64,000 nt of DNA from Neoroseomonas oryzicola. GTDB taxonomy: Bacteria; Pseudomonadota; Alphaproteobacteria; Acetobacterales; Acetobacteraceae. The notes under the pieces are model-generated. The model was not told the origin of the DNA. It did no database searches and worked only from the letters and a program-made list of their open reading frames with translations. This document shows positions 1 to 64,000 of this stretch, one piece after another (the first letter of the stretch is position 1; every line of letters begins with the position of its first letter). The position numbers and the translations under genes were made by a program. The stretch is from contig NZ_JAAVUP010000003.1 in the NCBI RefSeq assembly GCF_012163135.1, forward strand, positions 214,283-278,282, in the 5' to 3' direction.

Positions 1-444
1 GATCAGCTCGGCGACCGAGCGCGCCGGGATGTCGTTGTTGATCACCAGCAGGTTCGGCAGCTGCCACAGCCCGGTGATGAAGGTGAAGTCCCGGTGCGGG
101 TCGAAGGGCAGCCGGGCATAGAGCGTGGGGGAGATCGCATGCGTTGCGATGCCGCCCATGCCGATGGTGTACCCGTCCGGCGTCGACTGCGCGATCGCGA
201 GGTTGCCGACCACCCCGCCCGACCCGGTGCGGTTCTCGACCACGAATTGCTGACCGGTGACCTCGGACATCTTCTGGCAGAACTGGCGCGACAGCGTGTC
301 GGTCGGCCCGCCGGCGGCATAGGGGCAGATGTAGCGGACGGGCTTGGACGGCCAGGCGTCCTGGGCGCCCGCGATGCGCGGCGCGGCAAGCCCGGTCGCG
401 GCCAGCCCCAGCACGGCCCGGCGGCCGGGCGTCGATCCTCTCAT
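1..444 (-). CDS. Bug/TctC-family solute-binding protein, N-terminal part
   Basis: This is the first 148 residues of a periplasmic substrate-binding protein; the gene runs off the left edge of the window. The N-terminus (MRGSTPGRRAVLGLAATGLA) is a twin-arginine-like or Sec signal peptide followed by an AGAQ cleavage region. Next come WPSKPVRYICPYAAGG and VENRTGSGGVVGN, the phosphate-loop-like segments typical of Bug receptors of tripartite tricarboxylate transporters. Such receptors bind carboxylates, but the ligand cannot be read from sequence. The partner membrane genes are not in the window; many Bug receptors are orphans in related bacteria. The gene is divergent from secB. Confidence 0.85.
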   Translation of the reverse strand, partial: MRGSTPGRRAVLGLAATGLAAPRIAGAQDAWPSKPVRYICPYAAGGPTDTLSRQFCQKMSEVTGQQFVVENRTGSGGVVGNLAIAQSTPDGYTIGMGGIATHAISPTLYARLPFDPHRDFTFITGLWQLPNLLVINNDIPARSVAELI

Positions 445-685
445 GCGGCGTTCCTCCCTTGCGGCCCCTCTGGCGGGGGCCGTGGCCCGGAAGCCTAGGC
501 GGAGGCACGGGCCGGAGGCGAGACAAACCCGCCGCGCGTGCCCGCGCGCCTGCGGCGGGCGGCGCCGGCCCGCATGCCCCCATGGGCCGCCCGGCGCCCG
601 CGCCGATTGCGCAAGAGCGGAAAAGGTTCTAACCGCCGCGCCAACCGTCAGGCGCCGCGCCGCGCCCCTGCGAGAAGGTCCCGAC
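445..685. other. Divergent intergenic region, Bug receptor / secB
   Basis: This 241-bp gap separates two divergently transcribed genes and should hold both promoters. A TTGCGC followed about 15 bases later by TCTAAC (607-633) is the only promoter-like pair I noticed upstream of secB, and it is weak. No convincing gene, RNA or repeat was seen. Confidence 0.4.
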
Positions 686-1189
686 ATGTCCGACCAGCCG
701 ATTCCGCCCGTTCCGGGCGCCAATGGTGGCGCCAACGTCGCCACGGGCCCCGTGGTGCTGAACCTGCAGTTCACCAAGGACCTCTCCTTCGAGGTGCCGG
801 GCGCGCCGCAGATCTTCCTCACGTTGCGCGAGGCGCCGCAGATCGACATCGCCCTCGATGTCCAGGCCCGCCGCCTGCAGGAAGGGCAGGAGACCTTCGA
901 GATCTCCCTCAACATCCGCGCCGACGCCAAGGCGGCCGGGCAGACCGCCTTCATCGCGGAGCTCGTCTACTGCGGCATCTTCACGCTGAACGGCGTGCCG
1001 CCGGAGATGATGGAGCCGATCCTGCTGGTCGAATGCCCGCGGCTGCTCTTCCCCTTCGCGCGCAACATCCTCGCCGACGTGACCCGCGACGGCGGCTTCC
1101 CGCCGGTGCTGCTGGCGCCGATCGACTTCGTGCAGCTGTGGCAGCAGCGCCGGGGCCAGCCCATGGGCGCGCCGGTCGCGAATGCCTGA
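686..1189 (+). CDS. secB: Protein-export chaperone SecB
   Basis: The 167-aa product matches SecB, the cytoplasmic homotetrameric chaperone that holds preproteins unfolded and delivers them to SecA. Recognisable SecB segments are LNLQFTKDLSFEVPGAP near residues 24-40, IDIALDVQARRL, the conserved VYCGIFTLNGVP stretch and ECPRLLFPFARNILADVTRDGGFPP toward the C-terminus. The length is normal for the family. The ATG at 686 was chosen because it begins the recognisable protein; the frame is open further upstream but encodes only Arg/Pro-rich sequence. hemH follows 53 bp downstream on the same strand. Confidence 0.97.
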   Translation: MSDQPIPPVPGANGGANVATGPVVLNLQFTKDLSFEVPGAPQIFLTLREAPQIDIALDVQARRLQEGQETFEISLNIRADAKAAGQTAFIAELVYCGIFTLNGVPPEMMEPILLVECPRLLFPFARNILADVTRDGGFPPVLLAPIDFVQLWQQRRGQPMGAPVANA

Positions 1190-1242
1190 GACAGTGCGGG
1201 GGGCTTGATTCCGGGTCCCCCGCCGTCATCTGCGCCAGATCC

Positions 1243-2340
1243 ATGACCAAGCGCCGCATCGCCATCGTGCTGTTCAACCTGGGCGGTCCCGACCGCCCGG
1301 AAAGCGTGCGGCCCTTCCTGGTCAACCTCTTCACCGACCCGGCGATCCTGCGCGTGCCGGGCTTCGTGCGGCCCTGGCTCGGCCGCATCATCGCCTGGCG
1401 GCGCACCAAGCCGGCGATGGAGAACTACGCCATCCTCGGCGGCCGGTCCCCGCTGCTGGAACTGACCGAGGAGCAGGGACGCTCCCTCGATGCCGCGCTC
1501 GCCGGCGATCCGGGGATCGAGGTCCGCTCCTTCGTCTGCATGCGCTACTGGCACCCGATGAGCGACGCCGCCGCGCGCGCCGTGAAGGACTGGGCGCCGG
1601 ACGAGATCCTGCTGCTGCCGCTCTACCCGCAGTATTCGACCACCACGACCGGCAGCTCCATCGCGGCCTGGGACGAGGCCTGCCGCAAGGCCGGCCTGTC
1701 GGTGCCGACCACCACGCTGTGCTGCTGGCATTCCGACGGCGACTTCGCCGAGGCGACCGCCGCCCTGGTGCGCGACGCCTATGCCAAGGCGCGCGCGGAA
1801 CTGCCGGCCGAGATCCCGCTGCGCATCCTGTTCTCCGCCCACGGCCTGCCCGAGAGCATCGTCGCCGCCGGCGACCCGTATCAGTGGCAGGTCGAGCGCA
1901 GCGTCGCCGCGGTCGTCGAACGGCTCCACATCGAGGGCCTGGACCACACCGTCTGCTACCAGTCGCGCGTGACGCCGCAGAAGTGGATCGGCCCCTCGAC
2001 CGAGGAGGAGCTCGAGCGCGCGGCGCACGACAAGGTCGCCCTGCTGGTCTGCCCGATCGCCTTCGTGTCCGAGCATTCCGAGACGCTGGTCGAGCTCGAC
2101 GTCGAATACCGCGAGGTCGCGGAGAAGCTCGGCGTGCCCGGCTATTTCCGCGTCCCGGCGCAGAACAGCGACCCGGCCTTCATCGGCGCGCTCGCGGCGC
2201 TGGTGCGCGGCGCGCTCGGCTCGGGCCGCGCGTTGTGCTCCTTCGCCGGCGGGCGGCAATGCCCGAAGCAGCATGGCGACTGCCCGCATGCGCGCCTGGC
2301 CGCCGACGACCGCCGTGCCCGCGTGAAGGAAGTGGCGTGA
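1243..2340 (+). CDS. hemH: Ferrochelatase (protoporphyrin/coproporphyrin ferrochelatase)
   Basis: This 365-aa protein inserts ferrous iron into the porphyrin at the end of heme biosynthesis. Visible family features are FNLGGPDRPESVRPFL at the N-terminus, the GGRSPLLELT loop, LPLYPQYSTTTTGS, the catalytic His in FSAHGLPES (about residue 200), and CPIAFVSEHSETLVELD carrying the conserved acidic residues. Cysteines at about 332, 340 and 347 in the C-terminal extension suggest a [2Fe-2S] cluster, as known for some alphaproteobacterial and animal ferrochelatases; this is inference. The stop codon overlaps the GTG start of the next gene. Confidence 0.97.
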   Translation: MTKRRIAIVLFNLGGPDRPESVRPFLVNLFTDPAILRVPGFVRPWLGRIIAWRRTKPAMENYAILGGRSPLLELTEEQGRSLDAALAGDPGIEVRSFVCMRYWHPMSDAAARAVKDWAPDEILLLPLYPQYSTTTTGSSIAAWDEACRKAGLSVPTTTLCCWHSDGDFAEATAALVRDAYAKARAELPAEIPLRILFSAHGLPESIVAAGDPYQWQVERSVAAVVERLHIEGLDHTVCYQSRVTPQKWIGPSTEEELERAAHDKVALLVCPIAFVSEHSETLVELDVEYREVAEKLGVPGYFRVPAQNSDPAFIGALAALVRGALGSGRALCSFAGGRQCPKQHGDCPHARLAADDRRARVKEVA

Positions 2341-2987
2341 GGCCACCGGCCGCCGTCCTGTTCGACTGCGACGGCGTGCTCGCGGATTCCGAGATGCTGG
2401 TGAACGCCATCGTCGCCGACCAGCTGACGACGCTGGGCTGGCCGATGACGCCCTCGCAGTCGCGCGAGGCCTTCCTGGGCCTGTCCCTGCCGGACATGGT
2501 GCCGCGCATCGAGGCGCGGGTCGGCCCGCTGCCCGATGGCTGGGCGCAGGAGATCTCGGAGCTCCTCGCGCTCGAGATGACGCGCAACACGCCGGCGGTG
2601 CCGGGCGCGGTGGAGGCGGTGCGCGCGGTGGTCGCGGCGGGGATCCCCGTGGCCGTCGCGTCGAACTCGGCGCGGCCGGAACTGATGGCGAAGCTGCGCT
2701 CGCTGGGCCTGGCGGAGACCTTCGGCGCGCGCGTCTTCTCCTTCGAGGACGTGCCGCGTCCCAAGCCCTGGCCGGACATCTACATCGCGGCGGCGGCGTC
2801 CTGCGGCGCCGCGCCGCAGGATTGCGTGGTGATCGAGGACAGCGTGCCCGGCGTGCGCGCGGGCCGCGCGGCCGGCTGCCGCGTGCTGGGCTTCGCACAC
2901 GAGACGCCGGCGGGCGTGCTGGCGGCGCACGGGGCGGAGCCGTTCGGCGCCATGGGGGAACTCGCGGCGCTGCTTGGGGTCGGCTGA
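2337..2987 (+). CDS. HAD-superfamily phosphatase / phosphomutase-like hydrolase
   Basis: This 216-aa protein is a subfamily IA HAD hydrolase resembling phosphoglycolate phosphatase and beta-phosphoglucomutase. Motif I is VLFDCDGVLADSE (nucleophile Asp10, acid/base Asp12), motif II is in VAVASNSARP, motif III is the Lys of RPKPWPDIY, and motif IV is VIEDSVPGVRAGRAAG. The cap domain lies between motifs I and II. The GTG start at 2337 sits inside the hemH stop (GTGA overlap), indicating translational coupling. The natural substrate cannot be assigned. The gene ends just before a palindromic repeat and converges on trpS. Confidence 0.9.
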   Translation: MRPPAAVLFDCDGVLADSEMLVNAIVADQLTTLGWPMTPSQSREAFLGLSLPDMVPRIEARVGPLPDGWAQEISELLALEMTRNTPAVPGAVEAVRAVVAAGIPVAVASNSARPELMAKLRSLGLAETFGARVFSFEDVPRPKPWPDIYIAAAASCGAAPQDCVVIEDSVPGVRAGRAAGCRVLGFAHETPAGVLAAHGAEPFGAMGELAALLGVG

Positions 2988-3110
2988 CCGGAGGGGCGCC
3001 GCCCCTCCGGACCACCCCGCCGAGGGCTTAAGGCCCTCGGAACCCAAACCGGTTTCCAAAGGCCCTTCGGCCTTTGGCGGGGAGGCTTGGAGGGGCAGAG
3101 CCCCTCCAAC
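2988..3110. repeat. REP-like palindromic element, copy A (double unit)
   Basis: This intergenic element between convergent HAD and trpS genes consists of nested hairpins: GGAGGGGCGCCGCCCCTCC, then CCGAGGGCTTAAGGCCCTCGG, a linker with ACCGGT, then CCAAAGGCCCTTCGGCCTTTGG, and finally GGAGGGGCAGAGCCCCTCC. Related copies lie at 17918-17980, 27764-27829 and, split in two, at 30521-30538 plus 48409-48505. The hairpins could act as a bidirectional terminator or protect transcript 3' ends. Confidence 0.85.
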
Positions 3111-3112
3111 GA

Positions 3113-4126
3113 TCACCGCCGCGGCAGGAACCCCACGATCTCCCGCGCCTTGGCGACGATCGGCTCCGCGATCGCGCTGGCGCGCTCCGCGCCCAGGTGC
3201 AGCGCCGCGTCCAGCGCGCCCGGATCCTCCAGCAGCCGCTTCAGTTCCGCCTGGATCGGGGCCAGGTGATCGACCAGCGCCTCGGTCAGCGTGTTCTTGA
3301 ACTGCCCGAAGCCCTGGCCGCCATGCTCGCGCAGCACGTTCTCCGGCAGGGTCCCGGTGACGGCCGCGAGGATGCCGACCAGGTTGCGCGCCTCCGGCCG
3401 GCCTTCGAGGCCGGCCATGTGTTCGGGCAGCGGTTCGGGGTCGGTCTTCGCGCGCTTGATCTTCTGCGCGATCGAATCCGCATCGTCGTTGAGGTTGATG
3501 CGCGACTGGTCCGAGGGATCGGACTTCGACATCTTCTTCGTGCCGTCGCGCAGCGACATCACGCGCGCGGCGACGCCCTGGATCAGCGGCTCGATGTTGG
3601 GGAAGAACTCCACGCCGTAGTCGTGGTTGAACTTCTGCGCGATGTCGTTCGCGAGCTCGAGGTGCTGCTTCTGGTCCTCGCCCACCGGCACCTTGGTCGC
3701 GTGGTAGGCGTGGATGTCGGCCGCCATCAGGTTCGGGTAGACATAGAGGCCCGAGGACGCGGCCTCGCGGTCCTTGCCCGCCTTGTCCTTGAACTGCGTC
3801 ATGCGGTTCAGCCAGCCGAGCCGCGCGACGCAGTTGAAGATCCAGGCGAGCTCCGCATGGGCGCGGACGTGGGACTGCACGAACAGCGTGCAGCGCTTCG
3901 GGTCGAGCCCGCAGGCGATCAGCGTCGCGGCCATTTCCCGCGTCTGCCGGCGCAGGTCGGCCGGGTCCTGCCAGACCGTGATCGCGTGCAGGTCGACGAC
4001 ACAGTAGATCGCCTCGTGCTGGTCCTGCAGCGGCACCCAGTTGCGGATGGCGCCGAGGTAGTTGCCGAGGGTGGGCACGCCCGAGGGCTGGATGCCGGAA
4101 AAGACGCGGGTCATCGGGAAAGGCAC
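3113..4126 (-). CDS. trpS: Tryptophan--tRNA ligase
   Basis: The 337-aa class I aminoacyl-tRNA synthetase charges tRNA-Trp. [19 protein letters not shown] carries the TLGN version of the HIGH motif near residues 9-27, and [10 protein letters not shown] is the KMSKS loop. The middle contains the family segments [42 protein letters not shown] and [12 protein letters not shown]. An internal ATG four codons in (MTRVFSG) is an equally plausible start. The gene is transcribed leftward, divergent from the nsrR region, and converges on the HAD gene with a palindromic repeat between. Confidence 0.97.
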
Positions 4127-4191
4127 CGTTTCAATGGCTGCTGCGCGTGATCCCGCCTGCGGGCGGGCGCGTCAAGGCGGCGGGTGACGTA

Positions 4192-4216
4192 AAAGAGAGA
4201 TTTAAAATCTTGCTTT
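4192..4216. promoter_or_regulatory. Candidate NsrR/Rrf2 operator (25-bp inverted repeat)
   Basis: The half-sites AAAG-N2-AGATTT and AAATCT-N2-CTTT flank a single central A at 4204, giving perfect dyad symmetry except at the two N positions on each arm. The motif is AT-rich in very GC-rich surroundings. Its layout resembles proteobacterial NsrR sites, which are built of two inverted 11-bp arms around one base. It lies between divergent trpS and the small membrane-protein gene that precedes nsrR, so autoregulation is likely. Confidence 0.6.
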
Positions 4217-4253
4217 CACCACGCCGGAGGTCCAGGGTGCCCCCATACCCAGC

Positions 4254-4424
4254 ATGGGAAGCACGGCAATGACGGCCCTGACCAAGGCGTTCCTCCTGCC
4301 CGGGGAGATCGTGAGCGACCTGCTCGGCGCGGGCGCGAGCGACGACCGGATGATGATCCGCACCCTGGTGAACATGCTGGTGTGGAACCTCGTCGTGGTG
4401 CTGATCGTGGTGATGGTCTACTGA
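4254..4424 (+). CDS. Small single-span membrane protein upstream of nsrR
   Basis: This short gene encodes 56 aa from the ATG at 4254, or 51 aa from the in-frame ATG at 4269. The N-terminal half is amphipathic (FLLPGEIVSDLLGAGASDD), and the C-terminal half is a clear transmembrane helix (LVNMLVWNLVVVLIVVMVY) ending at the stop. It begins 38 bp after a strong inverted repeat and ends 31 bp before nsrR, so it is probably the first gene of an NsrR-controlled transcript. I do not recognise the family. A role at the membrane in nitric-oxide stress is inference from position only. Confidence 0.6.
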   Translation: MGSTAMTALTKAFLLPGEIVSDLLGAGASDDRMMIRTLVNMLVWNLVVVLIVVMVY

Positions 4425-4455
4425 CCGCGGCTGCCCCGACCCCAGCCTGGCCGCG

Positions 4456-4899
4456 ATGCAGCTCACCGCCTTCACCGACTACACGCTGCGCACGCTGATC
4501 TACCTCGCGATCGAGGAAGGCCGGCGCGCGACCATCGCCGAGATCGCGGAGGCCTACGGCATCGCGGAGAACCACCTGACCAAGGTGGTGCTGCTGCTCG
4601 GCCAGGCCGGCGATGTCGAGACGCTGCGCGGGCGCGGCGGCGGGCTGCGGCTGGCGCGGCCGGCGAGCGAGATCAGCATCGGCACGGTGGTGCGGCGGAC
4701 CGAACCGGGCATGGCGCTCGCCCCGTGCCTCGGCACCGGGGACTGCGTGATTACCCCCGCCTGCGGCCTGCGCCCCGTGCTGGCCGAGGCGCTCGACGCC
4801 TTCCTCGCCGTGCTGGACCGGTACACGCTGGCGGACCTGGTGGGCCGCTCGCGCGGCGGCCTCGCGCGGCTGCTCGGCCTGCCGGCGCCGGCGGCATAG
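4456..4899 (+). CDS. nsrR: Rrf2-family nitric-oxide-sensing repressor NsrR
   Basis: The 147-aa protein is an Rrf2 winged-helix regulator. MQLTAFTDYTLRTLIYLA and the recognition-helix region AYGIAENHLTKVVLLLGQAG match the NsrR/IscR N-terminus. The hallmark of NsrR is Cys91-x5-Cys97-x5-Cys103 (PCLGTGDCVITPACGL), which ligates an Fe-S cluster that reacts with nitric oxide and releases the repressor from DNA; IscR has different Cys spacing. The gene lies behind a small membrane-protein gene and a candidate operator at 4192-4216. No NO dioxygenase or denitrification gene is in the window, so other targets must lie elsewhere. Confidence 0.88.
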   Translation: MQLTAFTDYTLRTLIYLAIEEGRRATIAEIAEAYGIAENHLTKVVLLLGQAGDVETLRGRGGGLRLARPASEISIGTVVRRTEPGMALAPCLGTGDCVITPACGLRPVLAEALDAFLAVLDRYTLADLVGRSRGGLARLLGLPAPAA

Positions 4900-4951
4900 C
4901 GGTCGCGATTTCCGCTTGGCCGACGCGGCGGCCCGGGCGGAGGATGCCGCC

Positions 4952-6580
4952 ATGGTGCTGCCCGGCTGGTTGAGGAGTGTCACCGGCGCCACGCTGCGCG
5001 CGGATCTCGTCGCGGGGCTGATGCTCGCGGCCTACATGGTGCCGGCGGCGCTGGCGGATGCGGCGATCGCCGGGCTGCCGCCGCAGGCCGGGCTGCATGC
5101 CTGCATCTTCGCCGGCGCCGTCTTCTGGCTGTTCAGCGGGTCGAGCCGCACGGTCGTCACGGTCACCACCGGATTGTCGCTGCTGCTCGGCCAGGCGGTC
5201 GCCGAGATGTCCGGCGGCGATCCGGCGCGCCATGCCGCGCTGATTGCGGCGGCGACGCTCTGGGCGGGGGTCTTCGGCGCGCTGGGCTGGGCGCTCGGCG
5301 CGGGGGTGCTGGCGCGCTTCGTCTCCGAAACGGTGATGCTCGGCTTCAAATGCGGGCTCGCGCTGCACCTGGCGGCGGCGCAGCTGCCGAAGTTGCTCGG
5401 CTTCGCCGGGCATGGCGAGGACTTCTTCGCCCGCGTCGTCCACCTCGTCCTGCATGTGGGGGAGACGAACCTCGCCTCGCTGCTGATCGGCTCCGTGGCG
5501 CTGGCGGGGCTGCTGGTCGGCAAGGCGCTGGCGCCCACGCGGCCGGTTGCGCTGATCGTGGTGGTGGCCGGGATCGTGGCGGGCGCGCTGCTCGACCTCG
5601 CGCCCCACGGGGTCAGCCTGGTGGGCACGGTGCCACGGGGGCTGCCGATGCCCGGCCTCCCCGATGTCTCGCGCGCGGACCTGCGTGACACGCTGCCGGT
5701 CGGGCTCGCCTGCTTCCTGCTCGCGATCGTCGAGACCTCGGCGGTGGCGCGGATGTTCGCGCGGCGGGAAGGCCAGCGCTACGACGCGGGGCGCGACATG
5801 CTGGCGCTGGCGGCGGCGAACCTCGCGGCCGGGCTCGGGCGCGGCCTCGCGGTCAGCGGCGGGTCCTCGCAATCGGTGGTGAACGACGAGGCCGGGGCGC
5901 GCACGCCGCTCTCGGGCCTGTTCGCGGCGGGCGTGCTGCTGGTGGTCGCGGTGTCGCTGACCGGGCTGCTCGCGACGCTGCCGCAGCCGGTGCTGGCGGC
6001 GATGGTCCTCGCCGCGGTGACGGGGCTGATCGACATCAAGGGGCTGGTGCGGGCCTGGCGGTTCCGGCACTCGGAAGGGCTGGTGGCGCTCGCCGCGCTC
6101 GGCGGCGTGCTGGCGGCGGGGCTGCTGCAGGGGGTGCTGATCGGCGCGACGCTGTCGGTGGTGTTGATGCTGCGTTCGGCGCTACGCCCGGCGGTCGCCG
6201 AACTGGGCCGCGTGCCGGGCACCGATATCTTCGCCGACCTGGCGCACCGCCCGGATGCCGAGCGGCGGCCCGGCGTGCTGGTGCTGCGCTGCCGGTCCGC
6301 CGTGCTCTACATGAACGCCGAGCACGTGATGGACGCGACGCAGGCGCTGCTCGCCGCGCGGCCCGACCCGGTGCACCGCGTCGTCTTCGACATGACCGCC
6401 GTCACCGCGATCGACCTGCCGGGGGCGGAGATGTTCCTCGAACTGCGCCGCGCGCTGGCGGAACGCGGCATCGCGCTGGTCCTCGCCGGGCTGCGCGACA
6501 CCGAGGCCGCGACGCTCGCCCAGGCGGGCTACGACGGCGGGCTCGAGCCCCACCGCCGTGTGGTGGAAGTCCTGGTCTGA
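4952..6580 (+). CDS. SulP/SLC26-family anion transporter with STAS domain
   Basis: This 542-aa inner-membrane transporter belongs to the SulP family. The N-terminal two thirds hold about 10-14 hydrophobic segments, including AYMVPAALADAAIAGLPPQAGLHA (the SulP signature area) and SGSSRTVVTVTTGLSLLLGQA. The C-terminal about 130 residues form a STAS domain (GVLVLRCRSAVLYMNAE; VVFDMTAVTAIDLPGAEMFLEL). Likely substrates are sulfate, bicarbonate or dicarboxylates; the sequence does not decide. The ATG at 4952 is preceded at 8 bp by GGAGG, better than the TTG further upstream. Its stop lies one base from the stop of the convergent yggS-like gene. Confidence 0.9.
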   Translation: MVLPGWLRSVTGATLRADLVAGLMLAAYMVPAALADAAIAGLPPQAGLHACIFAGAVFWLFSGSSRTVVTVTTGLSLLLGQAVAEMSGGDPARHAALIAAATLWAGVFGALGWALGAGVLARFVSETVMLGFKCGLALHLAAAQLPKLLGFAGHGEDFFARVVHLVLHVGETNLASLLIGSVALAGLLVGKALAPTRPVALIVVVAGIVAGALLDLAPHGVSLVGTVPRGLPMPGLPDVSRADLRDTLPVGLACFLLAIVETSAVARMFARREGQRYDAGRDMLALAAANLAAGLGRGLAVSGGSSQSVVNDEAGARTPLSGLFAAGVLLVVAVSLTGLLATLPQPVLAAMVLAAVTGLIDIKGLVRAWRFRHSEGLVALAALGGVLAAGLLQGVLIGATLSVVLMLRSALRPAVAELGRVPGTDIFADLAHRPDAERRPGVLVLRCRSAVLYMNAEHVMDATQALLAARPDPVHRVVFDMTAVTAIDLPGAEMFLELRRALAERGIALVLAGLRDTEAATLAQAGYDGGLEPHRRVVEVLV

Positions 6581-6581
6581 C

Positions 6582-7256
6582 TCAGGCCGGCGCGGGGCGG
6601 TGGCCGAAGATCGCGGTGCCGACGCGCACCAGCGTGGCACCTTCCTCGATCGCGATCTCGAAATCCGCGCTCATGCCCATCGAGACGACGGGCAGGCCAT
6701 GCTTCGCAGCGAGGTCGCGCAGCCAGGCGAAATGCGGCCGCGGGTCCTGGTCCACGGGCGGGATGCACATCAGGCCGGTGACGGGCAGGCCGTACGCCTC
6801 GCGCGCGGCGCGGATGAAGGCGTCGGCCTCGGCGCGGGAGACGCCGGATTTCTGCGTCTCGTCGCCGGTGTTGACCTGCACCAGGCAATCGGGGCGGCGG
6901 CCTTCCTTCTGCATCGCCTCGGCGATGGCGGCGGCGAGCTTCGGGCGGTCGATGGTCTCGATGACGTCCGCGACGCGCACGGCGTCGCGCGCCTTGTTCG
7001 TCTGCAGCCCGCCGATGATGTGCAGCCGCATCGCCGGATGCGCGGCACGCAGGCCGGGGAACTTCGCCTGGGCTTCCTGGACGCGGTTTTCCCCGAAGAC
7101 CAGCTGCCCGGCGGCCAGCGCCTCGACCACCGCCTCCTGCGGATGGGTCTTGGACACGGCGACGAGGCTGACGGAGCCGGCGGGACGCCCGGCGCGGGCG
7201 CAGGCGGCGTCGATGCGGGCACGGATGGCGGCGAGGTTGGCGGCGATGTCGGACAT
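6582..7256 (-). CDS. YggS/PLPBP-family pyridoxal-phosphate homeostasis protein
   Basis: The 224-aa protein matches the YggS/PLPBP family, a cytosolic alanine-racemase-like barrel that binds PLP and buffers B6 vitamers without known catalytic activity. Family marks are VSLVAVSKTHPQEAV (PLP Lys in VSKT), FGENRVQEAQAK, LHIIGGLQTNKAR, and SMGMSADFEIAIEEGATLVRVGTAIFG near the C-terminus, which grips the phosphate. The length is typical. It is divergent from the TPR/ATP-grasp gene (135-bp gap) and ends one nucleotide from the SulP gene. Confidence 0.95.
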   Translation of the reverse strand: MSDIAANLAAIRARIDAACARAGRPAGSVSLVAVSKTHPQEAVVEALAAGQLVFGENRVQEAQAKFPGLRAAHPAMRLHIIGGLQTNKARDAVRVADVIETIDRPKLAAAIAEAMQKEGRRPDCLVQVNTGDETQKSGVSRAEADAFIRAAREAYGLPVTGLMCIPPVDQDPRPHFAWLRDLAAKHGLPVVSMGMSADFEIAIEEGATLVRVGTAIFGHRPAPA

Positions 7257-7391
7257 GGCGCGGAAGGTAGGTGGAAATCGCCGCGGGCGGCAGGGGTCCA
7301 CACCCCCACACTCCTTGCCCGGCGCGGCGGCGCCACGCTAGAGCAACCGCCCCGAAGGCTGCGCCTTCCCCTCCGTTCCAGGATCAGACCG

Positions 7392-9428
7392 GTGAGCGAA
7401 GCCGCCGAACATCTCCGCGCCGCCGAAGCCGCCTTCCGCGCCGGCCGCGGCCCCGAGGCCGAGCAGGCCCTGCGCGCCGCGATGCGCGCCGCCCCGATGG
7501 AACCTGCCGTCCAGCACATGGGCGGGATGGGGTTGTTGCGCCTGGGCCGCCTGCCCGAGGCGCTGGCGCCGCTCGCCAGCGCCGCGGCCGAGCCGGACGC
7601 GCCGACCGCCTGGATCGTCGCCCACGGCAATGCCGAAGCCATGGCCGGCCGCGCCGCCGAGGCCGAGGCCGCCTTCCGCCGCGTGCTCGCCCGCGAACCG
7701 GCCAATCCCGTCGTCCTGCTGAACCTCGGCATCCTGCTGACCGGCCGCGGCGCCCATGAGGAAGCGCGCCAGGCGATCGAGGCCTCGCTTGCCGCGCGGC
7801 CGGGCCATCCGACCGCGCTGCTCGCGCTGGGCAACGTGCACGACAAGGCGGGCGATCCCTTCGCCGCGGCCGCCGCCTGGCGGCAGGCCGTCGCGGCCAA
7901 GCCCGACTTCGCCGAGGCGCATGCCAATCTCGGCGGCGCGCTCGCCACGCTCGGCCAGGCGGCGGAAGCCGAGGCGACGCTGCGCCAGGCGCTGGCGCTC
8001 AACCCGGGCCTCGGGCTGGCGCGGCAGCGCCTCGGCGAATTGCTCCTTGCCGCCGGCCGCGGCGCGGAAGCCGAGGCCGAACTGAAGCAGGTCACGGCGC
8101 GCGACCCGAAGGCGGGCTCCGCGCTCAACAGCCTCGGCCTCGCGCAGCGGGCGCAGGGGCGGCTGCCCGATGCGCTGGTGTCGTTCCGGTCCGCCATCGC
8201 CGCGCAGCCCGGCCTCGCCGAGGGCCACACCAACCTCGCCCTGCTGCTCGCCTGGCTGGGCGAGGCGCCGGCGGCGACCCAGGCGGCGGAGCGCGCCGTC
8301 GCCCTCGCCCCGGCCGACGACCGGGCGCATATCGCCGCCGCCGTCGCGGCCGCCGCGCGCGGCGACGTGCCTGCCGCGCAGGCGGCCTCGCGCGAGGCGG
8401 TGCGGCTCAAGCCCTTCACGCAGGTGCCCGCCCAGGGTGCGACGGAAGCGACGGTGCTGGTGCTGCAGGCCCTGGGCGAGGGGCATTTCCAGCCCGCTCC
8501 GGGCGGGGTGAAGCTGCCCGAGGGGCACAACAACGCCTCGGACCATCTCGATCCCGCGCGCTTTGCGCGCGTGCACCTGTATGTCGATGCACTCGAGGCC
8601 AATCCCGGCGTGCTCGACCGCCTGCCGCCCTGCGACGTCGTCTACAACGCGATCACCGAGCCGGAGGGCATGAAGCGCGGGCTCGAGCTCGCGGCGATGG
8701 CGGTCGCGCGGCTCGGCCTGCCGGTCATCAACCCCCCGGCCGAGGTGCCCCGCGTCGCCCGCGACCTCGCCCCGGAGATTTTCGCCGGCATCGAGGGGCT
8801 GGTGGTCCCGCGCACCGCCCGCGTCGCCGCCGCGCCCGACACTGCGGCCGCGGTGCGGGCTGCGATGGCCGAGGGCGGGCTCGCCTTCCCGCTCATCTCC
8901 CGCCCCGCCGGGACGCATACCGGCGAGGGGATGCTGCTGCTGGAGAAGGAGGAGGATCTCGCCCAGTTGCCGGCGTCGACCGACCTTTTCCTGACCGAGT
9001 TCGTGGACTACCGCGACGCCGACGGGCTGTATCGCAAGACCCGTCTTCTGGTGATCGGCGGGCGGGTCATGCCCGAGCACTGGGCGACGGCCGACCACTG
9101 GAACATCCACCATCGCAACTCCCGCGCCTGGATGGGCGCGCACCCCGAGGACCAGGCGCGCGAGCGCGACTACCTCGAGAACTTCGAGAAGCGGATCGGC
9201 CTGCCGCGCCTCGTGGCGCTGGGGGAGATGGCCGATCGTCTCGGCCTCGATTTCTTCGGCGTCGACGCGGCGCTGCTGCCCGACGACCGGCTGCTGGTCT
9301 TCGAGGCCAATCCCTCGATGCGGGCCATGTTCGCCGAGGCGAAGGAAGGCTTCGACTACCTGCTGCCGAACCTGGGGCGGATCTCGGCCGCCTTCTGCGA
9401 CCTGGTGCTGCGCCGCGCGCGGCGCTGA
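7392..9428 (+). CDS. TPR-repeat protein fused to a C-terminal ATP-grasp-like domain
   Basis: The 678-aa protein has two parts. Residues 1-350 are about eight or more tetratricopeptide repeats (for example PDFAEAHANLGGALATLGQA). The remaining half looks like an ATP-grasp domain of the RimK/glutathione-synthetase type: GLPVINPPAEVPRVARDL, PLISRPAGTHTGEGMLLL, LTEFVDYRDADGLYRKTRLLVI, and GVDAALLPDDRLLVFEANPSM, which has the metal-binding Asp and Glu-x-Asn arrangement. ATP-grasp enzymes ligate carboxylates to amines; the substrate is unknown. A GTG start at 7392 begins the recognisable sequence; the open frame upstream is low-complexity. Confidence 0.8.
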   Translation: MSEAAEHLRAAEAAFRAGRGPEAEQALRAAMRAAPMEPAVQHMGGMGLLRLGRLPEALAPLASAAAEPDAPTAWIVAHGNAEAMAGRAAEAEAAFRRVLAREPANPVVLLNLGILLTGRGAHEEARQAIEASLAARPGHPTALLALGNVHDKAGDPFAAAAAWRQAVAAKPDFAEAHANLGGALATLGQAAEAEATLRQALALNPGLGLARQRLGELLLAAGRGAEAEAELKQVTARDPKAGSALNSLGLAQRAQGRLPDALVSFRSAIAAQPGLAEGHTNLALLLAWLGEAPAATQAAERAVALAPADDRAHIAAAVAAAARGDVPAAQAASREAVRLKPFTQVPAQGATEATVLVLQALGEGHFQPAPGGVKLPEGHNNASDHLDPARFARVHLYVDALEANPGVLDRLPPCDVVYNAITEPEGMKRGLELAAMAVARLGLPVINPPAEVPRVARDLAPEIFAGIEGLVVPRTARVAAAPDTAAAVRAAMAEGGLAFPLISRPAGTHTGEGMLLLEKEEDLAQLPASTDLFLTEFVDYRDADGLYRKTRLLVIGGRVMPEHWATADHWNIHHRNSRAWMGAHPEDQARERDYLENFEKRIGLPRLVALGEMADRLGLDFFGVDAALLPDDRLLVFEANPSMRAMFAEAKEGFDYLLPNLGRISAAFCDLVLRRARR

Positions 9429-9439
9429 GGGGGCGGGCC

Positions 9440-10096
9440 GTGGCCCTGCCCCCGTCCATCGCCGCCGCGGCGCGCGCCTGCCGCCCGCCCGCCCGGCGCG
9501 GGCGGCGCCTGCCCGCGCTGTGGCTGTTCTCCGATCCGGTGCGCCTGCCCGACCCGCGCGACGCGGCGGCGGCGCTGCCGCGCGGGGCGGGGGTGGTCGC
9601 GCGCGGCGCGATGCCCGTTGTCCTGGCCGGGCTGGCGCAGGTCGCGCGGCGCCGCGGTCTGGCGCTGCTGGTCGGCGGCGACGGAAGGGCGGCCCTGGCC
9701 GTGGGCGGCGGGCTGCACCTGCCCGACCGGCGCGACGCGGCCGGGGTGCTGCCCTTCCTCGCGGCGCGGCGCGCCGGGCGGCCGGGGGCGGTACTGACCC
9801 TCGCGGCGCATGGCGGGGCGCGCGCGGCGGCGCGGGCGCGGCGGCTGCGGCCCGACCTTGTTTTCCTGTCGCCCCTGTTCCCGACCGCCAGCCATCCGGG
9901 CGCGCCGGTGCTGGGGCCCTTGCGCTGGCTGGCGGCGGCGGCGGCGCTGCGCCGGGCGGCCGGGGTGGGTGCGGCGGCGCTGGGCGGTGTGGCGGCGGGG
10001 ACGGCGCGGCGCGCGCCGCGGGGCGCCGCGGGCCTCGCCGCGATCGGCGGGCTGGCGCAACAGGCTGTGGCCGCCTCGCCACACTGTCTCAGGTAA
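9440..10096 (+). CDS. ThiE/TenI-like protein (thiamine-phosphate-synthase fold, degenerate)
   Basis: This 218-aa Ala/Arg-rich protein resembles the thiamine-phosphate-synthase/TenI family. The N-terminal LPALWLFSDPVRLPDP matches the opening strand, LLVGGDGRAALAVGGGLHLPD matches the GVHLGQED region, and FLSPLFPTASHPGAPVLGPL matches GPVFPTxTK. Several usual ThiE residues are missing: the Gln-Glu-Asp after LGxH is absent and the Lys of the FPTxTK loop is His. It may therefore be a TenI-like or inactive paralogue. The GTG at 9440 has a GAGGGGG Shine-Dalgarno and lies 11 bp after the previous stop. Confidence 0.6.
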   Translation: MALPPSIAAAARACRPPARRGRRLPALWLFSDPVRLPDPRDAAAALPRGAGVVARGAMPVVLAGLAQVARRRGLALLVGGDGRAALAVGGGLHLPDRRDAAGVLPFLAARRAGRPGAVLTLAAHGGARAAARARRLRPDLVFLSPLFPTASHPGAPVLGPLRWLAAAAALRRAAGVGAAALGGVAAGTARRAPRGAAGLAAIGGLAQQAVAASPHCLR

Positions 10097-10268
10097 GTCG
10101 CGGCCGCGGCCTCTGCGCCGTTGCCCCCCGGGCAGAGGCCGGGACATATTCGGCCCAGGCCACGACGCTGTCCTTCCGTCTTCATTGGGGGAAGCGGCGG
10201 CGGACCTTGTCCGGGGGGGCAGGGCGGCCCAGGGAACTGCCGGTTCGCCGGCGATGAGGAGGACTAGA
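10097..10268 (+). promoter_or_regulatory. Leader region of the porin gene
   Basis: This 172-bp gap precedes a porin gene that is probably highly expressed. A strong Shine-Dalgarno (GAGGAGGA, 10255-10262) precedes the ATG. GCCTCTGC and GCAGAGGC around 10108-10138 form a stem around a GCCGTTGCCCCCCGG loop. No unambiguous sigma-70 promoter can be called. Confidence 0.4.
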
Positions 10269-11705
10269 ATGCGCAAGATTCTGCTGGGGACGACCGCCGT
10301 TGCCGGCGCCGCCCTGCTGGCGCCGGCGGCTTTCGCCCAGGCACCGGTGACGACGGCTCCGGGCAGCCTGGCCGGCAACAACCAGGTTGGCACGCAGGGC
10401 GTGACGGCCCCCTCGCCCGCCATTGCGGCGGCGAGCGGCCTCGCGGTCCGCATCGGCGGCTACTTCGACTTCTCCGCCGCGATGATCTACGACGACTGGG
10501 ATCAGGCCCGGTCGCGCATCCAGGGCGGTGCTGCCAACGGCGGCGCGCCGAACGCCCAGCGTCGTTCGCGCTATGACTTCCGCAACGACCTCGAGCTGTA
10601 CATCTTCGTCGACGGCCGCGCCGCCAACGGGATGACCTACGGCGCGAACTTCGAGTTCCAGATGGACAACATGGGCGGCGCCAACGTCGCCGGGTCCAAC
10701 GGCTCGGGTTCGGGCGTCGACCTCGACGAGGCGTGGGGCTACATCGCCTTCCCGAACCTCGGCACGCTGCAGTTCGGCCAGCAGGACAACGCGGCCTCCC
10801 AGCTGCAGGTCCGCGCTCCGTCGGCCGGCCTGGTCGGCACGGACGGCGACTGGTACGACTTCATCGTGACCGCCGGCCTGTTCTCGGGCGCCTACATCGC
10901 CTCGGGCATCAACGACGGCAACGACGCGACGAAGGTCATCTACCTGTCGCCGCAGTTCGCGGGCTTCGACTTCGGCCTGTCCTACGCGCAGAACTCCTAC
11001 GAGGGTGAGCGCCAGGACCAGCCGACCTCGACGCTGGCGCAGCAGCGTGACCGCACCTCGCTCGAGAACGAGATGTCGGCCGCCCTGCGTTACCGCGGCA
11101 CCTTCGGCCCGGTGGGCGTGAACGCCGGCCTGGGCGGCATGTGGGCCAACTCCGGCGCCCTGACCGCGACCGGCGCCCCGACGGGCAACCTGCGCGGCCA
11201 GAACGTCACCGCCTACACGGCCGGCCTGACCTTCTCCGCCTACGGCTTCGCGGTCGGCGGCGAGTACACCTTCGGCCAGTACAACGGTTCCTCGGTGGGC
11301 CGCTCGGCTCTGAACCCGGGCCTCGACGACAGCTACCACTGGGTTGTCGGCGCGACCTACACGATGGGCCCGCTGCTGATCGGCGCGAACTTCGCGCAGG
11401 GTGAGCAGGACAACGGCATCCAGTCCTCGACCACGGGTGGCGTGACCACGTACCGCAGCCTGGCGGATCGCAAGCACACCATCTGGGGCATCGGCGCGGT
11501 CTACACGCTCGCCCCGGGCCTGGCGCTGTACGCGATCTACCAGAACGTCAACGACGAGAACATTCCGACGGGCGCCCCGTCGAACGCGCGCTACCTCGCC
11601 GCCCCGGCGAACGGCGCGACGGCGGGCACCACGCTGGCCTCGTTCGATGGCAGCAACACCCGCACGATCAACGTCGGCATGCTGGGCATCCGCCTCGCCT
11701 TCTGA
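10269..11705 (+). CDS. Outer-membrane porin
   Basis: The 478-aa protein has a Sec signal peptide (MRKILLGTTAVAGAALLAPAAFAQ) and then an aromatic-rich beta-barrel sequence typical of Gram-negative trimeric porins. Diagnostic features are RIGGYFDFSAAMIYDD, EFQMDNMGG, LDEAWGYIAFPNLGTLQFGQQDNAA (a porin-like FGRQ strand), FDFGLSYAQNSYEG and a terminal strand ending in Phe (NVGMLGIRLAF), the signal for BAM-dependent insertion. Codon use is strongly biased to C-ending codons, suggesting high expression. Solute specificity cannot be inferred. A strong terminator follows. Confidence 0.93.
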   Translation: MRKILLGTTAVAGAALLAPAAFAQAPVTTAPGSLAGNNQVGTQGVTAPSPAIAAASGLAVRIGGYFDFSAAMIYDDWDQARSRIQGGAANGGAPNAQRRSRYDFRNDLELYIFVDGRAANGMTYGANFEFQMDNMGGANVAGSNGSGSGVDLDEAWGYIAFPNLGTLQFGQQDNAASQLQVRAPSAGLVGTDGDWYDFIVTAGLFSGAYIASGINDGNDATKVIYLSPQFAGFDFGLSYAQNSYEGERQDQPTSTLAQQRDRTSLENEMSAALRYRGTFGPVGVNAGLGGMWANSGALTATGAPTGNLRGQNVTAYTAGLTFSAYGFAVGGEYTFGQYNGSSVGRSALNPGLDDSYHWVVGATYTMGPLLIGANFAQGEQDNGIQSSTTGGVTTYRSLADRKHTIWGIGAVYTLAPGLALYAIYQNVNDENIPTGAPSNARYLAAPANGATAGTTLASFDGSNTRTINVGMLGIRLAF

Positions 11706-11729
11706 TCGTCAGATCGGCTGATACCGCGG

Positions 11730-11767
11730 GGGCGGCAGGGGAAACCCTGCCGCCCTTCGCATTTTCA
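11730..11767 (+). terminator. Rho-independent-type terminator after the porin gene
   Basis: GGGCGGCAGGG, a GAAA loop and CCCTGCCGCCC form a perfect 11-bp GC stem with a stable GNRA tetraloop (11730-11755). It is followed by TTCGCATTTTC, a modest T-rich tail. Confidence 0.8.
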
Positions 11768-11822
11768 GGGGCCTCCCCCCGGGCTTTGCAGCCGCGCGGT
11801 TCCGGCGCTACAACCCGCGGCC

Positions 11823-12383
11823 ATGACCGTTGCCCGCCAGCCCCTCGTCCGGACCGCCTTGCTCGCCAGCGCCCTGATCGGGGTGCTCGCCGCATGCTCG
11901 GCATCGGACAGCATCCGAGACGTCAACCTGAACGAGTACAACTCGGGCAGTGGCCGCGACCGCGTCCGCGGCCGCCTGACCGGGCAGGACGACGGCATCG
12001 TGCTGTTCGGCACGGCGCGGACCCCGCGGCCCGGCGAGGCCGACACGGGCGGCGGCGGGCTCGGCGTCAATGCCTTCCTGTGGCGCGCGACGCTCGACAC
12101 GCTGACCTTCATGCCGCTGGCCTCGGCCGACCCCTTCGGCGGCGTCATCATCACCGACTGGTATTCGCCGCCCGGCGCGGGCGCGGAGCGCTTCAAGGCG
12201 ACGGCCTACGTTATGGGCCGGCAGCTGCGCTCGGACGGCGTGCGCATCTCGGTGTTCCGCCAGGTCCGGCAGGGCAACAACTGGGTGGACGCGATCGTGG
12301 CCCCCTCCACCGCCGCCGAGCTCGAGGACCGCGTCCTCACCCGCGCGCGGGAACTGCGCAGCCAGTCGACCGGCGCGCGCTGA
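11823..12383 (+). CDS. DUF3576-type lipoprotein
   Basis: The 186-aa precursor has a lipoprotein signal with lipobox LAAC (Cys25), so it should be acylated. The mature part (TLDTLTFMPLASADPFGGVIITDWYSPP, FKATAYVMGRQLRSDGVRISVFRQV, and a C-terminal AAELEDRVLTRARELR helix) matches the DUF3576 family, widespread in alphaproteobacteria and of unknown function. It probably acts at the cell envelope, like the adjacent porin, but nothing shows a shared function. It starts 118 bp after the porin stop, beyond the terminator, so it is likely transcribed separately. Confidence 0.85.
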   Translation: MTVARQPLVRTALLASALIGVLAACSASDSIRDVNLNEYNSGSGRDRVRGRLTGQDDGIVLFGTARTPRPGEADTGGGGLGVNAFLWRATLDTLTFMPLASADPFGGVIITDWYSPPGAGAERFKATAYVMGRQLRSDGVRISVFRQVRQGNNWVDAIVAPSTAAELEDRVLTRARELRSQSTGAR

Positions 12384-12605
12384 GGCGCCGCCTGCCCTGG
12401 CGCCGATCCCGGCCAGGCAGCAGCGCTCCATTGGACGAAGATGCCCGGCCGGAGCACGGGGCCCCAGGCATCGCCCCGAGCCATGGCGAAGGGTCCCGGC
12501 GCTGGAGCCGCTTCCGTTCGCCGTGGCTCACGGCAACGCCTCCAGGCTTCTGTTGTCGCGCGCATCGTCACCCGATCAGGCGGTTCCACCTGACCGGGAT
12601 GCGCG
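12384..12605. other. Intergenic region between convergent genes
   Basis: This 222-bp gap between the lipoprotein gene and a leftward hydrolase gene holds one copy of a dispersed repeat (12502-12600, listed separately). The first part (12384-12500) has no recognisable gene or signal. Confidence 0.6.
12502..12600 (+). repeat. 99-bp dispersed repeat, copy 1
   Basis: This sequence matches the reverse complement of 58895-58993 without gaps, with about 18 mismatches by manual alignment (about 82% identity). The conserved blocks are CTGGAGCCG, CCGTTCGCC, GCTCACGGCAACG, CTCCAGGC and the terminal hairpin CCCGATCAGG...CCTGACCGGG. Both copies sit between convergent genes. Confidence 0.8.
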
Positions 12606-13727
12606 CTAGCCCCCCGTGCAGGGCGCCCGGCGCAGCCCGCGCGCGGCCCCGGCCTCCGGCGCCTGGACCAGCGTCAGCAGGCAGGGCCCCTGGTTGCGCG
12701 TGAAGCGCCAATCCGCCGCCCCGTTGTGGCCCTCGACCGGCAGGTCCGGGAACAGCGCCACGGTCGGCACGCGGCGCGTCGCGGCGCGTTCCTCCAGCAG
12801 CCGCGCCCTGGCGGCGGGATCGGGGTCGAAGGGGTCCTTCTCGAACAGCGCGACCGCGAGCCGCGGCCCGTCCGCCGGCAGCGCGGCGAGGATGCGGCGG
12901 AAATCCTCGAGCGCGGCGGGCAGGTTGTTCGGCCGCGCCGCCTCCCCATGCGATCCGGGCGCGAAGGCGAGGACCGCATGGACCAGCTCCGGCCGCTCCG
13001 CCGCCGCCATGATGGACTGCCAGCCGCCGCGCGACTGCCCGGCCAGCACGATGCGCCGGTAGCCGGCCTCCCGCAGCAGGGGCAGGGCGCGCAGCATCGC
13101 CGGCAGGGTGGTCGCGAGCGTGTCCTCCGCCGGGTCGCGGTCGAAGCGGACCACATCCCAGCCGGCATCGTTGAGCATGGCGATCGCGCCGGGGATGGGG
13201 GTGCCGCGCCGGTCGGCCGTGGGGCCGCCATAGCCATGCGACCACAGCACCACCCCGGCGGCGGCGGAAGGGCCGTGGCGGAACATCAGCGGCGCGGCGC
13301 GGAAGGGCCCGATGCGGGCCTCCACCGGGCGGAAGGCGGGGCCGGGATGGCCGGTGACCGTCCCGTCCAGGGCGAGGATCCGGCAGCTGCCGCCGGCGCC
13401 GAGGGTGCGCGCCGCATCGGCGTCGCAGGCCGTCTGCAGCTCGCGCTGCGCGGTCGCGGCATCGGGGCGGGCGGACAGGAAGCGCCAGGTCGAACGCCCG
13501 TCGGGCGCCGAGGCGAGCGCAAAGCCCGCATGCGCCACGGCGCCGCGGTAGTGGAGGGTGAAGCCCGTGACGGTCGAGGCCCCGCGCGCCGGCCCGAGGC
13601 TCGCCACCGAGAAGAGCGCACGATAGGCCGCGAAGTCGGTGTTCGGGTCCTGCGCCTCGGCGGGGGCAGCCAGCACCGCGAAAAGGGCCGCGAGACCTAG
13701 GAATCCGCCCCGCCAGCGCTTATGCAT
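12606..13727 (-). CDS. Secreted alpha/beta-hydrolase-fold protein
   Basis: The 373-aa protein has a signal peptide ([26 protein letters not shown]) and a C-terminal alpha/beta-hydrolase domain. [18 protein letters not shown] supplies the oxyanion-hole region, AGQSRGGW is the nucleophile elbow (G-x-S-x-G with Ser), FEKDPFDPD may hold the acid, and [10 protein letters not shown] the His. The N-terminal about 130 residues are a separate region with conserved-looking cysteines ([17 protein letters not shown]). Substrate unknown; an esterase or peptidase-like role outside the cytoplasm is plausible. It is divergent from leuS with only 46 bp between starts. Confidence 0.75.
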
Positions 13728-13773
13728 CCGTCTCTTCTCTCCGCTACGGCCAGGCACGAGACGCGCGCGCGCA

Positions 13774-16380
13774 ATGAACGACATTCCCGCTTCCCAGGAC
13801 AAGGCTGCCCCCCGCTACGACTTCCGCGCCGCCGAGCCGCGCTGGCAGGCCGCGTGGGACGAACGCGCCTGCTTCGCGGTGCCCGACGTGCCGCCGGCCG
13901 AGGCCAAGAAATACTACGTGCTCGAGATGTTTCCCTACCCCTCGGGCAAGATCCACATGGGGCATGTGCGCAACTACACGCTGGGCGACGTGGTGGCGCG
14001 CTACAAGCGCGCGCGCGGCCACCTGGTGATGCACCCGATGGGCTGGGATGCTTTCGGCCTGCCGGCCGAGAACGCGGCGCGCGAGCGCGGCACGCATCCG
14101 GCCAAGTGGACCTACGCGAACATCGCCAACATGCGCGAGGAACTGAAGCGCATGGGCCTGTCGCTCGAATGGGCGCGGGAATTCGCGACCTGCGATCCGG
14201 AATACTACGGCCAGCAGCAGAAGCTGCTGCTCGACTTCTGGAAAGCGGGCCTCGTCGAGCGCAAGGAATCCTGGGTGAACTGGGATCCGGTGGACGGCAC
14301 CGTGCTGGCGAACGAGCAGGTGATCGATGGGCGCGGCTGGCGCTCCGGCGCGCTGGTCGAGAAGAAGAAGCTCTCGCAGTGGTTCCTCGCCATCACGAAG
14401 TTCGCGCCGGACCTGCTGGAGGCGCTGGGCGGCCTCGACCGCTGGCCCGAGCGCGTGAAGCTGATGCAGTCCAACTGGATCGGCCGCAGTGAGGGCGCGC
14501 GGCTGAAGTTCGCGCTGACCGCGCCGGTCGACGGCATGGCGGATGTCGAGGTCTTCACGACGCGCCCGGACACGCTGTTCGGGATGTCCTTCCTTGCCGT
14601 CGCGGCGGAGCATCCGATCGCCGCCGCGGCCGCGGCGCGCGATTCCAAGGCGGCTGACTTCGTCGCCGAGTGCCGCAGCATGGGCACCTCGGAAGCCGTC
14701 ATCGAGCAGGCCGAGAAGAAGGGCTTCGACACCGGCTTCCGCGTGAAGCATCCCTTCACCGGGCAGGAATACCCGGTGTGGATCGCGAACTTCGTGCTGA
14801 TGGAATACGGCACGGGGGCGATCTTCGGCTGCCCGGCGCATGACCAGCGCGACCTCGACTTCGCGCGGAAGTACGGGCTGTCGGTGACGCCCGTCGTGCT
14901 GCCGAAGGGCGCCGATCCCGCGACCTTCGCCGTGGGCAACGAGGCCTTCACCGACGACGGCACGGCCTTCAACTCGGGTTTCCTCGACGGGCTCGACGTG
15001 GCGGCGTCGAAGCGGCGCGCGATCGCCGAACTGGAGAGCCTCGGCGCCGGCCAGGGCGTGGTGAACTGGCGCCTGCGCGACTGGGGCGTCTCCCGCCAGC
15101 GCTACTGGGGCTGCCCGATCCCCTTCATCCATTGCGACGATTGCGGCGTGCAGCCGGTCCCCGACGACCAGCTGCCGGTGCGCCTGCCGGACGACGTGGA
15201 TTTCTCGAAGCCCGGCAATCCGCTCGACAACCATCCCACCTGGAAGCACGTCGCCTGCCCGAACTGCGGCAAGCCGGCGCGGCGCGAGACGGACACCTGC
15301 GACACCTTCGTCGATTCGTCGTGGTACTTCGCGCGCTTCTGCTCGCCGCGCGCCGCCGTGCCGGTGACCAAGGCCGCGGTCGATGCCTGGCTGCCGGTCG
15401 ACCAGTACATCGGCGGCATCGAGCACGCGATCCTGCACCTGCTCTATTCGCGCTTCTTCTCCCGCGCGATGAAGGAAACGGGGCACCTGTCCGTCGAGGA
15501 ACCCTTCGCGGGTCTCTTCACCCAGGGGATGGTGCAGCACGAATCCTACAAGGGTGCCGACGGCCGCTGGCTCTACCCCGAGGAGGTGGAATTCTCCCTC
15601 GCGGCGGACGGCACGCGCAGCGCGGTGGTGAAGGGCGGCAACGAGCCCGTCACGATCGGCCGCGTCGAGGCGATGTCGAAGTCCAAGCGCAACACCGTCG
15701 ATCCCGGCGCGATCATCGCGAAGTACGGGGCGGACACGGCGCGCTGGTTCATCCTGTCGGACAACCCGCCCGACCGCGACATGGAGTGGACGGAATCCGG
15801 CGTCGCCGGCGCCTACCGCTTCACCCAGCGCGTCTTCCGCATGGTGGAGAACGCGCTGCCGTCGCTGCCGCCCGCCGGCACGACGCCGGAGGCCGAGGGC
15901 CGCGCGCTGCGCCGCGCGACGCATCGCTGCATCGCGACGGTGACCGAGGCACTGGAAACCTTCGCCTTCAACGTCGCGGTCGCGCGGCTGTACGAATTCG
16001 CCAATGCGATCGAGGCGGCGAAGGACGCGCCGGGTGGCGCGAAGCGCGAGGCGCTCGAGATGCTCGCGCGCCTGGCCGCGCCGATGATGCCGCACCTGGC
16101 GGAGGAAGCCTGGTCGATGCTGCGCCCCGGCGATGGCTCGCTGGTCGCGCAGATGGCCTGGCCCGAGGCCGACCCGGCGCTGCTGGTGGCCGAGAGCGTG
16201 ACGCTCGCCGTGCAGGTGCTGGGCAAGCTGCGCGCGACCATCGAGGTGCCGGTCGGCGCCGGCGAGGAGGCGATCTTCGCCGCCGCCGAGGCGGAGGAGA
16301 ACGTGCAGCGCGCGATCGCCGGCAAGCCGATCCGCAAGCGGATCCACGTTCCGGGCCGGGTGGTGAACATTGTCGTCTAG
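13774..16380 (+). CDS. leuS: Leucine--tRNA ligase
   Basis: The 868-aa class I synthetase charges tRNA-Leu. [18 protein letters not shown] contains the HIGH motif (HMGH), [12 protein letters not shown] follows, the CP1 editing domain includes [12 protein letters not shown] and [15 protein letters not shown], zinc-finger-like Cys pairs occur in [10 protein letters not shown] and [18 protein letters not shown], and [14 protein letters not shown] is the KMSKS loop. Length is normal. The ATG at 13774 starts the recognisable protein. The last 11 bases overlap the TTG start of lptE, indicating coupling of leuS-lptE-holA, the standard alphaproteobacterial order. Confidence 0.98.
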
Positions 16381-16879
16381 GCGCGCGATCCTCGGCCTGC
16401 CGGTCCTCGCGCTGGCGGGCTGCGGCTTCCACCCGATGTACGGGAACAACCCGCGCGCGGTGGCGACGGCGCGCGGGCTGGAGTCGGTGCGCGTCGGCCT
16501 CATTCCCGAACGCAACGGGCAGCTGCTGCGCCGGCGGCTCGAGGAACGGCTTGGCGCGACCGGCCTGCCGCAATACGACCTGCGCGTCGGCCTCGGCTAC
16601 GGCATCGAGCAGCAGGGATTCCGCAGCGACGGCTCGCCGAGCCGCGTGCGGATCACCGCGACGGCGCAGTGGTACCTCTACGACACCAACGTTCCGCCGC
16701 GGCTGGTCGCGACCGGCACCGACCGCGCCTTCGACGCCTACAACATCCCCGAGAACCAGTTCTTCGCCGCCGATGCGTCCCGCCAGGCGGCCGAGCGCCG
16801 GCTGGTCGACCAGCTCGCCGAGGACATCGTGCGGCGGCTCGCGGTCCGCTTCGAATCCGGTCCGCCGCAGGCCGGCTGA
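16370..16879 (+). CDS. lptE: LPS-assembly lipoprotein LptE
   Basis: The 169-aa lipoprotein is LptE, which plugs and helps assemble the LptD barrel that delivers lipopolysaccharide to the outer leaflet. The short signal ends in LALAGC (Cys18), and the next residues GFHPMYG are the typical LptE start of the mature protein. The TTG at 16370 is the only usable start, because an in-frame stop lies two codons upstream; it overlaps leuS by 11 bp. Position between leuS and holA supports the call as strongly as the sequence does. Confidence 0.9.
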
Positions 16880-16883
16880 GCCC

Positions 16884-17909
16884 ATGGCGAAGGTCGATGC
16901 GCGCCGGATCGCTGCCGTGCTGGCCGATCCCGGGCCCGCGCGCCTCGTCCTGATCTTCGGCGAGGATGGCGGCCTGGTGCGCGAGCGCGGCGAGGCGCTG
17001 ACCCGCGCCATCGCCGGCGACGACCCCTTCCGCCTGGTCGAGATCCCGCGCGAGCAGGCGGCCAAGGACGCGACCCTGCTCGCCGCCGAGGCGGCGACGC
17101 CGGCGCTGACCGGCGGGCGGCGGCTGGTGCGGGTGCGCGATGCGACCGATGGCCTCGCCAATGCCGCCAAGGCGGTGCTGGCGGGCAACGGCCCCGGCGT
17201 CGTGCTGCTCGAGGCCGGGTCGCTCGACGGCCGCAAGGGCCTGCGCGCGGCGCTCGAGAAGGCGGGGCCCGAGGCGGCGGTGATCGCCTGCTATGCCGAG
17301 ACCGGCCCGGCGCTGGAGGCGTCCATCACCGCGCTGCTGCGCGAATTCGGCGTCGGCGCCGATCCGGCCGCGGTGTCGTGGATGGCGCAGCGGCTCGGCG
17401 AGGACCGGCTGGTGATGCGGCGGGAATGCGAGAAGCTCGCGCTCTATGTCGGCGCCGGCGGGCGGGCGACGGAGGAGGACGTGCTGGCCTCGCTCGCGGA
17501 GGGCTCGTCGCTCGACCTCGATGCCGCGCTGCTGGCGGCGACCGAGGGCGATGCCGCGCGCGCCGACCGGGCGCTGGACGCGGCCTTCGCCGAGGGCGCG
17601 GCGGCGGTGCAGGTGGTGCGCGGCGCGCTGCGCCACGTCCAGCGGCTCGAGGTCGCGGCGCAGGCCGTGGCGGAAGGCGCGAGCGTGGCCGATGCCGTGG
17701 GCGGCCTGCGGCCGATGGTGTTCTTCAAGGCGCGCCCAGCCTTCGAGCGCGCGTTGCGGCTGTGGAAGCCCGAGATGCTGGCCCGCGCGGGCGCCGCGCT
17801 GCTGGAGGCCGAGCGCGCGACCAAGACCACCGGCACGCCGGACGAGGCCGTGGCCCGGGCGGCGGTGATGGGCCTGGCGCGCGAGGCGGTGCGCGCCCGC
17901 CGCGCCTAG
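16884..17909 (+). CDS. holA: DNA polymerase III subunit delta
   Basis: The 341-aa clamp-loader subunit opens the beta sliding clamp. LVLIFGEDGGLVRERGEALTRAI matches the N-terminal HolA pattern (in the family, YGxDxxLVxExxxxL), RRLVRVRDATDG and VVLLEAGSLDGRKGLRAALEKA follow, and the C-terminal collar domain includes EDRLVMRRECEKLALY and VVRGALRHVQRLE. It starts 4 bp after lptE and ends before a palindromic repeat shared with a convergent gene. Confidence 0.95.
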   Translation: MAKVDARRIAAVLADPGPARLVLIFGEDGGLVRERGEALTRAIAGDDPFRLVEIPREQAAKDATLLAAEAATPALTGGRRLVRVRDATDGLANAAKAVLAGNGPGVVLLEAGSLDGRKGLRAALEKAGPEAAVIACYAETGPALEASITALLREFGVGADPAAVSWMAQRLGEDRLVMRRECEKLALYVGAGGRATEEDVLASLAEGSSLDLDAALLAATEGDAARADRALDAAFAEGAAAVQVVRGALRHVQRLEVAAQAVAEGASVADAVGGLRPMVFFKARPAFERALRLWKPEMLARAGAALLEAERATKTTGTPDEAVARAAVMGLAREAVRARRA

Positions 17910-17917
17910 TCAGGTGA

Positions 17918-17980
17918 CGGGTTCCGAGGGCCCTTCGGCCCTCGGCGGGGAGGTGCGGAGGGGCGGTGCCCCTCCGCCGC
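17918..17980. repeat. REP-like palindromic element, copy B (single unit)
   Basis: GGTTCCGAGGGCCCTTCGGCCCTCGG forms a stem, followed by CGGGGAGG and a second hairpin GGAGGGGCGGTGCCCCTCC. It has the same two-hairpin arrangement as copies A and C, and lies between convergent holA and a methyltransferase gene. Confidence 0.85.
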
Positions 17981-17983
17981 GCG

Positions 17984-19054
17984 TCACGCCCGCGCCTCGA
18001 TCACCATGTTGAACGGCGTCTCCGCCGCCACCCGCACCTGGCCGAACCCGCCTTCCCGGATCACCTCCGCGATCCTGCGCGGCCCGGCCTGCGCCCCGAG
18101 CCCCGCCTGCCCCGGCTGGTTCAGCGAGGCCGGCGTGCAGATCATCGCCGAGGCCGCGTAGTAGACCCGTCCCACGGGGTTCATGTTCTCCGGCAGGGAG
18201 TTCCCCGCGCGGGGTTCGACCACCATCAGCGTGCCGTCCCGCGCCACCGCCCCGCGCAGGCTGCGCGCCGCGCCGGCCGGGTCGCCCATGTCGTGCAGGC
18301 AGTCGAACATGCAGGCGAGGTCGAAGCCCTTCGCCGGCAGGTCCTGCGCCGAGGCGACCTCGAAGCGCACGCGGTCGGACAGCCCCTCGCGCGCCGCCTG
18401 TTCCCGCGCCGTGGCGACCGAGGCCGGGTGGTAGTCGAAGCCGGTGAAGCGCGACTTCGGATAGGCGCGGGCCATGATCAAGGTGGAGGCGCCGTGCCCG
18501 CAGCCGACATCGGCGACCTCCGCCCCGCGTTCGAGCTTCGCGGTCACGCCGTCGAGCGCCGGCAGCCATTCCTGCACCAGGTGGTGCTTGTAGCCGGGGC
18601 GGAAGAAGCGCTCTGTGCCGTGGAACAGGCAGGTGTCGCGCTCGTGCCAGCCGAGGCCGCGCCCGTTGCGGAATCCCTCGGCGATGCGCGGCTCGTCGCG
18701 CCAGGCGCTGGCGACGACGTTGTAGCCGCCGGCGAGGAAGACCGGGCTGTCCTCATCCGCGAAGACCATCGCCTGCTCGGGGGACAGTGAGAACATCCCG
18801 CTCGACGGGTCGAAGGTGACGTAGCCGCTCGTCGCCTGGGCTGCGAGCCACTCGCCCACCAGCCGCACCGAACACCCGGTCGCGGCGGCGAGCCGCTTCG
18901 CATCCGTCGGCCCGAGCTCCCGCATCGCGCGGTAGAGGCCGAGCCGGTCGCCCATCATGATGGTCGCGCCGGCCATGGCCGCGCCCATGTCGGCGAGCAT
19001 CTTGCCCATGAAGAGGTCGAGGGCGGTGGGTTCCGCCGGGGCCGCGGCGCTCAT
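17984..19054 (-). CDS. Class I SAM-dependent methyltransferase with N-terminal winged helix
   Basis: The 356-aa protein combines an N-terminal helical/winged-helix region (residues 1-100, LYRAMRELGPTDAKRLAAATGCSVRLVGEWLAAQ) with a class I methyltransferase domain. The SAM-binding motif I is VADVGCGHGASTLIMARAYP, motif II FTGFDYHPASVATARE, and FDLACMFDCLHDMGDP is the motif IV region. The architecture resembles bacterial small-molecule O-methyltransferases and Rv2258c-type proteins. The substrate is unknown; VYYAASAMICTPASLNQPG near the C-terminus is a feature of that subfamily. The ATG at 19054 was chosen; upstream sequence in frame is low-complexity. Confidence 0.85.
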   Translation of the reverse strand: MSAAAPAEPTALDLFMGKMLADMGAAMAGATIMMGDRLGLYRAMRELGPTDAKRLAAATGCSVRLVGEWLAAQATSGYVTFDPSSGMFSLSPEQAMVFADEDSPVFLAGGYNVVASAWRDEPRIAEGFRNGRGLGWHERDTCLFHGTERFFRPGYKHHLVQEWLPALDGVTAKLERGAEVADVGCGHGASTLIMARAYPKSRFTGFDYHPASVATAREQAAREGLSDRVRFEVASAQDLPAKGFDLACMFDCLHDMGDPAGAARSLRGAVARDGTLMVVEPRAGNSLPENMNPVGRVYYAASAMICTPASLNQPGQAGLGAQAGPRRIAEVIREGGFGQVRVAAETPFNMVIEARA

Positions 19055-19348
19055 GACGCACCACTTCCGCCGCCGGGACCGTGAAGCCGCAGCACCTGGT
19101 CGCGCATGGTCTGTCTCCCTTGTCCGTTCGCCTGTGGTGGCGCGCGGGGCGGGAGGGGCGCGCAAGTCCCGTCCGGGGGAACCGCCGGGCGGGGTGTCGG
19201 CACCCCAGCCGTCGCGCAGGCGGAACGTAGCGCGGCGGGCGCGCCGAAAGCGCGGCGAAAGGGCGCGCGCGGCCTTCAACCGGGCGATGCGTGCCGCGGC
19301 ACGTACCGGCCGTTGCGGACCGGCCGGCGGTGGCGCGATCATGGCGCC
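19055..19348. other. Divergent intergenic region with a 20-bp palindrome at its right end
   Basis: This 294-bp region separates the leftward methyltransferase from the rightward CigR-like gene. Apart from the palindrome spanning 19336-19355, nothing specific could be read, and no small gene is convincing. Confidence 0.5.
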
Positions 19349-19355
19349 ATGATCG
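19336..19355. promoter_or_regulatory. Perfect 20-bp palindrome overlapping a start codon
   Basis: CGATCATGGCGCCATGATCG reads identically on both strands. The second ATG in it (19349) is the start of the CigR-like gene; the first ATG (19341) opens only a 2-codon frame that stops at once (atg gcg cca tga). It could be an operator, or an mRNA hairpin hiding the initiation region. Confidence 0.5.
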
Positions 19356-19783
19356 ACCGACGCCTTCTCCTCGCCCTTTCGCTGCTGCCGCTGGCCGGTC
19401 GCGCCCATGCCGACCCGCCGCCCGGCCGCGGCCAGGGCCGCGGGAACCAGGGTGGCGGACAGGGCCAGGGCCAGGGCCAAGGGCAGGGGCGCGGCAGCCA
19501 GGGCGGCGGCCCGCCGGGCTTCGCGCCCGACACCTCCTCCCTGGTGCGGAACTGGCAGGTGGCCAATCCCGGCTGGTCGCCGCGGCCGCTGCCGCCGGGC
19601 CAGATGCGGCAGCTGGCGCGTGGCCGCCCGCTGCCGCCCGGCATCGCGCGCCAGCAGGTGCCGCCCGGGCTGGTGTCGCAGCTGCCGGTCTACCCCGGAT
19701 ATTCCTACGCGATGATCGGCACCTCGCTGGTGCTGCTCGGAAGCAACAACCTCGTCGTCGACATCGTCGCGAATCTGTTCTGA
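19349..19783 (+). CDS. CigR/RcnB-like small secreted protein with Gly/Gln-rich linker
   Basis: The 144-aa precursor has a signal peptide (MIDRRLLLALSLLPLAGRAHA), a low-complexity Gly/Gln/Arg tract at about residues 25-55, and a compact C-terminal domain. There, LPPGIARQQVPPGLVSQLPVYPGYSYAMIGTSLVLLGSNNLVVDIV matches the pattern of the CigR/RcnB-like family, known from an antivirulence regulator of Salmonella and a nickel/cobalt homeostasis protein. The function here is unknown; a periplasmic or membrane-anchored location is likely. The start codon lies in a perfect palindrome. Confidence 0.7.
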   Translation: MIDRRLLLALSLLPLAGRAHADPPPGRGQGRGNQGGGQGQGQGQGQGRGSQGGGPPGFAPDTSSLVRNWQVANPGWSPRPLPPGQMRQLARGRPLPPGIARQQVPPGLVSQLPVYPGYSYAMIGTSLVLLGSNNLVVDIVANLF

Positions 19784-19874
19784 TACCCCGGCCACGAAGG
19801 CTTCGCCTTCGTCGCCCCGGCATCGGATGTCCGTTCCGCGCGCGGCCGGCCCCTCAGCCCCGCGGCACGACCGG

Positions 19875-20804
19875 TCAGCCGCCCTCGCCCGCGATGGCGA
19901 TCGCGCGGGCGTAGACCTCCCGCCGCTTCAGCCCCGTTGCCTCGGCCACGCTCGCCGCGGCGTCGCGCAGGCTCATCCCGGTCGCGAGCGCCGCGCGCAG
20001 CGCCGCTTCCAGGTCCTCCGGCCCCGCCGCCGCCTCTTCCGGGGCCGGGCCGACCACGACGCAGATCTCGCCCCGCGCCTCGGCGGTCGCATAGTGCGCC
20101 GCGAGATCGCCGAGCGAGCCCCGCCGCACCTCCTCGAACCGCTTGGTCAGCTCGCGCGCCACGGCGGCCGGGCGATCCGCGCCGAAACCCTCGGCCATCG
20201 CCGCCAGCGCCTCGCCCAGCCGGTGCGGCGCCTCGTAGAAGACCAGCGTCGCCGACAGCCCCGCCCGCTCGATCCCGCGCAGCCGGGCGATCTCCGCCGT
20301 CCGCGGCCCCGCCTTGGCCGGCAGGAAGCCCAGGAACAGGAAGGGATGCGGCGGCAGCCCCGACAGCGCGAGCGCGGTGACCGCCGCATTCGGCCCCGGC
20401 ACCGCCGAGATCGTCACCCCCGCCGCGATCGCCGCGCGCACCAGGCGGAAGCCCGGATCGCTCACCAAGGGCGTCCCGGCATCCGAGACCAGGGCGAAAC
20501 GCTCGCCCGCGATCATGCGTTCGACCAGCCGGGGGGCTTGCGCGGCCTCGTTGTGTTCGTGCAAGGGGATCATGGTCGCCGCGATGCCCTGCCGCGCGAG
20601 AAGGCCGCCCGTCACCCTGCTGTCCTCGCACAGCACGGCGTCGGCCTCCTTCAGCGCGGCGAGCGCCCGTGGCGAGATGTCGCCGAGATTGCCGATCGGC
20701 GTCGCGACGAGCACCAGGGCCGGCCGTCCGGCCGGATCACCGGGAGGATCCAGGGACCGTGTCTTCGCTGCCTCGCCTTCGCCTCCCACGCCGCCTCTCC
20801 GCAC
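19875..20804 (-). CDS. rsmI: 16S rRNA (cytidine1402-2'-O)-methyltransferase RsmI
   Basis: The 309-aa enzyme 2'-O-methylates C1402 in the decoding centre of 16S rRNA. LVLVATPIGNLGDISPRAL is the family N-terminal motif, LCEDSRVTGGLL, ALVSDAGTPLVSDPGFRLV and SAVPGPNAAVTALALSGLP form the SAM-binding folds, and FYEAPHRLGEAL follows. The start is uncertain: the ATG at 20804 makes the 5' ends of rsmI and the divergent LpoA-like gene overlap by 46 bp. A GTG within LVLVATP is a shorter alternative. The rsmI/LpoA-like divergent pair is the same neighbourhood as yraL-yraM in enterobacteria. Confidence 0.95.
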   Translation of the reverse strand: MRRGGVGGEGEAAKTRSLDPPGDPAGRPALVLVATPIGNLGDISPRALAALKEADAVLCEDSRVTGGLLARQGIAATMIPLHEHNEAAQAPRLVERMIAGERFALVSDAGTPLVSDPGFRLVRAAIAAGVTISAVPGPNAAVTALALSGLPPHPFLFLGFLPAKAGPRTAEIARLRGIERAGLSATLVFYEAPHRLGEALAAMAEGFGADRPAAVARELTKRFEEVRRGSLGDLAAHYATAEARGEICVVVGPAPEEAAAGPEDLEAALRAALATGMSLRDAAASVAEATGLKRREVYARAIAIAGEGG

Positions 20805-21904
20805 TTGCCGTCCTGGCCCTTGTGGGCCTCGCGGCCTGCGCGGAGCAAGTGCGCCAGCCGGTGACCGGCCCGCTGCAGGAACCGCCGCGCAACCGGATCG
20901 CGCTGCTGCTGCCGCTGTCGGGCCCGCAGGCGCCGCTCGGCAACGCCATGCAGCAGGCGGCGGAGCTCGCGCTGTTCGAACGCGGCAACCGCCAGGTCGA
21001 CTTCCTGCCGATGGACACCGGGGGCACCGCCTCGGGTGCCGCCGCCGCCGCCCGCCGCGCGCAGGGCCAGGGCGCGCGGATCATGGTCGGCCCGCTCACC
21101 GCGGCCGAGACCTCCGCCGCCTCCGCCCCCGCCCGCGCCGCGCGCATCCCGATCATCGCCTTCACCAACGACGCCGCGCAGTCCGGCCCGGGCGTGTGGA
21201 CCATGGGCGTGACGCCCGCGCAGCAGGTCCGCCGCGCCATGGGGGCCGCGATGGCGAACGGCGCGCAGCGCTTCGCGCTTCTCGCGCCCGACGACGCCTT
21301 CGGCCGCGCGCTCGCCGCCTCGATGCGCCACATGGCGACCGAATGGGGCCTGCCCGAGCCGGTCATCGTGCTCCATGCCATCCGCGCCAATCCCTCGGCC
21401 GCGGCGCAGGAACTCGCCAATCGCGGGTCGAACGGGATCGACGCGGTGATGCTCGGCAGCACCGGGCAGCAGGCGCGCCAGGTCGCCGCGGCGCTCGGCC
21501 CGGCGGGGCTGAACAGCCCGGCGCCACGCATCCTCGGCCATGCGCTCTGGGCCAATGATGCCGGCCTTGGCCAGGAGCCGGCGCTGCACGGCGCCATCTT
21601 CGCGGCACCCGACCCGGCCAGCCGCCAGCGCTTCGATGCGCGCTACGAAGGCGCCTTCGGGGAGCGCCCGCCGCGCCTCGCCGGCGTCGCCTACGATGCG
21701 GCGGGCGTCGCCGCGCGGGTGGTGCTGACCCCGCGCGGCCAGACCGGCCCCAACACCGGCGAGGTCTTCGACGGCGTCGACGGGCCCGTGCGCCTGCAGC
21801 CCGACGGCGTGGTCCAGCGCGGCCTCGCGCTGTTCGCCGTCGAGCCCTCGGGCGAGCCGCGCATGGTCGAGCGCGCGCCGACGCCGGGGGCCGCCGGGTC
21901 CTGA
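20759..21904 (+). CDS. LpoA/YraM-like penicillin-binding-protein activator lipoprotein
   Basis: The 381-aa protein has a lipoprotein signal ending LVGLAAC (Cys27) and then a periplasmic-binding-protein fold: NRIALLLPLSGPQAPLGNAMQQAAELALF, VDFLPMDTGGTASGAAAAARRA, IMVGPLTAAETSAAS, IPIIAFTNDAAQSGPGVWTMG, FALLAPDDAFGRALA. This matches the domain of LpoA, which activates PBP1A in gammaproteobacteria; in alphaproteobacteria the role is less certain, and an amino-acid-binding-protein-like role is possible. The GTG at 20759 has GGGAGGA about 8 bp upstream and is the best start. It is divergent from and overlapping rsmI. Confidence 0.82.
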   Translation: MSSLPRLRLPRRLSALAVLALVGLAACAEQVRQPVTGPLQEPPRNRIALLLPLSGPQAPLGNAMQQAAELALFERGNRQVDFLPMDTGGTASGAAAAARRAQGQGARIMVGPLTAAETSAASAPARAARIPIIAFTNDAAQSGPGVWTMGVTPAQQVRRAMGAAMANGAQRFALLAPDDAFGRALAASMRHMATEWGLPEPVIVLHAIRANPSAAAQELANRGSNGIDAVMLGSTGQQARQVAAALGPAGLNSPAPRILGHALWANDAGLGQEPALHGAIFAAPDPASRQRFDARYEGAFGERPPRLAGVAYDAAGVAARVVLTPRGQTGPNTGEVFDGVDGPVRLQPDGVVQRGLALFAVEPSGEPRMVERAPTPGAAGS

Positions 21905-21920
21905 TCCGGCCCCCCGCCGC

Positions 21921-23300
21921 ATGACCGGCGAGGCGCCCCGTCCCGTGGTCTGGCTGCGCTCCGCGCTTGTCGTCGCAGGCGTGCCGGCGGTGGCGCTGCT
22001 GGTGCTGATGGCGACCGGCGAACTCGCCGCCGCGCCGGGCCTCGTCGCGCTGGCCGTGACGCTCGCCGCCGGGGCGGCGGTCGCGCGGATCTGGCTCGGC
22101 GCGCTGGGCGGGCTCGCGCGCCGCATCCGGGCCGCCGCGGCCGGGGACGGCCTGCCGGACCTGCAGGTTGCGCCGCTGCTGCCCTCGGTGCAGGCGGTCG
22201 CCGACGGGGTGACGCGCCTTGCGCGCAGCCTCGCCGAGCGCAACGCCCAGGTCGACCTGCTGCGCCGGGCCGACGCGGCGATCCTCGAGGCCCTGCCCGA
22301 CCCGCTGCTGGTGCTGTCGGCCGCGCGCATCCCGCTGCGCGCCAACCGCGCGGCGCGCGAGCTGCTGGGGCCCCCGCCCTCCGGCCCCGCGCCCGCCGAT
22401 GCCGCCGCCCTGCTGCGCCACCCCGCGCTGGCCGAGGCGTTGGACAAGGCGCTCGCCGCCGGCGCCCCGGCGACGGCCGACGTGTTGCTGCCGGTGCCGG
22501 TCGCGCGAGATGTCGCCGCGCACATCATCCCGATGGACCCCCCGCTGGCCGATGGCGGGCGCGTCATCGTGCTGCTGTCGGACCGCACGCGCGAACGCGC
22601 CATCGAGCGCATGCGCGCCGATTTCGTCGCCAATGCGAGCCACGAACTCCGCACGCCCCTCGCCAGCCTGATCGGCTTCATCGAGACGCTGCGCGGCCCC
22701 GCCGCCGACGACCCGGCGGCGCAGCAGCGCTTCCTCGGCATCATGGCCGAGCAGTCCGACCGCATGCGCCGCCTGATCGACGACCTGCTCGGCCTGTCGC
22801 GCATCGAGATGGCCGAGCACCAGGCCCCCGCCGGCCGCGCCGACGTCGCCGCCGTCGCGCGGGCCGAGGCGGATGCGATGGCCCCGCTGCTCGCCGCGCG
22901 GAAGGCGAAGCTGGTCCCCGAGATCGCCGAGGCCACCGCGGCGCCCGCCGATGCCGACCAGGTCGCGCAGGTGATCCGCAACCTGCTGGACAACGCGATC
23001 CGCCATGGGCGGGAGCGTGGCCAGATCCGCCTCGCGGCCGGGCCCGGCACGGCGCCGGACGGCCGCCGCGGCGTGACGATCGCGGTGACGGACGACGGCC
23101 CCGGCATCCCGCGCGAGCACATCCCGCGCCTGACGGAACGCTTCTACCGCGTCGACAAGGGCCGCGCGCGCAGCGCTGGGGGCACCGGCCTGGGGCTCGC
23201 CATCGTCAAGCACATCGTGAACCGCCACCGCGGCACGCTGGCGATCGAGAGCGAGGAAGGCACCGGGACGACCTTCCGGGTGTGGCTGCCGGGGGGGTGA
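21921..23300 (+). CDS. PhoR-like sensor histidine kinase
   Basis: The 459-aa inner-membrane kinase has two hydrophobic segments at residues 10-60, a PAS-like region (AAILEALPDPLLVLSAARIPLRANRAARELLG, about 110-150), the HisKA box FVANASHELRTPLASLIGF (phospho-acceptor His241) and a HATPase domain with N-box NLLDNAIRH, G1 VTDDGPGIP and G2 GGTGLGLAIVKHI. The arrangement matches PhoR, which senses phosphate status with PstSCAB-PhoU. No response regulator, pst or phoU gene is adjacent downstream, because mutL follows on the opposite strand, so the PhoR assignment rests on architecture. Confidence 0.8.
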   Translation: MTGEAPRPVVWLRSALVVAGVPAVALLVLMATGELAAAPGLVALAVTLAAGAAVARIWLGALGGLARRIRAAAAGDGLPDLQVAPLLPSVQAVADGVTRLARSLAERNAQVDLLRRADAAILEALPDPLLVLSAARIPLRANRAARELLGPPPSGPAPADAAALLRHPALAEALDKALAAGAPATADVLLPVPVARDVAAHIIPMDPPLADGGRVIVLLSDRTRERAIERMRADFVANASHELRTPLASLIGFIETLRGPAADDPAAQQRFLGIMAEQSDRMRRLIDDLLGLSRIEMAEHQAPAGRADVAAVARAEADAMAPLLAARKAKLVPEIAEATAAPADADQVAQVIRNLLDNAIRHGRERGQIRLAAGPGTAPDGRRGVTIAVTDDGPGIPREHIPRLTERFYRVDKGRARSAGGTGLGLAIVKHIVNRHRGTLAIESEEGTGTTFRVWLPGG

Positions 23301-23413
23301 GTGCCCCCCAGCGTCCCGGCCCGCCGGGTCGAGGCCGCGAATTGCCGCGCGCTACGAAGCCAGCCATCGCGGATGCGGCCTGCCCGGCGCCTGAGCGGGC
23401 CGGACGGCGCCTC

Positions 23414-25201
23414 TCACCTTCTTCCGAACATCCGCTCCAGCGCCGCCGCATCCAGCCGCAGCACCGTCGGCCGTCCATGGCTGCAGGTCGCCGCCCGCGG
23501 CGTCGCCTCCATCGCGCGCAGCAGCGCGTCCATCTCCGCCGCCGTCAGCCGCCGCCCCGCCCGCACGCTGCCGTGGCAGGCGAGCCGCGCCACCGCGGCA
23601 TCGAGCCGCTTCTGCAGCGACGCCGCCTCCCCGAGTTCCGCCAGTTCCTCGGCGAGGTCCTTCAGCAGCGGTGCGGGCTCGGGATTGCCCAGCAGCGCCG
23701 GCAGCCCGCGCACCAGCACCGCCCCCGCGCCGAACCCCTCGATCTCGAGCCCGAGCCGCGCCAAGTCCTCCGCATGGTCCAGCAGGCGTTGCGCCTCCCG
23801 CGCGCCGAGGTCCACCACCGCTGGCAGCAGCAGCGGCTGGGACCGCACGCCGCCTTCGAGCAACTGCGCGCTCAGCGCCTCATGCGTCAGCCGTTCATGC
23901 GCCGCGTGCTGGTCGACCAGCACCAGCGCCCCGTCCGGCGCCTCGGCGACGACATAGGTGTCGAGGAACTGCGCGATGGCGCGGCCGAGCGGATGCGTCT
24001 CCGGCGCGCGTTCGGTCAGCAGCACCGGCCGCGGCGGCGCGACCGGCGCCAGGCCCAGCGCGCGCTGCACCGGCACCGGCGCGGGTGGTGGGGTCAGCGG
24101 GACGAAGGATTCCGCGAAGCCCATGGACGACATCGGTTCCGGCGGCACCGCGGGCGTGAGCGCCGGCATCGCGACCGCCGCCCCGGCGCCCACCGCCAGC
24201 GCCCGCCGCAGCGCATTGATCAGCGTGCCGCGCACGCCATCGCCCTCGCGGAAGCGGAGCTCCGTCTTCATCGGGTGGACGTTCACGTCCACGCTTTCGG
24301 GCGGCACGTCGAGGAACAGCGCGGCGGCCGGATGCCGCCCCGCCTCGATCACGTCGCGATAGGCGACGCGCAGCGCGACGCGCAGCAGCGGATCGCGGAC
24401 CGGCCGGCGGTTCACCACCAGATGCTGCGCCATGGTGGTCGGCCGCGTGTAGGAGGGGAGCGCCGCCAGCCCCCGCAGGTCGAGCGACATCCCGACGGCT
24501 TCGACCGGCACCGCCGCGGCGGCGAAATCCGGCCCCAGCACTTGGCGGATGCGGGTCTCCCAGTCGGTGCCGGGCAGGTTCAGCGCCTCGCGCCCGTCAT
24601 TCTCGACGCGGAAGCTCACGCCGGGCCAGGCGAGGGCGAGGCGCCGCACCGCCTCGACCGCATGCTCGGCCTCGGTGCGCGGGTGGCGGAGGAACTTCCG
24701 CCGCGCGGGGGTGGCGAAGAAGAGGTCGCGCACCTCGACCCGCGTGCCCGGCGCGCCCGAGGCCGGGGCGACCTCGCTGACGCGGCCGCCCTCGACCGCG
24801 ATGCGATGCGCCGCGCCGTCCTGGGGCCGCGAGGTGATGGTCAGCCGCGCCACCGCGCCGATGGAGGGCAGCGCCTCCCCCCGGAAGCCCAGCGTCGCGA
24901 TGCGGAACAGCGTCGCTTCCTCGGGCAGCTTCGACGTCGCATGGCGTTCCACCGCCAGGGCGAGGTCGTCCGCCGACATCCCGCACCCGTCATCCTCGAC
25001 CAGGATGCGGTCCATCCCGCCGCCCTCGAGCACCACGGAGATGCGCGACGCCCCGGCGTCGAGGGCGTTCTCCACGATCTCCTTCACCGCCGCGGCCGGG
25101 CGCTCGACCACCTCGCCGGCGGCGATGCGGTTGGCGGTGGTCTCGGGCAGGCGGCGGATCGCCGGGCGGGGGCGCGACTCGGCCGGGGGGACGGAGTCCA
25201 T
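23414..25201 (-). CDS. mutL: DNA mismatch repair protein MutL
   Basis: The 595-aa protein couples MutS mismatch recognition to strand incision. The N-terminal GHKL ATPase shows IAAGEVVERPAAAVKEIVENALDAGA, VEDDGCGMSADDLALAVERHATSKL and TLGFRGEALPSIGAVARL. The C-terminal domain contains DQHAAHERLTHE, which fits the DQHA-x2-E-x4-E endonuclease motif, so this MutL should nick DNA itself, as expected in bacteria without MutH. The ATG at 25201 begins the conserved region. The gene converges on the histidine kinase. Confidence 0.96.
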   Translation of the reverse strand: MDSVPPAESRPRPAIRRLPETTANRIAAGEVVERPAAAVKEIVENALDAGASRISVVLEGGGMDRILVEDDGCGMSADDLALAVERHATSKLPEEATLFRIATLGFRGEALPSIGAVARLTITSRPQDGAAHRIAVEGGRVSEVAPASGAPGTRVEVRDLFFATPARRKFLRHPRTEAEHAVEAVRRLALAWPGVSFRVENDGREALNLPGTDWETRIRQVLGPDFAAAAVPVEAVGMSLDLRGLAALPSYTRPTTMAQHLVVNRRPVRDPLLRVALRVAYRDVIEAGRHPAAALFLDVPPESVDVNVHPMKTELRFREGDGVRGTLINALRRALAVGAGAAVAMPALTPAVPPEPMSSMGFAESFVPLTPPPAPVPVQRALGLAPVAPPRPVLLTERAPETHPLGRAIAQFLDTYVVAEAPDGALVLVDQHAAHERLTHEALSAQLLEGGVRSQPLLLPAVVDLGAREAQRLLDHAEDLARLGLEIEGFGAGAVLVRGLPALLGNPEPAPLLKDLAEELAELGEAASLQKRLDAAVARLACHGSVRAGRRLTAAEMDALLRAMEATPRAATCSHGRPTVLRLDAAALERMFGRR

Positions 25202-25415
25202 GGGTCCGTTCTTAGAGCATCTTCCGACCCGCCGGAATCGGCACCGGCCCCCAACCGCGGTGTCCGTGATGGGGGCGCGGGCCGGCGACCCCGCCCGGAA
25301 AACCCCCGCCTTTCGCACGCCACCGCCGCGTGGCCCATGTTACAGCCCTGCAGCGCTTCCTTCCGGCATGGGGGCGCGCTGCGCCATCTTCGGGGCGCAG
25401 GGTGGGGGGTGAGGC
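25202..25415. other. Divergent intergenic region, mutL / phospholipid operon
   Basis: This 214-bp gap must contain the promoters of both neighbours. A TTAGAGCATCTTCCGACCCG stretch at 25211-25230 followed by CCGGAATCGG can form a small stem and begins with the same TTAGAGCA found beside the dispersed repeat at 58887. Nothing else was recognised. Confidence 0.4.
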
Positions 25416-26057
25416 ATGGTGAACGAAGCGGACCGGCGGCCGATCGCGGCGCGCAACCTTGGCGCGACGCAACGCATGGCCGCGGCGCTGGTGGCGCGCG
25501 GGGCCTCGCCCAACGGCATCTCGGTGGCCGGGATGGTCGCGGGCCTGGGCGCGGGCCTCGCCTTCGCCGCCGTCGCCTGGTGGCCGGGGGTGGCGACCCT
25601 GCTCTGGCTGCTCGGCGCCCTGCTGGTCCAGGCGCGGCTGATGGCGAACCTGCTCGACGGCATGGTCGCGATCGGGCGCGGCGTCGCCTCGCCGGTCGGC
25701 GAGCTCTACAACGAGGTCCCCGACCGGGTCTCCGACACCGCGGTGCTGATGGGGCTCGGCGTGGCCGCCGGGTCGCTGGCGCTGGGCATCGGCGCCGCGC
25801 TCGCCGCCATGCTGACGGCCTATATCCGCACCACCGCGAAGGCCGCCGGCGCCCCGATGGATTTCGCGGGGCCGATGGCCAAGCAGCACCGCATGGCGCT
25901 GGCCACGGGCCTCGCCGTCTGGTGCGCCGTCATCCCCGGCGAGATCGGCGGCCCCGCGGCGGTCTGGGCCGTGCTGGTCGTCATCACGCTGGGGTCGGTG
26001 TTCACCGCCTGGCGGCGCCTCGCCCGCGCCGCCGCCGCGCTGGAGGCGAAGCGATGA
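25416..26057 (+). CDS. CDP-alcohol phosphatidyltransferase-family membrane protein, variant motif
   Basis: The 213-aa protein has several hydrophobic helices and a CDP-alcohol phosphotransferase signature in the cytoplasmic loop around residues 78-105. The usual pattern D-x2-DG-x2-AR-x8-G-x3-D-x3-D appears as NLLDGMVAI, then eight residues, GELYNEVPD. The first and third Asp are Asn and the Arg is Ile, while Asp2 and Asp4 are kept. Such variants are, as I recall, typical of the YnbA branch. It overlaps the next gene by four bases (ATGA), and the three genes to 27741 form an operon for phospholipid headgroup and acyl chemistry. Product unknown. Confidence 0.8.
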   Translation: MVNEADRRPIAARNLGATQRMAAALVARGASPNGISVAGMVAGLGAGLAFAAVAWWPGVATLLWLLGALLVQARLMANLLDGMVAIGRGVASPVGELYNEVPDRVSDTAVLMGLGVAAGSLALGIGAALAAMLTAYIRTTAKAAGAPMDFAGPMAKQHRMALATGLAVWCAVIPGEIGGPAAVWAVLVVITLGSVFTAWRRLARAAAALEAKR

Positions 26058-27031
26058 TCCGCCAGGCCGCCTTCGACCATCCCGTCACCGTCGCGATCGT
26101 CGGCGCGACGGCGGGCGTGCTCGCCTTCGCGGGCCTCGTGATCGGCGTGATGACGCTGCTCGGCCGCGGCACGCCGGAACTGCGGCGCGAATTGTGGCTG
26201 CGCACCGGATCCTGGTGCCTGCTGCTGCCGCTGATGATGGGCCCGGTGCTGCTCGGCCGCGAATGGGTGATCGGCGCGGTGACGCTGCTCGGCATCGCCT
26301 GCCTGCGCGAATTCGACCGCGCCACCGGCCTGTTCCGCGAACCGCTGGTCACCGCCATCGTGGTGATCGGCATCCTGGCCGCGAACTTCGCGGCGCTCGA
26401 CCACTGGTATGGCTTCTTCGTCGCGCTGTGGCCGCTGACGGTCGGCGTCATCACCATCGGCACCATCCCGCTCGACCGCCCGGCGGGCTACGTGCAGCGC
26501 ACGGCGCTCGGCATCCTCGCCTACATGCTGTTCGGCGCCGGCCTCGCGCACCTGTCCTTCATGACCAACGAGCCGGGCTACCGGCCGATCCTGCTGATGC
26601 TGCTGACCACCGTCGCGCTGTCCGACGTCGCCGCCTTCACCTTCGGCAAGCTGATCGGCGGTCCGAAGCTGTGCCCCGCGACCAGCCCGAACAAGTCGAT
26701 CTCGGGCGCGCTCGGCGCGCTGACGGTCACGACCATCCTCGTCGCCACGCTCGCGTCCTTCATCTTCCGCGGCACGCCGATGGCGCAGCCGCACTGGCTG
26801 ATCCTGTTCGGCCTGATGGTCGGCATCGGCGCGCAGGCCGGCGACCTGATGCTGTCCTCGATCAAGCGCGACATCGGCATCAAGGACATGGGCACGATCC
26901 TGCCCGGCCATGGCGGCGTGCTGGATCGCTTCAACTCGCTGCTGCTGGTCGCCCCGGCCGCCTTCCACTTCATCCAGTTCTTCGTCGGCTTCGGCATGGG
27001 CCAGCCGGCGCGGCTGATCACGGGTCCCTGA
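26054..27031 (+). CDS. Phosphatidate cytidylyltransferase (CdsA/YnbB-like)
   Basis: The 325-aa polytopic membrane protein should make CDP-diacylglycerol from CTP and phosphatidate. The CdsA signature is near the C-terminus: SSIKRDIGIKDMGTILPGHGGVLDRFNS. The usual final Asp of the signature (DRxD) is Asn here. About eight hydrophobic segments precede it. Because it is coupled to an atypical CDP-alcohol transferase and a PlsC-like acyltransferase, it is more likely the paralogue dedicated to this operon than the housekeeping CdsA. It overlaps both neighbours (ATGA at each junction). Confidence 0.88.
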   Translation: MIRQAAFDHPVTVAIVGATAGVLAFAGLVIGVMTLLGRGTPELRRELWLRTGSWCLLLPLMMGPVLLGREWVIGAVTLLGIACLREFDRATGLFREPLVTAIVVIGILAANFAALDHWYGFFVALWPLTVGVITIGTIPLDRPAGYVQRTALGILAYMLFGAGLAHLSFMTNEPGYRPILLMLLTTVALSDVAAFTFGKLIGGPKLCPATSPNKSISGALGALTVTTILVATLASFIFRGTPMAQPHWLILFGLMVGIGAQAGDLMLSSIKRDIGIKDMGTILPGHGGVLDRFNSLLLVAPAAFHFIQFFVGFGMGQPARLITGP

Positions 27032-27741
27032 TGGAATTCGACCTCCGCCCCGCACGCGACCACGGGCTCGAGGGCGCCGACCGCCTGAAAAGCCTCTCGC
27101 GCGAGCGCGGCCTCGGCAGCCTGATCCTTGGCCGCGCCTGGCGCACGGTGCTGCGCGGCTACATGCGCGCCTTCCATCGGCTCGAGGTCACGGGGCGCGA
27201 GAACCTGCCCTCGCCGCCCTTCGTCATCGTCGCGAACCATTCGAGCCACCTCGACGCGCTGACGCTGTCCGCCGTGCTGCGGGGCGAGGCCGCGCGCCGC
27301 GCGCATTCGCTCGCGGCCGGCGACACCTTCTTCACCTCGACGCTCGGTTCGGCCTTCGCCGCCTATGCCGTCAACGCGCTGCCGATCTGGCGCAAGCGCA
27401 CCCGCCCCAGCGAGATCGCGACGCTGCGCGAGCGCCTGGTGCAGGATCGCCTCGTCTACATCCTGTTCCCCGAGGGCACGCGCTGCCGCGACGGCGTGAT
27501 GGCCGGCTTCCAGCCCGGCATCGGCGCGCTGGTGGCGGGCACCGAGGTCCCGGTCGTGCCGTGTTTCCTCGACGGCGCCTTCGCCGCCTGGCCGCCGACG
27601 CGGAAATACCCGCGTCCGGGGAAGCTGCGCCTGACCATCGGTGCGCCGGTCCGCGCGCAGGACCTGCCATCGACCCGCGCCGGCTGGGAGGAGACCGCGC
27701 AGCGCTGCGAGGCCGCGGTCCGCGCCCTCGCGGCCCGCTGA
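27031..27741 (+). CDS. PlsC-like 1-acyl-sn-glycerol-3-phosphate acyltransferase
   Basis: The 236-aa membrane-associated acyltransferase has the four AGPAT blocks: block I FVIVANHSSHLDALT (the H-x4-D catalytic motif), block II ALPIWRKRT, block III LVYILFPEGTRCRDG, block IV VPVVPCFLDGAF. It would acylate lysophosphatidate, supplying phosphatidate to the preceding cytidylyltransferase. Its ATG shares a base with the previous stop. The gene ends 22 bp before a palindromic repeat and converges on pgi. Confidence 0.9.
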   Translation: MEFDLRPARDHGLEGADRLKSLSRERGLGSLILGRAWRTVLRGYMRAFHRLEVTGRENLPSPPFVIVANHSSHLDALTLSAVLRGEAARRAHSLAAGDTFFTSTLGSAFAAYAVNALPIWRKRTRPSEIATLRERLVQDRLVYILFPEGTRCRDGVMAGFQPGIGALVAGTEVPVVPCFLDGAFAAWPPTRKYPRPGKLRLTIGAPVRAQDLPSTRAGWEETAQRCEAAVRALAAR

Positions 27742-27763
27742 AAACGGCCCCCCGCCCGCGCTC

Positions 27764-27829
27764 CCGAAAACCGGTTTCCAAAGGCCCTTCGGCCTTTGGC
27801 GGGGGAGTCCGAGGGGGCGGCGCCCCCTC
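27764..27829. repeat. REP-like palindromic element, copy C
   Basis: ACCGGT is followed by the hairpin CCAAAGGCCCTTCGGCCTTTGG, a CGGGGGAG linker and the hairpin GAGGGGGCGGCGCCCCCTC. It is the closest relative of one half of copy A and lies between convergent plsC-like and pgi genes. Confidence 0.85.
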
Positions 27830-27836
27830 GTGTCCC

Positions 27837-29462
27837 TCACCCCCCCTGCAGCCGCCGGATCTCCGCGATCATCGGCGCCGTCGCCGCATCCTGCGGCGCG
27901 TCCTGGCCTTCCAGCGCCGGCAGGATGTGCCCCGCCAGAACCTTCCCCAGCTCCACGCCCCATTGGTCGAAGGGATTGATCCCCCACAGCGCGCCGAGGC
28001 TCGCCACCTTGTGCTCGTACAGCGCGACGAGCTGCCCCAGCGTGAAGGCATCGAGCCGCGGCAGCAGGACCAGCGTGCTCGGCCGGTCGCCGGGGAAGAC
28101 CCGGTGGGGCTTCAGCCGCGCGATCTCCGCCTCGCTGCGCCCGGCGGCGCGCATCTCGGCCTCCACCGCCGCGGCGTCCTTCCCGCGCAGCAGCGCCTCG
28201 GCCTGCGCCAGCCCGTTGGCGAGCAGCTTGCGATGGCTGTCGGCGAAGGGATGGTCGGGGTTCGCGACCAGGATGATATCCGCCGGCACCGGCGTCGTGC
28301 CCTGGTGGATCAGCTGCATGAAGGAATGCTGCGCGTTGGTTCCGGGTTCCCCGAACACCACGGGCCCCGAGGCCCGCGCGAGCGCGCCGCCATCCAGCCC
28401 GACGCGCTTGCCGAGGCTCTCCATCTCGAGCTGCTGCAGATGCGCCGGGAGCCGCGCGAGACGTTCGTCGTAGGGCAGCACCGCGCGCGTCGGGTAGCGC
28501 AGCCCATTCACATGCCAGACCTCGGCCAGGGCCATCAGCACCGGCAGGTTGTCCGCGAGCGGCGCCGCGAGGAAATGCGCATCCATCGTCCGCGCGCCGG
28601 CGAGCAGCCGCTCGAAGGCGGGCCAGCCCAGCGCGAGCGCCAGCGACAGCCCGATCGCGCTCCACATGGAAAACCGCCCGCCCACCCAGTCGCGGAAGCC
28701 GAAGACGCGGTCGGGCGCGATGCCGAAGGCGGCCGTCGCGGCCAGGTTGGTCGAAAGTGCCGCGAGATGCGCCCCCGCCCCGCCCTCGCCCAGTGCCTCG
28801 ACCAGCCAGGCGCGCACCAGCGCGGCATTGGCCATCGTCTCCTGGGTGGTGAAGGTCTTGGACGCGACCAGCACCAGCGTGCGCGCGGGGTCGAGCCGCG
28901 CGCGGACCTCCTGCCAGGCATGGGCGTCGACATTCGCGAGGTAATGCGCCCGCATCGGGCAGGCGGGCGTCCACAGCGCCCGCGCCGCCATGGCGGGCCC
29001 GAGGTCCGACCCGCCGATGCCGATGTTCAGCACATCGGTGAAGCGCTGCCCGGTCGCGCCCTTCAGCGTCCCGTCATGCACGCGCCCCACGAAGCCGTGC
29101 ATTGCCGCGAGCGTCGCCTGCACCTCCGCCGCCGCATCCTCCTCCCCGGCGCGGAAGGGCGTGCTCACGGCCCCGCGCAGCGCCATGTGCAGGGCCGCGC
29201 GGCGCTCCGTCGCATTGACCGGCGCGCCCGCCGCCATGCGGTCGCGGAAGCCCACGACATCCGTCGCGCGCGCCAGGTCCAGCAGCGCGTCCATCACGCC
29301 CGGCGAGATCGCCGTGCGCGACAGGTCCACCAGCACATCCCCCGCGCGGCGGGACATGCGCGCGAAGCGCCCCGGATCGGCGTCGAACAGCGGGCGGATC
29401 GCCGCCGCCCCGGGGCGGCGGGCGAGGGCATCGAGGGCGGACCAGGCGGCGTCGGGCGTCAT
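27837..29462 (-). CDS. pgi: Glucose-6-phosphate isomerase
   Basis: The 541-aa enzyme interconverts glucose-6-phosphate and fructose-6-phosphate. Diagnostic motifs are VLNIGIGGSDLGPAMAARAL, LVASKTFTTQETMANA (phosphate-binding SKTFTTxET), DWVGGRFSMWSAIGLSLAL (signature 1 region), the catalytic Glu segment FGEPGTNAQHSFMQLIHQG and GINPFDQWGVELGKVL (signature 2, catalytic Lys). Length is normal. The ATG at 29462 is the best start; a GTG five codons upstream is possible. The gene is divergent from the PASTA-like protein gene. Confidence 0.97.
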   Translation of the reverse strand: MTPDAAWSALDALARRPGAAAIRPLFDADPGRFARMSRRAGDVLVDLSRTAISPGVMDALLDLARATDVVGFRDRMAAGAPVNATERRAALHMALRGAVSTPFRAGEEDAAAEVQATLAAMHGFVGRVHDGTLKGATGQRFTDVLNIGIGGSDLGPAMAARALWTPACPMRAHYLANVDAHAWQEVRARLDPARTLVLVASKTFTTQETMANAALVRAWLVEALGEGGAGAHLAALSTNLAATAAFGIAPDRVFGFRDWVGGRFSMWSAIGLSLALALGWPAFERLLAGARTMDAHFLAAPLADNLPVLMALAEVWHVNGLRYPTRAVLPYDERLARLPAHLQQLEMESLGKRVGLDGGALARASGPVVFGEPGTNAQHSFMQLIHQGTTPVPADIILVANPDHPFADSHRKLLANGLAQAEALLRGKDAAAVEAEMRAAGRSEAEIARLKPHRVFPGDRPSTLVLLPRLDAFTLGQLVALYEHKVASLGALWGINPFDQWGVELGKVLAGHILPALEGQDAPQDAATAPMIAEIRRLQGG

Positions 29463-29658
29463 GGCGGTTCCTGTCACGCGGTCATCCTGCCATGGGCACG
29501 GCCCCGCGCGCAGGCCCCACGAGATCAGCCGGATGTGGCGCCGCCATGGCGCGTGAAGCGCTTCGTCGCCCGCCCTGCCCGCGTCCCCGACCATGGCGGC
29601 GCCTTCTCGCGGGACCGTGGCTTGCCCATCCCCGCGCCCCATGATCTTCGGTGAACCG

Positions 29659-30513
29659 ATGACGAAATGCCTCCGCCGCCTCGCCGCGCTGCTCGCGCCG
29701 GTGCTTCTCGCCGCCCCCGCCATCGCGCAGGGCCCGGCTGCCACCACCATGGCCTCGGGCGGCGTCGGGCTGCGCTCCGAGGTCGCGGCGCTGCGCATCG
29801 TCGCGGCGCAGCGACTGCCGCGCTCCCCGGTCGGGGAGCGGCCCGACTTCTGCCGGCACCTCTTCGCCACCGCGCGCACGCCCGCCGGCGGCCAGGTCAT
29901 CGCCGCCGGCTGGGCGGTGACGCGCGAAGCCGCCTTCGGCCCCTACCAGGCCGTCTCCTTCGTGCGTGGCGCGGAGCCGGGGACCAGCGGCACCTGCCGC
30001 ATGCTCGACGGCAATGTCGCGATCTTCCGCGGCACGGATCTCGTCGCCATCGTCTATGCGCCGGGCGGCGGCGACGCGATCGGCAGCGTCAGCGCCTTCG
30101 GCGGCGACGCGCTGCGGATCTGGAGCGGGGATTTCCTCGGCCAGCCGGTCGCTGACCTGCAGGTCGGCGCCGATGGCGGCATCGCCGTCCGGCCGCTCGC
30201 CGCCGAGGAACGCGTCTGCGGCGGCCGTGCCGTGGTGCCCAACGTCTACGGCCGCCCGATCAACGAGGCGCGCGCGATCCTGCAGCGCAGCGGCTGGACG
30301 CCGGTGCCGCCGCAGGCGCGCGACGGCAACGACAGCCGCGTGAGCGACCTGGTCCGCCGCGGCGTCCCGGAGGTCGAGGACTGCTCCGGCACCGGCTTCG
30401 GCTTCTGCGCGTACAGCTACGGCGGCGCGGCGGGGACGCTCAGCGTGACGACGGTGGGGGACAATGATTTTCCGGCGGTCGCCGGGTACAGCGTGCGCTG
30501 CCGGCTTGGCTGA
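29659..30513 (+). CDS. Secreted protein with PASTA-like domain
   Basis: The 284-aa precursor has a signal peptide (MTKCLRRLAALLAPVLLAAPAIAQ) and no transmembrane segment afterwards. The first part (about 30-185) is an unknown beta-rich domain with paired Cys. Around residues 190-230, CGGRAVVPNVYGRPINEARAILQRSGWTPVPP matches the PASTA pattern (VPNVxGxxxxxAxxxLxxxG), which in other proteins binds peptidoglycan or beta-lactams. The tail has several Cys (EDCSGTGFGFCAYSY) that may form disulfides. A cell-wall role is inference. Its 3' end lies just outside the left end of the integrated element; the serine-recombinase frame runs antisense into its last codons. Confidence 0.7.
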   Translation: MTKCLRRLAALLAPVLLAAPAIAQGPAATTMASGGVGLRSEVAALRIVAAQRLPRSPVGERPDFCRHLFATARTPAGGQVIAAGWAVTREAAFGPYQAVSFVRGAEPGTSGTCRMLDGNVAIFRGTDLVAIVYAPGGGDAIGSVSAFGGDALRIWSGDFLGQPVADLQVGADGGIAVRPLAAEERVCGGRAVVPNVYGRPINEARAILQRSGWTPVPPQARDGNDSRVSDLVRRGVPEVEDCSGTGFGFCAYSYGGAAGTLSVTTVGDNDFPAVAGYSVRCRLG

Positions 30514-32176
30514 GGCTGACTGGAGGGGCGCTGCCCCCTGAGTCCGCCTTTGCCGAACCGGTGGACAGAGCGTTGAGGACGCCGCCGACGGTGGTGTCCT
30601 CCTGGGTCAGATTAACGCCGCCGGCGCGGAGCAGCTCGACGAGTTGACCCACCAGTTCAATCTCGGGTGGGTCGTCCGGCCCTTGTCCGGGGCTGACGAT
30701 GACCTTGTCGATGAGGGCGCGGGCGGCCTCCAACACCTCTGGGTCCTCTCGCCCTTCGATCGCGGTCCGTAGCACGGCGACCCGATCGGCGTAGACCTCG
30801 GCGAGATTGGGATGCAACGCGGGTGCCGGGGCCGGCTGGTCCTTCAGCGCCGCCAGCAACTGCCCGCGACGGGACTCCAGTTCCTCCAGCTTCCGCTGCA
30901 CGCCGGGCGCCCGCACGCCCTCGGCGATGGCCTCGACGAGGTTGTCCAGCTTTCTCTGGATTGCTTGCAATTCGAGCCTGTGCGCCGCGGTCGCGGCCGA
31001 GGCCTCCGCCTGGGCCCCGTTCCACGCCTCGACGAACGCTCGGCAGAACGCGGCGACGAGGTCGGGGCGCATGAGCCGGGAGCCCAGCGCCTCCATGATC
31101 ATCGCCTCGAGCTTTGGTCGCCGGACCCGGCGGGTGTTGGAGCAGCCCTTGCCGCGCCGGGCGCGCTGGCAGCCGAGGTAGTCCCTCCCCAGGGCGGCGA
31201 AGGTGCCCCCGCAGGTGCCGCACACCACCTTGCCGGTCACGAGGTGCTTCGGCCGCCGGCGTTCCCAGAACGCGGGAATGGCCCCGTCGCTTTCCCGGGC
31301 GACCTCCTGGGACAGACGCGCCTGGGCACGCTCCCAGAGCGTGTCGTCGATGATGCGCAGCCCGGGCACATCCGCCTCGACCACCTCCTCGGGAGGACGC
31401 TTGCGGCGGACGTGGCGCCCGGTCAGCGGATCGCGTGGCTGGTGGCTGCGGTTCCAGCGCAGCCGGCCGGCGTAGATCGGATTGCGCAGGATGCCGTCGC
31501 CGCGCTGGGCGCGGCCGCGGATGCCGGTGTCGTACCAGGGCGTTCCCGCCGGGCCGGGGATGCCCTCGGCATTCAGCGCCGCTGCGATGGTGCGGGGGCT
31601 GGGGCCGGCGACGTAGTCGCCAAAGATGCGGCGGACCACGGCAGCCTCGGCCGGGTCGATCTCCCGGAGGCCTCGCACCGGCTCGCCCTGGTCGTCGAAC
31701 CGGCGGACCTTGCGATAGCCGTAGGGCGGGGCGCCGAACGCAAAGCCCTTGCGGACCCTGCCCACCTGCCCGCGATGGGTCTTGGCGGCGAGGTCCTTGA
31801 GGTAGAGGGCGCCCATGGTGCCCTTGAGACCGACATGGAGCTCGGAGATCTCGCCCTCGGCGAGGGTGACAATGCGCACCTGGCAGAACGTCGCCTGCTT
31901 GTGGAACGCCGCGACGTGCTCGAGGTCGCGGGAGAACCGGTCGAGGCTTTCGGCGAGGACGATGTCGGCCTTGCCGGTGCGGATGGCCTCCAGCAGGCCC
32001 TGGTAACCCGGCCGGAGCAACGTGGCCCCGGAGATGGCGGCGTCCGAGAACTGGCCGACGATGGTCCAGCCCTCGCGTGCGGCGCGCTCGTGGCAGATCC
32101 GGAACTGGTCCTCGATGGAGGCGGCGCTCTGCAGGTCGCTCGAGAACCGCGCGTAGATCAGGCAGCGCACGGTCAT
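30440..32176 (-). CDS. Large serine recombinase
   Basis: The 578-aa recombinase has an N-terminal resolvase domain (LIYARFSSDLQSAASIEDQ, catalytic Ser12; VLAESLDRFSRDLEH), a recombinase domain (residues about 165-290, PPYGYRKV, ILRNPIYAGRLRWNRS), a zinc-ribbon (VCGTCGG, then CQRARRGKGCSN) and a coiled-coil region (about 395-450). These are the domains of phage-type large serine integrases that join attachment sites. The frame crosses the element boundary near 30540, so the last 33 or so residues come from host flank, and the stop lies antisense inside the PASTA-like gene. The ATG overlaps the preceding recombinase stop (ATGA). Confidence 0.92.
   Translation of the reverse strand: MTVRCLIYARFSSDLQSAASIEDQFRICHERAAREGWTIVGQFSDAAISGATLLRPGYQGLLEAIRTGKADIVLAESLDRFSRDLEHVAAFHKQATFCQVRIVTLAEGEISELHVGLKGTMGALYLKDLAAKTHRGQVGRVRKGFAFGAPPYGYRKVRRFDDQGEPVRGLREIDPAEAAVVRRIFGDYVAGPSPRTIAAALNAEGIPGPAGTPWYDTGIRGRAQRGDGILRNPIYAGRLRWNRSHQPRDPLTGRHVRRKRPPEEVVEADVPGLRIIDDTLWERAQARLSQEVARESDGAIPAFWERRRPKHLVTGKVVCGTCGGTFAALGRDYLGCQRARRGKGCSNTRRVRRPKLEAMIMEALGSRLMRPDLVAAFCRAFVEAWNGAQAEASAATAAHRLELQAIQRKLDNLVEAIAEGVRAPGVQRKLEELESRRGQLLAALKDQPAPAPALHPNLAEVYADRVAVLRTAIEGREDPEVLEAARALIDKVIVSPGQGPDDPPEIELVGQLVELLRAGGVNLTQEDTTVGGVLNALSTGSAKADSGGSAPPVSLSQAGSARCTRRPPENHCPPPSSR
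30521..30538. repeat. REP-like element, left half (copy D, interrupted)
   Basis: TGGAGGGGCGCTGCCCCC is the first hairpin of the REP-like element. It stops exactly where the integrated element begins; the expected continuation (CTCC, AGGCCTCCCCGCC and the next hairpin) is found at 48409, on the other side of the element. Confidence 0.75.
30537..30559 (+). repeat. Left terminal inverted repeat of the element
   Basis: Read outward on the minus strand it begins GGTTCGG and ends CAGG. An ungapped comparison with 48386-48408 gives 16 of 23 identities, including GGTTCGG at the inner end and CAGG at the outer end. Confidence 0.65.
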
Positions 32177-33294
32177 GGCGCCTTCCGGCGGGTTTGCCGG
32201 GCCGCGCCCTTCGCGCGGCCCCGCCAGCCATAGTGCGAGGCGGCAAGCGACCAGGTCTCCTTGCGCAGGCCAGCGATGCGGACGCCATGGCGGCGCAGCG
32301 CCTCAGTGCCGCGGGACTTCAGGTAGTGGTCGATGGAGACCTGCGGGTCGTGCCCGAGGGCAGCCCCGGCGTCGAGCGCCAGTTCCGGGGAGATCATGGA
32401 GGCCGTGGTGCGCAGGCACTTGCGAAACCAGTGCGGCCCCTCCTCGCGCCCGAACCAGGCCTTGGTCCGCCGGCGGACGACCTTGCCGAGATCAAGCGCC
32501 GACAACGCCCTGCCCCTGGTGCCGATCCAAACGGCGGCGCTGAACGCGCTGCCCGGGAGGCTGGGACGGACGTCCGAAAGATAGCGATCGAACACGGGAA
32601 CCAGCTCGGGATGCATGTCGTAGCTCATGAACACCTTGGTCTTGGTGTCCTTCTCGCCGAAGTGCAGACGGTATCCAGCCTCGGTCCGGACGATGTTCTC
32701 GCCGATCTCCATGGCGCTGACGGAGCGGATGCGAGGGCCGTGGGCGGCGAGCAGCCCGAGCAGCGCGGCATCGCGCACCGCAACCCGACCCCGGGCGTAG
32801 CCCCGTCCCTCGCAGCCTGCCCGGAACAGATCGAGGGCGCGGGCCAGGAGTTCGCGAGAGTCGCGGACCTCGCACCAGCGCGGCTTCGGCTTCAGCAAGC
32901 GGCGCAGGGAGCGCCCGCCGGGTTGGAGGATGAACCCGACATCGGCAGCGGGATCGATCAGGGCGAGGCAGCGCTGCAGGTCGCGCAGGCGGCCGTGGAT
33001 GGTGGTGCCGCGATTGCCACGCCCCCGCTGGTCGGCGATCCAGCTGTCGAGCCGGGCCCGGGTCGCACGGGCAGCCGGCGAGGCCAGCGGATCGAGCTCG
33101 CCGCGGCGCCGGAGGTAGTGGAGCCACACGCCATAGGCCTCGCGGATCTTGCGCCGGGCGAAGTCACCGAGTTCGAGAGAGGCGCCATTCTCGTCGAACG
33201 GGCTGTCAGCGGCAGAGAACGCGCCTTCCCATGCCGCGCGGTCCTCCGCGGGCCAGTCCGCCAGCCCGAGGGACCAGACGCGCGCCCGCGTCAC
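32173..33294 (-). CDS. Tyrosine recombinase / site-specific integrase
   Basis: The 373-aa protein has a core-binding N-terminal half (TTIHGRLRDLQRCLALIDP) and a C-terminal catalytic domain with a full tyrosine-recombinase set: Arg I in AAHGPRIRSV (about 188), Lys in GEKDTKTK (about 218), HWFRK (His288-x2-Arg291), GHDP (His315) and nucleophile Tyr324 in SIDHYLKSRG. The GTG start overlaps the upstream integrase stop, and its own stop overlaps the serine-recombinase start, so three recombinase genes are translationally coupled. It appears intact. Confidence 0.88.
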   Translation of the reverse strand: MTRARVWSLGLADWPAEDRAAWEGAFSAADSPFDENGASLELGDFARRKIREAYGVWLHYLRRRGELDPLASPAARATRARLDSWIADQRGRGNRGTTIHGRLRDLQRCLALIDPAADVGFILQPGGRSLRRLLKPKPRWCEVRDSRELLARALDLFRAGCEGRGYARGRVAVRDAALLGLLAAHGPRIRSVSAMEIGENIVRTEAGYRLHFGEKDTKTKVFMSYDMHPELVPVFDRYLSDVRPSLPGSAFSAAVWIGTRGRALSALDLGKVVRRRTKAWFGREEGPHWFRKCLRTTASMISPELALDAGAALGHDPQVSIDHYLKSRGTEALRRHGVRIAGLRKETWSLAASHYGWRGRAKGAARQTRRKAP

Positions 33295-33733
33295 TGGCGG
33301 CGCCCCCGCTTGCGGCCGGCCACACCCGGCGGCAGCGGCGCCAGTGGCGGCATCACGCCGCGGTTGCGTTTGGCAAATCCCGCATCGGCGATGAACCGGG
33401 TGCGCCGGCGCTCCGTGGTGAGGACCTCGGTGAGACGGGCGATCGCCCCCTTCGGCGCCCAGGAGGCGTAGAACCGCATCGAGGTATCGAAGGTCGTGTG
33501 ACCGAGGACGAGGCGCAGATCCTCGATCGCGTGCGGATTGGCGCCGAGGATGAACGCGCCGGCGAGCGCCCGGAACTGGTGCGTCGACATCCTGACGCCG
33601 ACGCTGCGATGGATGGCCAGGCTGATCGCATTGCCGAGGCCCCCCTTGTGGCGCGGCTGGTCGAGATGCGCCTTGGAGGGGAACAGCCAGTCGCTTCCGG
33701 CATTCGGCAGCAGGGGCCGGTAGTGGCGGATGG
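33291..33733 (-). pseudogene. 5'-truncated tyrosine recombinase (catalytic C-terminus only)
   Basis: The frame ending at 33291 encodes LLPNAGSDWLFPSKAHLDQPRHKGGLGNA..., then MSTHQFRALAG (the His-x2-Arg box), LVLGHTTFDTSMRFYAS (His and nucleophile Tyr) and a basic tail. This is the end of a tyrosine recombinase. Upstream, the frame meets a stop at about 33734-33736 and the core-binding domain and Arg I are missing. The only ATG (33590) would give a 99-aa fragment. Its stop is coupled (GTGA) to the intact tyrosine recombinase, so it was once the first gene of a three-recombinase operon. Confidence 0.75.
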
Positions 33734-33868
33734 CCTACACGAAACAGCACGCGGATCCTGCCGCCGAAAATCGTCGAACGCGACGTCGGCAACGCCCAAG
33801 GCCAGGAAAATGCTGGCGCCGCAGCGTGGATCGAAAACATCCATCAGCCCGCCAACGACACCACCCAC
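33734..33868 (-). pseudogene. 5' fragment of an unknown gene abutting the truncated integrase
   Basis: An ATG at 33868 opens a frame, MGGVVGGLMDVFDPRCGASIFLALGVADVAFDDF, whose composition looks protein-like. It then runs into the integrase remnant in the wrong frame and becomes Ser/Arg-rich. I read this as the start of another gene joined by deletion to the integrase remnant near 33735. The family is not recognised. Confidence 0.35.
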
Positions 33869-33902
33869 GATAAAGGCCCCGCCGGATGTCTCCGGCGGGG
33901 CC
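33868..33902 (-). terminator. Rho-independent-type terminator
   Basis: GGCCCCGCCGGA, a TGTC loop and TCCGGCGGGGCC form a perfect 12-bp stem (33875-33902). Read leftward it is followed by TTTATC. It lies 6 bp after the stop of the leftward gene at 33908-34249 and should end that transcript before the recombinases. Confidence 0.75.
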
Positions 33903-33907
33903 CGATG

Positions 33908-34249
33908 TCAGTTCTTCGCCTCCGAGGCAGGCGGCACGGCCCGGAACAAGGCCGCGCCCGTCGATCCGAGATCACGCAGCACGAGGCGCCCGAAGCCTTG
34001 GAGGCGCTCATGCGCCTCGGTCAGCTCCTGCAGCGTCGCCTGGAGCACCTCGTTGAGGCACTCCAGGGACGACAGGGCAGCGGCGGCGTCGACGACCTCG
34101 TCGCCCTGGAGGGCGGTCAGGTCGTTCCTGCTCATCTCGGCCACTCCGCGCAGTTGGGCGATCGCAGGCTCGATCTCGTGAAGCCCGCGCGCAGCGTCGA
34201 GCAACTCGCCGAGCGTGCGCTGGCGAGGGGAGGGTTTCCCTTCGGTCAT
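33908..34249 (-). CDS. Small helical protein of unknown function
   Basis: This 113-aa acidic, Leu/Ala/Glu-rich protein is predicted to be almost entirely helical, with heptad-like stretches (LGELLDAARGLHEIEPAIAQLRGVAEM; AALSSLECLNEVLQATLQELTEAHERLQGFGRLV). No signal peptide or membrane segment is visible. I do not recognise the family. The ATG at 34249 has AGGAA 6 bp upstream. It has its own promoter-like upstream region and terminator, so it is an independent unit within the element, possibly an accessory or regulatory factor. Confidence 0.65.
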   Translation of the reverse strand: MTEGKPSPRQRTLGELLDAARGLHEIEPAIAQLRGVAEMSRNDLTALQGDEVVDAAAALSSLECLNEVLQATLQELTEAHERLQGFGRLVLRDLGSTGAALFRAVPPASEAKN

Positions 34250-34299
34250 GATGGTTCCTGATTGTTGGGATTGCAAATCGCTGGCCGGCTGGGATCCGG

Positions 34300-34455
34300 C
34301 GCGATGCCGAACATTCAAATGAATATTCGGCGTGAATTATATTTTAATCGAAGTAAATAAATTCAATAAGAAAGAAAACAATACTTTTGTTCCTTGAAAA
34401 ATCTCTCTGTATATATTCGATTTTTTCATTAATTATCCGTCATTGTTGACCCTAG
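34300..34455. other. AT-rich tract
   Basis: This roughly 150-bp stretch is strikingly AT-rich compared with the rest of the window and contains short palindromes (ATTCAAATGAAT, GAATATTC) and runs such as GATTTTTTCATTAATTA. It is non-coding and holds the candidate promoter above. The composition suggests foreign origin or a regulatory/nucleoid-protein-binding segment of the element. Confidence 0.7.
34335..34365 (-). promoter_or_regulatory. Candidate sigma-70 promoter for the small helical protein
   Basis: On the minus strand TTGAAT (34360-34365) and a perfect TATAAT (34335-34340) are separated by 19 bp, slightly longer than ideal. It lies about 90 bp upstream of the ATG at 34249, inside the most AT-rich tract of the window. 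Confidence 0.4.
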
Positions 34456-35507
34456 GAGATCCCTGCGAAACGCCTTGCTGATGGCGGCTGTCGTTGATTC
34501 GCTCGGTGGATCGGCAACGGTGGCGAGGCGGTGATGGGTCAGCGGCGGATCGGACAGGGGAGCCTGGCGGAGGCGCTGTTGCCGGCGGGTGCCGGTTCCA
34601 ATCGCCGGCTGGAGCGCATCGCCGGCCTGATCGACTGGACGCCGATGGAGCGCCTGCTCGCCCCGCTCCGGGCGCCGACGGGGCGGCCCGGCTACCCGCC
34701 GCTGGCGCTGTTCCGCGCGCTGCTGCTGGCGCAGTGGTACCGGCTTTCCGATCCGGGCCTCGAGGAAGCGCTGGCCGACCGGCTGTCGTTCCGCCGCTTT
34801 TGCGGCTTCGGCCTGGACGACGGCACGCCGGACGAGACCACGCTGTGCCGCTTCCGCGGTGCGCTCGCCGAGCGTGGCCTCGCCGAGGCGCTGTTCGCCG
34901 CGCCGAGGCGCGCTGGGCCGGGCACCGCCGCCGCAAGCCCACCCACGGCTACAAGGCGCACGTCGCCACTGACGAGGGCGCCGGGCTGGTCCGCGGCGTC
35001 GAGGTCACGACGGCGAATGTCCATGACGCAGCCGAACTCGCGGCGGTGCTGCCCGACGATCCGGGCGAGGTGTACGGCGACAGTGCCTTCGGCGGCACGC
35101 GCTCCGCCAACGCGATCAAGGCCAAGGGCGGCGTCCCCGCCGTGATCGGGACCGGCACCTGGGGCGGGCCGGCCGCGCTGGCGCGGCTGCGGGCCCACAA
35201 CGCCCGTGTGCGGCGGGTCCGCTGCCGCATCGAGAAGGTGTTCGGCACCTGGAAGCGCAGCTACAGCCTGCGTCGGATGCGATGGCTCGGCCTGGCCAAG
35301 GCCGGGCTGCAGGTCCGCCTCGCCGCCATGGCCTACAACCTCCGCCGCACGGTCTCCCTCCTGCGTGACGCTCCGGCATGAGGCAGGGCGCGTCTGCACG
35401 CGCGCGCTCGACAGACCGCCCACCGCACAGCACGCCGGACCACATTGTCACATGCGCGGGCTCGGAGCCTCAGATCGCCTTCCGCCGCACTTCCGCGCAC
35501 AGGTCTC
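34456..35507 (+). mobile_element. Degenerate IS5-family insertion sequence
   Basis: About 1.05 kb surrounds a broken IS5-type transposase. Probable ends are GAGATCCCTGCG at 34456 and, inverted, GAGACCTGTGCG ending at 35507 (9 of 12 matches). A CTAG immediately before the left end fits a YTAR target, but no matching duplication is present on the right, so the ends are provisional. Confidence 0.6.
34534..35381 (+). pseudogene. IS5-family transposase, internal deletion plus frameshift
   Basis: From the ATG at 34534 the frame encodes the IS5 N-terminal domain (GRPGYPPLALFRALLLAQWYRLSD, then the first Asp in DDGTPDETTLCRFR). At about 34893-34905 the reading shifts to another frame that continues with RRRKPTHGYKAHVATDEGAGL, YGDSAFGG (second Asp region) and RCRIEKVFGTWKRSYSLRRMRWLGL (Glu region) to the stop at 35381. 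The linker between the two parts in intact relatives is missing, so there is both a deletion and a frameshift. The transposase should be inactive. Confidence 0.8.
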
Positions 35508-35660
35508 ATGAGATCCTAACAACAGGCCGGAAACGCGACCCTCGAGCATCTCCACAATGGGCTTTGATAGAGAGCTCGTGCTCCAATTGTTGCAGGATGC
35601 CGCCTTCGACGCCGCGTCACGTCCATGTCGGCGATGCACAGCGGCCAGAACGACGTGCCG
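35508..35660. other. Gap between the IS remnant and the symporter gene
   Basis: This 153-bp stretch contains no gene that I can support. It may hold debris from insertions. Confidence 0.4.
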
Positions 35661-36536
35661 TCAACCTTCGGCCACCGGACTGGATTTGGCGGCCCGCGCG
35701 AAGATGGCGGCGGCGACGACGGCGCACACCAGCTGCACCGGCAGCGCCAAGACGACGGCCACCACTGCCCGTTCGTCGGGCGCCTCCATCGCGAGCAGCG
35801 GCGCCAGCGCCGCACCCAGGTTGCGCGTGCACATGCCAAGCCCGAGCACACTGCGTTCACCTTGCGCGAGCCCACCGCCGGAGCGGTAGGCCATGAGGGT
35901 GAGAGCGCCGAGGAACAGGACCTCGGCCACGACCACCCGTTCCCCGAAGGTCCCGGCCATGCTGCGGCCGTAGACGATCACGCAGAGGACCAGCAGCGCG
36001 ACCGCCGCGAGGCCGCCGACCGCCCTGGCCCAGGGATGCAGCGCCGCGGCGACCGGCGGGGCCGCGCCGAACACCGCCATCCCCACGAGGAGGGGCAGCA
36101 GCACCAGGACCAGGATGGGCCTGGCGACGGTCCAGGCATCGATCGTCAGGCCTTCGGCAACCAGCGGCCCCACCACGGGCAGCACGAGCACCGTCCCGAC
36201 CGCCGCGACGAGCATCATCGCCGCCGCGTAGCGCATGTCTCCCTTGGCGTGCCGAACCAGGGCGGGCAGGAAGGGCGCGCAGGGCGTCAGTCCGACGAGC
36301 GTGAGGCCCGCGGCATAGGATGGGTCGAGCCGCAAGACGCGGCCGATCGCCCAGGCGAGTGCAGGCCCCACCACGAAGCCGAACGCCACCGCGCGCGCCA
36401 GGAACCGGCGGTTTCCGAGGCAGGCCAGCGCATCGCGCACGCGCAGCTCGAGGCCCATGTCGAGTAGGGACCCAACCATGAAGCCGATGAGGGAGACCCT
36501 CACCGCCAGCGCGAGCAGCGCGTCGAGATCCTGCAT
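35661..36536 (-). CDS. Bile-acid:sodium symporter (BASS/SBF)-like membrane protein
   Basis: The 291-aa protein has about nine or ten hydrophobic helices and no signal peptide. VSLIGFMVGSLLDMGLELRVRDAL at the start, LTLVGLTPCAPFLPALVRHAKGD (the conserved APxxP/ALA-like segment with a sodium-site flavour) and VLGLGMCTRNLGAALAPLLAME near the C-terminus match the SBF/BASS superfamily, which moves organic anions with sodium. The substrate is unknown. It is transcribed leftward 25 bp after ppk2, possibly as part of the same transcript. Confidence 0.8.
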   Translation of the reverse strand: MQDLDALLALAVRVSLIGFMVGSLLDMGLELRVRDALACLGNRRFLARAVAFGFVVGPALAWAIGRVLRLDPSYAAGLTLVGLTPCAPFLPALVRHAKGDMRYAAAMMLVAAVGTVLVLPVVGPLVAEGLTIDAWTVARPILVLVLLPLLVGMAVFGAAPPVAAALHPWARAVGGLAAVALLVLCVIVYGRSMAGTFGERVVVAEVLFLGALTLMAYRSGGGLAQGERSVLGLGMCTRNLGAALAPLLAMEAPDERAVVAVVLALPVQLVCAVVAAAIFARAAKSSPVAEG

Positions 36537-36561
36537 GGCGGGCCGTCCGCCGCGTGCCGGA

Positions 36562-37476
36562 TCAGCCGCCGCTTGGCGGCGCGCCCACCGTGTCCGCGAC
36601 GACCTTCCAGGGGTAATCCGGCTCGACGTAGTCGCCTGGCTTCTGGCGCTTCGGCAGCTCCACCTTCTCGCGCTTCGGCGCCTCGTAGGGGATGTGGTGC
36701 AGGAAGTGGCGGATGATGTTCAGCCGCGCGCGCTTCTTGTCGTCCGAATGCACGACGTACCAGGGCGCCCAGGACGAATCCGTCGCCTTGAAAATGTCGT
36801 CGCGGGCACGGGAATAGTCGTACCAGCGGCTGTAGGACTTGAGGTCCATCGGCGAGAGCTTCCACAGCTTCCGCCCATCGTCGATGCGCGCCTCGAGTCG
36901 GCGCGTCTGCTCCTCCATGCTGACTTCGAGCCAGTATTTAAGAAGGATGATGCCGGAATCGACGATCGCCTTCTCGACGGCGGGCACCATGTTCAGGAAG
37001 TAGTGGACCTGCTCGTCGTTGGCGAAGCCCATCACGCGCTCGACGCCGGCGCGGTTGTACCAGGATCGATCGAAGATCACGATCTCCCCCGCCGCCGGGA
37101 AGTGCTGGATGTAGCGCTGGATGTACATCTGCGACTTCTCGCGCTCGGTCGGCGCGGGAAGGGCGACGACGCGAAAGACTCGCGGGCTGACGCGCTCGGT
37201 AATCGCCTTGATGGTGCCGCCCTTGCCGGCGCCGTCGCGGCCCTCGAAGACGATGCAGACGCGCGCGCCGGTCTCCTGCGCCCACATCTGCACCTTCACC
37301 AGCTCGACATGCAGGTCGAACAGCGCCTTCTCGTATGCCTTGCGCGACAGCTTCCCGTCCGGCTTGAACGGAGAGGCCGCCCGATCCGCCGCGCCGCCCT
37401 TGCGGGACTGCGGGTCGACCTGCGCGGGATCGTGGCCACCCCTGTCCTTCTTGGTCTTCTTGTCCTTCTTGGACAT
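36562..37476 (-). CDS. ppk2: Polyphosphate kinase 2
   Basis: The 304-aa cytosolic enzyme moves phosphate between polyphosphate and nucleotides. After a Lys/Asp-rich N-terminal tail it shows Walker A GRDGAGKGG (79-87), the PPK2 signature FDRSWYNRAGVERVMGF (Walker B-like Asp plus lid), LLKYWLEVSMEEQTRRLEARIDD and WYVVHSDDKKRARLNIIRHFLHHIPY. A single PPK2 domain of this length fits class I. Direction of catalysis (NTP synthesis or polyP synthesis) cannot be told. It lies 38 bp downstream of the 151-aa unknown gene and probably shares its transcript. Confidence 0.95.
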   Translation of the reverse strand: MSKKDKKTKKDRGGHDPAQVDPQSRKGGAADRAASPFKPDGKLSRKAYEKALFDLHVELVKVQMWAQETGARVCIVFEGRDGAGKGGTIKAITERVSPRVFRVVALPAPTEREKSQMYIQRYIQHFPAAGEIVIFDRSWYNRAGVERVMGFANDEQVHYFLNMVPAVEKAIVDSGIILLKYWLEVSMEEQTRRLEARIDDGRKLWKLSPMDLKSYSRWYDYSRARDDIFKATDSSWAPWYVVHSDDKKRARLNIIRHFLHHIPYEAPKREKVELPKRQKPGDYVEPDYPWKVVADTVGAPPSGG

Positions 37477-37514
37477 CGCGGCCTCCTTCGGGCGCTTTGC
37501 TGCTGCCGGTTGCC

Positions 37515-37970
37515 TCAGCCTTCCTCGGGATGCTTCCAGGTCAGGAACCATCCGCAGTCTCCCGGCATGCCGCCCGGCCAGTCGACGATCTCGACCTGCA
37601 GCTGGAAGCCCCGGGGCTGCAGTTCCTTCACGTAGAAGTCGTAGGCGCGCTTCGGAAAGCCCTCGAGCTTCTCGTGCCAGTTGCTGTCGTGGGTGGTGAT
37701 GCCGCGCCCGGAGTCCGGCAGCCATTCCGAGGGAAACTGCAGGACCAGGGCACGCTTCTCGCCGTTCTCGATGGCCCGGCGCACCACGGCGGCGATCCGA
37801 TCCATCGCCTCGGGCTGCACCTGGCGTTCCTTGAATGACTCGCGGATTGCGTCGCGCTCTGCCTGCGCCGCAGCCTCGGCGGTGCGACGCTGCTCTTCGG
37901 CACGCTTCTTCGACTGCGCTATGGTGTCCCAGATCGCCTGGACGCTCAGGTTGGATCCATCGATGGTCAT
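37515..37970 (-). CDS. Conserved-looking 151-aa protein of unknown function
   Basis: The protein begins with a charged helical region (SKKRAEEQRRTAEAAAQAERDAIRESFKERQ, about 20-50), followed by a compact alpha/beta part with WLPDSGRGITTHDSNWHEKLEGFPKRAYDFYVKELQPRGFQLQVEIVDWPGG and GWFLTWKHPEEG at the end. No signal peptide or membrane segment is visible. I do not recognise the family. It precedes ppk2 in the same direction, so a link to polyphosphate metabolism is possible but unproven. Confidence 0.7.
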   Translation of the reverse strand: MTIDGSNLSVQAIWDTIAQSKKRAEEQRRTAEAAAQAERDAIRESFKERQVQPEAMDRIAAVVRRAIENGEKRALVLQFPSEWLPDSGRGITTHDSNWHEKLEGFPKRAYDFYVKELQPRGFQLQVEIVDWPGGMPGDCGWFLTWKHPEEG

Positions 37971-38119
37971 GTCGGCTCCGCCTTTCCTTCCGCCATACCC
38001 GTTGAAGGGCGGCGCATCGGCTGCGCAATATCAATCACAATAATGACACTGCGGTTCGCCGGATTGTCCGGCGCAAAGGAGAAGGTGCGTAAGTTACAGT
38101 GACGTGCGCCCCCGCCCCG

Positions 38120-39700
38120 TCACCCCGGCGCGATGGCGGGGAGGGTCCGCACCGCCGCCGCCTTCGCCAGGCCGTCCATCACGATCTGCACCAGCCGTGG
38201 ATGGACGTGGCGCCGTGTCAGGTCACCCGCCGCGCGCGACATGTAGCTCGGGTCGACGCGGTCCAGGGCGTCGAGCGCGCTGGCAGCCTCCTCCGCAAGG
38301 CCAAGTCCGATGGCCGCGACGGCTACGGTGACGTGCCCGTAGACCACGCCTGGCGCATCGACCCTGCGGGCCTCCGACAGCGCCTGCGCCAGGCGGCCGT
38401 GCCAGAGGTGCCAGATCGCGAGCCCCACGCGGTAGCCCGAGGGCTGTGCCGGGTTCCGTTCGTAGGACGCTTCCAGCAGCGGCACGGCCCTGTCCCAGTC
38501 GGCGAGGATCGCGCAGCGCATGCCGAGTTCGGCCATGATGTCCGTGTCGTTCGGATTCAGGTCGAGCCCGACCTCAAAGGCGGGCAATGCACTCGCGACG
38601 TCACCCATGAACCAATGCGCCATTCCCAGGGCGTGGTGGCATCGGCTCGACAGCGGCGCCAGATCGACAGCGCGGCGCGCAAGGACGAGTGCGCGTGCGA
38701 GGCAATCGTCGCGCTCGTTGGCGGATGCATATCCGTACCGGAATCCATCGGTCAGGAGCAGCGACAGACAGGCGAATGCGTCCGCGAAGCCCGGCTCGCG
38801 CTGCGTCACGCGCTCGAGGTCGCGTCGGAGTTCGCCGAACATCGCACGGTCGAAGGTCCGCCAATACTGGTAGAAGCGAATGACGCAGTCATAGGCCGTC
38901 AGGCTGCTGCTCGCCTTGCCCTCCACCTCGCGTGCCTTGAGGGCGTAGAGAGCCCCGTAGGGTTGGGCGAGGTGGCGCACGACGGCGGACGCCACCTTGT
39001 CGCGCACCTCGATGATCTCGGCCGGATCGAGGCGGTGCGTGAAGCTCTCGCCCCAGACGCAGCGCCCCGTCCGCGCCTCGGTCAACAGGACGTCCACGTG
39101 GCACCGGTCCGCGCTGAGGCTCGTCCCGCCGGTCAGCAGATAGTCGGCGTCGAGCGTCCCGCCTGCGGCATTGCCCGCCAGCGCGGTATCCGCCCCGAAG
39201 ACGAAGAGTTCCGTGTAGCGGGTCAGGCCGACGATGATCTGGCGTGCGAAGCCGCGCGTGAAATTGGGATAGGCCGACTGGTCGCCTTCCTCGTCGAAGG
39301 GGCGGACGAGGATGGCCGGACCGCTGCGCTCGCCTGTCGGAACCGGCGCGGATGCCGCCGGCTGCGGCTCGGCGTCGAAGGTCGCGACGTATGAACCGCG
39401 CGGGATGGTGATCCGGATCCCCTCTCCCGGTCCTGCCATGAGGTAGAAGCGTTCGAGCGCGCGACGCAGCCGCCCGGCCTCGATGCGGACGATCGAATCC
39501 AGTTGCGGATCGAAATCGGCATCGCGACCGAAAACCGTCGTCGCGATGGCATAGGCCTTGATGCGGTCGGCCCTGCCGGCGAGCGTCTCCTCGACGACGT
39601 AGCGGAGGAAATGCCTGTTCCGAGGGGAGGCGTCGAAGTCCCCCGACGACAGGATCCGCTCCAGTTCCAAGCGAACCGCGCCCGGCGCGAGGCCGCTCAT
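38120..39700 (-). CDS. TPR regulator-like protein with adenylate-cyclase-associated N-terminus
   Basis: The 526-aa protein has three parts. Residues 1-110 (ILSSGDFDASPRNRHFLRYVVEETL, AYAIATTVFGRDADFDPQLDSIVRIEAGRLRRALERFY, IRITIPRGSYVATF) match a domain often annotated with adenylate-cyclase-like TPR proteins of rhizobia. Residues 125-250 resemble a TolB/FlgO-like domain (AILVRPFDEEGD, FARQIIVGLTRYTELFVFGA). The rest is TPR-like helices. No cyclase catalytic domain is visible, so I expect a regulatory or scaffold role. It is transcribed away from the decarboxylase module, with a 217-bp divergent gap. Confidence 0.65.
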   Translation of the reverse strand: MSGLAPGAVRLELERILSSGDFDASPRNRHFLRYVVEETLAGRADRIKAYAIATTVFGRDADFDPQLDSIVRIEAGRLRRALERFYLMAGPGEGIRITIPRGSYVATFDAEPQPAASAPVPTGERSGPAILVRPFDEEGDQSAYPNFTRGFARQIIVGLTRYTELFVFGADTALAGNAAGGTLDADYLLTGGTSLSADRCHVDVLLTEARTGRCVWGESFTHRLDPAEIIEVRDKVASAVVRHLAQPYGALYALKAREVEGKASSSLTAYDCVIRFYQYWRTFDRAMFGELRRDLERVTQREPGFADAFACLSLLLTDGFRYGYASANERDDCLARALVLARRAVDLAPLSSRCHHALGMAHWFMGDVASALPAFEVGLDLNPNDTDIMAELGMRCAILADWDRAVPLLEASYERNPAQPSGYRVGLAIWHLWHGRLAQALSEARRVDAPGVVYGHVTVAVAAIGLGLAEEAASALDALDRVDPSYMSRAAGDLTRRHVHPRLVQIVMDGLAKAAAVRTLPAIAPG

Positions 39701-39917
39701 GACTATCCTCCCTCGGGCAGGCAGGCCCCGCTACCGTACTTCAACATATCGTAAGCGACGGTCGGTCCCCCAAACCAGAGATTTGCAGTCGCTCGCGCTG
39801 TCGGTCAGCGCGGCGCCCGCCGCCTCGCGACCGCGCCTCGGCGCCGGTTGACAGTAACGTACTCCCCGATGCGCGGCGCGCTGGCGATCGTTCGTTCCAC
39901 GTTGCGGAACCGCGAAG
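39701..39917. other. Divergent intergenic region
   Basis: This 217-bp gap separates the TPR protein gene from the rightward module and should contain promoters for both. No clear consensus promoter or operator was recognised. Confidence 0.4.
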
Positions 39918-40187
39918 ATGCCGAACTCGGCCGCACCCCCCCCGGACCTCGTGAGGGCCCTTCAGGCCTTCCCCGATGACGCGGCCCTGATTCGGCGTCT
40001 GTTCCTTGCGGACCACTCCTTCCGCAGCGCCTGCGAGGACTATCGGCTGGCTTGCGAAGGCCTCTTCGCCTTCGAGCGCCTGAGCGGGGATGGGCCGCGC
40101 CCGGAGGTCCAGGACTACCAGCGCGTGGTGCGCGAACTGGAAACCGAGATGCGCGGCATGATCCAGGCCGCGCGAGGCCGCGCGTGA
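39918..40187 (+). CDS. Small soluble hypothetical protein
   Basis: This 89-aa helical protein (LVRALQAFPDDAALIRRLFLADHSFRSACEDYRLACEGLFAFERL, then EVQDYQRVVRELETEMRGMIQAA) resembles a widespread group of about 90-residue unknown proteins with the FRSxCEDY-type centre. No signal, membrane or metal-site pattern is visible. It is the first rightward gene after the divergent promoter region and lies 204 bp before the porin gene, so it may be separate from that operon. Confidence 0.6.
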   Translation: MPNSAAPPPDLVRALQAFPDDAALIRRLFLADHSFRSACEDYRLACEGLFAFERLSGDGPRPEVQDYQRVVRELETEMRGMIQAARGRA

Positions 40188-40391
40188 GCGCGCCCGTGGC
40201 GCGCAGTGGTCGGTGCGCGGGGCCGAGGCGTGCGCTGCGCGGTTCGCGCATCGTCGCGGCCTCGGTCGTGCCGGCATTCAACGTGAGCCGTCGGGCGAAC
40301 CGCGGTCACGACCTTCTGCGCAAGGCGCGCGTCGTCTCATTGGCCTCTGACGAGGCCATCCAAGACCAACACAAACCTGGGGAGTGAGCGC

Positions 40392-42032
40392 ATGCGGCAG
40401 GTGCGGTTCGCGGAAGGATGGCTCGCGGCAGGGGCTGGCGCCGCCGTCCTGCTGGGAAGTGCTCCGGCGCTCGCGCAAGGCACCGAGGACCTGCTGCGCC
40501 GGATCGACGCGCTCCAGCGCCGGGTGGAGGAACTTGAGGCGGCGCAGCGGACGGTCCAGCGCCCACCGCCGGCGGCCGCCCGCGCGCCTGCGACGGCGCC
40601 GCGCACCGCGGCGGCTCCGTCGCCGCGTCCGCCCGTGACCCCGGTCGTCGTGCCCGCGCCGGCAGCAGCCGCGCCGGCCCCCCCGCAAGCGCAAGCCGAC
40701 GTCGCGCAGCCACGCGTCACGCGCGAGGAGGTCGACGCGGCGCTGCGCGGCAGCCTCCCGAACTCGTGGCGCATTCCCGGTACGGACACCTCGGTCCGCC
40801 TCTACGGCTTCGGCAAGGCGAACATGTGGGGCTCGCTGAACGTGCGCGACCGCGGCGATGCGCCCTCGGTACAGGGCATCCCGCTCGCCGGCAGCCCGGC
40901 GGATCTCCAGGGCGGCGATCTCAACTTCAGTGCGCGCCGTTCGCGCATCGGATTCGAGACGCAGACGCCCTCGGACTGGGGTCCGGTCTTCACGCGCATC
41001 GAGATCGACTTCGCCGGCGACCAGCCCAGCGCCTCGGGCGCCGCCACATCCTCCGGCTACATGCCGCGGTTGCGCCAGGCTTTCGTCGAGGTTGGCGGCG
41101 ACGTTTTCCGCGTCCTGGTCGGTCAGGCGAACAGCGTCTGGAACGACGGCCTAATCGAGACGCTGACGGATGCGACCTTCCTCAACGCCTCGGCCGTGCG
41201 GCAGGCACAGGTCCGGCTGACCGGGCGCCTGGCCGAAGGCCTGACCGGCATGGTCTCGATCGAGGCGCCCTATACCGACTACACGAGCGCTGCCGGCGTC
41301 TTCTATCCGGATTCGACCTACGACGGCGGCGCGAGCCCGGCGATCAACCAGGTACCCGACCTGCTGGGGCGGCTGACCTATCGCGGCGATTTCGGCGAGG
41401 CATCGCTGCGCGGCGTCGTGAGGCAGCTGAAGATCGACACCAATGGCACAGCGGCGGCGGGCGCTGGATCCGACAGCACCGTGGGCTGGGGTGTGGCGCT
41501 GAACGCCAACCTCGCGCTGCGGAACGTCTGGGAGGGCTTCGGCAACGACCAGCTGATCGGCATGACCTACTACGGTCAGGGCATCGGCCGGTACTTCGAT
41601 TCCGCCTATTCCGGCCAAGGAGCCTACACCAATCTTGGCCTGCCCGGCGCGACGGCCGCCTTCAGCATGGATGCGACGCCGGCCTGGGGCTTCCTGGTGG
41701 GCTATCGCCTGGCCTGGCTGACCCAGCTGCGCAGCACTTTCGCCTATGCCTACGCGCGGCAGGATAATCCGACCTACGTGTCCGAGTTCACGCCGGGCTC
41801 CTCGGCGGCGCTCGCGGCGAACCGCGATATGCAGATGGCGGTGGCGAACCTGATCTGGAGTCCCTTCGCCCGCGAGAGCAACGGGCGCGTCACCAACGGG
41901 TGGCTCGATGTCGGGGTGGAGTACATCTTCTTCCGGCGCGACATCCAGGGCGGCGCGGCCGCCGCTGGCGTCGGCCAGTACGGCCACGGCATCGAACAGC
42001 GCCTGCAGACCAGCCTGATTGCGCGCTTCTAG
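40392..42032 (+). CDS. DcaP-type outer-membrane porin
   Basis: The 546-aa precursor has a signal peptide ending SAPALAQ, a short coiled-coil heptad (TEDLLRRIDALQRRVEELEAAQR), an Ala/Pro-rich linker (about 55-110) and then a beta-barrel: SVRLYGFGKANMWGSLNVRD, FSARRSRIGFETQTPSDWGPVFTRIEIDF, LRQAFVEVGGDVFRVLVGQANSVW, ending in IARF with a C-terminal Phe. This coiled coil plus linker plus barrel layout is that of DcaP-like trimeric channels, which in Acinetobacter take up dicarboxylates. It precedes the decarboxylase by 142 bp in the same direction and may admit the module's substrate. Confidence 0.87.
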   Translation: MRQVRFAEGWLAAGAGAAVLLGSAPALAQGTEDLLRRIDALQRRVEELEAAQRTVQRPPPAAARAPATAPRTAAAPSPRPPVTPVVVPAPAAAAPAPPQAQADVAQPRVTREEVDAALRGSLPNSWRIPGTDTSVRLYGFGKANMWGSLNVRDRGDAPSVQGIPLAGSPADLQGGDLNFSARRSRIGFETQTPSDWGPVFTRIEIDFAGDQPSASGAATSSGYMPRLRQAFVEVGGDVFRVLVGQANSVWNDGLIETLTDATFLNASAVRQAQVRLTGRLAEGLTGMVSIEAPYTDYTSAAGVFYPDSTYDGGASPAINQVPDLLGRLTYRGDFGEASLRGVVRQLKIDTNGTAAAGAGSDSTVGWGVALNANLALRNVWEGFGNDQLIGMTYYGQGIGRYFDSAYSGQGAYTNLGLPGATAAFSMDATPAWGFLVGYRLAWLTQLRSTFAYAYARQDNPTYVSEFTPGSSAALAANRDMQMAVANLIWSPFARESNGRVTNGWLDVGVEYIFFRRDIQGGAAAAGVGQYGHGIEQRLQTSLIARF

Positions 42033-42174
42033 GCAGAGCGAGATCGCTGGATGCCCTCGCCCGTCGCCGCCGCTTGACGTGCATCAGTATCCCGGCCCGC
42101 CCAATGACGGAGCCTTTCTTTCAACACGAGCTTCGCCTGCCAATACCGGCGGGGCCATCGGGGGGAACGCCGCC

Positions 42175-44886
42175 ATGACAACCAGCACCGGCCGCATCGA
42201 CCAGTTCCTGCTCCTCCATGCGGCGCGCGCCGACAAATGGCGTGAGCTCATCAGCCTTGCTGGCGAATGGGCGCGCGGCAAAGGCGATCGGATGGCAGTC
42301 GAAGCCGCAGTCGCGGCAATGGCGCCGTTGGAGGAATTCCACGCCTATCCGGGCGCCCGGTTACTAGCCGCACTCAATGAGCGGGTCGCCGGCGGTGACG
42401 CCGCTGGCGTCGCTACCCTGGCCAGGCGGATCTCTAATGCGCTGCTGACGCGCGCCTATCGCGAACGCCCCGGCGAATGGGATCTGCATGACGAGATGCC
42501 AGCCGGCGAGGTCGTCGACGTGCTGCCGCCGGCCCTCGGCGAGCGGGAGACGCACCGGCCATACTTCGAGGTGCTATTCGTCGTCGCTCAGCCGGCTTCG
42601 CGCTGGCCCGCCCTCGCCGCAGAGATCCGCCGCCTGCGTCGCCCCGAAGATGCCTTCGTCTACGAGGCGGTGATCGTTGGGTCCTTCGAGGACGCCTTCT
42701 GCGCCGCGGCAATGAACCCGGCGATCGGCGCCGTCGTGATGGCCGAGGGCTTCTCCTATCGCTCGCGCCACGACGCGCCGGCGCTGCGTGCGGTCCTCGA
42801 GCCCTTCGGCGAGCCTGGGAGCCCGGAGGACACTGCGCTCTTCCTTGCCTCCGCGATCAAGCGCATCCGCCCCGAGCTCGATCTCTATTTGCTGTCGGAC
42901 CGGGAGGTGGAACGGCTCGCCGGCGATCCGGAGGCCGACAGCTTCCGGCGCATCTTCTATGGCGTGGAGGAACTGCTTGAGCAGCACCTGGCAATTCTGG
43001 AAGGCGTGCAGGCTCGCTACGAGACGCCCTTCTTCGACAACCTGAAGAAGTACGCGATGCGGCCGATCGGCACCTTCCACGCCCTGCCGATCGCGCGCGG
43101 CAAGTCGGTGTTCAATTCCGACTGGATCCGAGACATGGGCGAGTTCTACGGCATCAACCTGTTCCTCGCGGAAAGCAGCGCGACGACAGGCGGGCTCGAC
43201 AGCCTTCTGGAGCCCACCGGTAACATCAAGAAGGCGCAGGAGATGGCCGCGCGCGCCTTCGGCGCCGACCACGTCTTCTTCGTGACCAACGGCACCAGCA
43301 CCTCCAACAAGATGGCGGTGCAGGCGCTGACCGCGCCGGGCGACATCGTCATCGTCGACCGCAACTGCCACAAGTCGCACCACTACGGCATGGTGCTGAC
43401 GGGCGCGCAACCGCTCTACGTCGAAGCCTATCCGATGACGGAATACTCGATGTACGGCGCCGTGCCGCTCGCCACCATCAAGAAGGCGATGCTGGCGCTG
43501 AAGGCGGAAGGCAGGCTGGACCGGCTGAAGATGCTGGACCTGACCAACTGCACCTTCGACGGCCACATGTACAACACGCGGCGGGTGATGGAGGAATGCC
43601 TCGCCATCAAGCCCGACCTGATCTTCCTGTGGGACGAGGCCTGGTCGGGCTTCGCGCGCTTCTCGCCCTTCCTGCGCCCGCGCACGGCGATGGGCGCGGC
43701 CGCCGACATCGAGGCCTGGCTGCGCGATCCGGCATCGGTCGCGGCGTATGAGAAGCAGCGCGCGGACCTTGGCGACGCGCCGTCGGAGGAGGCGCTGCTC
43801 GCCACGCGGCTTATCCCGAATCCGCGGCAGGTGCGGCTGCGCGTCTACCAGACCAACTCCACCCACAAGTCGATGTCGGCGATCCGCCAGGGCTCCATGC
43901 TGCTGGTCAAGGATGTCGACTTCCATACGGTCGAGACGCAGTTCCACGAAGCCGTCTTCACCCACGCCTCGACCAGCCCGAACCAGCAGCTCATCGCGAG
44001 CCTCGACGTCGCGCGGCGCCAGATGGAGCTCGAGGGCTACGGCCTGGTGATGAACGCGATCGAGATCGCGCTGAAGATCCGCCTCGCGGTCAACTCGCAC
44101 CCATTGATCTCGAAATACTTCCGGGTCCTCGGTGCCGACGAGATGATCCCGGCTGCCTATCGCCAGTCCGGCTTCCAGGACTACACGAGGCCGGGGACTG
44201 GCTGGGCCGACGCGGTGAAGGCGATGCGGGAGGACGAGTTCTACCTCGACCCCACCCGCATGACGCTGGTCTGCGGCACTGCCGGCTTCGACGGCACGCA
44301 GTTCAAGGGGCTGCTGGCGAACGAGTACGATATCCAGCTCAACAAGACGTCGCGCAACTCGGTGCTGCTGCAGTCGAACATCAACAACACGCGCAGCGAC
44401 GTCGCGCACCTCATCCGCGTGCTCGTCGAGATCTGCCACGGCATCGAGAAGCGCCTGGCCGATGGCGGGCCGGAGGAACAGGCGTCCTTCGCCGCGCGGG
44501 TGAAGTCGTTGATGACGGACGTGCCGGACCTGCCGAACTTCAGCCACTTCCACGAGGCCTTCCGCGGCGATGCCGGGCGCGACACGCCCGAAGGCGACAT
44601 GCGCAGCGCCTTCTTCGGCGCCTACCACCCCGAGCTCTGCGAATACGTCCCGCTGTTCGGCGCCGAATGCGACCGGCGGCTCAGGGAGGGGCCCGAGATG
44701 GTCTCGGCCAACTTCGTCATCCCCTATCCGCCGGGCTTCCCGATCATGGTGCCCGGCCAGGTGATCACGCAGGAGACGATCGACTTCATGCGCAAGCTCG
44801 ATGTGAAGGAGATCCACGGCTACGAGAAGACCAAGGGACTCAAGCTGCTCAAGCCCGACGCCGTCGCGGCGCGCGGCCGGCGCTGA
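42175..44886 (+). CDS. Biodegradative Orn/Lys/Arg decarboxylase (fold-type I PLP enzyme)
   Basis: The 903-aa enzyme belongs to the large inducible arginine/lysine/ornithine decarboxylases (AdiA, CadA, SpeF class). The wing domain is followed by the PLP core: NLFLAESSATTGGLDSLLEPTGNIKKAQ, VFFVTNGTSTSNKMAVQAL (phosphate site), IVDRNCHKSHHYG, DLIFLWDEAWSGF (Asp for the pyridine N) and NSTHKSMSAIRQG with Lys565 as the Schiff-base lysine. It is about 150 residues longer than AdiA, with an extra N-terminal region. Substrate (Arg, Lys, Orn or another amino acid) cannot be decided. Two AspT-family antiporters follow 12 bp downstream, suggesting substrate/product exchange. Confidence 0.9.
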   Translation: MTTSTGRIDQFLLLHAARADKWRELISLAGEWARGKGDRMAVEAAVAAMAPLEEFHAYPGARLLAALNERVAGGDAAGVATLARRISNALLTRAYRERPGEWDLHDEMPAGEVVDVLPPALGERETHRPYFEVLFVVAQPASRWPALAAEIRRLRRPEDAFVYEAVIVGSFEDAFCAAAMNPAIGAVVMAEGFSYRSRHDAPALRAVLEPFGEPGSPEDTALFLASAIKRIRPELDLYLLSDREVERLAGDPEADSFRRIFYGVEELLEQHLAILEGVQARYETPFFDNLKKYAMRPIGTFHALPIARGKSVFNSDWIRDMGEFYGINLFLAESSATTGGLDSLLEPTGNIKKAQEMAARAFGADHVFFVTNGTSTSNKMAVQALTAPGDIVIVDRNCHKSHHYGMVLTGAQPLYVEAYPMTEYSMYGAVPLATIKKAMLALKAEGRLDRLKMLDLTNCTFDGHMYNTRRVMEECLAIKPDLIFLWDEAWSGFARFSPFLRPRTAMGAAADIEAWLRDPASVAAYEKQRADLGDAPSEEALLATRLIPNPRQVRLRVYQTNSTHKSMSAIRQGSMLLVKDVDFHTVETQFHEAVFTHASTSPNQQLIASLDVARRQMELEGYGLVMNAIEIALKIRLAVNSHPLISKYFRVLGADEMIPAAYRQSGFQDYTRPGTGWADAVKAMREDEFYLDPTRMTLVCGTAGFDGTQFKGLLANEYDIQLNKTSRNSVLLQSNINNTRSDVAHLIRVLVEICHGIEKRLADGGPEEQASFAARVKSLMTDVPDLPNFSHFHEAFRGDAGRDTPEGDMRSAFFGAYHPELCEYVPLFGAECDRRLREGPEMVSANFVIPYPPGFPIMVPGQVITQETIDFMRKLDVKEIHGYEKTKGLKLLKPDAVAARGRR

Positions 44887-44898
44887 GGGGAGGCGGAC

Positions 44899-46599
44899 AT
44901 GGCAGCCTTCTTCAACTTCCTCGCGGCGAACCCGTTTATCCTGCTGTTCGTGACGGTCGGCCTCGCGGTCTGGCTGGGGCGGCAGTCGGTCGCGGGCTAC
45001 GGGCTCGGCATGGTGGCGGCGGCCATTATCGTCGGCTGCGGCCTCTCGGTCTGGGCCTCGGTCTATGGGGAGAAGCTCGAGCTCAACAACTTCACCAAGA
45101 GCCTCTTCTACTACCTGTTCATGTATGGCGTCGGGCTGCGGGTCGGGCCGTCCTTCGTCAACAGCCTTGGCGGGGACGGCATCAAGTTCACCTTCCTCGC
45201 CTTCGTCTCCTGCATCATCGGCCTCGCGCTGGTGGTGCTGGGCGCCCGGTTCCTCGAACTGCCGCCAGGTGCCGCGGGCGGGATGCTGGCGGGTTCGCAG
45301 ACCATGTCGGCGGCCATCGGCTCGGCGGAGCAGGCCGTCACCGCCGGCGCCATCGCGCTGCCGCCAGGCAGCACGCCGGAACAGGTGAGCGCGATGATCG
45401 CGTTGTCCTACGGCATCACCTACATCTGGGGCACGGTCGGCATCATCCTCATCACCAAGTACCTGCCGAAATGGTGGGGCGTGGATGCGCGCGCGGCCGC
45501 CCAGGCCTACGAGAAGGAACACGGTGTCGCCTCGGGCGATGCGCCGGCCTTCTCCGGCTGGACCGCCGGCGGGCTGCGCGCCTACCGGCTCGAGAACCAG
45601 GCCTGGGTCGGGCGGAGCATGCACGACATGCTGCGCGAGAACCCGGAGTACCGTTTCGTGAACTTGGTGCGCGACGGTGCCCCGATCGGGGCACCGCTGG
45701 ACGAGCCGCTGCGCCTCGGCGACGTCATCGCGCTTGGCGGCCTGCGGGAGGCGATGACCGAGAAGATGGGGCTGATCGGTCCCGAAGTCTCCGACCGGAC
45801 CGCGCTCGACCTGCCGCTCGACCGTGCCGAGATCCTCGTCACCAACGGCGGCATCCTCAAGCAGACGCGCGAGCAATGGCGCGCCCTGCCGGGCGTCGAC
45901 CAGATCCAGGTGGTGGGCCTGGAGCGCGGCGGCGCGCCGATCCCGATCGGCAAGGACACGAAGCTCCAGCGCATGGACATCGTGACGGTCGTCGGGCTCA
46001 AATCCGCGGTCAGCAAGGTCGGCGAGGCCTTCGGACGCGTCGTGCGTCCCTCGACCGCGACGGATCTGCTGACGCTCTCGCTCGGCATGATCCTCGGCTT
46101 CCTGATCGGGCAGATCGAGTTCCCGGCCTTTGGGGCGAAGGTCGGTCTCGGCAATGCCGGCGGACTGCTGGTGTCGGGTGTGCTCGTCTCCTCCGTCGCC
46201 TCGCGACTGCGCTTCTTCGGCAATACGCCGGCGGCGGCGCGCAACGTGCTCGAGGATCTCGGCCTGGTGGTCTTCGTCGCCATTGTCGGCATCAATGCGG
46301 GCAACTCGTTGCTCGCGCAGCTGACCGGCGTGCTGGCGCTCAAGATCTTCCTGGTCGGCTTCGTCGCCTGCACCATCCCGCCCATCGTCGTCTGGGCCAT
46401 CGGCTTCCACGTGTTCAGGATGAACCCGGCGGTGCTGATGGGCGGCGTGGCCGGCGCGCGCAGCCATTCGGGGCCGTGCCGCGAGGCCGCGGTGGAGATC
46501 CAGTCCAACGTGCCCTGGATCGGCTTCCCGGTCGGCTACGCCGTCTCCGGCGTTCTGCTGACGGTCTTCGGATACTTTGCGATGGTTCTCGCCCAGTAA
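44899..46599 (+). CDS. AspT-family (AAE) amino-acid antiporter, first copy
   Basis: The 566-aa membrane protein has the aspartate:alanine exchanger layout: hydrophobic helices at residues 1-190, a central cytosolic region with two TrkA_C-like domains (about 205-375, for example LRLGDVIALGGLREAM and LQRMDIVTVVGLKSAV), and further helices to the end. GGMLAGSQTMSAAIGSAEQAV and MGGVAGARSHSGPC are the paired re-entrant-like GxxAG(S/A)xT/S motifs of the family. AspT in Tetragenococcus swaps aspartate for alanine next to a decarboxylase; the pairing here suggests an analogous cycle with another amino acid. A GAGGGGAGG Shine-Dalgarno precedes the ATG. Confidence 0.88.
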   Translation: MAAFFNFLAANPFILLFVTVGLAVWLGRQSVAGYGLGMVAAAIIVGCGLSVWASVYGEKLELNNFTKSLFYYLFMYGVGLRVGPSFVNSLGGDGIKFTFLAFVSCIIGLALVVLGARFLELPPGAAGGMLAGSQTMSAAIGSAEQAVTAGAIALPPGSTPEQVSAMIALSYGITYIWGTVGIILITKYLPKWWGVDARAAAQAYEKEHGVASGDAPAFSGWTAGGLRAYRLENQAWVGRSMHDMLRENPEYRFVNLVRDGAPIGAPLDEPLRLGDVIALGGLREAMTEKMGLIGPEVSDRTALDLPLDRAEILVTNGGILKQTREQWRALPGVDQIQVVGLERGGAPIPIGKDTKLQRMDIVTVVGLKSAVSKVGEAFGRVVRPSTATDLLTLSLGMILGFLIGQIEFPAFGAKVGLGNAGGLLVSGVLVSSVASRLRFFGNTPAAARNVLEDLGLVVFVAIVGINAGNSLLAQLTGVLALKIFLVGFVACTIPPIVVWAIGFHVFRMNPAVLMGGVAGARSHSGPCREAAVEIQSNVPWIGFPVGYAVSGVLLTVFGYFAMVLAQ

Positions 46600-46623
46600 A
46601 TCTGGGCGCGGGGGAGACCGGGA

Positions 46624-48312
46624 ATGGCGTGGTTCGAAGCGTTTCTCGTGAAGTATCCGGAACTTGCGCTGTTCCTGGTCATTGCCATCGGATACGCGAT
46701 CGGGGGGGTGAAGGTCGGCGGGTTCAGCCTCGGGCCCGTCACCGGCTCGCTCTTTGCCGGCATCCTGGTCGGGCAGTTCGCGCATGTGCCGGTCTCGGGC
46801 ATGGCGAAATCCTTCCTCTTCCTGCTGTTTCTCTTCGGCATCGGCTACTCGGTCGGACCGCAATTCATGCAGGCGCTGAAAAGGGACGGGCTGAAGCCCG
46901 TGCTGCTGGCGATCGTCTGCTGCGTGACCGGACTGCTGACCGCGGTCGTGGTCGCCAAGGCGCTGGGGCTCGACCCCGGCTTCGCGGCGGGCCTGGTTTC
47001 CGGAGCGCTGACGGAAAGCCCAGCCATGGGCACGGCGACCGAGGCGATCAACGCCCTGCCGCTGCCGGTCGACGAGCGTGCGCGGCTGGTCGCGCACATC
47101 GCCGTGGCGGATGCGGTCTGCTACATCTTCGGTGCCGCGGGCCTCATCATCTTCGTCAGCGTCGTGGCGCCGAAGCTGCTCGGGATCGACCTGCCCGCCG
47201 AGGCGGCGAGGCTCGAGCAGGAGCTTGGCATCGCACGCAAGGCTCCCGGCGTCGTCTCCGCCTATCGCCGATTCGAGGTGCGGGCCTATCGGCTCGGGGC
47301 GGACGCGCAGGCCGTCGGGCAGGCGGTGGCGGCACTCGAGGCGCGGAACGCGGTGCATCGGCTGTTCATCCAACGCGTCCGGCGCAACGGGGAATTGCTG
47401 GAAGCGGGGCCCGACCTGGTCCTCGCGGTGGGCGATGTCGTCGCCGTCTCGGGACGGCGAGAGTATCTCGTGGAACTGGTGGGGCCGCGTGCCGAGGAAG
47501 TGGAGGACCGCGATATCCTCGACGTACCCGTCGCCGCGGTGGACGTGCTGCTGACGAGCCGCGACCTGGCGGGCCGGCGACTCGACGAGATCGCCGAGAG
47601 CGACTTCGCCCGCAGCCTCTACCTCCGGGGTGTCCGGCGCGGCGATCAGGACCTGCCGTTCGCGCCGCACCTCACGCTGCAGCGCGGTGACCTCGTTCAG
47701 CTCGTCGGGCCGGAGCCGGTGGTCGCCAAGGCAGCGTCGCGCATCGGCGTGGTCGTGGCGCCGACGACGGCGACGGATTTCGTCACCCTCGGCCTGGCGA
47801 TCTTCCTCGGAGGGCTCGCCGGCGTGCTGATCACGGTGCCGATCGGCGATATGAGGATCTCGCTGAGCACGAGCGTCGGCACGCTGCTGGCGGGGCTGCT
47901 TGTGGGTCACCTGCGGACGCGCTTCCCGCTGTTCGGGCGCATCCCGGATGGGGCGGTGTCGCTGATGACAGCGCTCGGCCTCGCCGCCTTCGTCGCGATG
48001 ACAGGACTGCACGCCGGGCCGATCTTCCTGACTTCGCTGGCCGAGGCCGGGATCGGGCTATTCTTCGGCGGCGCGCTGGTGACGCTGATGCCGCTGATCG
48101 TTGGGCTCTATTTCGGGCGCTACGTGTTGCGGATGAACCCGATCCTCCTGCTGGGGGGGCTCGCCGGGGCGCAGACGATGACGGCGGGAATGGCGGCGGT
48201 GCAGGAGCGGTCGGGCAGCCCGGTGGCGGTCCTGGGCTATACGCCGGCGGTGCCGATTGGGCATATCTTATTAACAACTTGGGGGACGGTGATCGTGGGG
48301 ATCGTCTCGTAG
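46624..48312 (+). CDS. AspT-family (AAE) amino-acid antiporter, second copy
   Basis: The 562-aa paralogue has the same helix - two TrkA_C - helix layout. LVSGALTESPAMGTATEAINAL and LLGGLAGAQTMTAGMAAVQE are the paired AAE motifs, and PDLVLAVGDVVAVSGRREYLVEL and LTLQRGDLVQLVGPEPVV lie in the central domains. The two copies are clearly diverged, for example LAGSQTMSAAIGSAE against VSGALTESPAMGTATE, so they are not a recent duplication. They could form a heteromer or handle different substrate/product pairs. It starts 24 bp after the first copy and ends 73 bp inside the right end of the element. Confidence 0.88.
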   Translation: MAWFEAFLVKYPELALFLVIAIGYAIGGVKVGGFSLGPVTGSLFAGILVGQFAHVPVSGMAKSFLFLLFLFGIGYSVGPQFMQALKRDGLKPVLLAIVCCVTGLLTAVVVAKALGLDPGFAAGLVSGALTESPAMGTATEAINALPLPVDERARLVAHIAVADAVCYIFGAAGLIIFVSVVAPKLLGIDLPAEAARLEQELGIARKAPGVVSAYRRFEVRAYRLGADAQAVGQAVAALEARNAVHRLFIQRVRRNGELLEAGPDLVLAVGDVVAVSGRREYLVELVGPRAEEVEDRDILDVPVAAVDVLLTSRDLAGRRLDEIAESDFARSLYLRGVRRGDQDLPFAPHLTLQRGDLVQLVGPEPVVAKAASRIGVVVAPTTATDFVTLGLAIFLGGLAGVLITVPIGDMRISLSTSVGTLLAGLLVGHLRTRFPLFGRIPDGAVSLMTALGLAAFVAMTGLHAGPIFLTSLAEAGIGLFFGGALVTLMPLIVGLYFGRYVLRMNPILLLGGLAGAQTMTAGMAAVQERSGSPVAVLGYTPAVPIGHILLTTWGTVIVGIVS

Positions 48313-48385
48313 TAGCGATGCGGAACGTTCGGAGGCCGGACGTCGGTGTTCCCTGAGCGTCTGCGGATTAGGGTCGGGTCAGTGG

Positions 48386-48408
48386 GGTTCGGTATAAGTG
48401 GGTCCAGG
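48386..48408 (+). repeat. Right terminal inverted repeat of the element
   Basis: It begins GGTTCGGTATAAG and ends CAGG, and pairs with the inverted 30537-30559 (16 of 23 identities, no gaps). Beyond it the sequence continues directly as the second half of a REP-like element. Confidence 0.65.
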
Positions 48409-48505
48409 CCCTCCAGGCCTCCCCGCCGAGGGCCGAAAGGCCCTCGGAACCCGATACCGGCTTTCAAGGGCCCCGTGAGCCCGAGAGGGGCAGCGCCCCT
48501 CTCGG
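48409..48505. repeat. REP-like element, right half (copy E, interrupted)
   Basis: CCCTCCAGGCCTCCCCGCC continues exactly as expected after the hairpin left behind at 30521-30538. It is followed by the hairpin CCGAGGGCCGAAAGGCCCTCGG, a TACCGG linker, TTCAAGGGCCCCGTGAGCC and a last hairpin GAGAGGGGCAGCGCCCCTCTC. Together, copies D and E rebuild a full double unit like copy A. Confidence 0.8.
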
Positions 48506-48513
48506 ATCCAGGT

Positions 48514-49839
48514 TCAGAGAATGAACCGCGACAGGTCCGCGCTGCCCGCCAGCGGCGCGACGCGGGTCTTCACCATGTCGAGGTCCACCTTCACCGTCTC
48601 CCCGCCACGGTCGGAGGCGGTGAAGGAGACTTCCTCGAGCAGGCGCTCGAGCACGGTCGCGAGGCGGCGCGCGCCGATGTTCTCCACCGTCGCGTTGATC
48701 TCGGCGGCGAGGTCGGCGAGCGCGTCCACCGCTTCCGCCGTGAAGTCGATCGATACGCCCTCGGTGCCGAGCAGCGCGGTGTACTGCTTGAGCAGCGAGT
48801 GCTCCGGCTCGGTCAGGATGCGACGGAAGTCGTCGCGCGTCAGCGCCGACAGTTCCACGCGGATCGGCAGGCGGCCCTGGAGTTCGGGCAGGAGGTCCGA
48901 CGGCTTCGCCAGGTGGAAGGCGCCGGAGGCGATGAAGAGGATATGGTCCGTCTTCACCGGCCCATGCTTCGTCGTGACGGTGGTGCCCTCGATCAGCGGC
49001 AGCAGGTCGCGCTGCACGCCTTCGCGCGAGACATCGCCGCCGCGGAAGCCGCCCTCGCCGGTGCGGGCGCAGACCTTGTCGATCTCGTCGAGGAAGACGA
49101 TGCCGTTGTTCTCCGCGTTGGAGACGGCGTCGCGCACCAGCGCATCCTGGTCGAGGAGCTTGTCGGCCTCCTCCTTCGTCAGGGCGATGCGCGCCTCGGC
49201 GACCGACATCTTCCGCGGCTTCTGGCGGCCGCCGAACATCTTGCCGAGCATGTCCTGCATGTTCTGCATCTGGGCGCCCTGGGCGCCGGGCAGGTCGATC
49301 ATGCCGATCGGCATCCCGCCGCCGGCATCGGCCACCTGCACTTCGACCTCGCGGGATTCGATCTCCCCGGCGCGGAGCATGCGGCGGAACTTCATGCGCG
49401 TCTCTCCCGAGGCGCCCTCGCCCACCAGTGCGGTGAGCAGGCGTTCCTCGGCGGCGAGCTCGGCCTTCGCCTGCACCCCGCGGCGGGCCTGCTCGCGGCC
49501 CATGGTGATGGCGGCCTCGACCAGGTCGCGCACGATGGATTCCACGTCGCGGCCGACATAGCCGACCTCGGTGAACTTGGTCGCCTCGACCTTGAGGAAG
49601 GGGGCGTTGGCGAGGCGCGCGAGGCGGCGCGCGATCTCGGTCTTGCCGACGCCGGTGGGGCCGATCATCAGGATGTTCTTCGGCACCACCTCCTCGCGCA
49701 GGCCTTCGGGCAGCTGCTGGCGGCGCCAGCGGTTGCGCAGCGCGATGGCGACGGCGCGCTTGGCGTCCTGTTGGCCGACGATGTGGCGGTCGAGCTCGCT
49801 GACGATCTCGCGGGGGGAGAGGTTGATCGCTTCGGACAT
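48514..49839 (-). CDS. hslU: ATP-dependent protease ATPase subunit HslU
   Basis: The 441-aa AAA+ unfoldase feeds substrates to Hsl[35 protein letters not shown] opens the protein; Walker A is [15 protein letters not shown], followed by [25 protein letters not shown] (pore loop GYVG). The I-domain lies at about 105-240, Walker B is [14 protein letters not shown], and the C-terminus LSRFIL is the conserved tail that inserts into HslV. The ATG at 49839 is right for the family. It is transcribed after hslV, separated by an unusually long repeat-containing gap. Confidence 0.98.
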
Positions 49840-49846
49840 ATGTTTA

Positions 49847-50118
49847 GCCCTCAGGCGGCGGGCGGCCCGCATCCGCGGGCCTTGCCTTCGCGCCGTGCGC
49901 TGGTGTGTTGGTGATCGATGTCGGTCTGGGCGCGGTCGCGCTTTGCGCTCCCGGATCGCGGCGGGCCGCGATCCGGATGTTTGTGTTGCCCTCAGACGGC
50001 GGGCGGCCCGCATCCGCGGGCCTTGCCTTCGCGCCGTGCGCTGGTGTGTTGGTGATCGATGTCGGTCTGGGCGCGGTCGCGCAAGCGCGCTCCCGGATCG
50101 CGGCGGACCGCGATCCGC
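49847..50118. repeat. Two tandem 131-bp repeats, period 141 bp, between hslV and hslU
   Basis: Copy 1 spans about 49847-49977 and copy 2 about 49988-50118. They share long exact runs, for example from GGCGGGCGGCCCGCATCC through to GGTCTGGGCGCGGTCGCG. They differ mainly in a short CTTTG/CAAGCG patch. Each contains two hairpins, GGCCCGC-ATCC-GCGGGCC and GGATCGCGG...CCGCGATCC. The repeats separate two genes that are usually close together, and should lie in their shared mRNA. Confidence 0.85.
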
Positions 50119-50142
50119 TGGGCGTGATTCGTTCGACGAACG

Positions 50143-50709
50143 TCACGCCTGGGCGTCCAGGCTCTCGAGGATGAAGTTGCCGTTCGTGTAGACGCAGATG
50201 TCCGCGGCGATCTTCATCGACCGGCGGCAGATCTCCTCCGCGTCGATGCCATCGATCGGCAGCAGCGCGCGGGCGGCCGACAGCGCGTAGTTGCCGCCCG
50301 AACCGATGCCGATGACGCCGTCCTCCGGATCCAGGACGTCGCCCTGGCCGGTGACGAGCAGCGAGCGCTTCGCGTCGGCGACCGCGAGCAGCGCCTCGAG
50401 CCGGCGGAGGTAGCGATCGGTGCGCCAGTCCTTGGCGAGGTCGACGCAGGCGCGTTCGAGCTGGTCCGGAAAACGCTCCAGCTTGGCTTCCAGGCGTTCG
50501 AGGAGGGTGAAGGCATCCGCGGTCGCGCCCGCGAAGCCGGCCAGCACCTTGCCGCCGGCGATGCGGCGGACCTTGCGGGCATTGCCCTTCACCACCGTCT
50601 GGCCGAGCGAGACCTGGCCGTCGCCGGCCATGGCGACGCGCCCGCCCTTGCGCACGCAGAGAATGGTGGTGCCGTGCCACCCGAGGGGATCGTGTTGTGG
50701 GGAGTTCAT
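50143..50709 (-). CDS. hslV: ATP-dependent protease peptidase subunit HslV
   Basis: The 188-aa N-terminal-nucleophile peptidase forms a double hexamer capped by Hsl[39 protein letters not shown] contains the catalytic Thr of the TT pair after propeptide removal. [16 protein letters not shown] and the tail [18 protein letters not shown] are typical. The propeptide of about 13 residues ([13 protein letters not shown]) is longer than in E. coli, as is common in alphaproteobacteria. It is the first gene of the hslVU pair and is divergent from the MCP gene. Confidence 0.98.
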
Positions 50710-50821
50710 GATGCCGCGAATGTGGGCAGTCCCGGCGAACGACTCAACGGGGGTCGGGGTTACGATGCGTTAGGCCCGGCCGTGGTCCTTTCCGGGGTCC
50801 CGCCACGGATGACGGATCGCC

Positions 50822-52801
50822 ATGCGCCTCAGGATCGCCCCGCTGCTGCTCGGCCTTCTGGCCGCCATCGTCCTCGCCAACGCGGCCGCCACGGGCGTCG
50901 CCTGGTTCAGCCTGCGCCAGGACGCGGCGGTGGTGGGCGGGCTGCGCGCCGGGACGGTCGGGCCGTTGCAGGACCTCAAGGCGCTGTCGGACGCCTATGC
51001 GGTCTCGGTGGTCGATGCCTCCCACAAGATGCGGAACGGGAACTTCACCTGGGAGGAAGGCGCGGCGGCGCTCGCCGCCTCGGCCGGGGTGGTGGAGCGG
51101 TCCTGGGGCGCGCTGGGACGGGCGAACCTGGCGCCGGACGCCCAGGCGGCGCTGGCCCGCGCCGCGGGCCGGCGGGACGGCGCGGAGGCGGTGCTGCGCG
51201 ACCTGCGCCGCATCGCCGCCGCGCGGGATGCCGCGGGCCTCGATGCCCTGGTGCGCCAGCGGCTCTACCAGGCGATCGACCCGGTGACCGAGGCGCTGAG
51301 CGATGCCACCGACGCGCTTGTCGCCGCCGCCGACCAGGCGGTGGCCGAGGAGGCGGCCATGCTGGGCCGGGCGACGGCCGTCCTCGGGATGCTGGCGGTC
51401 CTCGCCCTCGCGATCGCGGCGGGGGCGGGATGGATCGTGCTGGCGCGGGTGACGCGCCCGATCGCCCGGCTGACCGCTGCGATGGCGGCGCTGGCGCGCG
51501 GCGACCTCGGCACCGAGATCCCGGGGACCGGCCGGCGGGACGAGGTCGGCGACATGGCCGCCGCGGTCGCCGTCTTCCGCGCCGCCGGCGAGGAGAACGC
51601 CCGCCTGCGCGCCCGGCAGGCGACCGATGCCGAGGCCGCCGAGGCGGCGCGCCGCGCCGCGCTCGACGGCATGGCCCGGCGGGTGGAGGAGGAGACGCGC
51701 GGGGCGGTCGACGCCGTGTCCGCCCGCATGGCGACGGTGACCGGCGCGGCCGGCGGCGTCGGCACCGCGACCGGGCGCATCCGGGCCGAGAGCGCCTCGG
51801 TCGCGGAGGCGGCGCGCGAGGCGCTGGGCGCCACGCAGACGGTCGCCGCGGCGACGGATGAGCTCTCGGCCTCGATCCGCGAGATCGCCTCCCGCGTGGA
51901 CGAGGCTGCGGGCGCCGCGCGCGCGGCGGTGGGCGGCGTCGAGCACGGCACCCGCACCATCGCGAGCCTGCAGGACGCGGTCGCGCGCATCGGGGAGGTG
52001 GCGGGGCTGATCGCCGACATCGCCGGGCAGACCAACCTGCTGGCCCTGAACGCGACGATCGAGGCGGCGCGGGCCGGGGAGGCCGGCAAGGGCTTCGCCG
52101 TGGTTGCGGGGGAGGTGAAGTCGCTCGCCACCCAGACCGCGCGGCGGACCGAGGACATCTCCCGCCAGATCGGCCTGATCACGGCCGCGACCTCCGAGGC
52201 GGTGGAGGCGGTGCAGGGCATCGCCCAGTCCGTCGCGGCGCTGGACGGCATCGCGGCCGGCATCGCCGGGGCGATGGAACAGCAGACGCTCGCGACGGGG
52301 GAGATCGCGCGGGCGGTCTCGGGGGCGGCCGCCGCGGTGCGGGAGGTGGAATCGCGCATCGCCGGCGTCGCCGGGGAAAGTGAACACAGCGCCGAGGCCG
52401 CCGGCACCATGGCCCGTGCGGCCGAGGACGCGCAGGGCGCGGTGGCCGAGCTGCGCGGGCTGCTGGTCCGCATCGTCCGCACCTCGACCGAGGAGGTGGA
52501 CCGGCGCGCCCATGCGCGCACGCCGCTCGACCGCGGGGCCATGCTGGAACTGGACGGGCGGCGGGCGGTGGCGGTGAACCTGCTGGACCTGTCCGAAGGC
52601 GGCGCCGCCGTGGAATGGGCCGGCGCGGCGCCGCCCGCCGGCACCACCGGGCGCATCGTGATCGACACCGCCCTGCTGCCCGTGCGCGTGGTCCAGGCGG
52701 CGGAGGGGCGGCTCGGCCTCGCCTTCGCGGCGGAAGCGCCGGCGGTGGCGGACACCGTGCGGCGGATCGTGGCCGGGGCGGGTCTCGCACGCGCAGCATA
52801 G
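50822..52801 (+). CDS. Methyl-accepting chemotaxis protein with C-terminal PilZ domain
   Basis: The 659-aa receptor has two membrane helices (about 5-28 and 185-208) around a helical periplasmic domain, a HAMP linker ([20 protein letters not shown]), an MCP signalling domain whose tip reads [45 protein letters not shown], and a C-terminal PilZ domain (RRAHARTPL, then [14 protein letters not shown]). PilZ domains bind cyclic di-GMP through RxxxR and (D/N)xSxxG, both present, so chemotaxis signalling is probably tuned by c-di-GMP. No che genes are nearby. The ligand is unknown. Confidence 0.92.
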
Positions 52802-52844
52802 CCGGGCGTTGCCGGCACGCCCCCGGCGGGCGTAGGAAGCGCCC

Positions 52845-53459
52845 ATGGATGGCTTTCCCGCCCTGCCCCGCCGCGCCGAGATCGCCCGCAAGACCGCCGA
52901 GACCGACATCCGGGTCGCCATCGACCTGGACGGCACGGGCCGCGCGGTGGTGTCCACCGGGGTCGGCTTCCTCGACCACATGCTCACCGCCCTCGCCCGG
53001 CACTCCATGATCGACATGGAGATCACGGCGGTGGGCGACCTGCACATCGATTTCCACCACACCGCCGAGGATGTGGGCATCGTGCTCGGCCAGTGCCTGA
53101 AGAAGGCGCTGGGGGAGAAGCGCGGCATCCGCCGCTACGGCGCCGCCCTGCTGCCGATGGACGAGGCGCTGGCCGAATGCGCCGTGGACATCTCCGGCCG
53201 CCCCTTCCTCGCCTGGTCCGTCCCCTTCGCCCGCGACAAGGTGGGCGAGATGGACACCGAGCTGTTCGAGGAGTTCTTCCGCGCCCTCGCCTTCAACGCC
53301 GGCGTCACCCTTCACATGACCTTGAAGGCCGGCACCAACGCGCACCATGTCGCTGAAGCCTGCTTCAAGGCGGCTGCCCGCGCCCTGCGGGAGGCCGTCG
53401 AGCCCGACCCGCGGGCGGCAGGCGCGGTGCCCTCGACCAAGGGCGTGCTGGAGGCCTGA
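52845..53459 (+). CDS. hisB: Imidazoleglycerol-phosphate dehydratase
   Basis: The 204-aa monofunctional dehydratase catalyses the sixth step of histidine biosynthesis. Manganese-binding motifs are [32 protein letters not shown] and [19 protein letters not shown], and [18 protein letters not shown] lies between them. It is followed 2 bp later by a DUF2628 gene and then hisH, a common alphaproteobacterial arrangement. Confidence 0.97.
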
Positions 53460-53461
53460 GG

Positions 53462-53839
53462 ATGCGCGTCTGGACGGTGCATGGCCGGCCGGCTTCCGAA
53501 AGGAAGGCGCCGAGGGTGGTGCTGGTGCGGGACGGCTTTTCCTGGGGTGCCTTCCTGTTCCCCACGATCTGGTTCCTGTCGAACGGCCTGATCGCGCTGG
53601 CGGCGATGCATTTCGCGCTGGTGGTGTTGCTGGGCGCCCTGCTGCCGGGGGCGGCGCTGCCCTTCGCGCTGGCCGGCCTGCAATGCTTCATCGGCTTCGA
53701 GGCACGGAACCTGCAAGCGTGGTGGCTGGGACTTCGGGGCTTCCGGCCGGAGGCGGTGCTGGTGGCGCGGGACGAGGACGCGGCCGTCCTCAACCTCGCC
53801 TCCTTCCGCCCGGACCTGGCCCGCGTGGCCGCCGGCTGA
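53462..53839 (+). CDS. DUF2628-family membrane protein
   Basis: The 125-aa protein has hydrophobic segments at about 30-50 and 52-80 within FSWGAFLFPTIWFLSNGLIALAAMHFALVVLL, the characteristic DUF2628 region (phenylalanine-tryptophan-rich, PxxWFL), and a conserved GFEARNLQAWWLGLRGF segment. Its function is unknown. In many alphaproteobacteria it sits between hisB and hisH, as here, with 2 bp and 16 bp gaps, so it is cotranscribed with histidine genes without obvious biochemical link. Confidence 0.85.
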   Translation: MRVWTVHGRPASERKAPRVVLVRDGFSWGAFLFPTIWFLSNGLIALAAMHFALVVLLGALLPGAALPFALAGLQCFIGFEARNLQAWWLGLRGFRPEAVLVARDEDAAVLNLASFRPDLARVAAG

Positions 53840-53855
53840 GGGGAAGGGGACGACC

Positions 53856-54515
53856 ATGGCTCAGCGTGTCGCGGTGGTGGATCCGGGGTCGGGCAACCTG
53901 GCCTCGGTGGTGCGCGCCTTCGAGAAGGCGGCCGAGGACAATGAGATCGAGGCGGTGGTGAAGGTGGTCACGGCCGCCGCCGACCTGCGCGTCGCGGACC
54001 GCATCGTGCTGCCGGGCCAGGGGGCGTTCGCGGCCTGCCGGCGGGGGCTCGACGCCCTGCCGGGCATGGTGGACGCGCTCGAGGAACGGGTGCGTGGGCA
54101 GGGCGTGCCGTTCCTGGGCATCTGCGTCGGGATGCAGCTGATGGGCACGCGCGGGCTCGAGCACGGGGAGACGCCGGGGCTTGGCTGGATTCCCGGCACG
54201 GTGGCGCCGATGGACCCCAAGGGGCCGGACGGGCTGCCCCTGCCGCTGCCGCAGATGGGGTGGAACGCGCTGTCCTTCGAAGCCGGCTACCACCCGGTGC
54301 TCGACGGGGTGAAGCCGGGCGACCAGGTCTATTTCGTCCATTCCTTCGCCTTCGAGGCCGAGGACCCTGAGGACGTCGTCGCCACCACCGACTACGGCGG
54401 TCCAGTGACCGCGGTCATCGCGCGGGGCAACCTCGCCGGGCTTCAGTTCCACGTGGAGAAGAGCGGACCGGTGGGGCTGAAGATGCTGGCGAATTTCCTG
54501 CGGTGGGAACCGTGA
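53856..54515 (+). CDS. hisH: Imidazole glycerol phosphate synthase, glutamine amidotransferase subunit
   Basis: The 219-aa class I glutaminase supplies ammonia to HisF. VVDPGSGNLASVVRAFEKA opens the protein, LPGQGAFAACRRGL follows, the nucleophile Cys90 is in FLGICVGMQLMGTRG, and His/Glu of the triad are in GLQFHVEKSGPVGLKML. A short insert (NEIEAVVKVVTAA) is within normal variation. The last codons overlap the start of a GNAT gene. hisA and hisF, usually next, are not in the window. Confidence 0.96.
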   Translation: MAQRVAVVDPGSGNLASVVRAFEKAAEDNEIEAVVKVVTAAADLRVADRIVLPGQGAFAACRRGLDALPGMVDALEERVRGQGVPFLGICVGMQLMGTRGLEHGETPGLGWIPGTVAPMDPKGPDGLPLPLPQMGWNALSFEAGYHPVLDGVKPGDQVYFVHSFAFEAEDPEDVVATTDYGGPVTAVIARGNLAGLQFHVEKSGPVGLKMLANFLRWEP

Positions 54516-55102
54516 ACGGTTCCGCTGCCCTCCAGGCCGCGCGGGAACTCGCCGTCGAGCGCGTGGAGCGGCTGTCGGAGGCGGATCTCGCCGACCTCGC
54601 CGAGGCCACCGATGCCGCCATCATCGAAAGCGGCGGCTTCGGCTGGGTGGAGCCGCAGGGCCGTGGCGCCCTCGAACGCCATTTCCGCGGCGTGCTGCTG
54701 GTGCCGGAGCGCGAGTTGTTCGTCGCGCGGCTGGACGGGCATGCCGTGGGCTCGGCCCTGCTGGTGCGCCCGCCGCGCAACAACGAGGCCCAGGCCTTCG
54801 CCGCGACGCTGACCCACGCCTACATCGCCCCCTATGCGCGCGGCTTCGGCCTGGCGCGGATGCTGGTGGCGAAGGTCGAGGAACGCGCAGCCGCGCTGGG
54901 GCACCGGGTGATCAACCTCGACGTGCGGGAGACGCAGGCGACCGCGATCGCGCTGTTCGAGAGCCTGGGCTACCAGCACTGGGGCACCCATCCCTTCTAC
55001 GCGCGGGTGCGCGGCCAGACGGTGGCGGGGCGCTTCTACATGAAGACGCTGGAACCGGGCCGCGGGCGCAGCACCGGCGCGCTGATCGACGGCGCGGCCT
55101 GA
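54503..55102 (+). CDS. GNAT-family N-acetyltransferase
   Basis: The 199-aa protein has a C-terminal GNAT fold: LFVARLDGHAVGSALLVRPP, AYIAPYARGFGLARMLVAKVEERAAALGHRVINLDVRETQATAIALFESLGY (acetyl-CoA loop RGFGLAR and the final NxxAxxxYxxxGF-like stretch) and FYMKTLE at the end. The substrate is unknown. The GTG at 54503 overlaps hisH by 13 bp; a second GTG at 54512 is possible. Overlap implies coupling to the histidine operon. Confidence 0.88.
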   Translation: MGTVNGSAALQAARELAVERVERLSEADLADLAEATDAAIIESGGFGWVEPQGRGALERHFRGVLLVPERELFVARLDGHAVGSALLVRPPRNNEAQAFAATLTHAYIAPYARGFGLARMLVAKVEERAAALGHRVINLDVRETQATAIALFESLGYQHWGTHPFYARVRGQTVAGRFYMKTLEPGRGRSTGALIDGAA

Positions 55103-55189
55103 GGGGGCGCAGCCCGCTGGCCAGCGGGGTGTGTTCCGCGCTTACATGACGCAGGCCGAAACTTCGGCCGGGCGTCCAGGAACACGACC

Positions 55190-56890
55190 ATGCCAGCCTG
55201 CCCCCCCAAGCCACCCCTTCCGCGGGATCGCGGCGATGCTCGGCGGGCCGCCCTGGTCGCACTCGCCATGGCCTTCGGCGGGGTCGCGACCTTCGCCGGC
55301 GCGCCGCGGCCGGGCTTCGCGCAGGGTGCGCCGCCGGCCGCCCCCGCGCCCTCGCCCGTCGCCGTGTCGCCCCAGCAGGACCGGCTGACGCAGCCGCAGC
55401 TGGAGCAGTTGCTGGCGCCGATCGCGCTGTATCCCGACGACCTGCTGATGCAGATGCTGATGGCCTCGACCTACCCGCTCGAGGTGGTGCAGGCGAAGCG
55501 GTGGCTGGGCCAGGGGCAGAACGGCGCGCTGCGCGGGGATGCGCTGGTGCAGGCGCTGGCCGCGCAGTCCTGGGATCCCTCGGTGAAGTCGCTGGTGCCC
55601 TTCCCCGACGTGCTGACGATGATGAACGACCAGCTGGACTGGACGCAGCAGGTCGGCGACGCGGTGCTGGCGCAGCAGCAGGACGTGATGAACGCGGTCC
55701 AGGTGCTGCGCGGGCGCGCCCAGGCGAACGGCGCGCTGCAATCCGGGCCGCAGCAGACGGTGACGGTGACGCAGAACGTGACGGTCGCGCCGCCGGCCGC
55801 GGGCGACGCCACGCCGGTGGTCGCCCCGCCGCCGCAGGTCATCACCATCGCGCCGGCGCAGCCCGACACGGTCTACGTGCCGGCCTACAACCCGAACGTG
55901 GTCTACGGGTCCTGGCCCTATCCGCAGTATCCGCCGCCCTATTACCCGCCGCCGGTGGGCTGGGGGCTGGGCAGCGCGCTGCTGACCGGCATGGCCTTCG
56001 CGGGGGGTGCCGCGATCGTCGGGTCCCTGTGGGGCTGGGGCAGCCCGAACTGGGGGCGCGGGAACATCAACGTCAACGCGAACCGCTACAACAACATCAA
56101 CGTCAACCGGGCGCAGATCAGCGGCAACACCTGGCAGCACGACGTGACGCACCGGCAGGGCGTGGCCTATCGCAACGACGACGTCCGCAACCGCGTGAAC
56201 GCCAACCGGCCGGACGGGTCCCGCCCGGCGATGACCGACCGCGACCGGGCGCAGGCGCGCGACCAGTTCCGCGGGCGCGTGGACCAGGCGGAACGCGGGC
56301 AGGGCCTCGGCGACCGGGGCGGGCCCGGGGATCGCGGCGCGCTGGGCGACCGTGGCGGTCCGGGCGACCGTGGCGGGCTCGGCGATCGCGGCGGTCCGGG
56401 CGGTGGGGACCGCCCGTCGCTCGGGGATCGCGGGGGCGCGGGCGCGCAGCGGCCGGGCGGCGGGGATCGCCCCGCGCTCGGCGACCGCGGACCGGGTGCC
56501 GGCGACCGTCCCTCGCCTGGCGACCGTGGCGGCGCGGGTGCCCAGCGGCCCGGCGGCGCGAATCTGGCCGACCGGGCCGGCGCCGGGGCCGGGGCGCAAC
56601 GCCCGGCGGGCGGCGCGGCGCAGCAGCGCCCGGCCGTGCAGCACAATGCCGCGGGGCGTCCGCAGGGCTTCCAGCCGCAGCAGCAGCAGCGTCAGGCCCC
56701 GCAGGGCTTCCAGGGCATGGGCGATGGCGGGCGGGAACGCGCCGCCGCCGATCGCGGCGCGGCGAGCCGCCAGGGCCAGCCGGCCGCGCGGGCCCAGGCC
56801 CAGCAGCGCGCCGCGGCGCGCCCCGCGGGCGGCGGCGGCGGTGGTGGCGGGCGCGCGGCCGGCGGCGGTGGCCGCGGCGGCCGGCGGTGA
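55190..56890 (+). CDS. DUF3300-family secreted protein with Gly-Asp-Arg repeat tail
   Basis: The 566-aa protein has an N-terminal hydrophobic segment and Ala/Pro linker, and a DUF3300 domain at about 65-260 (LTQPQLEQLLAPIALYPDDLLMQMLMASTYPLEVVQAKRWL, WDPSVKSLVPFPDVLTMMNDQLDWTQQVGDAVLAQQQDVM, VYVPAYNPNVVYGSWPYPQYPPPYYPPP). An Asn-rich stretch follows, then about 200 residues of low-complexity GDRGGPGDRG-type repeats and a Gly/Arg/Gln tail. The function of the family is unknown. The intrinsically disordered, strongly basic tail may bind polyanions or polymers. A DUF2950 gene follows 11 bp later, a frequent partner. Confidence 0.85.
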   Translation: MPACPPKPPLPRDRGDARRAALVALAMAFGGVATFAGAPRPGFAQGAPPAAPAPSPVAVSPQQDRLTQPQLEQLLAPIALYPDDLLMQMLMASTYPLEVVQAKRWLGQGQNGALRGDALVQALAAQSWDPSVKSLVPFPDVLTMMNDQLDWTQQVGDAVLAQQQDVMNAVQVLRGRAQANGALQSGPQQTVTVTQNVTVAPPAAGDATPVVAPPPQVITIAPAQPDTVYVPAYNPNVVYGSWPYPQYPPPYYPPPVGWGLGSALLTGMAFAGGAAIVGSLWGWGSPNWGRGNINVNANRYNNINVNRAQISGNTWQHDVTHRQGVAYRNDDVRNRVNANRPDGSRPAMTDRDRAQARDQFRGRVDQAERGQGLGDRGGPGDRGALGDRGGPGDRGGLGDRGGPGGGDRPSLGDRGGAGAQRPGGGDRPALGDRGPGAGDRPSPGDRGGAGAQRPGGANLADRAGAGAGAQRPAGGAAQQRPAVQHNAAGRPQGFQPQQQQRQAPQGFQGMGDGGRERAAADRGAASRQGQPAARAQAQQRAAARPAGGGGGGGGRAAGGGGRGGRR

Positions 56891-56901
56891 GGAGGCAGGC
56901 C

Positions 56902-57870
56902 ATGATCCGCAGCACGATCCTCGGCGGCCTCGCCGCCCTTCTCCTCGCCGGCGGCGCGATCGCCCAGGCCCCGGCACCCGAACCTGCGTCTCCGCCGGAG
57001 CAGCAGGCGGCCCCGCGCCCGGTCCCGCCCCAGGCCTTCCGCACGCCCGAGGACGGCTTCGCCGCCTTCGTCGCCGCGCTGCGCGCGCGCAGCGACGCGC
57101 AGGGCGTGCGCATCCTGGGCAGCGCGGGCGCGCGCTACATCCGCTCCGGCGATCCGGTGGCCGACCGCACCGCGCGCGAGCGCTTCCTCGCCGCCTATGA
57201 CCGGAAGAACGAGATCGTGCGGCCATCGCCCGGCCGCGCCGTGCTGCAGGTCGGCGAGGATGGCTGGCCGCTGCCCATCCCGATGGTCCAGCACGCCGGC
57301 GCCTGGCGCTTCGATGCCGTCGCCGGCGGGCAGGAGATCGCCAACCGCCGGATCGGGCGCAACGAGCTCGACACCATCGAGACGCTGCGCGCCATCGTCG
57401 ACGCGCAGCAGGACTTCGCGCGCACCGCCGGGCGGCAGGGCGCCTTCCAGGCCTATGCGCGGCGGTTCTTCTCCTCGCCCGGACAGCGCGACGGGCTCTA
57501 TTGGCCGACCGGGCCGGGCGAGCCGGACAGCCCGCTCGGGCCAGTCATGGCGGCGGCGAGCGCGGGCGGATATGCGCGCGCGCCGGGTGACCGGCCGCAG
57601 CCCTATCACGGCTATTTCTTCCGCATCCTCGAGGCCCAGGGGCCGAACGCGCCCGGCGGCGCGGCCGATTTCGTCGTGAACGGGCGGATGATCGGCGGCT
57701 TCGCGGTCGTCGCCTGGCCGGCGACCTACGGCAATTCGGGCATCAAGACCTTCATGGTGAGCCATGCGGGGGTGGTCTACGAGCAGGACCTCGGCCCCGA
57801 TACGGCACGCGAGGCGCGGGCGATCACGTCGTTCGATCCCGGCCCCGGCTGGACGCGCGTCGCGGAGTAG
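56902..57870 (+). CDS. DUF2950-family secreted protein
   Basis: The 322-aa precursor has a signal peptide ending GGAIAQ. The mature domain (FRTPEDGFAAFVAALRARSDAQGVRILGS, GWPLPIPMVQHAGAWRFDAVAGGQEIANRRIGRNELDTIETLRAIVDAQQDFA, GLYWPTGPGEPDSPLGP, YHGYFFRILEAQGPNAPGGA, FVVNGRMIGGFAVVAWPATYGNSGIKTFMVSHAGVVYEQDLG) matches DUF2950, usually encoded beside DUF3300. Function unknown; export to the periplasm or outside is expected. A GAGGAGG-like ribosome-binding site precedes the ATG at 56902. Confidence 0.88.
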   Translation: MIRSTILGGLAALLLAGGAIAQAPAPEPASPPEQQAAPRPVPPQAFRTPEDGFAAFVAALRARSDAQGVRILGSAGARYIRSGDPVADRTARERFLAAYDRKNEIVRPSPGRAVLQVGEDGWPLPIPMVQHAGAWRFDAVAGGQEIANRRIGRNELDTIETLRAIVDAQQDFARTAGRQGAFQAYARRFFSSPGQRDGLYWPTGPGEPDSPLGPVMAAASAGGYARAPGDRPQPYHGYFFRILEAQGPNAPGGAADFVVNGRMIGGFAVVAWPATYGNSGIKTFMVSHAGVVYEQDLGPDTAREARAITSFDPGPGWTRVAE

Positions 57871-57923
57871 AACCGCGGCGCCGGGCAACCCAGGTTCCCT
57901 GCATCCCCGCAGGGAGCCTGCCC

Positions 57924-58889
57924 ATGACCCAGCCGCCGCTCGTCGCCATCGCCTGCCAGGGTGGCGGCAGCCATGCCGCCTTCACCGCCGGGGCGCTGCA
58001 TGCGCTGTTCGGGCCGCATCACGCGGAACGCTTCACGCTGCGCGGGCTGTCGGGGACCTCCGGCGGGGCGGTCTGCGCGGCGCTGGCCTGGGCGGGGCTG
58101 CTGACCGGCGGCTTCGCGGATGCGCGCCGGCGGCTCGAGGCCTTCTGGACGCAGGTCGCCGCCTCGGACCCGATCGAGCGGGTGGTGAACGACTGGTCGC
58201 TCGCCTTCGCGCGGCTGCCGGTCACGGCGCAGGTCAGCCCCTATGCCTATTGCGCCCTGGCCGAGCCGCGGCTGCGGGACCTGCTGGGCGAGCACCTGCG
58301 GCTCGAGGCGCTGCCGGCGGGGCGCGCGGGGCCGGCGCTGCGCATCGCGGCGGCGAATGTCCTCACCGGGGAGGCCGGGATCTTCCGCGGCGAGGAACTG
58401 ACGCTGGACGACGTGGTGGCCTCGGCCGCCGTGCCGCCGATCTTCCGCGCGGTGCGCACGCGGGGCGGGCTTTGGTGGGACGGGATGTTCAGCCAGAACC
58501 CGCCGCTGCGCGACCTGCTCGACCTCGATCCGAAGCCGCGGGAATTGTGGGTGATCCGGCTCAATCCGCGGCGGCGGGCGAGCGAGCCGACCACGGTCGC
58601 GGAGATCGACGACCGGCGGAACGAGATGGCGGGGAATGTGCCGCTCGACCAGGAGATCGACATGATCCGCCGCTTCAACCGGCTGCGGCTGACCTCGCCG
58701 GAGGTCGCGCAGCGCTACGCGGCGATCACGGTGCGGGAGATCGAGCTCGACCTGCAGCTCGACTACCAGTCGAAGCTCGACCGGTCGCCGGAACTGCTGG
58801 AGCGGCTGCGCGCGCACGGCGCCCACCGCGCCGCGCACTTCTTCGAACCGCAATCGGTCACCGTGCACCCCGACGGGCGCACGGCTTAG
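57924..58889 (+). CDS. Patatin-like phospholipase / acyl hydrolase
   Basis: The 321-aa protein has the patatin catalytic dyad: the oxyanion loop CQGGGSHAAFTAGAL at residues 11-25, the nucleophile Ser46 in GLSGTSGGAV (G-x-S-x-G) and the Asp in GGLWWDGMFSQNPPL. No signal peptide is visible, so it is probably cytoplasmic or secreted by a dedicated system. Substrates could be phospholipids or polyhydroxyalkanoate-related esters; the sequence does not decide. A dispersed repeat with a strong hairpin begins immediately after the stop. Confidence 0.9.
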   Translation: MTQPPLVAIACQGGGSHAAFTAGALHALFGPHHAERFTLRGLSGTSGGAVCAALAWAGLLTGGFADARRRLEAFWTQVAASDPIERVVNDWSLAFARLPVTAQVSPYAYCALAEPRLRDLLGEHLRLEALPAGRAGPALRIAAANVLTGEAGIFRGEELTLDDVVASAAVPPIFRAVRTRGGLWWDGMFSQNPPLRDLLDLDPKPRELWVIRLNPRRRASEPTTVAEIDDRRNEMAGNVPLDQEIDMIRRFNRLRLTSPEVAQRYAAITVREIELDLQLDYQSKLDRSPELLERLRAHGAHRAAHFFEPQSVTVHPDGRTA

Positions 58890-58894
58890 AGCAG

Positions 58895-58993
58895 ATCCCG
58901 ATCAGGTGGAGTCACCTGATCGGGTGAAGATGCTCGCGCAGACAATGGCCTGGAGACGTTGCCGTGAGCGCAGGCGAACGGAGACGGCTCCAG
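58895..58993 (-). repeat. 99-bp dispersed repeat, copy 2
   Basis: This is an inverted copy of 12502-12600 at about 82% identity by manual count. Its left end is a perfect 12-bp hairpin (CCCGATCAGGTG / CACCTGATCGGG with a 4-base loop). It lies between the patatin gene and convergent trpA and may serve as a terminator for one or both. Confidence 0.8.
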
Positions 58994-59011
58994 AGAGGAC
59001 GGCGCGCGCCG

Positions 59012-59842
59012 CTACGCGGCCTTGGGCGTCGCCCGGATTGCCTCGGCCAGCGCGCGGACCCTGTCGAGCACCTTGCGCACCGTGTCCGGCTTCGCGCGGC
59101 CGTTCTCGTCGAGGCTTTCGGCCAGCGTGTCGACCAGCGCCGTGCCGACCACCGCGCCGTCGGACAGGCGCGCCGCCTCGGCCGCCTGTTCGGGCGTGCG
59201 GATGCCGAAGCCGATGCAGATCGGCAGGTCGGTGTGCTTGCGCAGGCGCGGCATCGCCGCGGCGAGGTCGGCACCCGAGGCGCTGCGCGTGCCGGTGATG
59301 CCGGTGATCGAGACGTAGTAGACGAAGCCCGTCGTCGCCGCGAGGACACGCGGCAGGCGCGCATCGTCCGTGGTCGGCGCGATCAGCCGGATCAGGTCGA
59401 GGTTGTTCGCCTTGGTCAGCGGCTCGACCTCGTCGGCTTCCTCGGGCGGGACGTCGACGATGATCAGCCCGTCGACGCCCGAGGCCGCGGCATCGGTGCA
59501 GAAGCGCTCGGTCCCGTAGGACAGGATGGGGTTGTAGTAGCCCATCAGCACGATCGGCGTCGTCGCGTTGTCCTTGCGGAAGTCGCGCACCATGGCGAGC
59601 ACGCCGGCGAGCGTCGCGCCGGCCTTCAGCGCGCGCAGCCCACCGCGCTGGATGGACGGGCCGTCGGCCATGGGATCGGTGAAGGGGACGCCGATCTCGA
59701 TCACGTCGGCGCCGGCGGCGGGCAGGCCGCGCAGGATCGCCATCGAGGTGGCGGGATCGGGGTCGTAGCCCTCGAGGAAGGTGACGAGCGCGCCGCGCCC
59801 TTCCGCCTTCAGCGCCGCGAAGCGGTCGGCAATGCGGGTCAC
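59012..59842 (-). CDS. trpA: Tryptophan synthase alpha chain
   Basis: The 276-aa barrel cleaves indole-3-glycerol phosphate and passes indole to Trp[28 protein letters not shown] carries the catalytic Glu and Asp, followed by [47 protein letters not shown] and [12 protein letters not shown]. The GTG at 59842 overlaps the trpB stop (GTGA), showing coupling. The gene ends just before a dispersed repeat. Confidence 0.98.
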
Positions 59843-61077
59843 AGCTTCACCCCCAGGTGGCGGGCGACGGTGAAGATGTCCTTGTCGCCGCGGCCGCACA
59901 TGTTCATGACGATGATCTTGTCCTGCGCCATCGCCGGCGCCTGGTGCATCACATAGGCCAGCGCATGCGCGGGCTCGAGCGCGGGGATGATGCCCTCGAG
60001 CTTCGAGCAGAGCTGGAAGGCGGCGAGCGCCTCGTCGTCCGTCGCGTGCACGTAGTTCACGCGCCCGATCTCGTGCAGCCAGGAATGCTCCGGCCCGACG
60101 CCGGGGTAGTCGAGGCCGGCGCTGATCGAATGCGCCTCGAGGATCTGGCCGAACTCGTCCTGCAGCAGGTAGGTGCGGTTGCCGTGCAGCACGCCGGGGC
60201 GGCCCTTGGTCAGGGACGCCGCGTGTTCCTCGGTCTCGACGCCCTTGCCGGCGGCCTCGACGCCGTACATCGCGACGGATTCGTCGTCGAGGAACGGGTA
60301 GAACAGCCCCATGGCGTTGGACCCGCCGCCGATCGCGGCGACCAGCGCGTCCGGCAGGCGGCCCTCCGCGGCCATCATCTGCGCCTTCGCCTCCTCCCCG
60401 ATCACCGACTGGAAGTCGCGGACCATGGCCGGATACGGGTGCGGGCCGGCGACGGTGCCGATGCAGTAGTAGGTGTCGTGGACGTTCGCGACCCAGTAGC
60501 GCAGCGCCTCGTTCATCGCGTCCTTGAGCGTCGCGGCGCCGGAGGTCACCGGGATGACCTCGGCGCCGAGCAGCTTCATGCGGAAGACGTTGGGCTGCTG
60601 GCGCTCGACGTCGGTCGCACCCATGAAGACCGTGCAGGGCAGGTCGAACAGCGCGCAGGCGGTGGCCGTCGCGACGCCGTGCTGGCCCGCGCCCGTCTCC
60701 GCGATGATGCGCGTCTTGCCCATCTTCTTCGCGAGCAGGATCTGCCCGAGCACCGCGTTGATCTTGTGCGCGCCGGTGTGGTTGAGCTCGTCGCGCTTGA
60801 AATAGACCTTCGCCCCCATGCCCGGCGCGGCCTTGGCGCGCAGGTGCTGCGTCAGGCGATCCGCGTACCACAGCGGGCTCGGCCGGCCGACGTAATGCGT
60901 CAGCAGCCGGCGCCATTCCGCCTGGAAGGCGGCGTCCTTCTTCGATTCCTCATAGGCCTTCTCGACCTCGAGGATCAGCGGCATCAGCGTCTCGGCGACG
61001 AAGCGCCCGCCGAACTGGCCGAAGCGGCCGCGGCCGTCGGGGCCCTGGCGGTAGGAATTGGGCAGGGGCTTGTTCAA
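59839..61077 (-). CDS. trpB: Tryptophan synthase beta chain
   Basis: The 412-aa PLP enzyme condenses indole with serine. [13 protein letters not shown] opens the protein. [20 protein letters not shown] carries the PLP Lys105, [19 protein letters not shown] is the catalytic Glu region, and [15 protein letters not shown] is the phosphate site. It overlaps trpA by four bases. A lipoprotein gene lies 126 bp upstream, separating it from trpF, which usually is adjacent. Confidence 0.98.
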
Positions 61078-61203
61078 GGCGGGCTCTCTCGGCGTTCCCG
61101 GGGAAGCGGTCCCTTTAGCGGAACCGCCCCGGGCGGGCCATAGCCGCGGCCCCGCCCGGCGCGCGAAAGGCGGCGCCGGGGCGGCTGCGCGCAGTGCGGC
61201 CTG

Positions 61204-62175
61204 TCACCGCACGCGGATGTCGATCACGTGTGTCTTCATGAAGCCCGTCACCTCGCCCACCGCGCGGCCGCGCAGCGCGGCGTCGCCCTGGGTCTCGGTG
61301 CCGAGCGTCCGGCAGGCGGCGCGTGACCGGTTGTAGGCGTCGATCGTCTGGTCGTTGGCGCCGACGCGGAACAGCGAGACGCCCGAGATGCCCGAGGCGC
61401 GTTCCCGCCACAGCCCGTCGGAGCCCTGCTGCCAGACGCAGCGGGTGATGTTCTCGCCCTGCGGGTCGGCGCGGACCGGGCCGGCCGGGTCGTCGAAGCC
61501 GTGGCGGGCGTTCTGGTAGGTGTTGACCGTCACGTTGGCGCCGGCCGCGCGGAGGTAGGAGGCGAGGTCCTCGCAGGCCGGCTTGCCGGTGCGGTTGTCG
61601 CGGTCGCCCACGATCATCAGGATCGGCGTGCGGCCGATGGCCCGGTTGCCGAGCCGGTAGGCGCATTCCGGCGTCACCGCCGCATAGGCCAGGTAGCGCG
61701 GCGCATTGGCCGGGCGCCCCGCCTGCACCGCCTGGTGCGCGGCGAGCAGCACGCCCGCCCCGCCGCCCTCGCCGAAGCCGACGAGGCCCGCGCGGCGGCG
61801 ATCGATGCGCGGATGGTCCGCCAGGCGATCGAGCGCGCCGAGCGCATCGAAGGCGAAGTCCACCGCCGTCACCCAGGCGCGGTTGGCCGGCGGCCCCGAG
61901 GTCGGATCGACGCTGCGCGGCCCGTAGTGGTCGAGCACCAGCACCGCCGCGCCCGAGCCCTTCAGCGCGTTGATGTAGTCCTGCAGATGGGCGTCGCGCT
62001 TGCCGCGCACGTCATGGGAGAGGACGACGACGGGCACGCGCTCGGTGCCCTCGGGCAGCCAGAGCTCGCCGGCCATCGCCTGCTGGTTGGAGCCCGTGTA
62101 GAGGAACGGATCGGGACGCGGGCCGCTCGAGCAGGCCGCGGCCAGCAGGGCCACGAGAAGCGTCAGCACGCGCAT
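61204..62175 (-). CDS. Dienelactone-hydrolase-fold lipoprotein lacking the nucleophile
   Basis: The 323-aa precursor has a lipobox (LLAAAC, Cys15). The mature part resembles dienelactone hydrolases: VPVVVLSHDVRGKRDAHLQDYINAL, VLVLDHYGPRS, MIVGDRDNRTG (acid Asp) and NTYQNARHGFDDP (His). The nucleophile elbow reads VGFGEGGGAG where the family has G-x-Cys/Ser-x-G, so the nucleophile is Gly and catalysis by the usual mechanism is not expected. A C-terminal extra domain with Cys follows. It lies between trpF and trpB, in the same direction. Confidence 0.8.
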   Translation of the reverse strand: MRVLTLLVALLAAACSSGPRPDPFLYTGSNQQAMAGELWLPEGTERVPVVVLSHDVRGKRDAHLQDYINALKGSGAAVLVLDHYGPRSVDPTSGPPANRAWVTAVDFAFDALGALDRLADHPRIDRRRAGLVGFGEGGGAGVLLAAHQAVQAGRPANAPRYLAYAAVTPECAYRLGNRAIGRTPILMIVGDRDNRTGKPACEDLASYLRAAGANVTVNTYQNARHGFDDPAGPVRADPQGENITRCVWQQGSDGLWRERASGISGVSLFRVGANDQTIDAYNRSRAACRTLGTETQGDAALRGRAVGEVTGFMKTHVIDIRVR

Positions 62176-62227
62176 CGGTCGTTCCTCCGTCGGGTGGCGG
62201 AACGGTCCTCCAGCGGCGCGGGCCGCG

Positions 62228-62866
62228 TCAACCCTTCGCGGCGGCGATGAAGGCGCGGATCAGCGCGGCGTCCTTCACGCCGCGGGATCGCTCGACGCCG
62301 GAGGAGACGTCGACGCCCGGCGCCTGCGCGGTGCTGATGGCCTCAGCGACGTTGGCCGCCGTCAGGCCGCCTGCGAGCAGCCAGGGCTTCGGGATGGTCC
62401 GGCCTGCCAGCAGGCGCCATTCGAACGGCTGCGCGTTGCCGCCGGGCAGCAGACTGCCGGGCGGCGGATGGGCGTCGAAGAGGAAGCGGTCGACGACCTC
62501 GGCGAAGGCAGGGACGGCGGCGAAATCGGCCTCGGTATCGATGCCCATCGCCTTCATCACCGGGGTGGCGAAGCGAGCGCGGATGGCTGCGGCGCGTTCG
62601 GGCGTCTCATTGCCCTGGAGCTGGATCAGGTCGAGGGGGATTTCGGCCAGCACGGCGGCGATGTCGTCGTCAGTGGGATCGACGAAGAGGCCGGTGCGGA
62701 TCGGGCCGCCGGCGTGGCGGCTGGAGAGGGCGCGGGCCTCGGCCGGGCGGATCACGCGCGGCGAGGGGGGAAAGAAGACGAAGCCGATGAGGTCGGCGCC
62801 GGCCTCGACGGCGGCGTCGAAGGCGTCGGCGCTGCGGATGCCGCAGATTTTCACCTCGACGGTCAT
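62228..62866 (-). CDS. trpF: Phosphoribosylanthranilate isomerase
   Basis: The 212-aa barrel catalyses the third step of tryptophan synthesis. VKICGIRSADAFDAAVEAGADLIGFVFFPPSPR contains the catalytic Cys, IQLQGNETPE is the phosphate-binding region, LLAGGLTAANVAEAI follows, and GVDVSSGVERSRGVKD carries the catalytic Asp. The ATG at 62866 begins 5 bp after the pyrF stop. Confidence 0.97.
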   Translation of the reverse strand: MTVEVKICGIRSADAFDAAVEAGADLIGFVFFPPSPRVIRPAEARALSSRHAGGPIRTGLFVDPTDDDIAAVLAEIPLDLIQLQGNETPERAAAIRARFATPVMKAMGIDTEADFAAVPAFAEVVDRFLFDAHPPPGSLLPGGNAQPFEWRLLAGRTIPKPWLLAGGLTAANVAEAISTAQAPGVDVSSGVERSRGVKDAALIRAFIAAAKG

Positions 62867-62871
62867 GGCGT

Positions 62872-63585
62872 TCAGCCCGGGATCGAGGCGGCGATGGCCG
62901 CGGCGGCGACGGCGGGGTCGGGCGCGCCGGTGATGGGGCGGCCGACGACGATCCAGTCCGCACCCGCGGCGACCGCCTCGGCCGGGGTCGCGACGCGGGC
63001 CTGGTCGCCGGCATCGCTGCCGGCGGGGCGCACGCCCGGGACCACAAGCGCCGGGCCGGGGCCGAGGTCGGCGCGCAGCAGCGCCGCTTCCTGCGGGCTG
63101 CACACCAGCCCGTCCGCACCAGCCGCGACGGCCATCCTCGCGAGGCGCCGCACCTGCTCGGCCGGCGTGTCGGCGACGCCGGTCGCAGCCAGCGCCGCGG
63201 CATCCATGCTGGTGAGCACCGTCACGGCGAGCAGGATCGGGCGGTCGGCGCCGGCCTTCTCGGCTTCCGCGCGCGCGGCGGCGATCATGGCCGGGCCGCC
63301 GCCGGCATGCAGCGTCACCATCGCCGGGCGCAGCGGCAGCAGCGAGCGCAGCGCGCCCGCCACCGTGTTCGGGATGTCGTGCAGCTTCACGTCGAGGAAG
63401 ACCGGCGCGTGCCGGGCGATCGCCGCGACCGCCGGCCCGCCGGCCGCACAGAACAGCTCGAGCCCGACCTTCAGCACGCCGCAGCGGCCCGCCAGCGCGG
63501 CCGCCAGCGCCTCGGCGCGCGCGAGGTCGCCGGTATCGAGCGCGGGGATGATCCGCGCCGCGCCGCCCGTCGGTTTCGCGAGCAT
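62872..63585 (-). CDS. pyrF: Orotidine 5'-phosphate decarboxylase
   Basis: The 237-aa enzyme makes [20 protein letters not shown] is the N-terminal substrate Asp region, [20 protein letters not shown] is the catalytic DxKxxD signature, and [39 protein letters not shown] binds phosphate. The ATG shares a base with the lapA stop (TGATG). Confidence 0.98.
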
Positions 63586-63893
63586 CAGGCCGGTCCCGCC
63601 AGGCGATCGGCGGCCGCGGCCTTCTCGGCGGCGTGGATGCGGTCGATCTCGCTTTGCAGGGCGGTGGCGCGGCGCTGCGCCGACCAGCCGCGGCGGCGTG
63701 CCGGCAAATCCGCCAGCCAGACGATCAGGGCGCCGAGCAGGAAGGCCACCGCCGCGGGCAGCAGCACGGCGAGCGAGACGGGCGCCGTCCAGGTCACGTC
63801 GAAGGGCCACAGGCGCAGTTCCACCGGCTGCCGGTTCGACAGCGCGAACAGCACGACCAGCGCGGCCAGCGGGATGAAGAGGAGCAGGCGCAT
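63585..63893 (-). CDS. lapA: LapA-family (DUF1049) inner-membrane protein
   Basis: The 102-aa protein has two transmembrane helices ([20 protein letters not shown] and [23 protein letters not shown]) with [12 protein letters not shown] between and a cytosolic coiled tail ([20 protein letters not shown]). This matches LapA/YciS, which in E. coli is involved in LPS assembly control. It overlaps ihfB upstream and pyrF downstream by one base each (TGATG). Confidence 0.88.
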
Positions 63894-64000
63894 CAGGCCG
63901 TCGCGCGCGCCGGCGCGCGCCGCGCCGGGGGCGTCGCGCCCTTGTTGATGCGTTCGCGCAGTTCCTTGCCCGGCTTGAAGTAGGGGACGGACTTGGCGGA
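63893..64000 (-). CDS. ihfB: Integration host factor subunit beta, C-terminal fragment
   Basis: The last 35 codons of a leftward gene are present; the rest lies beyond the right edge. [19 protein letters not shown] matches the end of IHF-beta (the [15 protein letters not shown] segment of the HU/IHF fold), followed by a basic Ala/Arg/Pro tail. It is a nucleoid DNA-bending protein that also assists site-specific recombination. Position upstream of lapA and pyrF is standard in alphaproteobacteria. Confidence 0.9.

Follow-up and report, generated by a model that had tools for sequence, protein, structure and literature searches.

Several described systems resemble parts of the locus analysed here. 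Durrant et al. (2022, PMC10083194) reported multi-targeting large serine recombinases (LSRs), which show relaxed specificity and/or have targets that occur at multiple sites. The elements GInt, SE, Tn554 and RIT carry a tandem tyrosine recombinase operon at one end, a variable cargo and imperfect terminal repeats (PMC5385486, PMC10214605). Tobes and Pareja (2006, PMC1525189) noted that REP-like palindromes are insertion hot spots for IS elements. In phage Mx8, attP lies inside the integrase coding sequence and integration gives the integrase a new 3' end (reviewed in PMC6070905).

The window (the whole 64,000-nucleotide stretch of Neoroseomonas oryzicola DNA that was analysed) holds at 30537–48408 a block that is, with high confidence, one element integrated by an LSR into a REP-like two-hairpin repeat. 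As in the collection of Durrant et al., one LSR lineage is found at many loci, but in the present case a REP-like hairpin repeat supplies these loci through its copies; the terms palindrom-, terminator and repetitive are absent from the main text of PMC10083194. The operon of two tyrosine recombinases (TyrA and TyrB, the TyrA of the window being a remnant), the variable cargo and the imperfect terminal repeats agree with GInt, SE, Tn554 and RIT. However, the third member in GInt and RIT, as these sources describe it, is a tyrosine-recombinase-like protein, while here an LSR follows TyrB. The IS elements of PMC1525189 enter REP sequences by IS transposases, whereas here an LSR island of 18–38 kb with a CC core is concerned. 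In Mx8, attP is likewise placed within the integrase gene, but two neighbouring attB sites are described in PMC6070905, whereas here the new tail depends on the repeat copy used. By title and abstract start, no LSR island in REP-like repeats was found among the papers listed from the open-licence PMC literature, which is weak as evidence of absence.

The first-pass annotation had placed the break points to the base, and they held: the left hairpin (GGAGGGGC-GCT-GCCCC, 30522–30537) and the continuation at 48409 are both present, and an inverted repeat of 23 bp, matching at 16 of its 23 positions, stands exactly at the two ends (Table 1), where the REP-like repeat is broken. At least 16 matches would arise by chance with a probability of about 1e-4 for one fixed pair at the local G+C, and comparable arm pairs (14–18 of 23) terminate seven further elements. 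In the window sequence, removal of the block and one CC leaves an intact REP-like repeat. The same annotation had expected an empty site joining 30536 to 48409; the rebuilding of the repeat stood, but the join is 30534 to 48409 (or 30536 to 48411), because the CC present on both sides (30535–30536 and 48409–48410) would otherwise stay twice. Judged from the sequence, the inverted 23-bp ends are the two attP arms flanking a 2-bp CC core. The arrangement of an LSR element was found, with an attP of two inverted half sites and a core, and attL and attR as hybrids, in which the sequence does not separate a CC from a CCC core. In the subgroup ending in CTCATAG, the arms were moved on by one base within the C run. 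A near-identical string to the B arm of the window closes the left flank of the element of N. marina (G009). A core of GT, lying symmetrically between arms of lesser length, was considered and rejected: it is absent from the G009 ends, and the G009 empty site put the core at CC.

Table 1. Features of the element and its attachment sites (positions in the window)
Feature	Position	Strand	Remark
B arm of putative attB: hairpin 1 5' arm, loop, start of 3' arm	30522..30534	+	
CC core, left copy	30535..30536	+	CC in attL, attR and empty site of the G009 element
P' arm, left element end, CCTGAGTCCGCCTTTGCCGAACC	30537..30559	+	
P arm, right element end, GGTTCGGTATAAGTGGGTCCAGG	48386..48408	+	
CC core, right copy	48409..48410	+	
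B' side of putative attB: hairpin 1 remainder (CTCC), spacer AGGCCTCCCCGCC, hairpin 2 GAGGGCCGAAAGGCCCTC, GGAACC	48411..48451	+	
LSR, integrated-state reading, 578 aa	30440..32176	-	tail beyond 30537 host-encoded
Predicted native LSR 3' end, circular form (560 aa, tail GAWTHLYRTPLTRP)	48368..48408	-	attP inside ORF
TyrB, tyrosine recombinase, 373 aa	32176..33294	-	end overlaps LSR start; 97% to G009 copy
TyrA remnant, residues 536-681 of 681	33294..33731	-	comparison with G009 element
Small protein SP, 113 aa	33908..34249	-	84% to G009; no family
AT-rich tract	34313..34440	.	read from sequence
IS5-type (DDE_Tnp_1) transposase ORF	34494..35381	+	remnant by eye
Cargo: SBF/BASS-type transporter	35661..36536	-	
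Cargo: PPK2 polyphosphate kinase	36562..38034	-	TIGR03707 1.1e-104; domain = residues 229-455 of long ORF
Cargo: TPR protein	38120..39700	-	
Cargo: porin	40392..42032	+	
Cargo: Orn/Lys/Arg-type decarboxylase	42019..44886	+	12 further genomes within the genus have homologues at 81-88%
Cargo: AspT-type antiporter 1	44899..46599	+	
Cargo: AspT-type antiporter 2	46624..48312	+	TIGR03802 above cut-off

In the REP-like two-hairpin repeat, the predicted attB corresponds to the 3' arm of the first hairpin. This palindrome had been called dispersed, and 49 similar places, the query included, were found in the window's own genome, together with 38 exact two-hairpin composites against none for a reversed control pattern. 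Exact copies number from 7 to 120 per genome across the five genomes with two-ended elements. The proposal of a REP-like repeat as integration target was borne out in all 8 elements for which both ends were found, as CC stands at both ends and taking out the element rebuilds the same kind of repeat, although a pattern including part of the repeat supplied 6 of the 8 right ends, whose right halves therefore match by construction. In the wider lineage, a hairpin adjoins by eye 24 of 31 LSR 3' ends (a selection of the LSR matches in 35 genomes, those with the C-terminal part covered), while 3 lie at tRNA-fMet and the remaining 4 are unassigned. A stem of at least 5 was present at 21 of the 24 hairpin ends against 17% of 20,000 random positions, and one of at least 6 at 15 of the 24 against 6.4%, the anchors of these ends having been set after the hairpins had been seen. 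The weak hairpin ends are L051 and L142, with stems of only 4 bp, and L125, with a score of 0 and its anchor inside the hairpin. The flanks of the 24 ends differ by eye, and the same lineage is found at many loci because the repeat is dispersed. On this reading, islands tens of kilobases long dock at REP-like repeats as well as IS elements, and a short GC-rich multi-copy attB could serve multi-copy integration in laboratory strains. In the sister insertions L049 and L053, a leftward start codon seemingly adjoins the hairpin by eye; from these, convergent gaps are probably not the only setting of the target class.

Like ends beside like recombinases, for which a search of other genomes had been suggested, were found 19–38 kb apart. 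The right-end pattern, derived from the window and G009 ends, gave 13 matches against 7 for a reversed control; 9 of the 13 resemble true ends by eye, 7 of these 9 share a contig with a matching LSR end, and 8 were used. The N. marina element, whose LSR is 95% identical, has an empty site that is base-exact in the window's own genome, where every letter outside the arms at both ends equals the letters of the empty site. Its flanks lie at most 270 bp apart in 6 of 8 further relatives. A second empty site, that of the G033 element, was located at G000:C23 about 279.5 kb, just outside the window, where the flanks enclose a REP-like composite whose sequence differs. For the window element itself, no empty site was found in the relatives examined, in which its two flanking genes are not neighbours. 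Among 11 aligned, identity above 90% was seen only between the window and G009.

Sister LSRs were found at tRNA-fMet: ARAGORN gave a tRNA-Met in 37 of the 80 flanks scanned, which belong to the best 80 of 558 confirmed loci, with the motif in more, and a motif like the P' arm is present in some of these sister elements (L152, L155). In the LSR tree of 93 rows, with 24 unlabelled rows left out of the counts and hairpin and tRNA labels given partly by motif and eye (the hairpins of L126, L147 and L150 by eye), one change of target suffices. A clade of 15 rows, with an SH-aLRT of 99, contains all 14 hairpin-labelled rows; L148 lies inside this clade and has no clear hairpin. These relatives suggest that the LSR lineage gave up a tRNA gene as its target in favour of dispersed hairpins. 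This would be a natural case of an integrase lineage leaving a tRNA target for a repeat, with ends and core exact to the base and two empty sites, and how the attB specificity of serine integrases changes becomes testable with relatives that kept the old target and relatives that took up the new one.

We propose that the lineage descended from LSRs using the tRNA-fMet 3' end and that its target changed once. A circular form would have carried attP, with two 23-bp inverted arms around CC, and the LSR would have recombined this circle with attB in an intact repeat (GGAGGGGCGCTGC-CC-CTCCAGGCCTCCCCGCC...). At each end, half of the repeat and a single attP arm would now meet at the CC core. This proposal draws on the ends, the core, the two sister empty sites, the target repeat, the tree and the gene order, all of which are read from DNA. 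Since attP falls in the final codons of the LSR gene, integration would swap the LSR tail for host-encoded residues, and this swap may affect the activity of the enzyme. In 7 of 8 elements the LSR stop lies at most 12 codons past the RT pair, and the LSR of the G009 element is also 560 aa long, equal to the predicted native form of the window; integrated forms have 552 and 578 aa. A fuller scheme is tentative, and we consider it rather doubtful: the LSR would integrate at REP-like hairpins, the co-transcribed tyrosine recombinases, with the MerR-like protein known from the N. marina element, would carry out another step, for instance excision or copying, the repeat-derived tail would set the re-use of the LSR, and a single switch from tRNA-fMet to the repeat would have occurred.

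The LSR showed the three domains of this class in Pfam (Resolvase 6.7e-22, Recombinase 4.4e-22, Zn_ribbon_recom 1e-08), and its profile matches the solved TP901-1 integrase and TnpX domains. Neither TyrA nor TyrB had a match in Pfam, and for TyrB NCBIfam gave nothing beyond a weak match to XerC (E 0.05). Their assignment as tyrosine recombinases rests for TyrA on the PHROG integrase family, matched by the full-length G009 homologue (8.9e-07), and for TyrB on profile matches to XerD/XerA structures (best E 9.9e-11) and on residues R188, K218, H288, R291 and Y324, invariant in 13 homologues. The genes are ordered TyrA, TyrB and then LSR, and their overlap points to co-transcription. Alternatively, tyrosine recombinases of the Tn554/SE/GInt type would mobilise the element through its inverted ends, with the LSR as passenger or resolvase. 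In keeping with that, TyrB stands directly before the LSR at every one of the 10 hairpin-site loci covered for 4 kb or more upstream, so that tyrosine recombinases may have a role at hairpins, and the ends resemble the imperfect inverted repeats of 13–19 bp described for SE (PMC10214605). However, among the 42 tRNA-site loci covered to the same upstream length, 35 gave no TyrB match at E 1e-4, yet their LSR 3' end adjoins the site; a distant tyrosine recombinase could have escaped this search. The TyrA of the window is truncated, all 8 elements have CC on both sides, and the outer letters of the G009 element are those of its empty site, unlike the donor-derived 6-bp spacer described for SE. 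In SE elements, recombination of attL with attR leaves no empty site; the empty sites in the relatives here may never have held the element. We regard mobilisation by the tyrosine recombinases as improbable, and the LSR, rather than the two tyrosine recombinases, would be the enzyme that integrates the element.

The first-pass annotation had also assumed that the PASTA-like gene and hslU were ancestral neighbours, and this was not supported. In G009 and G001, the two relatives with a PASTA homologue of at least 65% identity, a different gene follows it, which lies 107 kb off in the window's own genome when compared by letters. The DNA past the hslU 3' end is dissimilar in 6 of 6 relatives with more than 200 bp there (a seventh, with 125 bp, was left out). 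As far as the data go, the two genes were never neighbours, which had been named as grounds against integration; the integration reading survives because the repeat is rebuilt exactly and the hairpin itself contains the rearrangement breakpoint. Relative to G009 the region is heavily rearranged, with the PASTA-side breakpoint in that hairpin (a 20-bp overlap at G009:C12 372960–372979) and two further breakpoints at REP copies. Such rearrangement speaks for a reading in which REP–REP homologous recombination joined unrelated segments and the end repeats are coincidental, but the arm geometry, CC core and rebuilt repeat recur in 7 other elements and two empty sites have both flanks adjacent, which makes this very unlikely. 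Copies of the repeat are thus docking sites and also lie at neighbouring rearrangement breakpoints.

As noted for the block, one end carries recombinases of two classes, and the AT-rich tract and the IS5-type transposase ORF are present, as are the genes of the transport, PPK2 and decarboxylase cargo. The AT-rich tract may be promoter-like, and the true start of PPK2 is probably near 37475. It is scarcely credible that a REP-targeting IS-like element placed or expanded the block; IS elements using REP sequences are known (PMC1525189), but the sole transposase match among the scanned ORFs is internal and IS5-type, with about 4 kb between it and the left end and 13 kb on the other side, and the left end adjoins the LSR gene. 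No relaxase or conjugation genes were found among the scanned window ORFs, no Rfam family was matched within the window, and its single ARAGORN tRNA (57850–57942) lies away from the element ends. The window copy is missing about 4 kb, including most of TyrA. Cargo genes in relatives without recombinases had been named as an observation against the element, and this was partly seen: of the 12 decarboxylase-bearing genomes, 11 have no LSR match above 36% identity and G027 has one at 52% on a different contig. No recombinase of the element's module was seen at the 4 decarboxylase loci read (12–20 kb each). Decarboxylase loci without recombinases fit a captured cargo.

The 18-kb block of Neoroseomonas oryzicola (genome size 5.3 Mb) is a real mobile island, as the first-pass annotation had proposed, and this now has a stronger foundation than the reading from sequence alone. 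It belongs to a lineage of large serine recombinase (LSR) islands that uses a dispersed REP-like hairpin as attB and is descended from a tRNA-fMet user. Among the top-ranked matches in the open-licence literature, no earlier account of LSR islands in REP-like hairpins was found. Compared with the element of Neoroseomonas marina JC162, the window copy is missing about 4 kb, in which TyrA residues 1-535 and the MerR-like gene are included. The family names of the decarboxylase and the AspT-type antiporters suggest an amino-acid decarboxylation/exchange system, and the SIR2-, Ham1-, adenosine deaminase- and RecQ-like genes of the N. marina element are, by family names only, a possible defence set.

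Features of the island, of the N. marina element and of related loci (G000, N. oryzicola, with the window at G000:C23:214283-278282; G009, N. marina; C, contig; L, extracted locus)
Feature	Position	Description
Island	window 30537-48408	
Inverted repeat	window 30537-30559 and 48386-48408	16/23 matches
LSR	left end of island, leftward	complete (Pfam)
TyrB	upstream of LSR	tyrosine recombinase, 373 aa; overlaps LSR start
TyrA remnant, SP (small protein, 113 aa), AT-rich tract, IS5-type transposase ORF	in this order going upstream from TyrB	
Cargo	within island	SBF-type transporter, PPK2, TPR protein, porin, Orn/Lys/Arg-type decarboxylase, two AspT-type antiporters
N. marina element	~L048:8917 to ~L047:17668	28.75 kb
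Genes of N. marina element	L048:16900-20000 and L047:1-1322	SIR2-like, Ham1-like and adenosine deaminase-like proteins, RecQ-like helicase
Gene of N. marina element	L047:10804-12321	short-chain-dehydrogenase-like; SP on one side, MerR-like gene on the other
Further same-family LSRs	G000:C14:1-1760 and G000:C16:1-1770 (L127, L141)	ends at tRNA-fMet sequence
Rearranged stretch	G000:C23 110-358 kb vs G009:C12 180-408 kb	numerous inversions and relocations
Breakpoints at REP-like copies	C23 ~217.3, 232.2, 244.8 kb	
hslU-hslV	window 48514-50709	apparent breakpoint hot spot, as DNA past the hslU 3' end differs in 6 relatives

In N. marina, an LSR 95% identical to that of the window lies at a different locus. 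The flanks of its element are adjacent in N. oryzicola (L103), where their alignments overlap by 3 bp. This empty site reads GGAGGGGCGCCGC-CC-CTCCAAACCTCCCCGCC, while attL reads GGAGGGGCGCCGC-CC-CCTGAGTCC and attR reads GGATACAGG-CC-CTCCAAACC. These letters indicate that attP is CC between two 23-bp arms (P and P') and that attB belongs to a two-hairpin repeat, where it sits in the 3' arm of hairpin 1. The window ends obey the same rule, and removal of the block with one CC leaves GGAGGGGCGCTGCCCCTCCAGGCCTCCCCGCCGAGGGCCGAAAGGCCCTCGGAACCC, in which the repeat is intact. In six of eight further relatives (L104-L111), the two sides of the N. marina site were at most 270 bp apart, with the island absent. 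A second empty site was seen for an element of G033, whose LSR shows 71% identity to that of the window; both flanks are present in N. oryzicola about 1.2 kb beyond the window's right edge (80% and 91% identity), with a REP-like composite within about 100 bp between them that differs in letters from the repeat halves adjoining the element.

A right-end pattern search of 35 genomes gave 13 matches (control, 7). Like ends in other genomes, which the first-pass annotation had suggested as a check, were indeed found. Eight elements are two-ended (window, G009, G033, G029:C5, G034:C7, two on G034:C9, and G000:C5/C17, whose ends on separate contigs we infer to be a pair). All eight carry CC at each end, with an arm identity of 14-18/23. 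The predicted attB was an intact hairpin-1/spacer/CCCCGCC repeat in every case; for the six found via the pattern its right half matches by construction, and its left half is independent of the pattern. Exact repeat composites numbered 38 in N. oryzicola, 23 in N. marina, 135 in G001, 120 in G029, 102 in G034 and 7 in G033, and the composite was matched in 27 of the 35 genomes (reversed control, 0).

In a selection of 31 LSR 3' ends judged by eye, a hairpin adjoined 24 (13 of the type GGAGGGGC-NNN-GCCCC, 9 GGGGGAGGGGAACCTCCCCC-like and 2 other), three lay at tRNA-fMet and four were unassigned. Stems of at least 5 occurred at 21 of the 24 hairpin ends and stems of at least 6 at 15; among 20,000 positions drawn at random from the same loci, the shares were 17% and 6.4%, respectively. 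L051 and L142 have stems of only 4, and L125 scored 0 because of a misplaced anchor. The GGGGGAGGGGAACCTCCCCC-like second hairpin type is used by hairpin-clade members L053 (G000:C32), L054, L056, L133, L135 and L138.

Read across attP, the LSR has 560 aa in both the window and N. marina, with tails GAWTHLYRTPLTRP and GACIPLYRTRLSPP, respectively, whereas the integrated readings are 578 and 552 aa with dissimilar tails. A stop follows the RT pair within 12 codons in seven of eight elements, and none was seen for G029:C5 within the stretch inspected; the reading frame across attP is set by arm length and hence is not independent evidence. The account of phage Mx8 (PMC6070905) describes a known attP within int, and the predicted attP within the LSR gene resembles it.

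Of 558 related LSRs from GTDB genomes, the best 80 were taken. ARAGORN found tRNA-Met(cat) in the 3' flank of 37 of these 80, and the tRNA 3' end was recognisable by motif in further flanks. The P' motif is retained in some tRNA-site sister elements (for example CCACCTTTACCGAACG in L152 and L155) and not visible in many. On a quick tree of 93 LSRs without bootstraps, labelled in part by eye (14 hairpin, 55 tRNA, 24 unlabelled), a single label change suffices. The hairpin clade has 15 members, one unlabelled (SH-aLRT 99). Sister to it is a group of three (L127, L140, L149) that includes two tRNA-site LSRs, one from N. oryzicola. As the LSRs of L127 and L141 lie at tRNA-fMet, both target types are present in this same genome.

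The TyrB residues R, K, H, R and Y were invariant across 13 homologues, and its profile matched the XerD and XerA structures. Where 4 kb or more of upstream DNA was available, TyrB was directly upstream of the LSR at 10/10 hairpin-site vs 7/42 tRNA-site loci, and with shorter upstream DNA at 1/4 and 6/13, by a BLAST search (E 1e-4) that distant tyrosine recombinases may escape. Judged from these sequences, site choice would go with the LSR alone at most tRNA-site loci.

Decarboxylase homologues (81-88%) occur in 12 other genomes. The similarity spans the porin, decarboxylase and both antiporters in G011, and the decarboxylase and first antiporter in G021, G024 and G027; the recombinase module was absent from all four of these loci, so the cargo is common to chromosomes without the element there. 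Cargo without recombinases, which the first-pass annotation had held to speak against an island, therefore does occur at the four loci read, for decarboxylase and antiporter genes and, in G011, the porin, a pattern in keeping with captured cargo.

The PASTA-like gene and hslU, which flank the block, had been taken for ancestral neighbours. This was not upheld, as a different gene follows PASTA in N. marina and G001, and the DNA past the hslU 3' end is dissimilar in all six comparable relatives. N. marina and N. oryzicola are heavily rearranged relative to each other at this locus, and the PASTA-side breakpoint falls in the hairpin with a 20-bp overlap. The breakpoints at REP-like copies suggest that REP-REP recombination lies behind some of them. 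It is likely that rearrangement preceded insertion: a repeat-mediated event would first have created PASTA-REP-hslU, into which the island would then have inserted.
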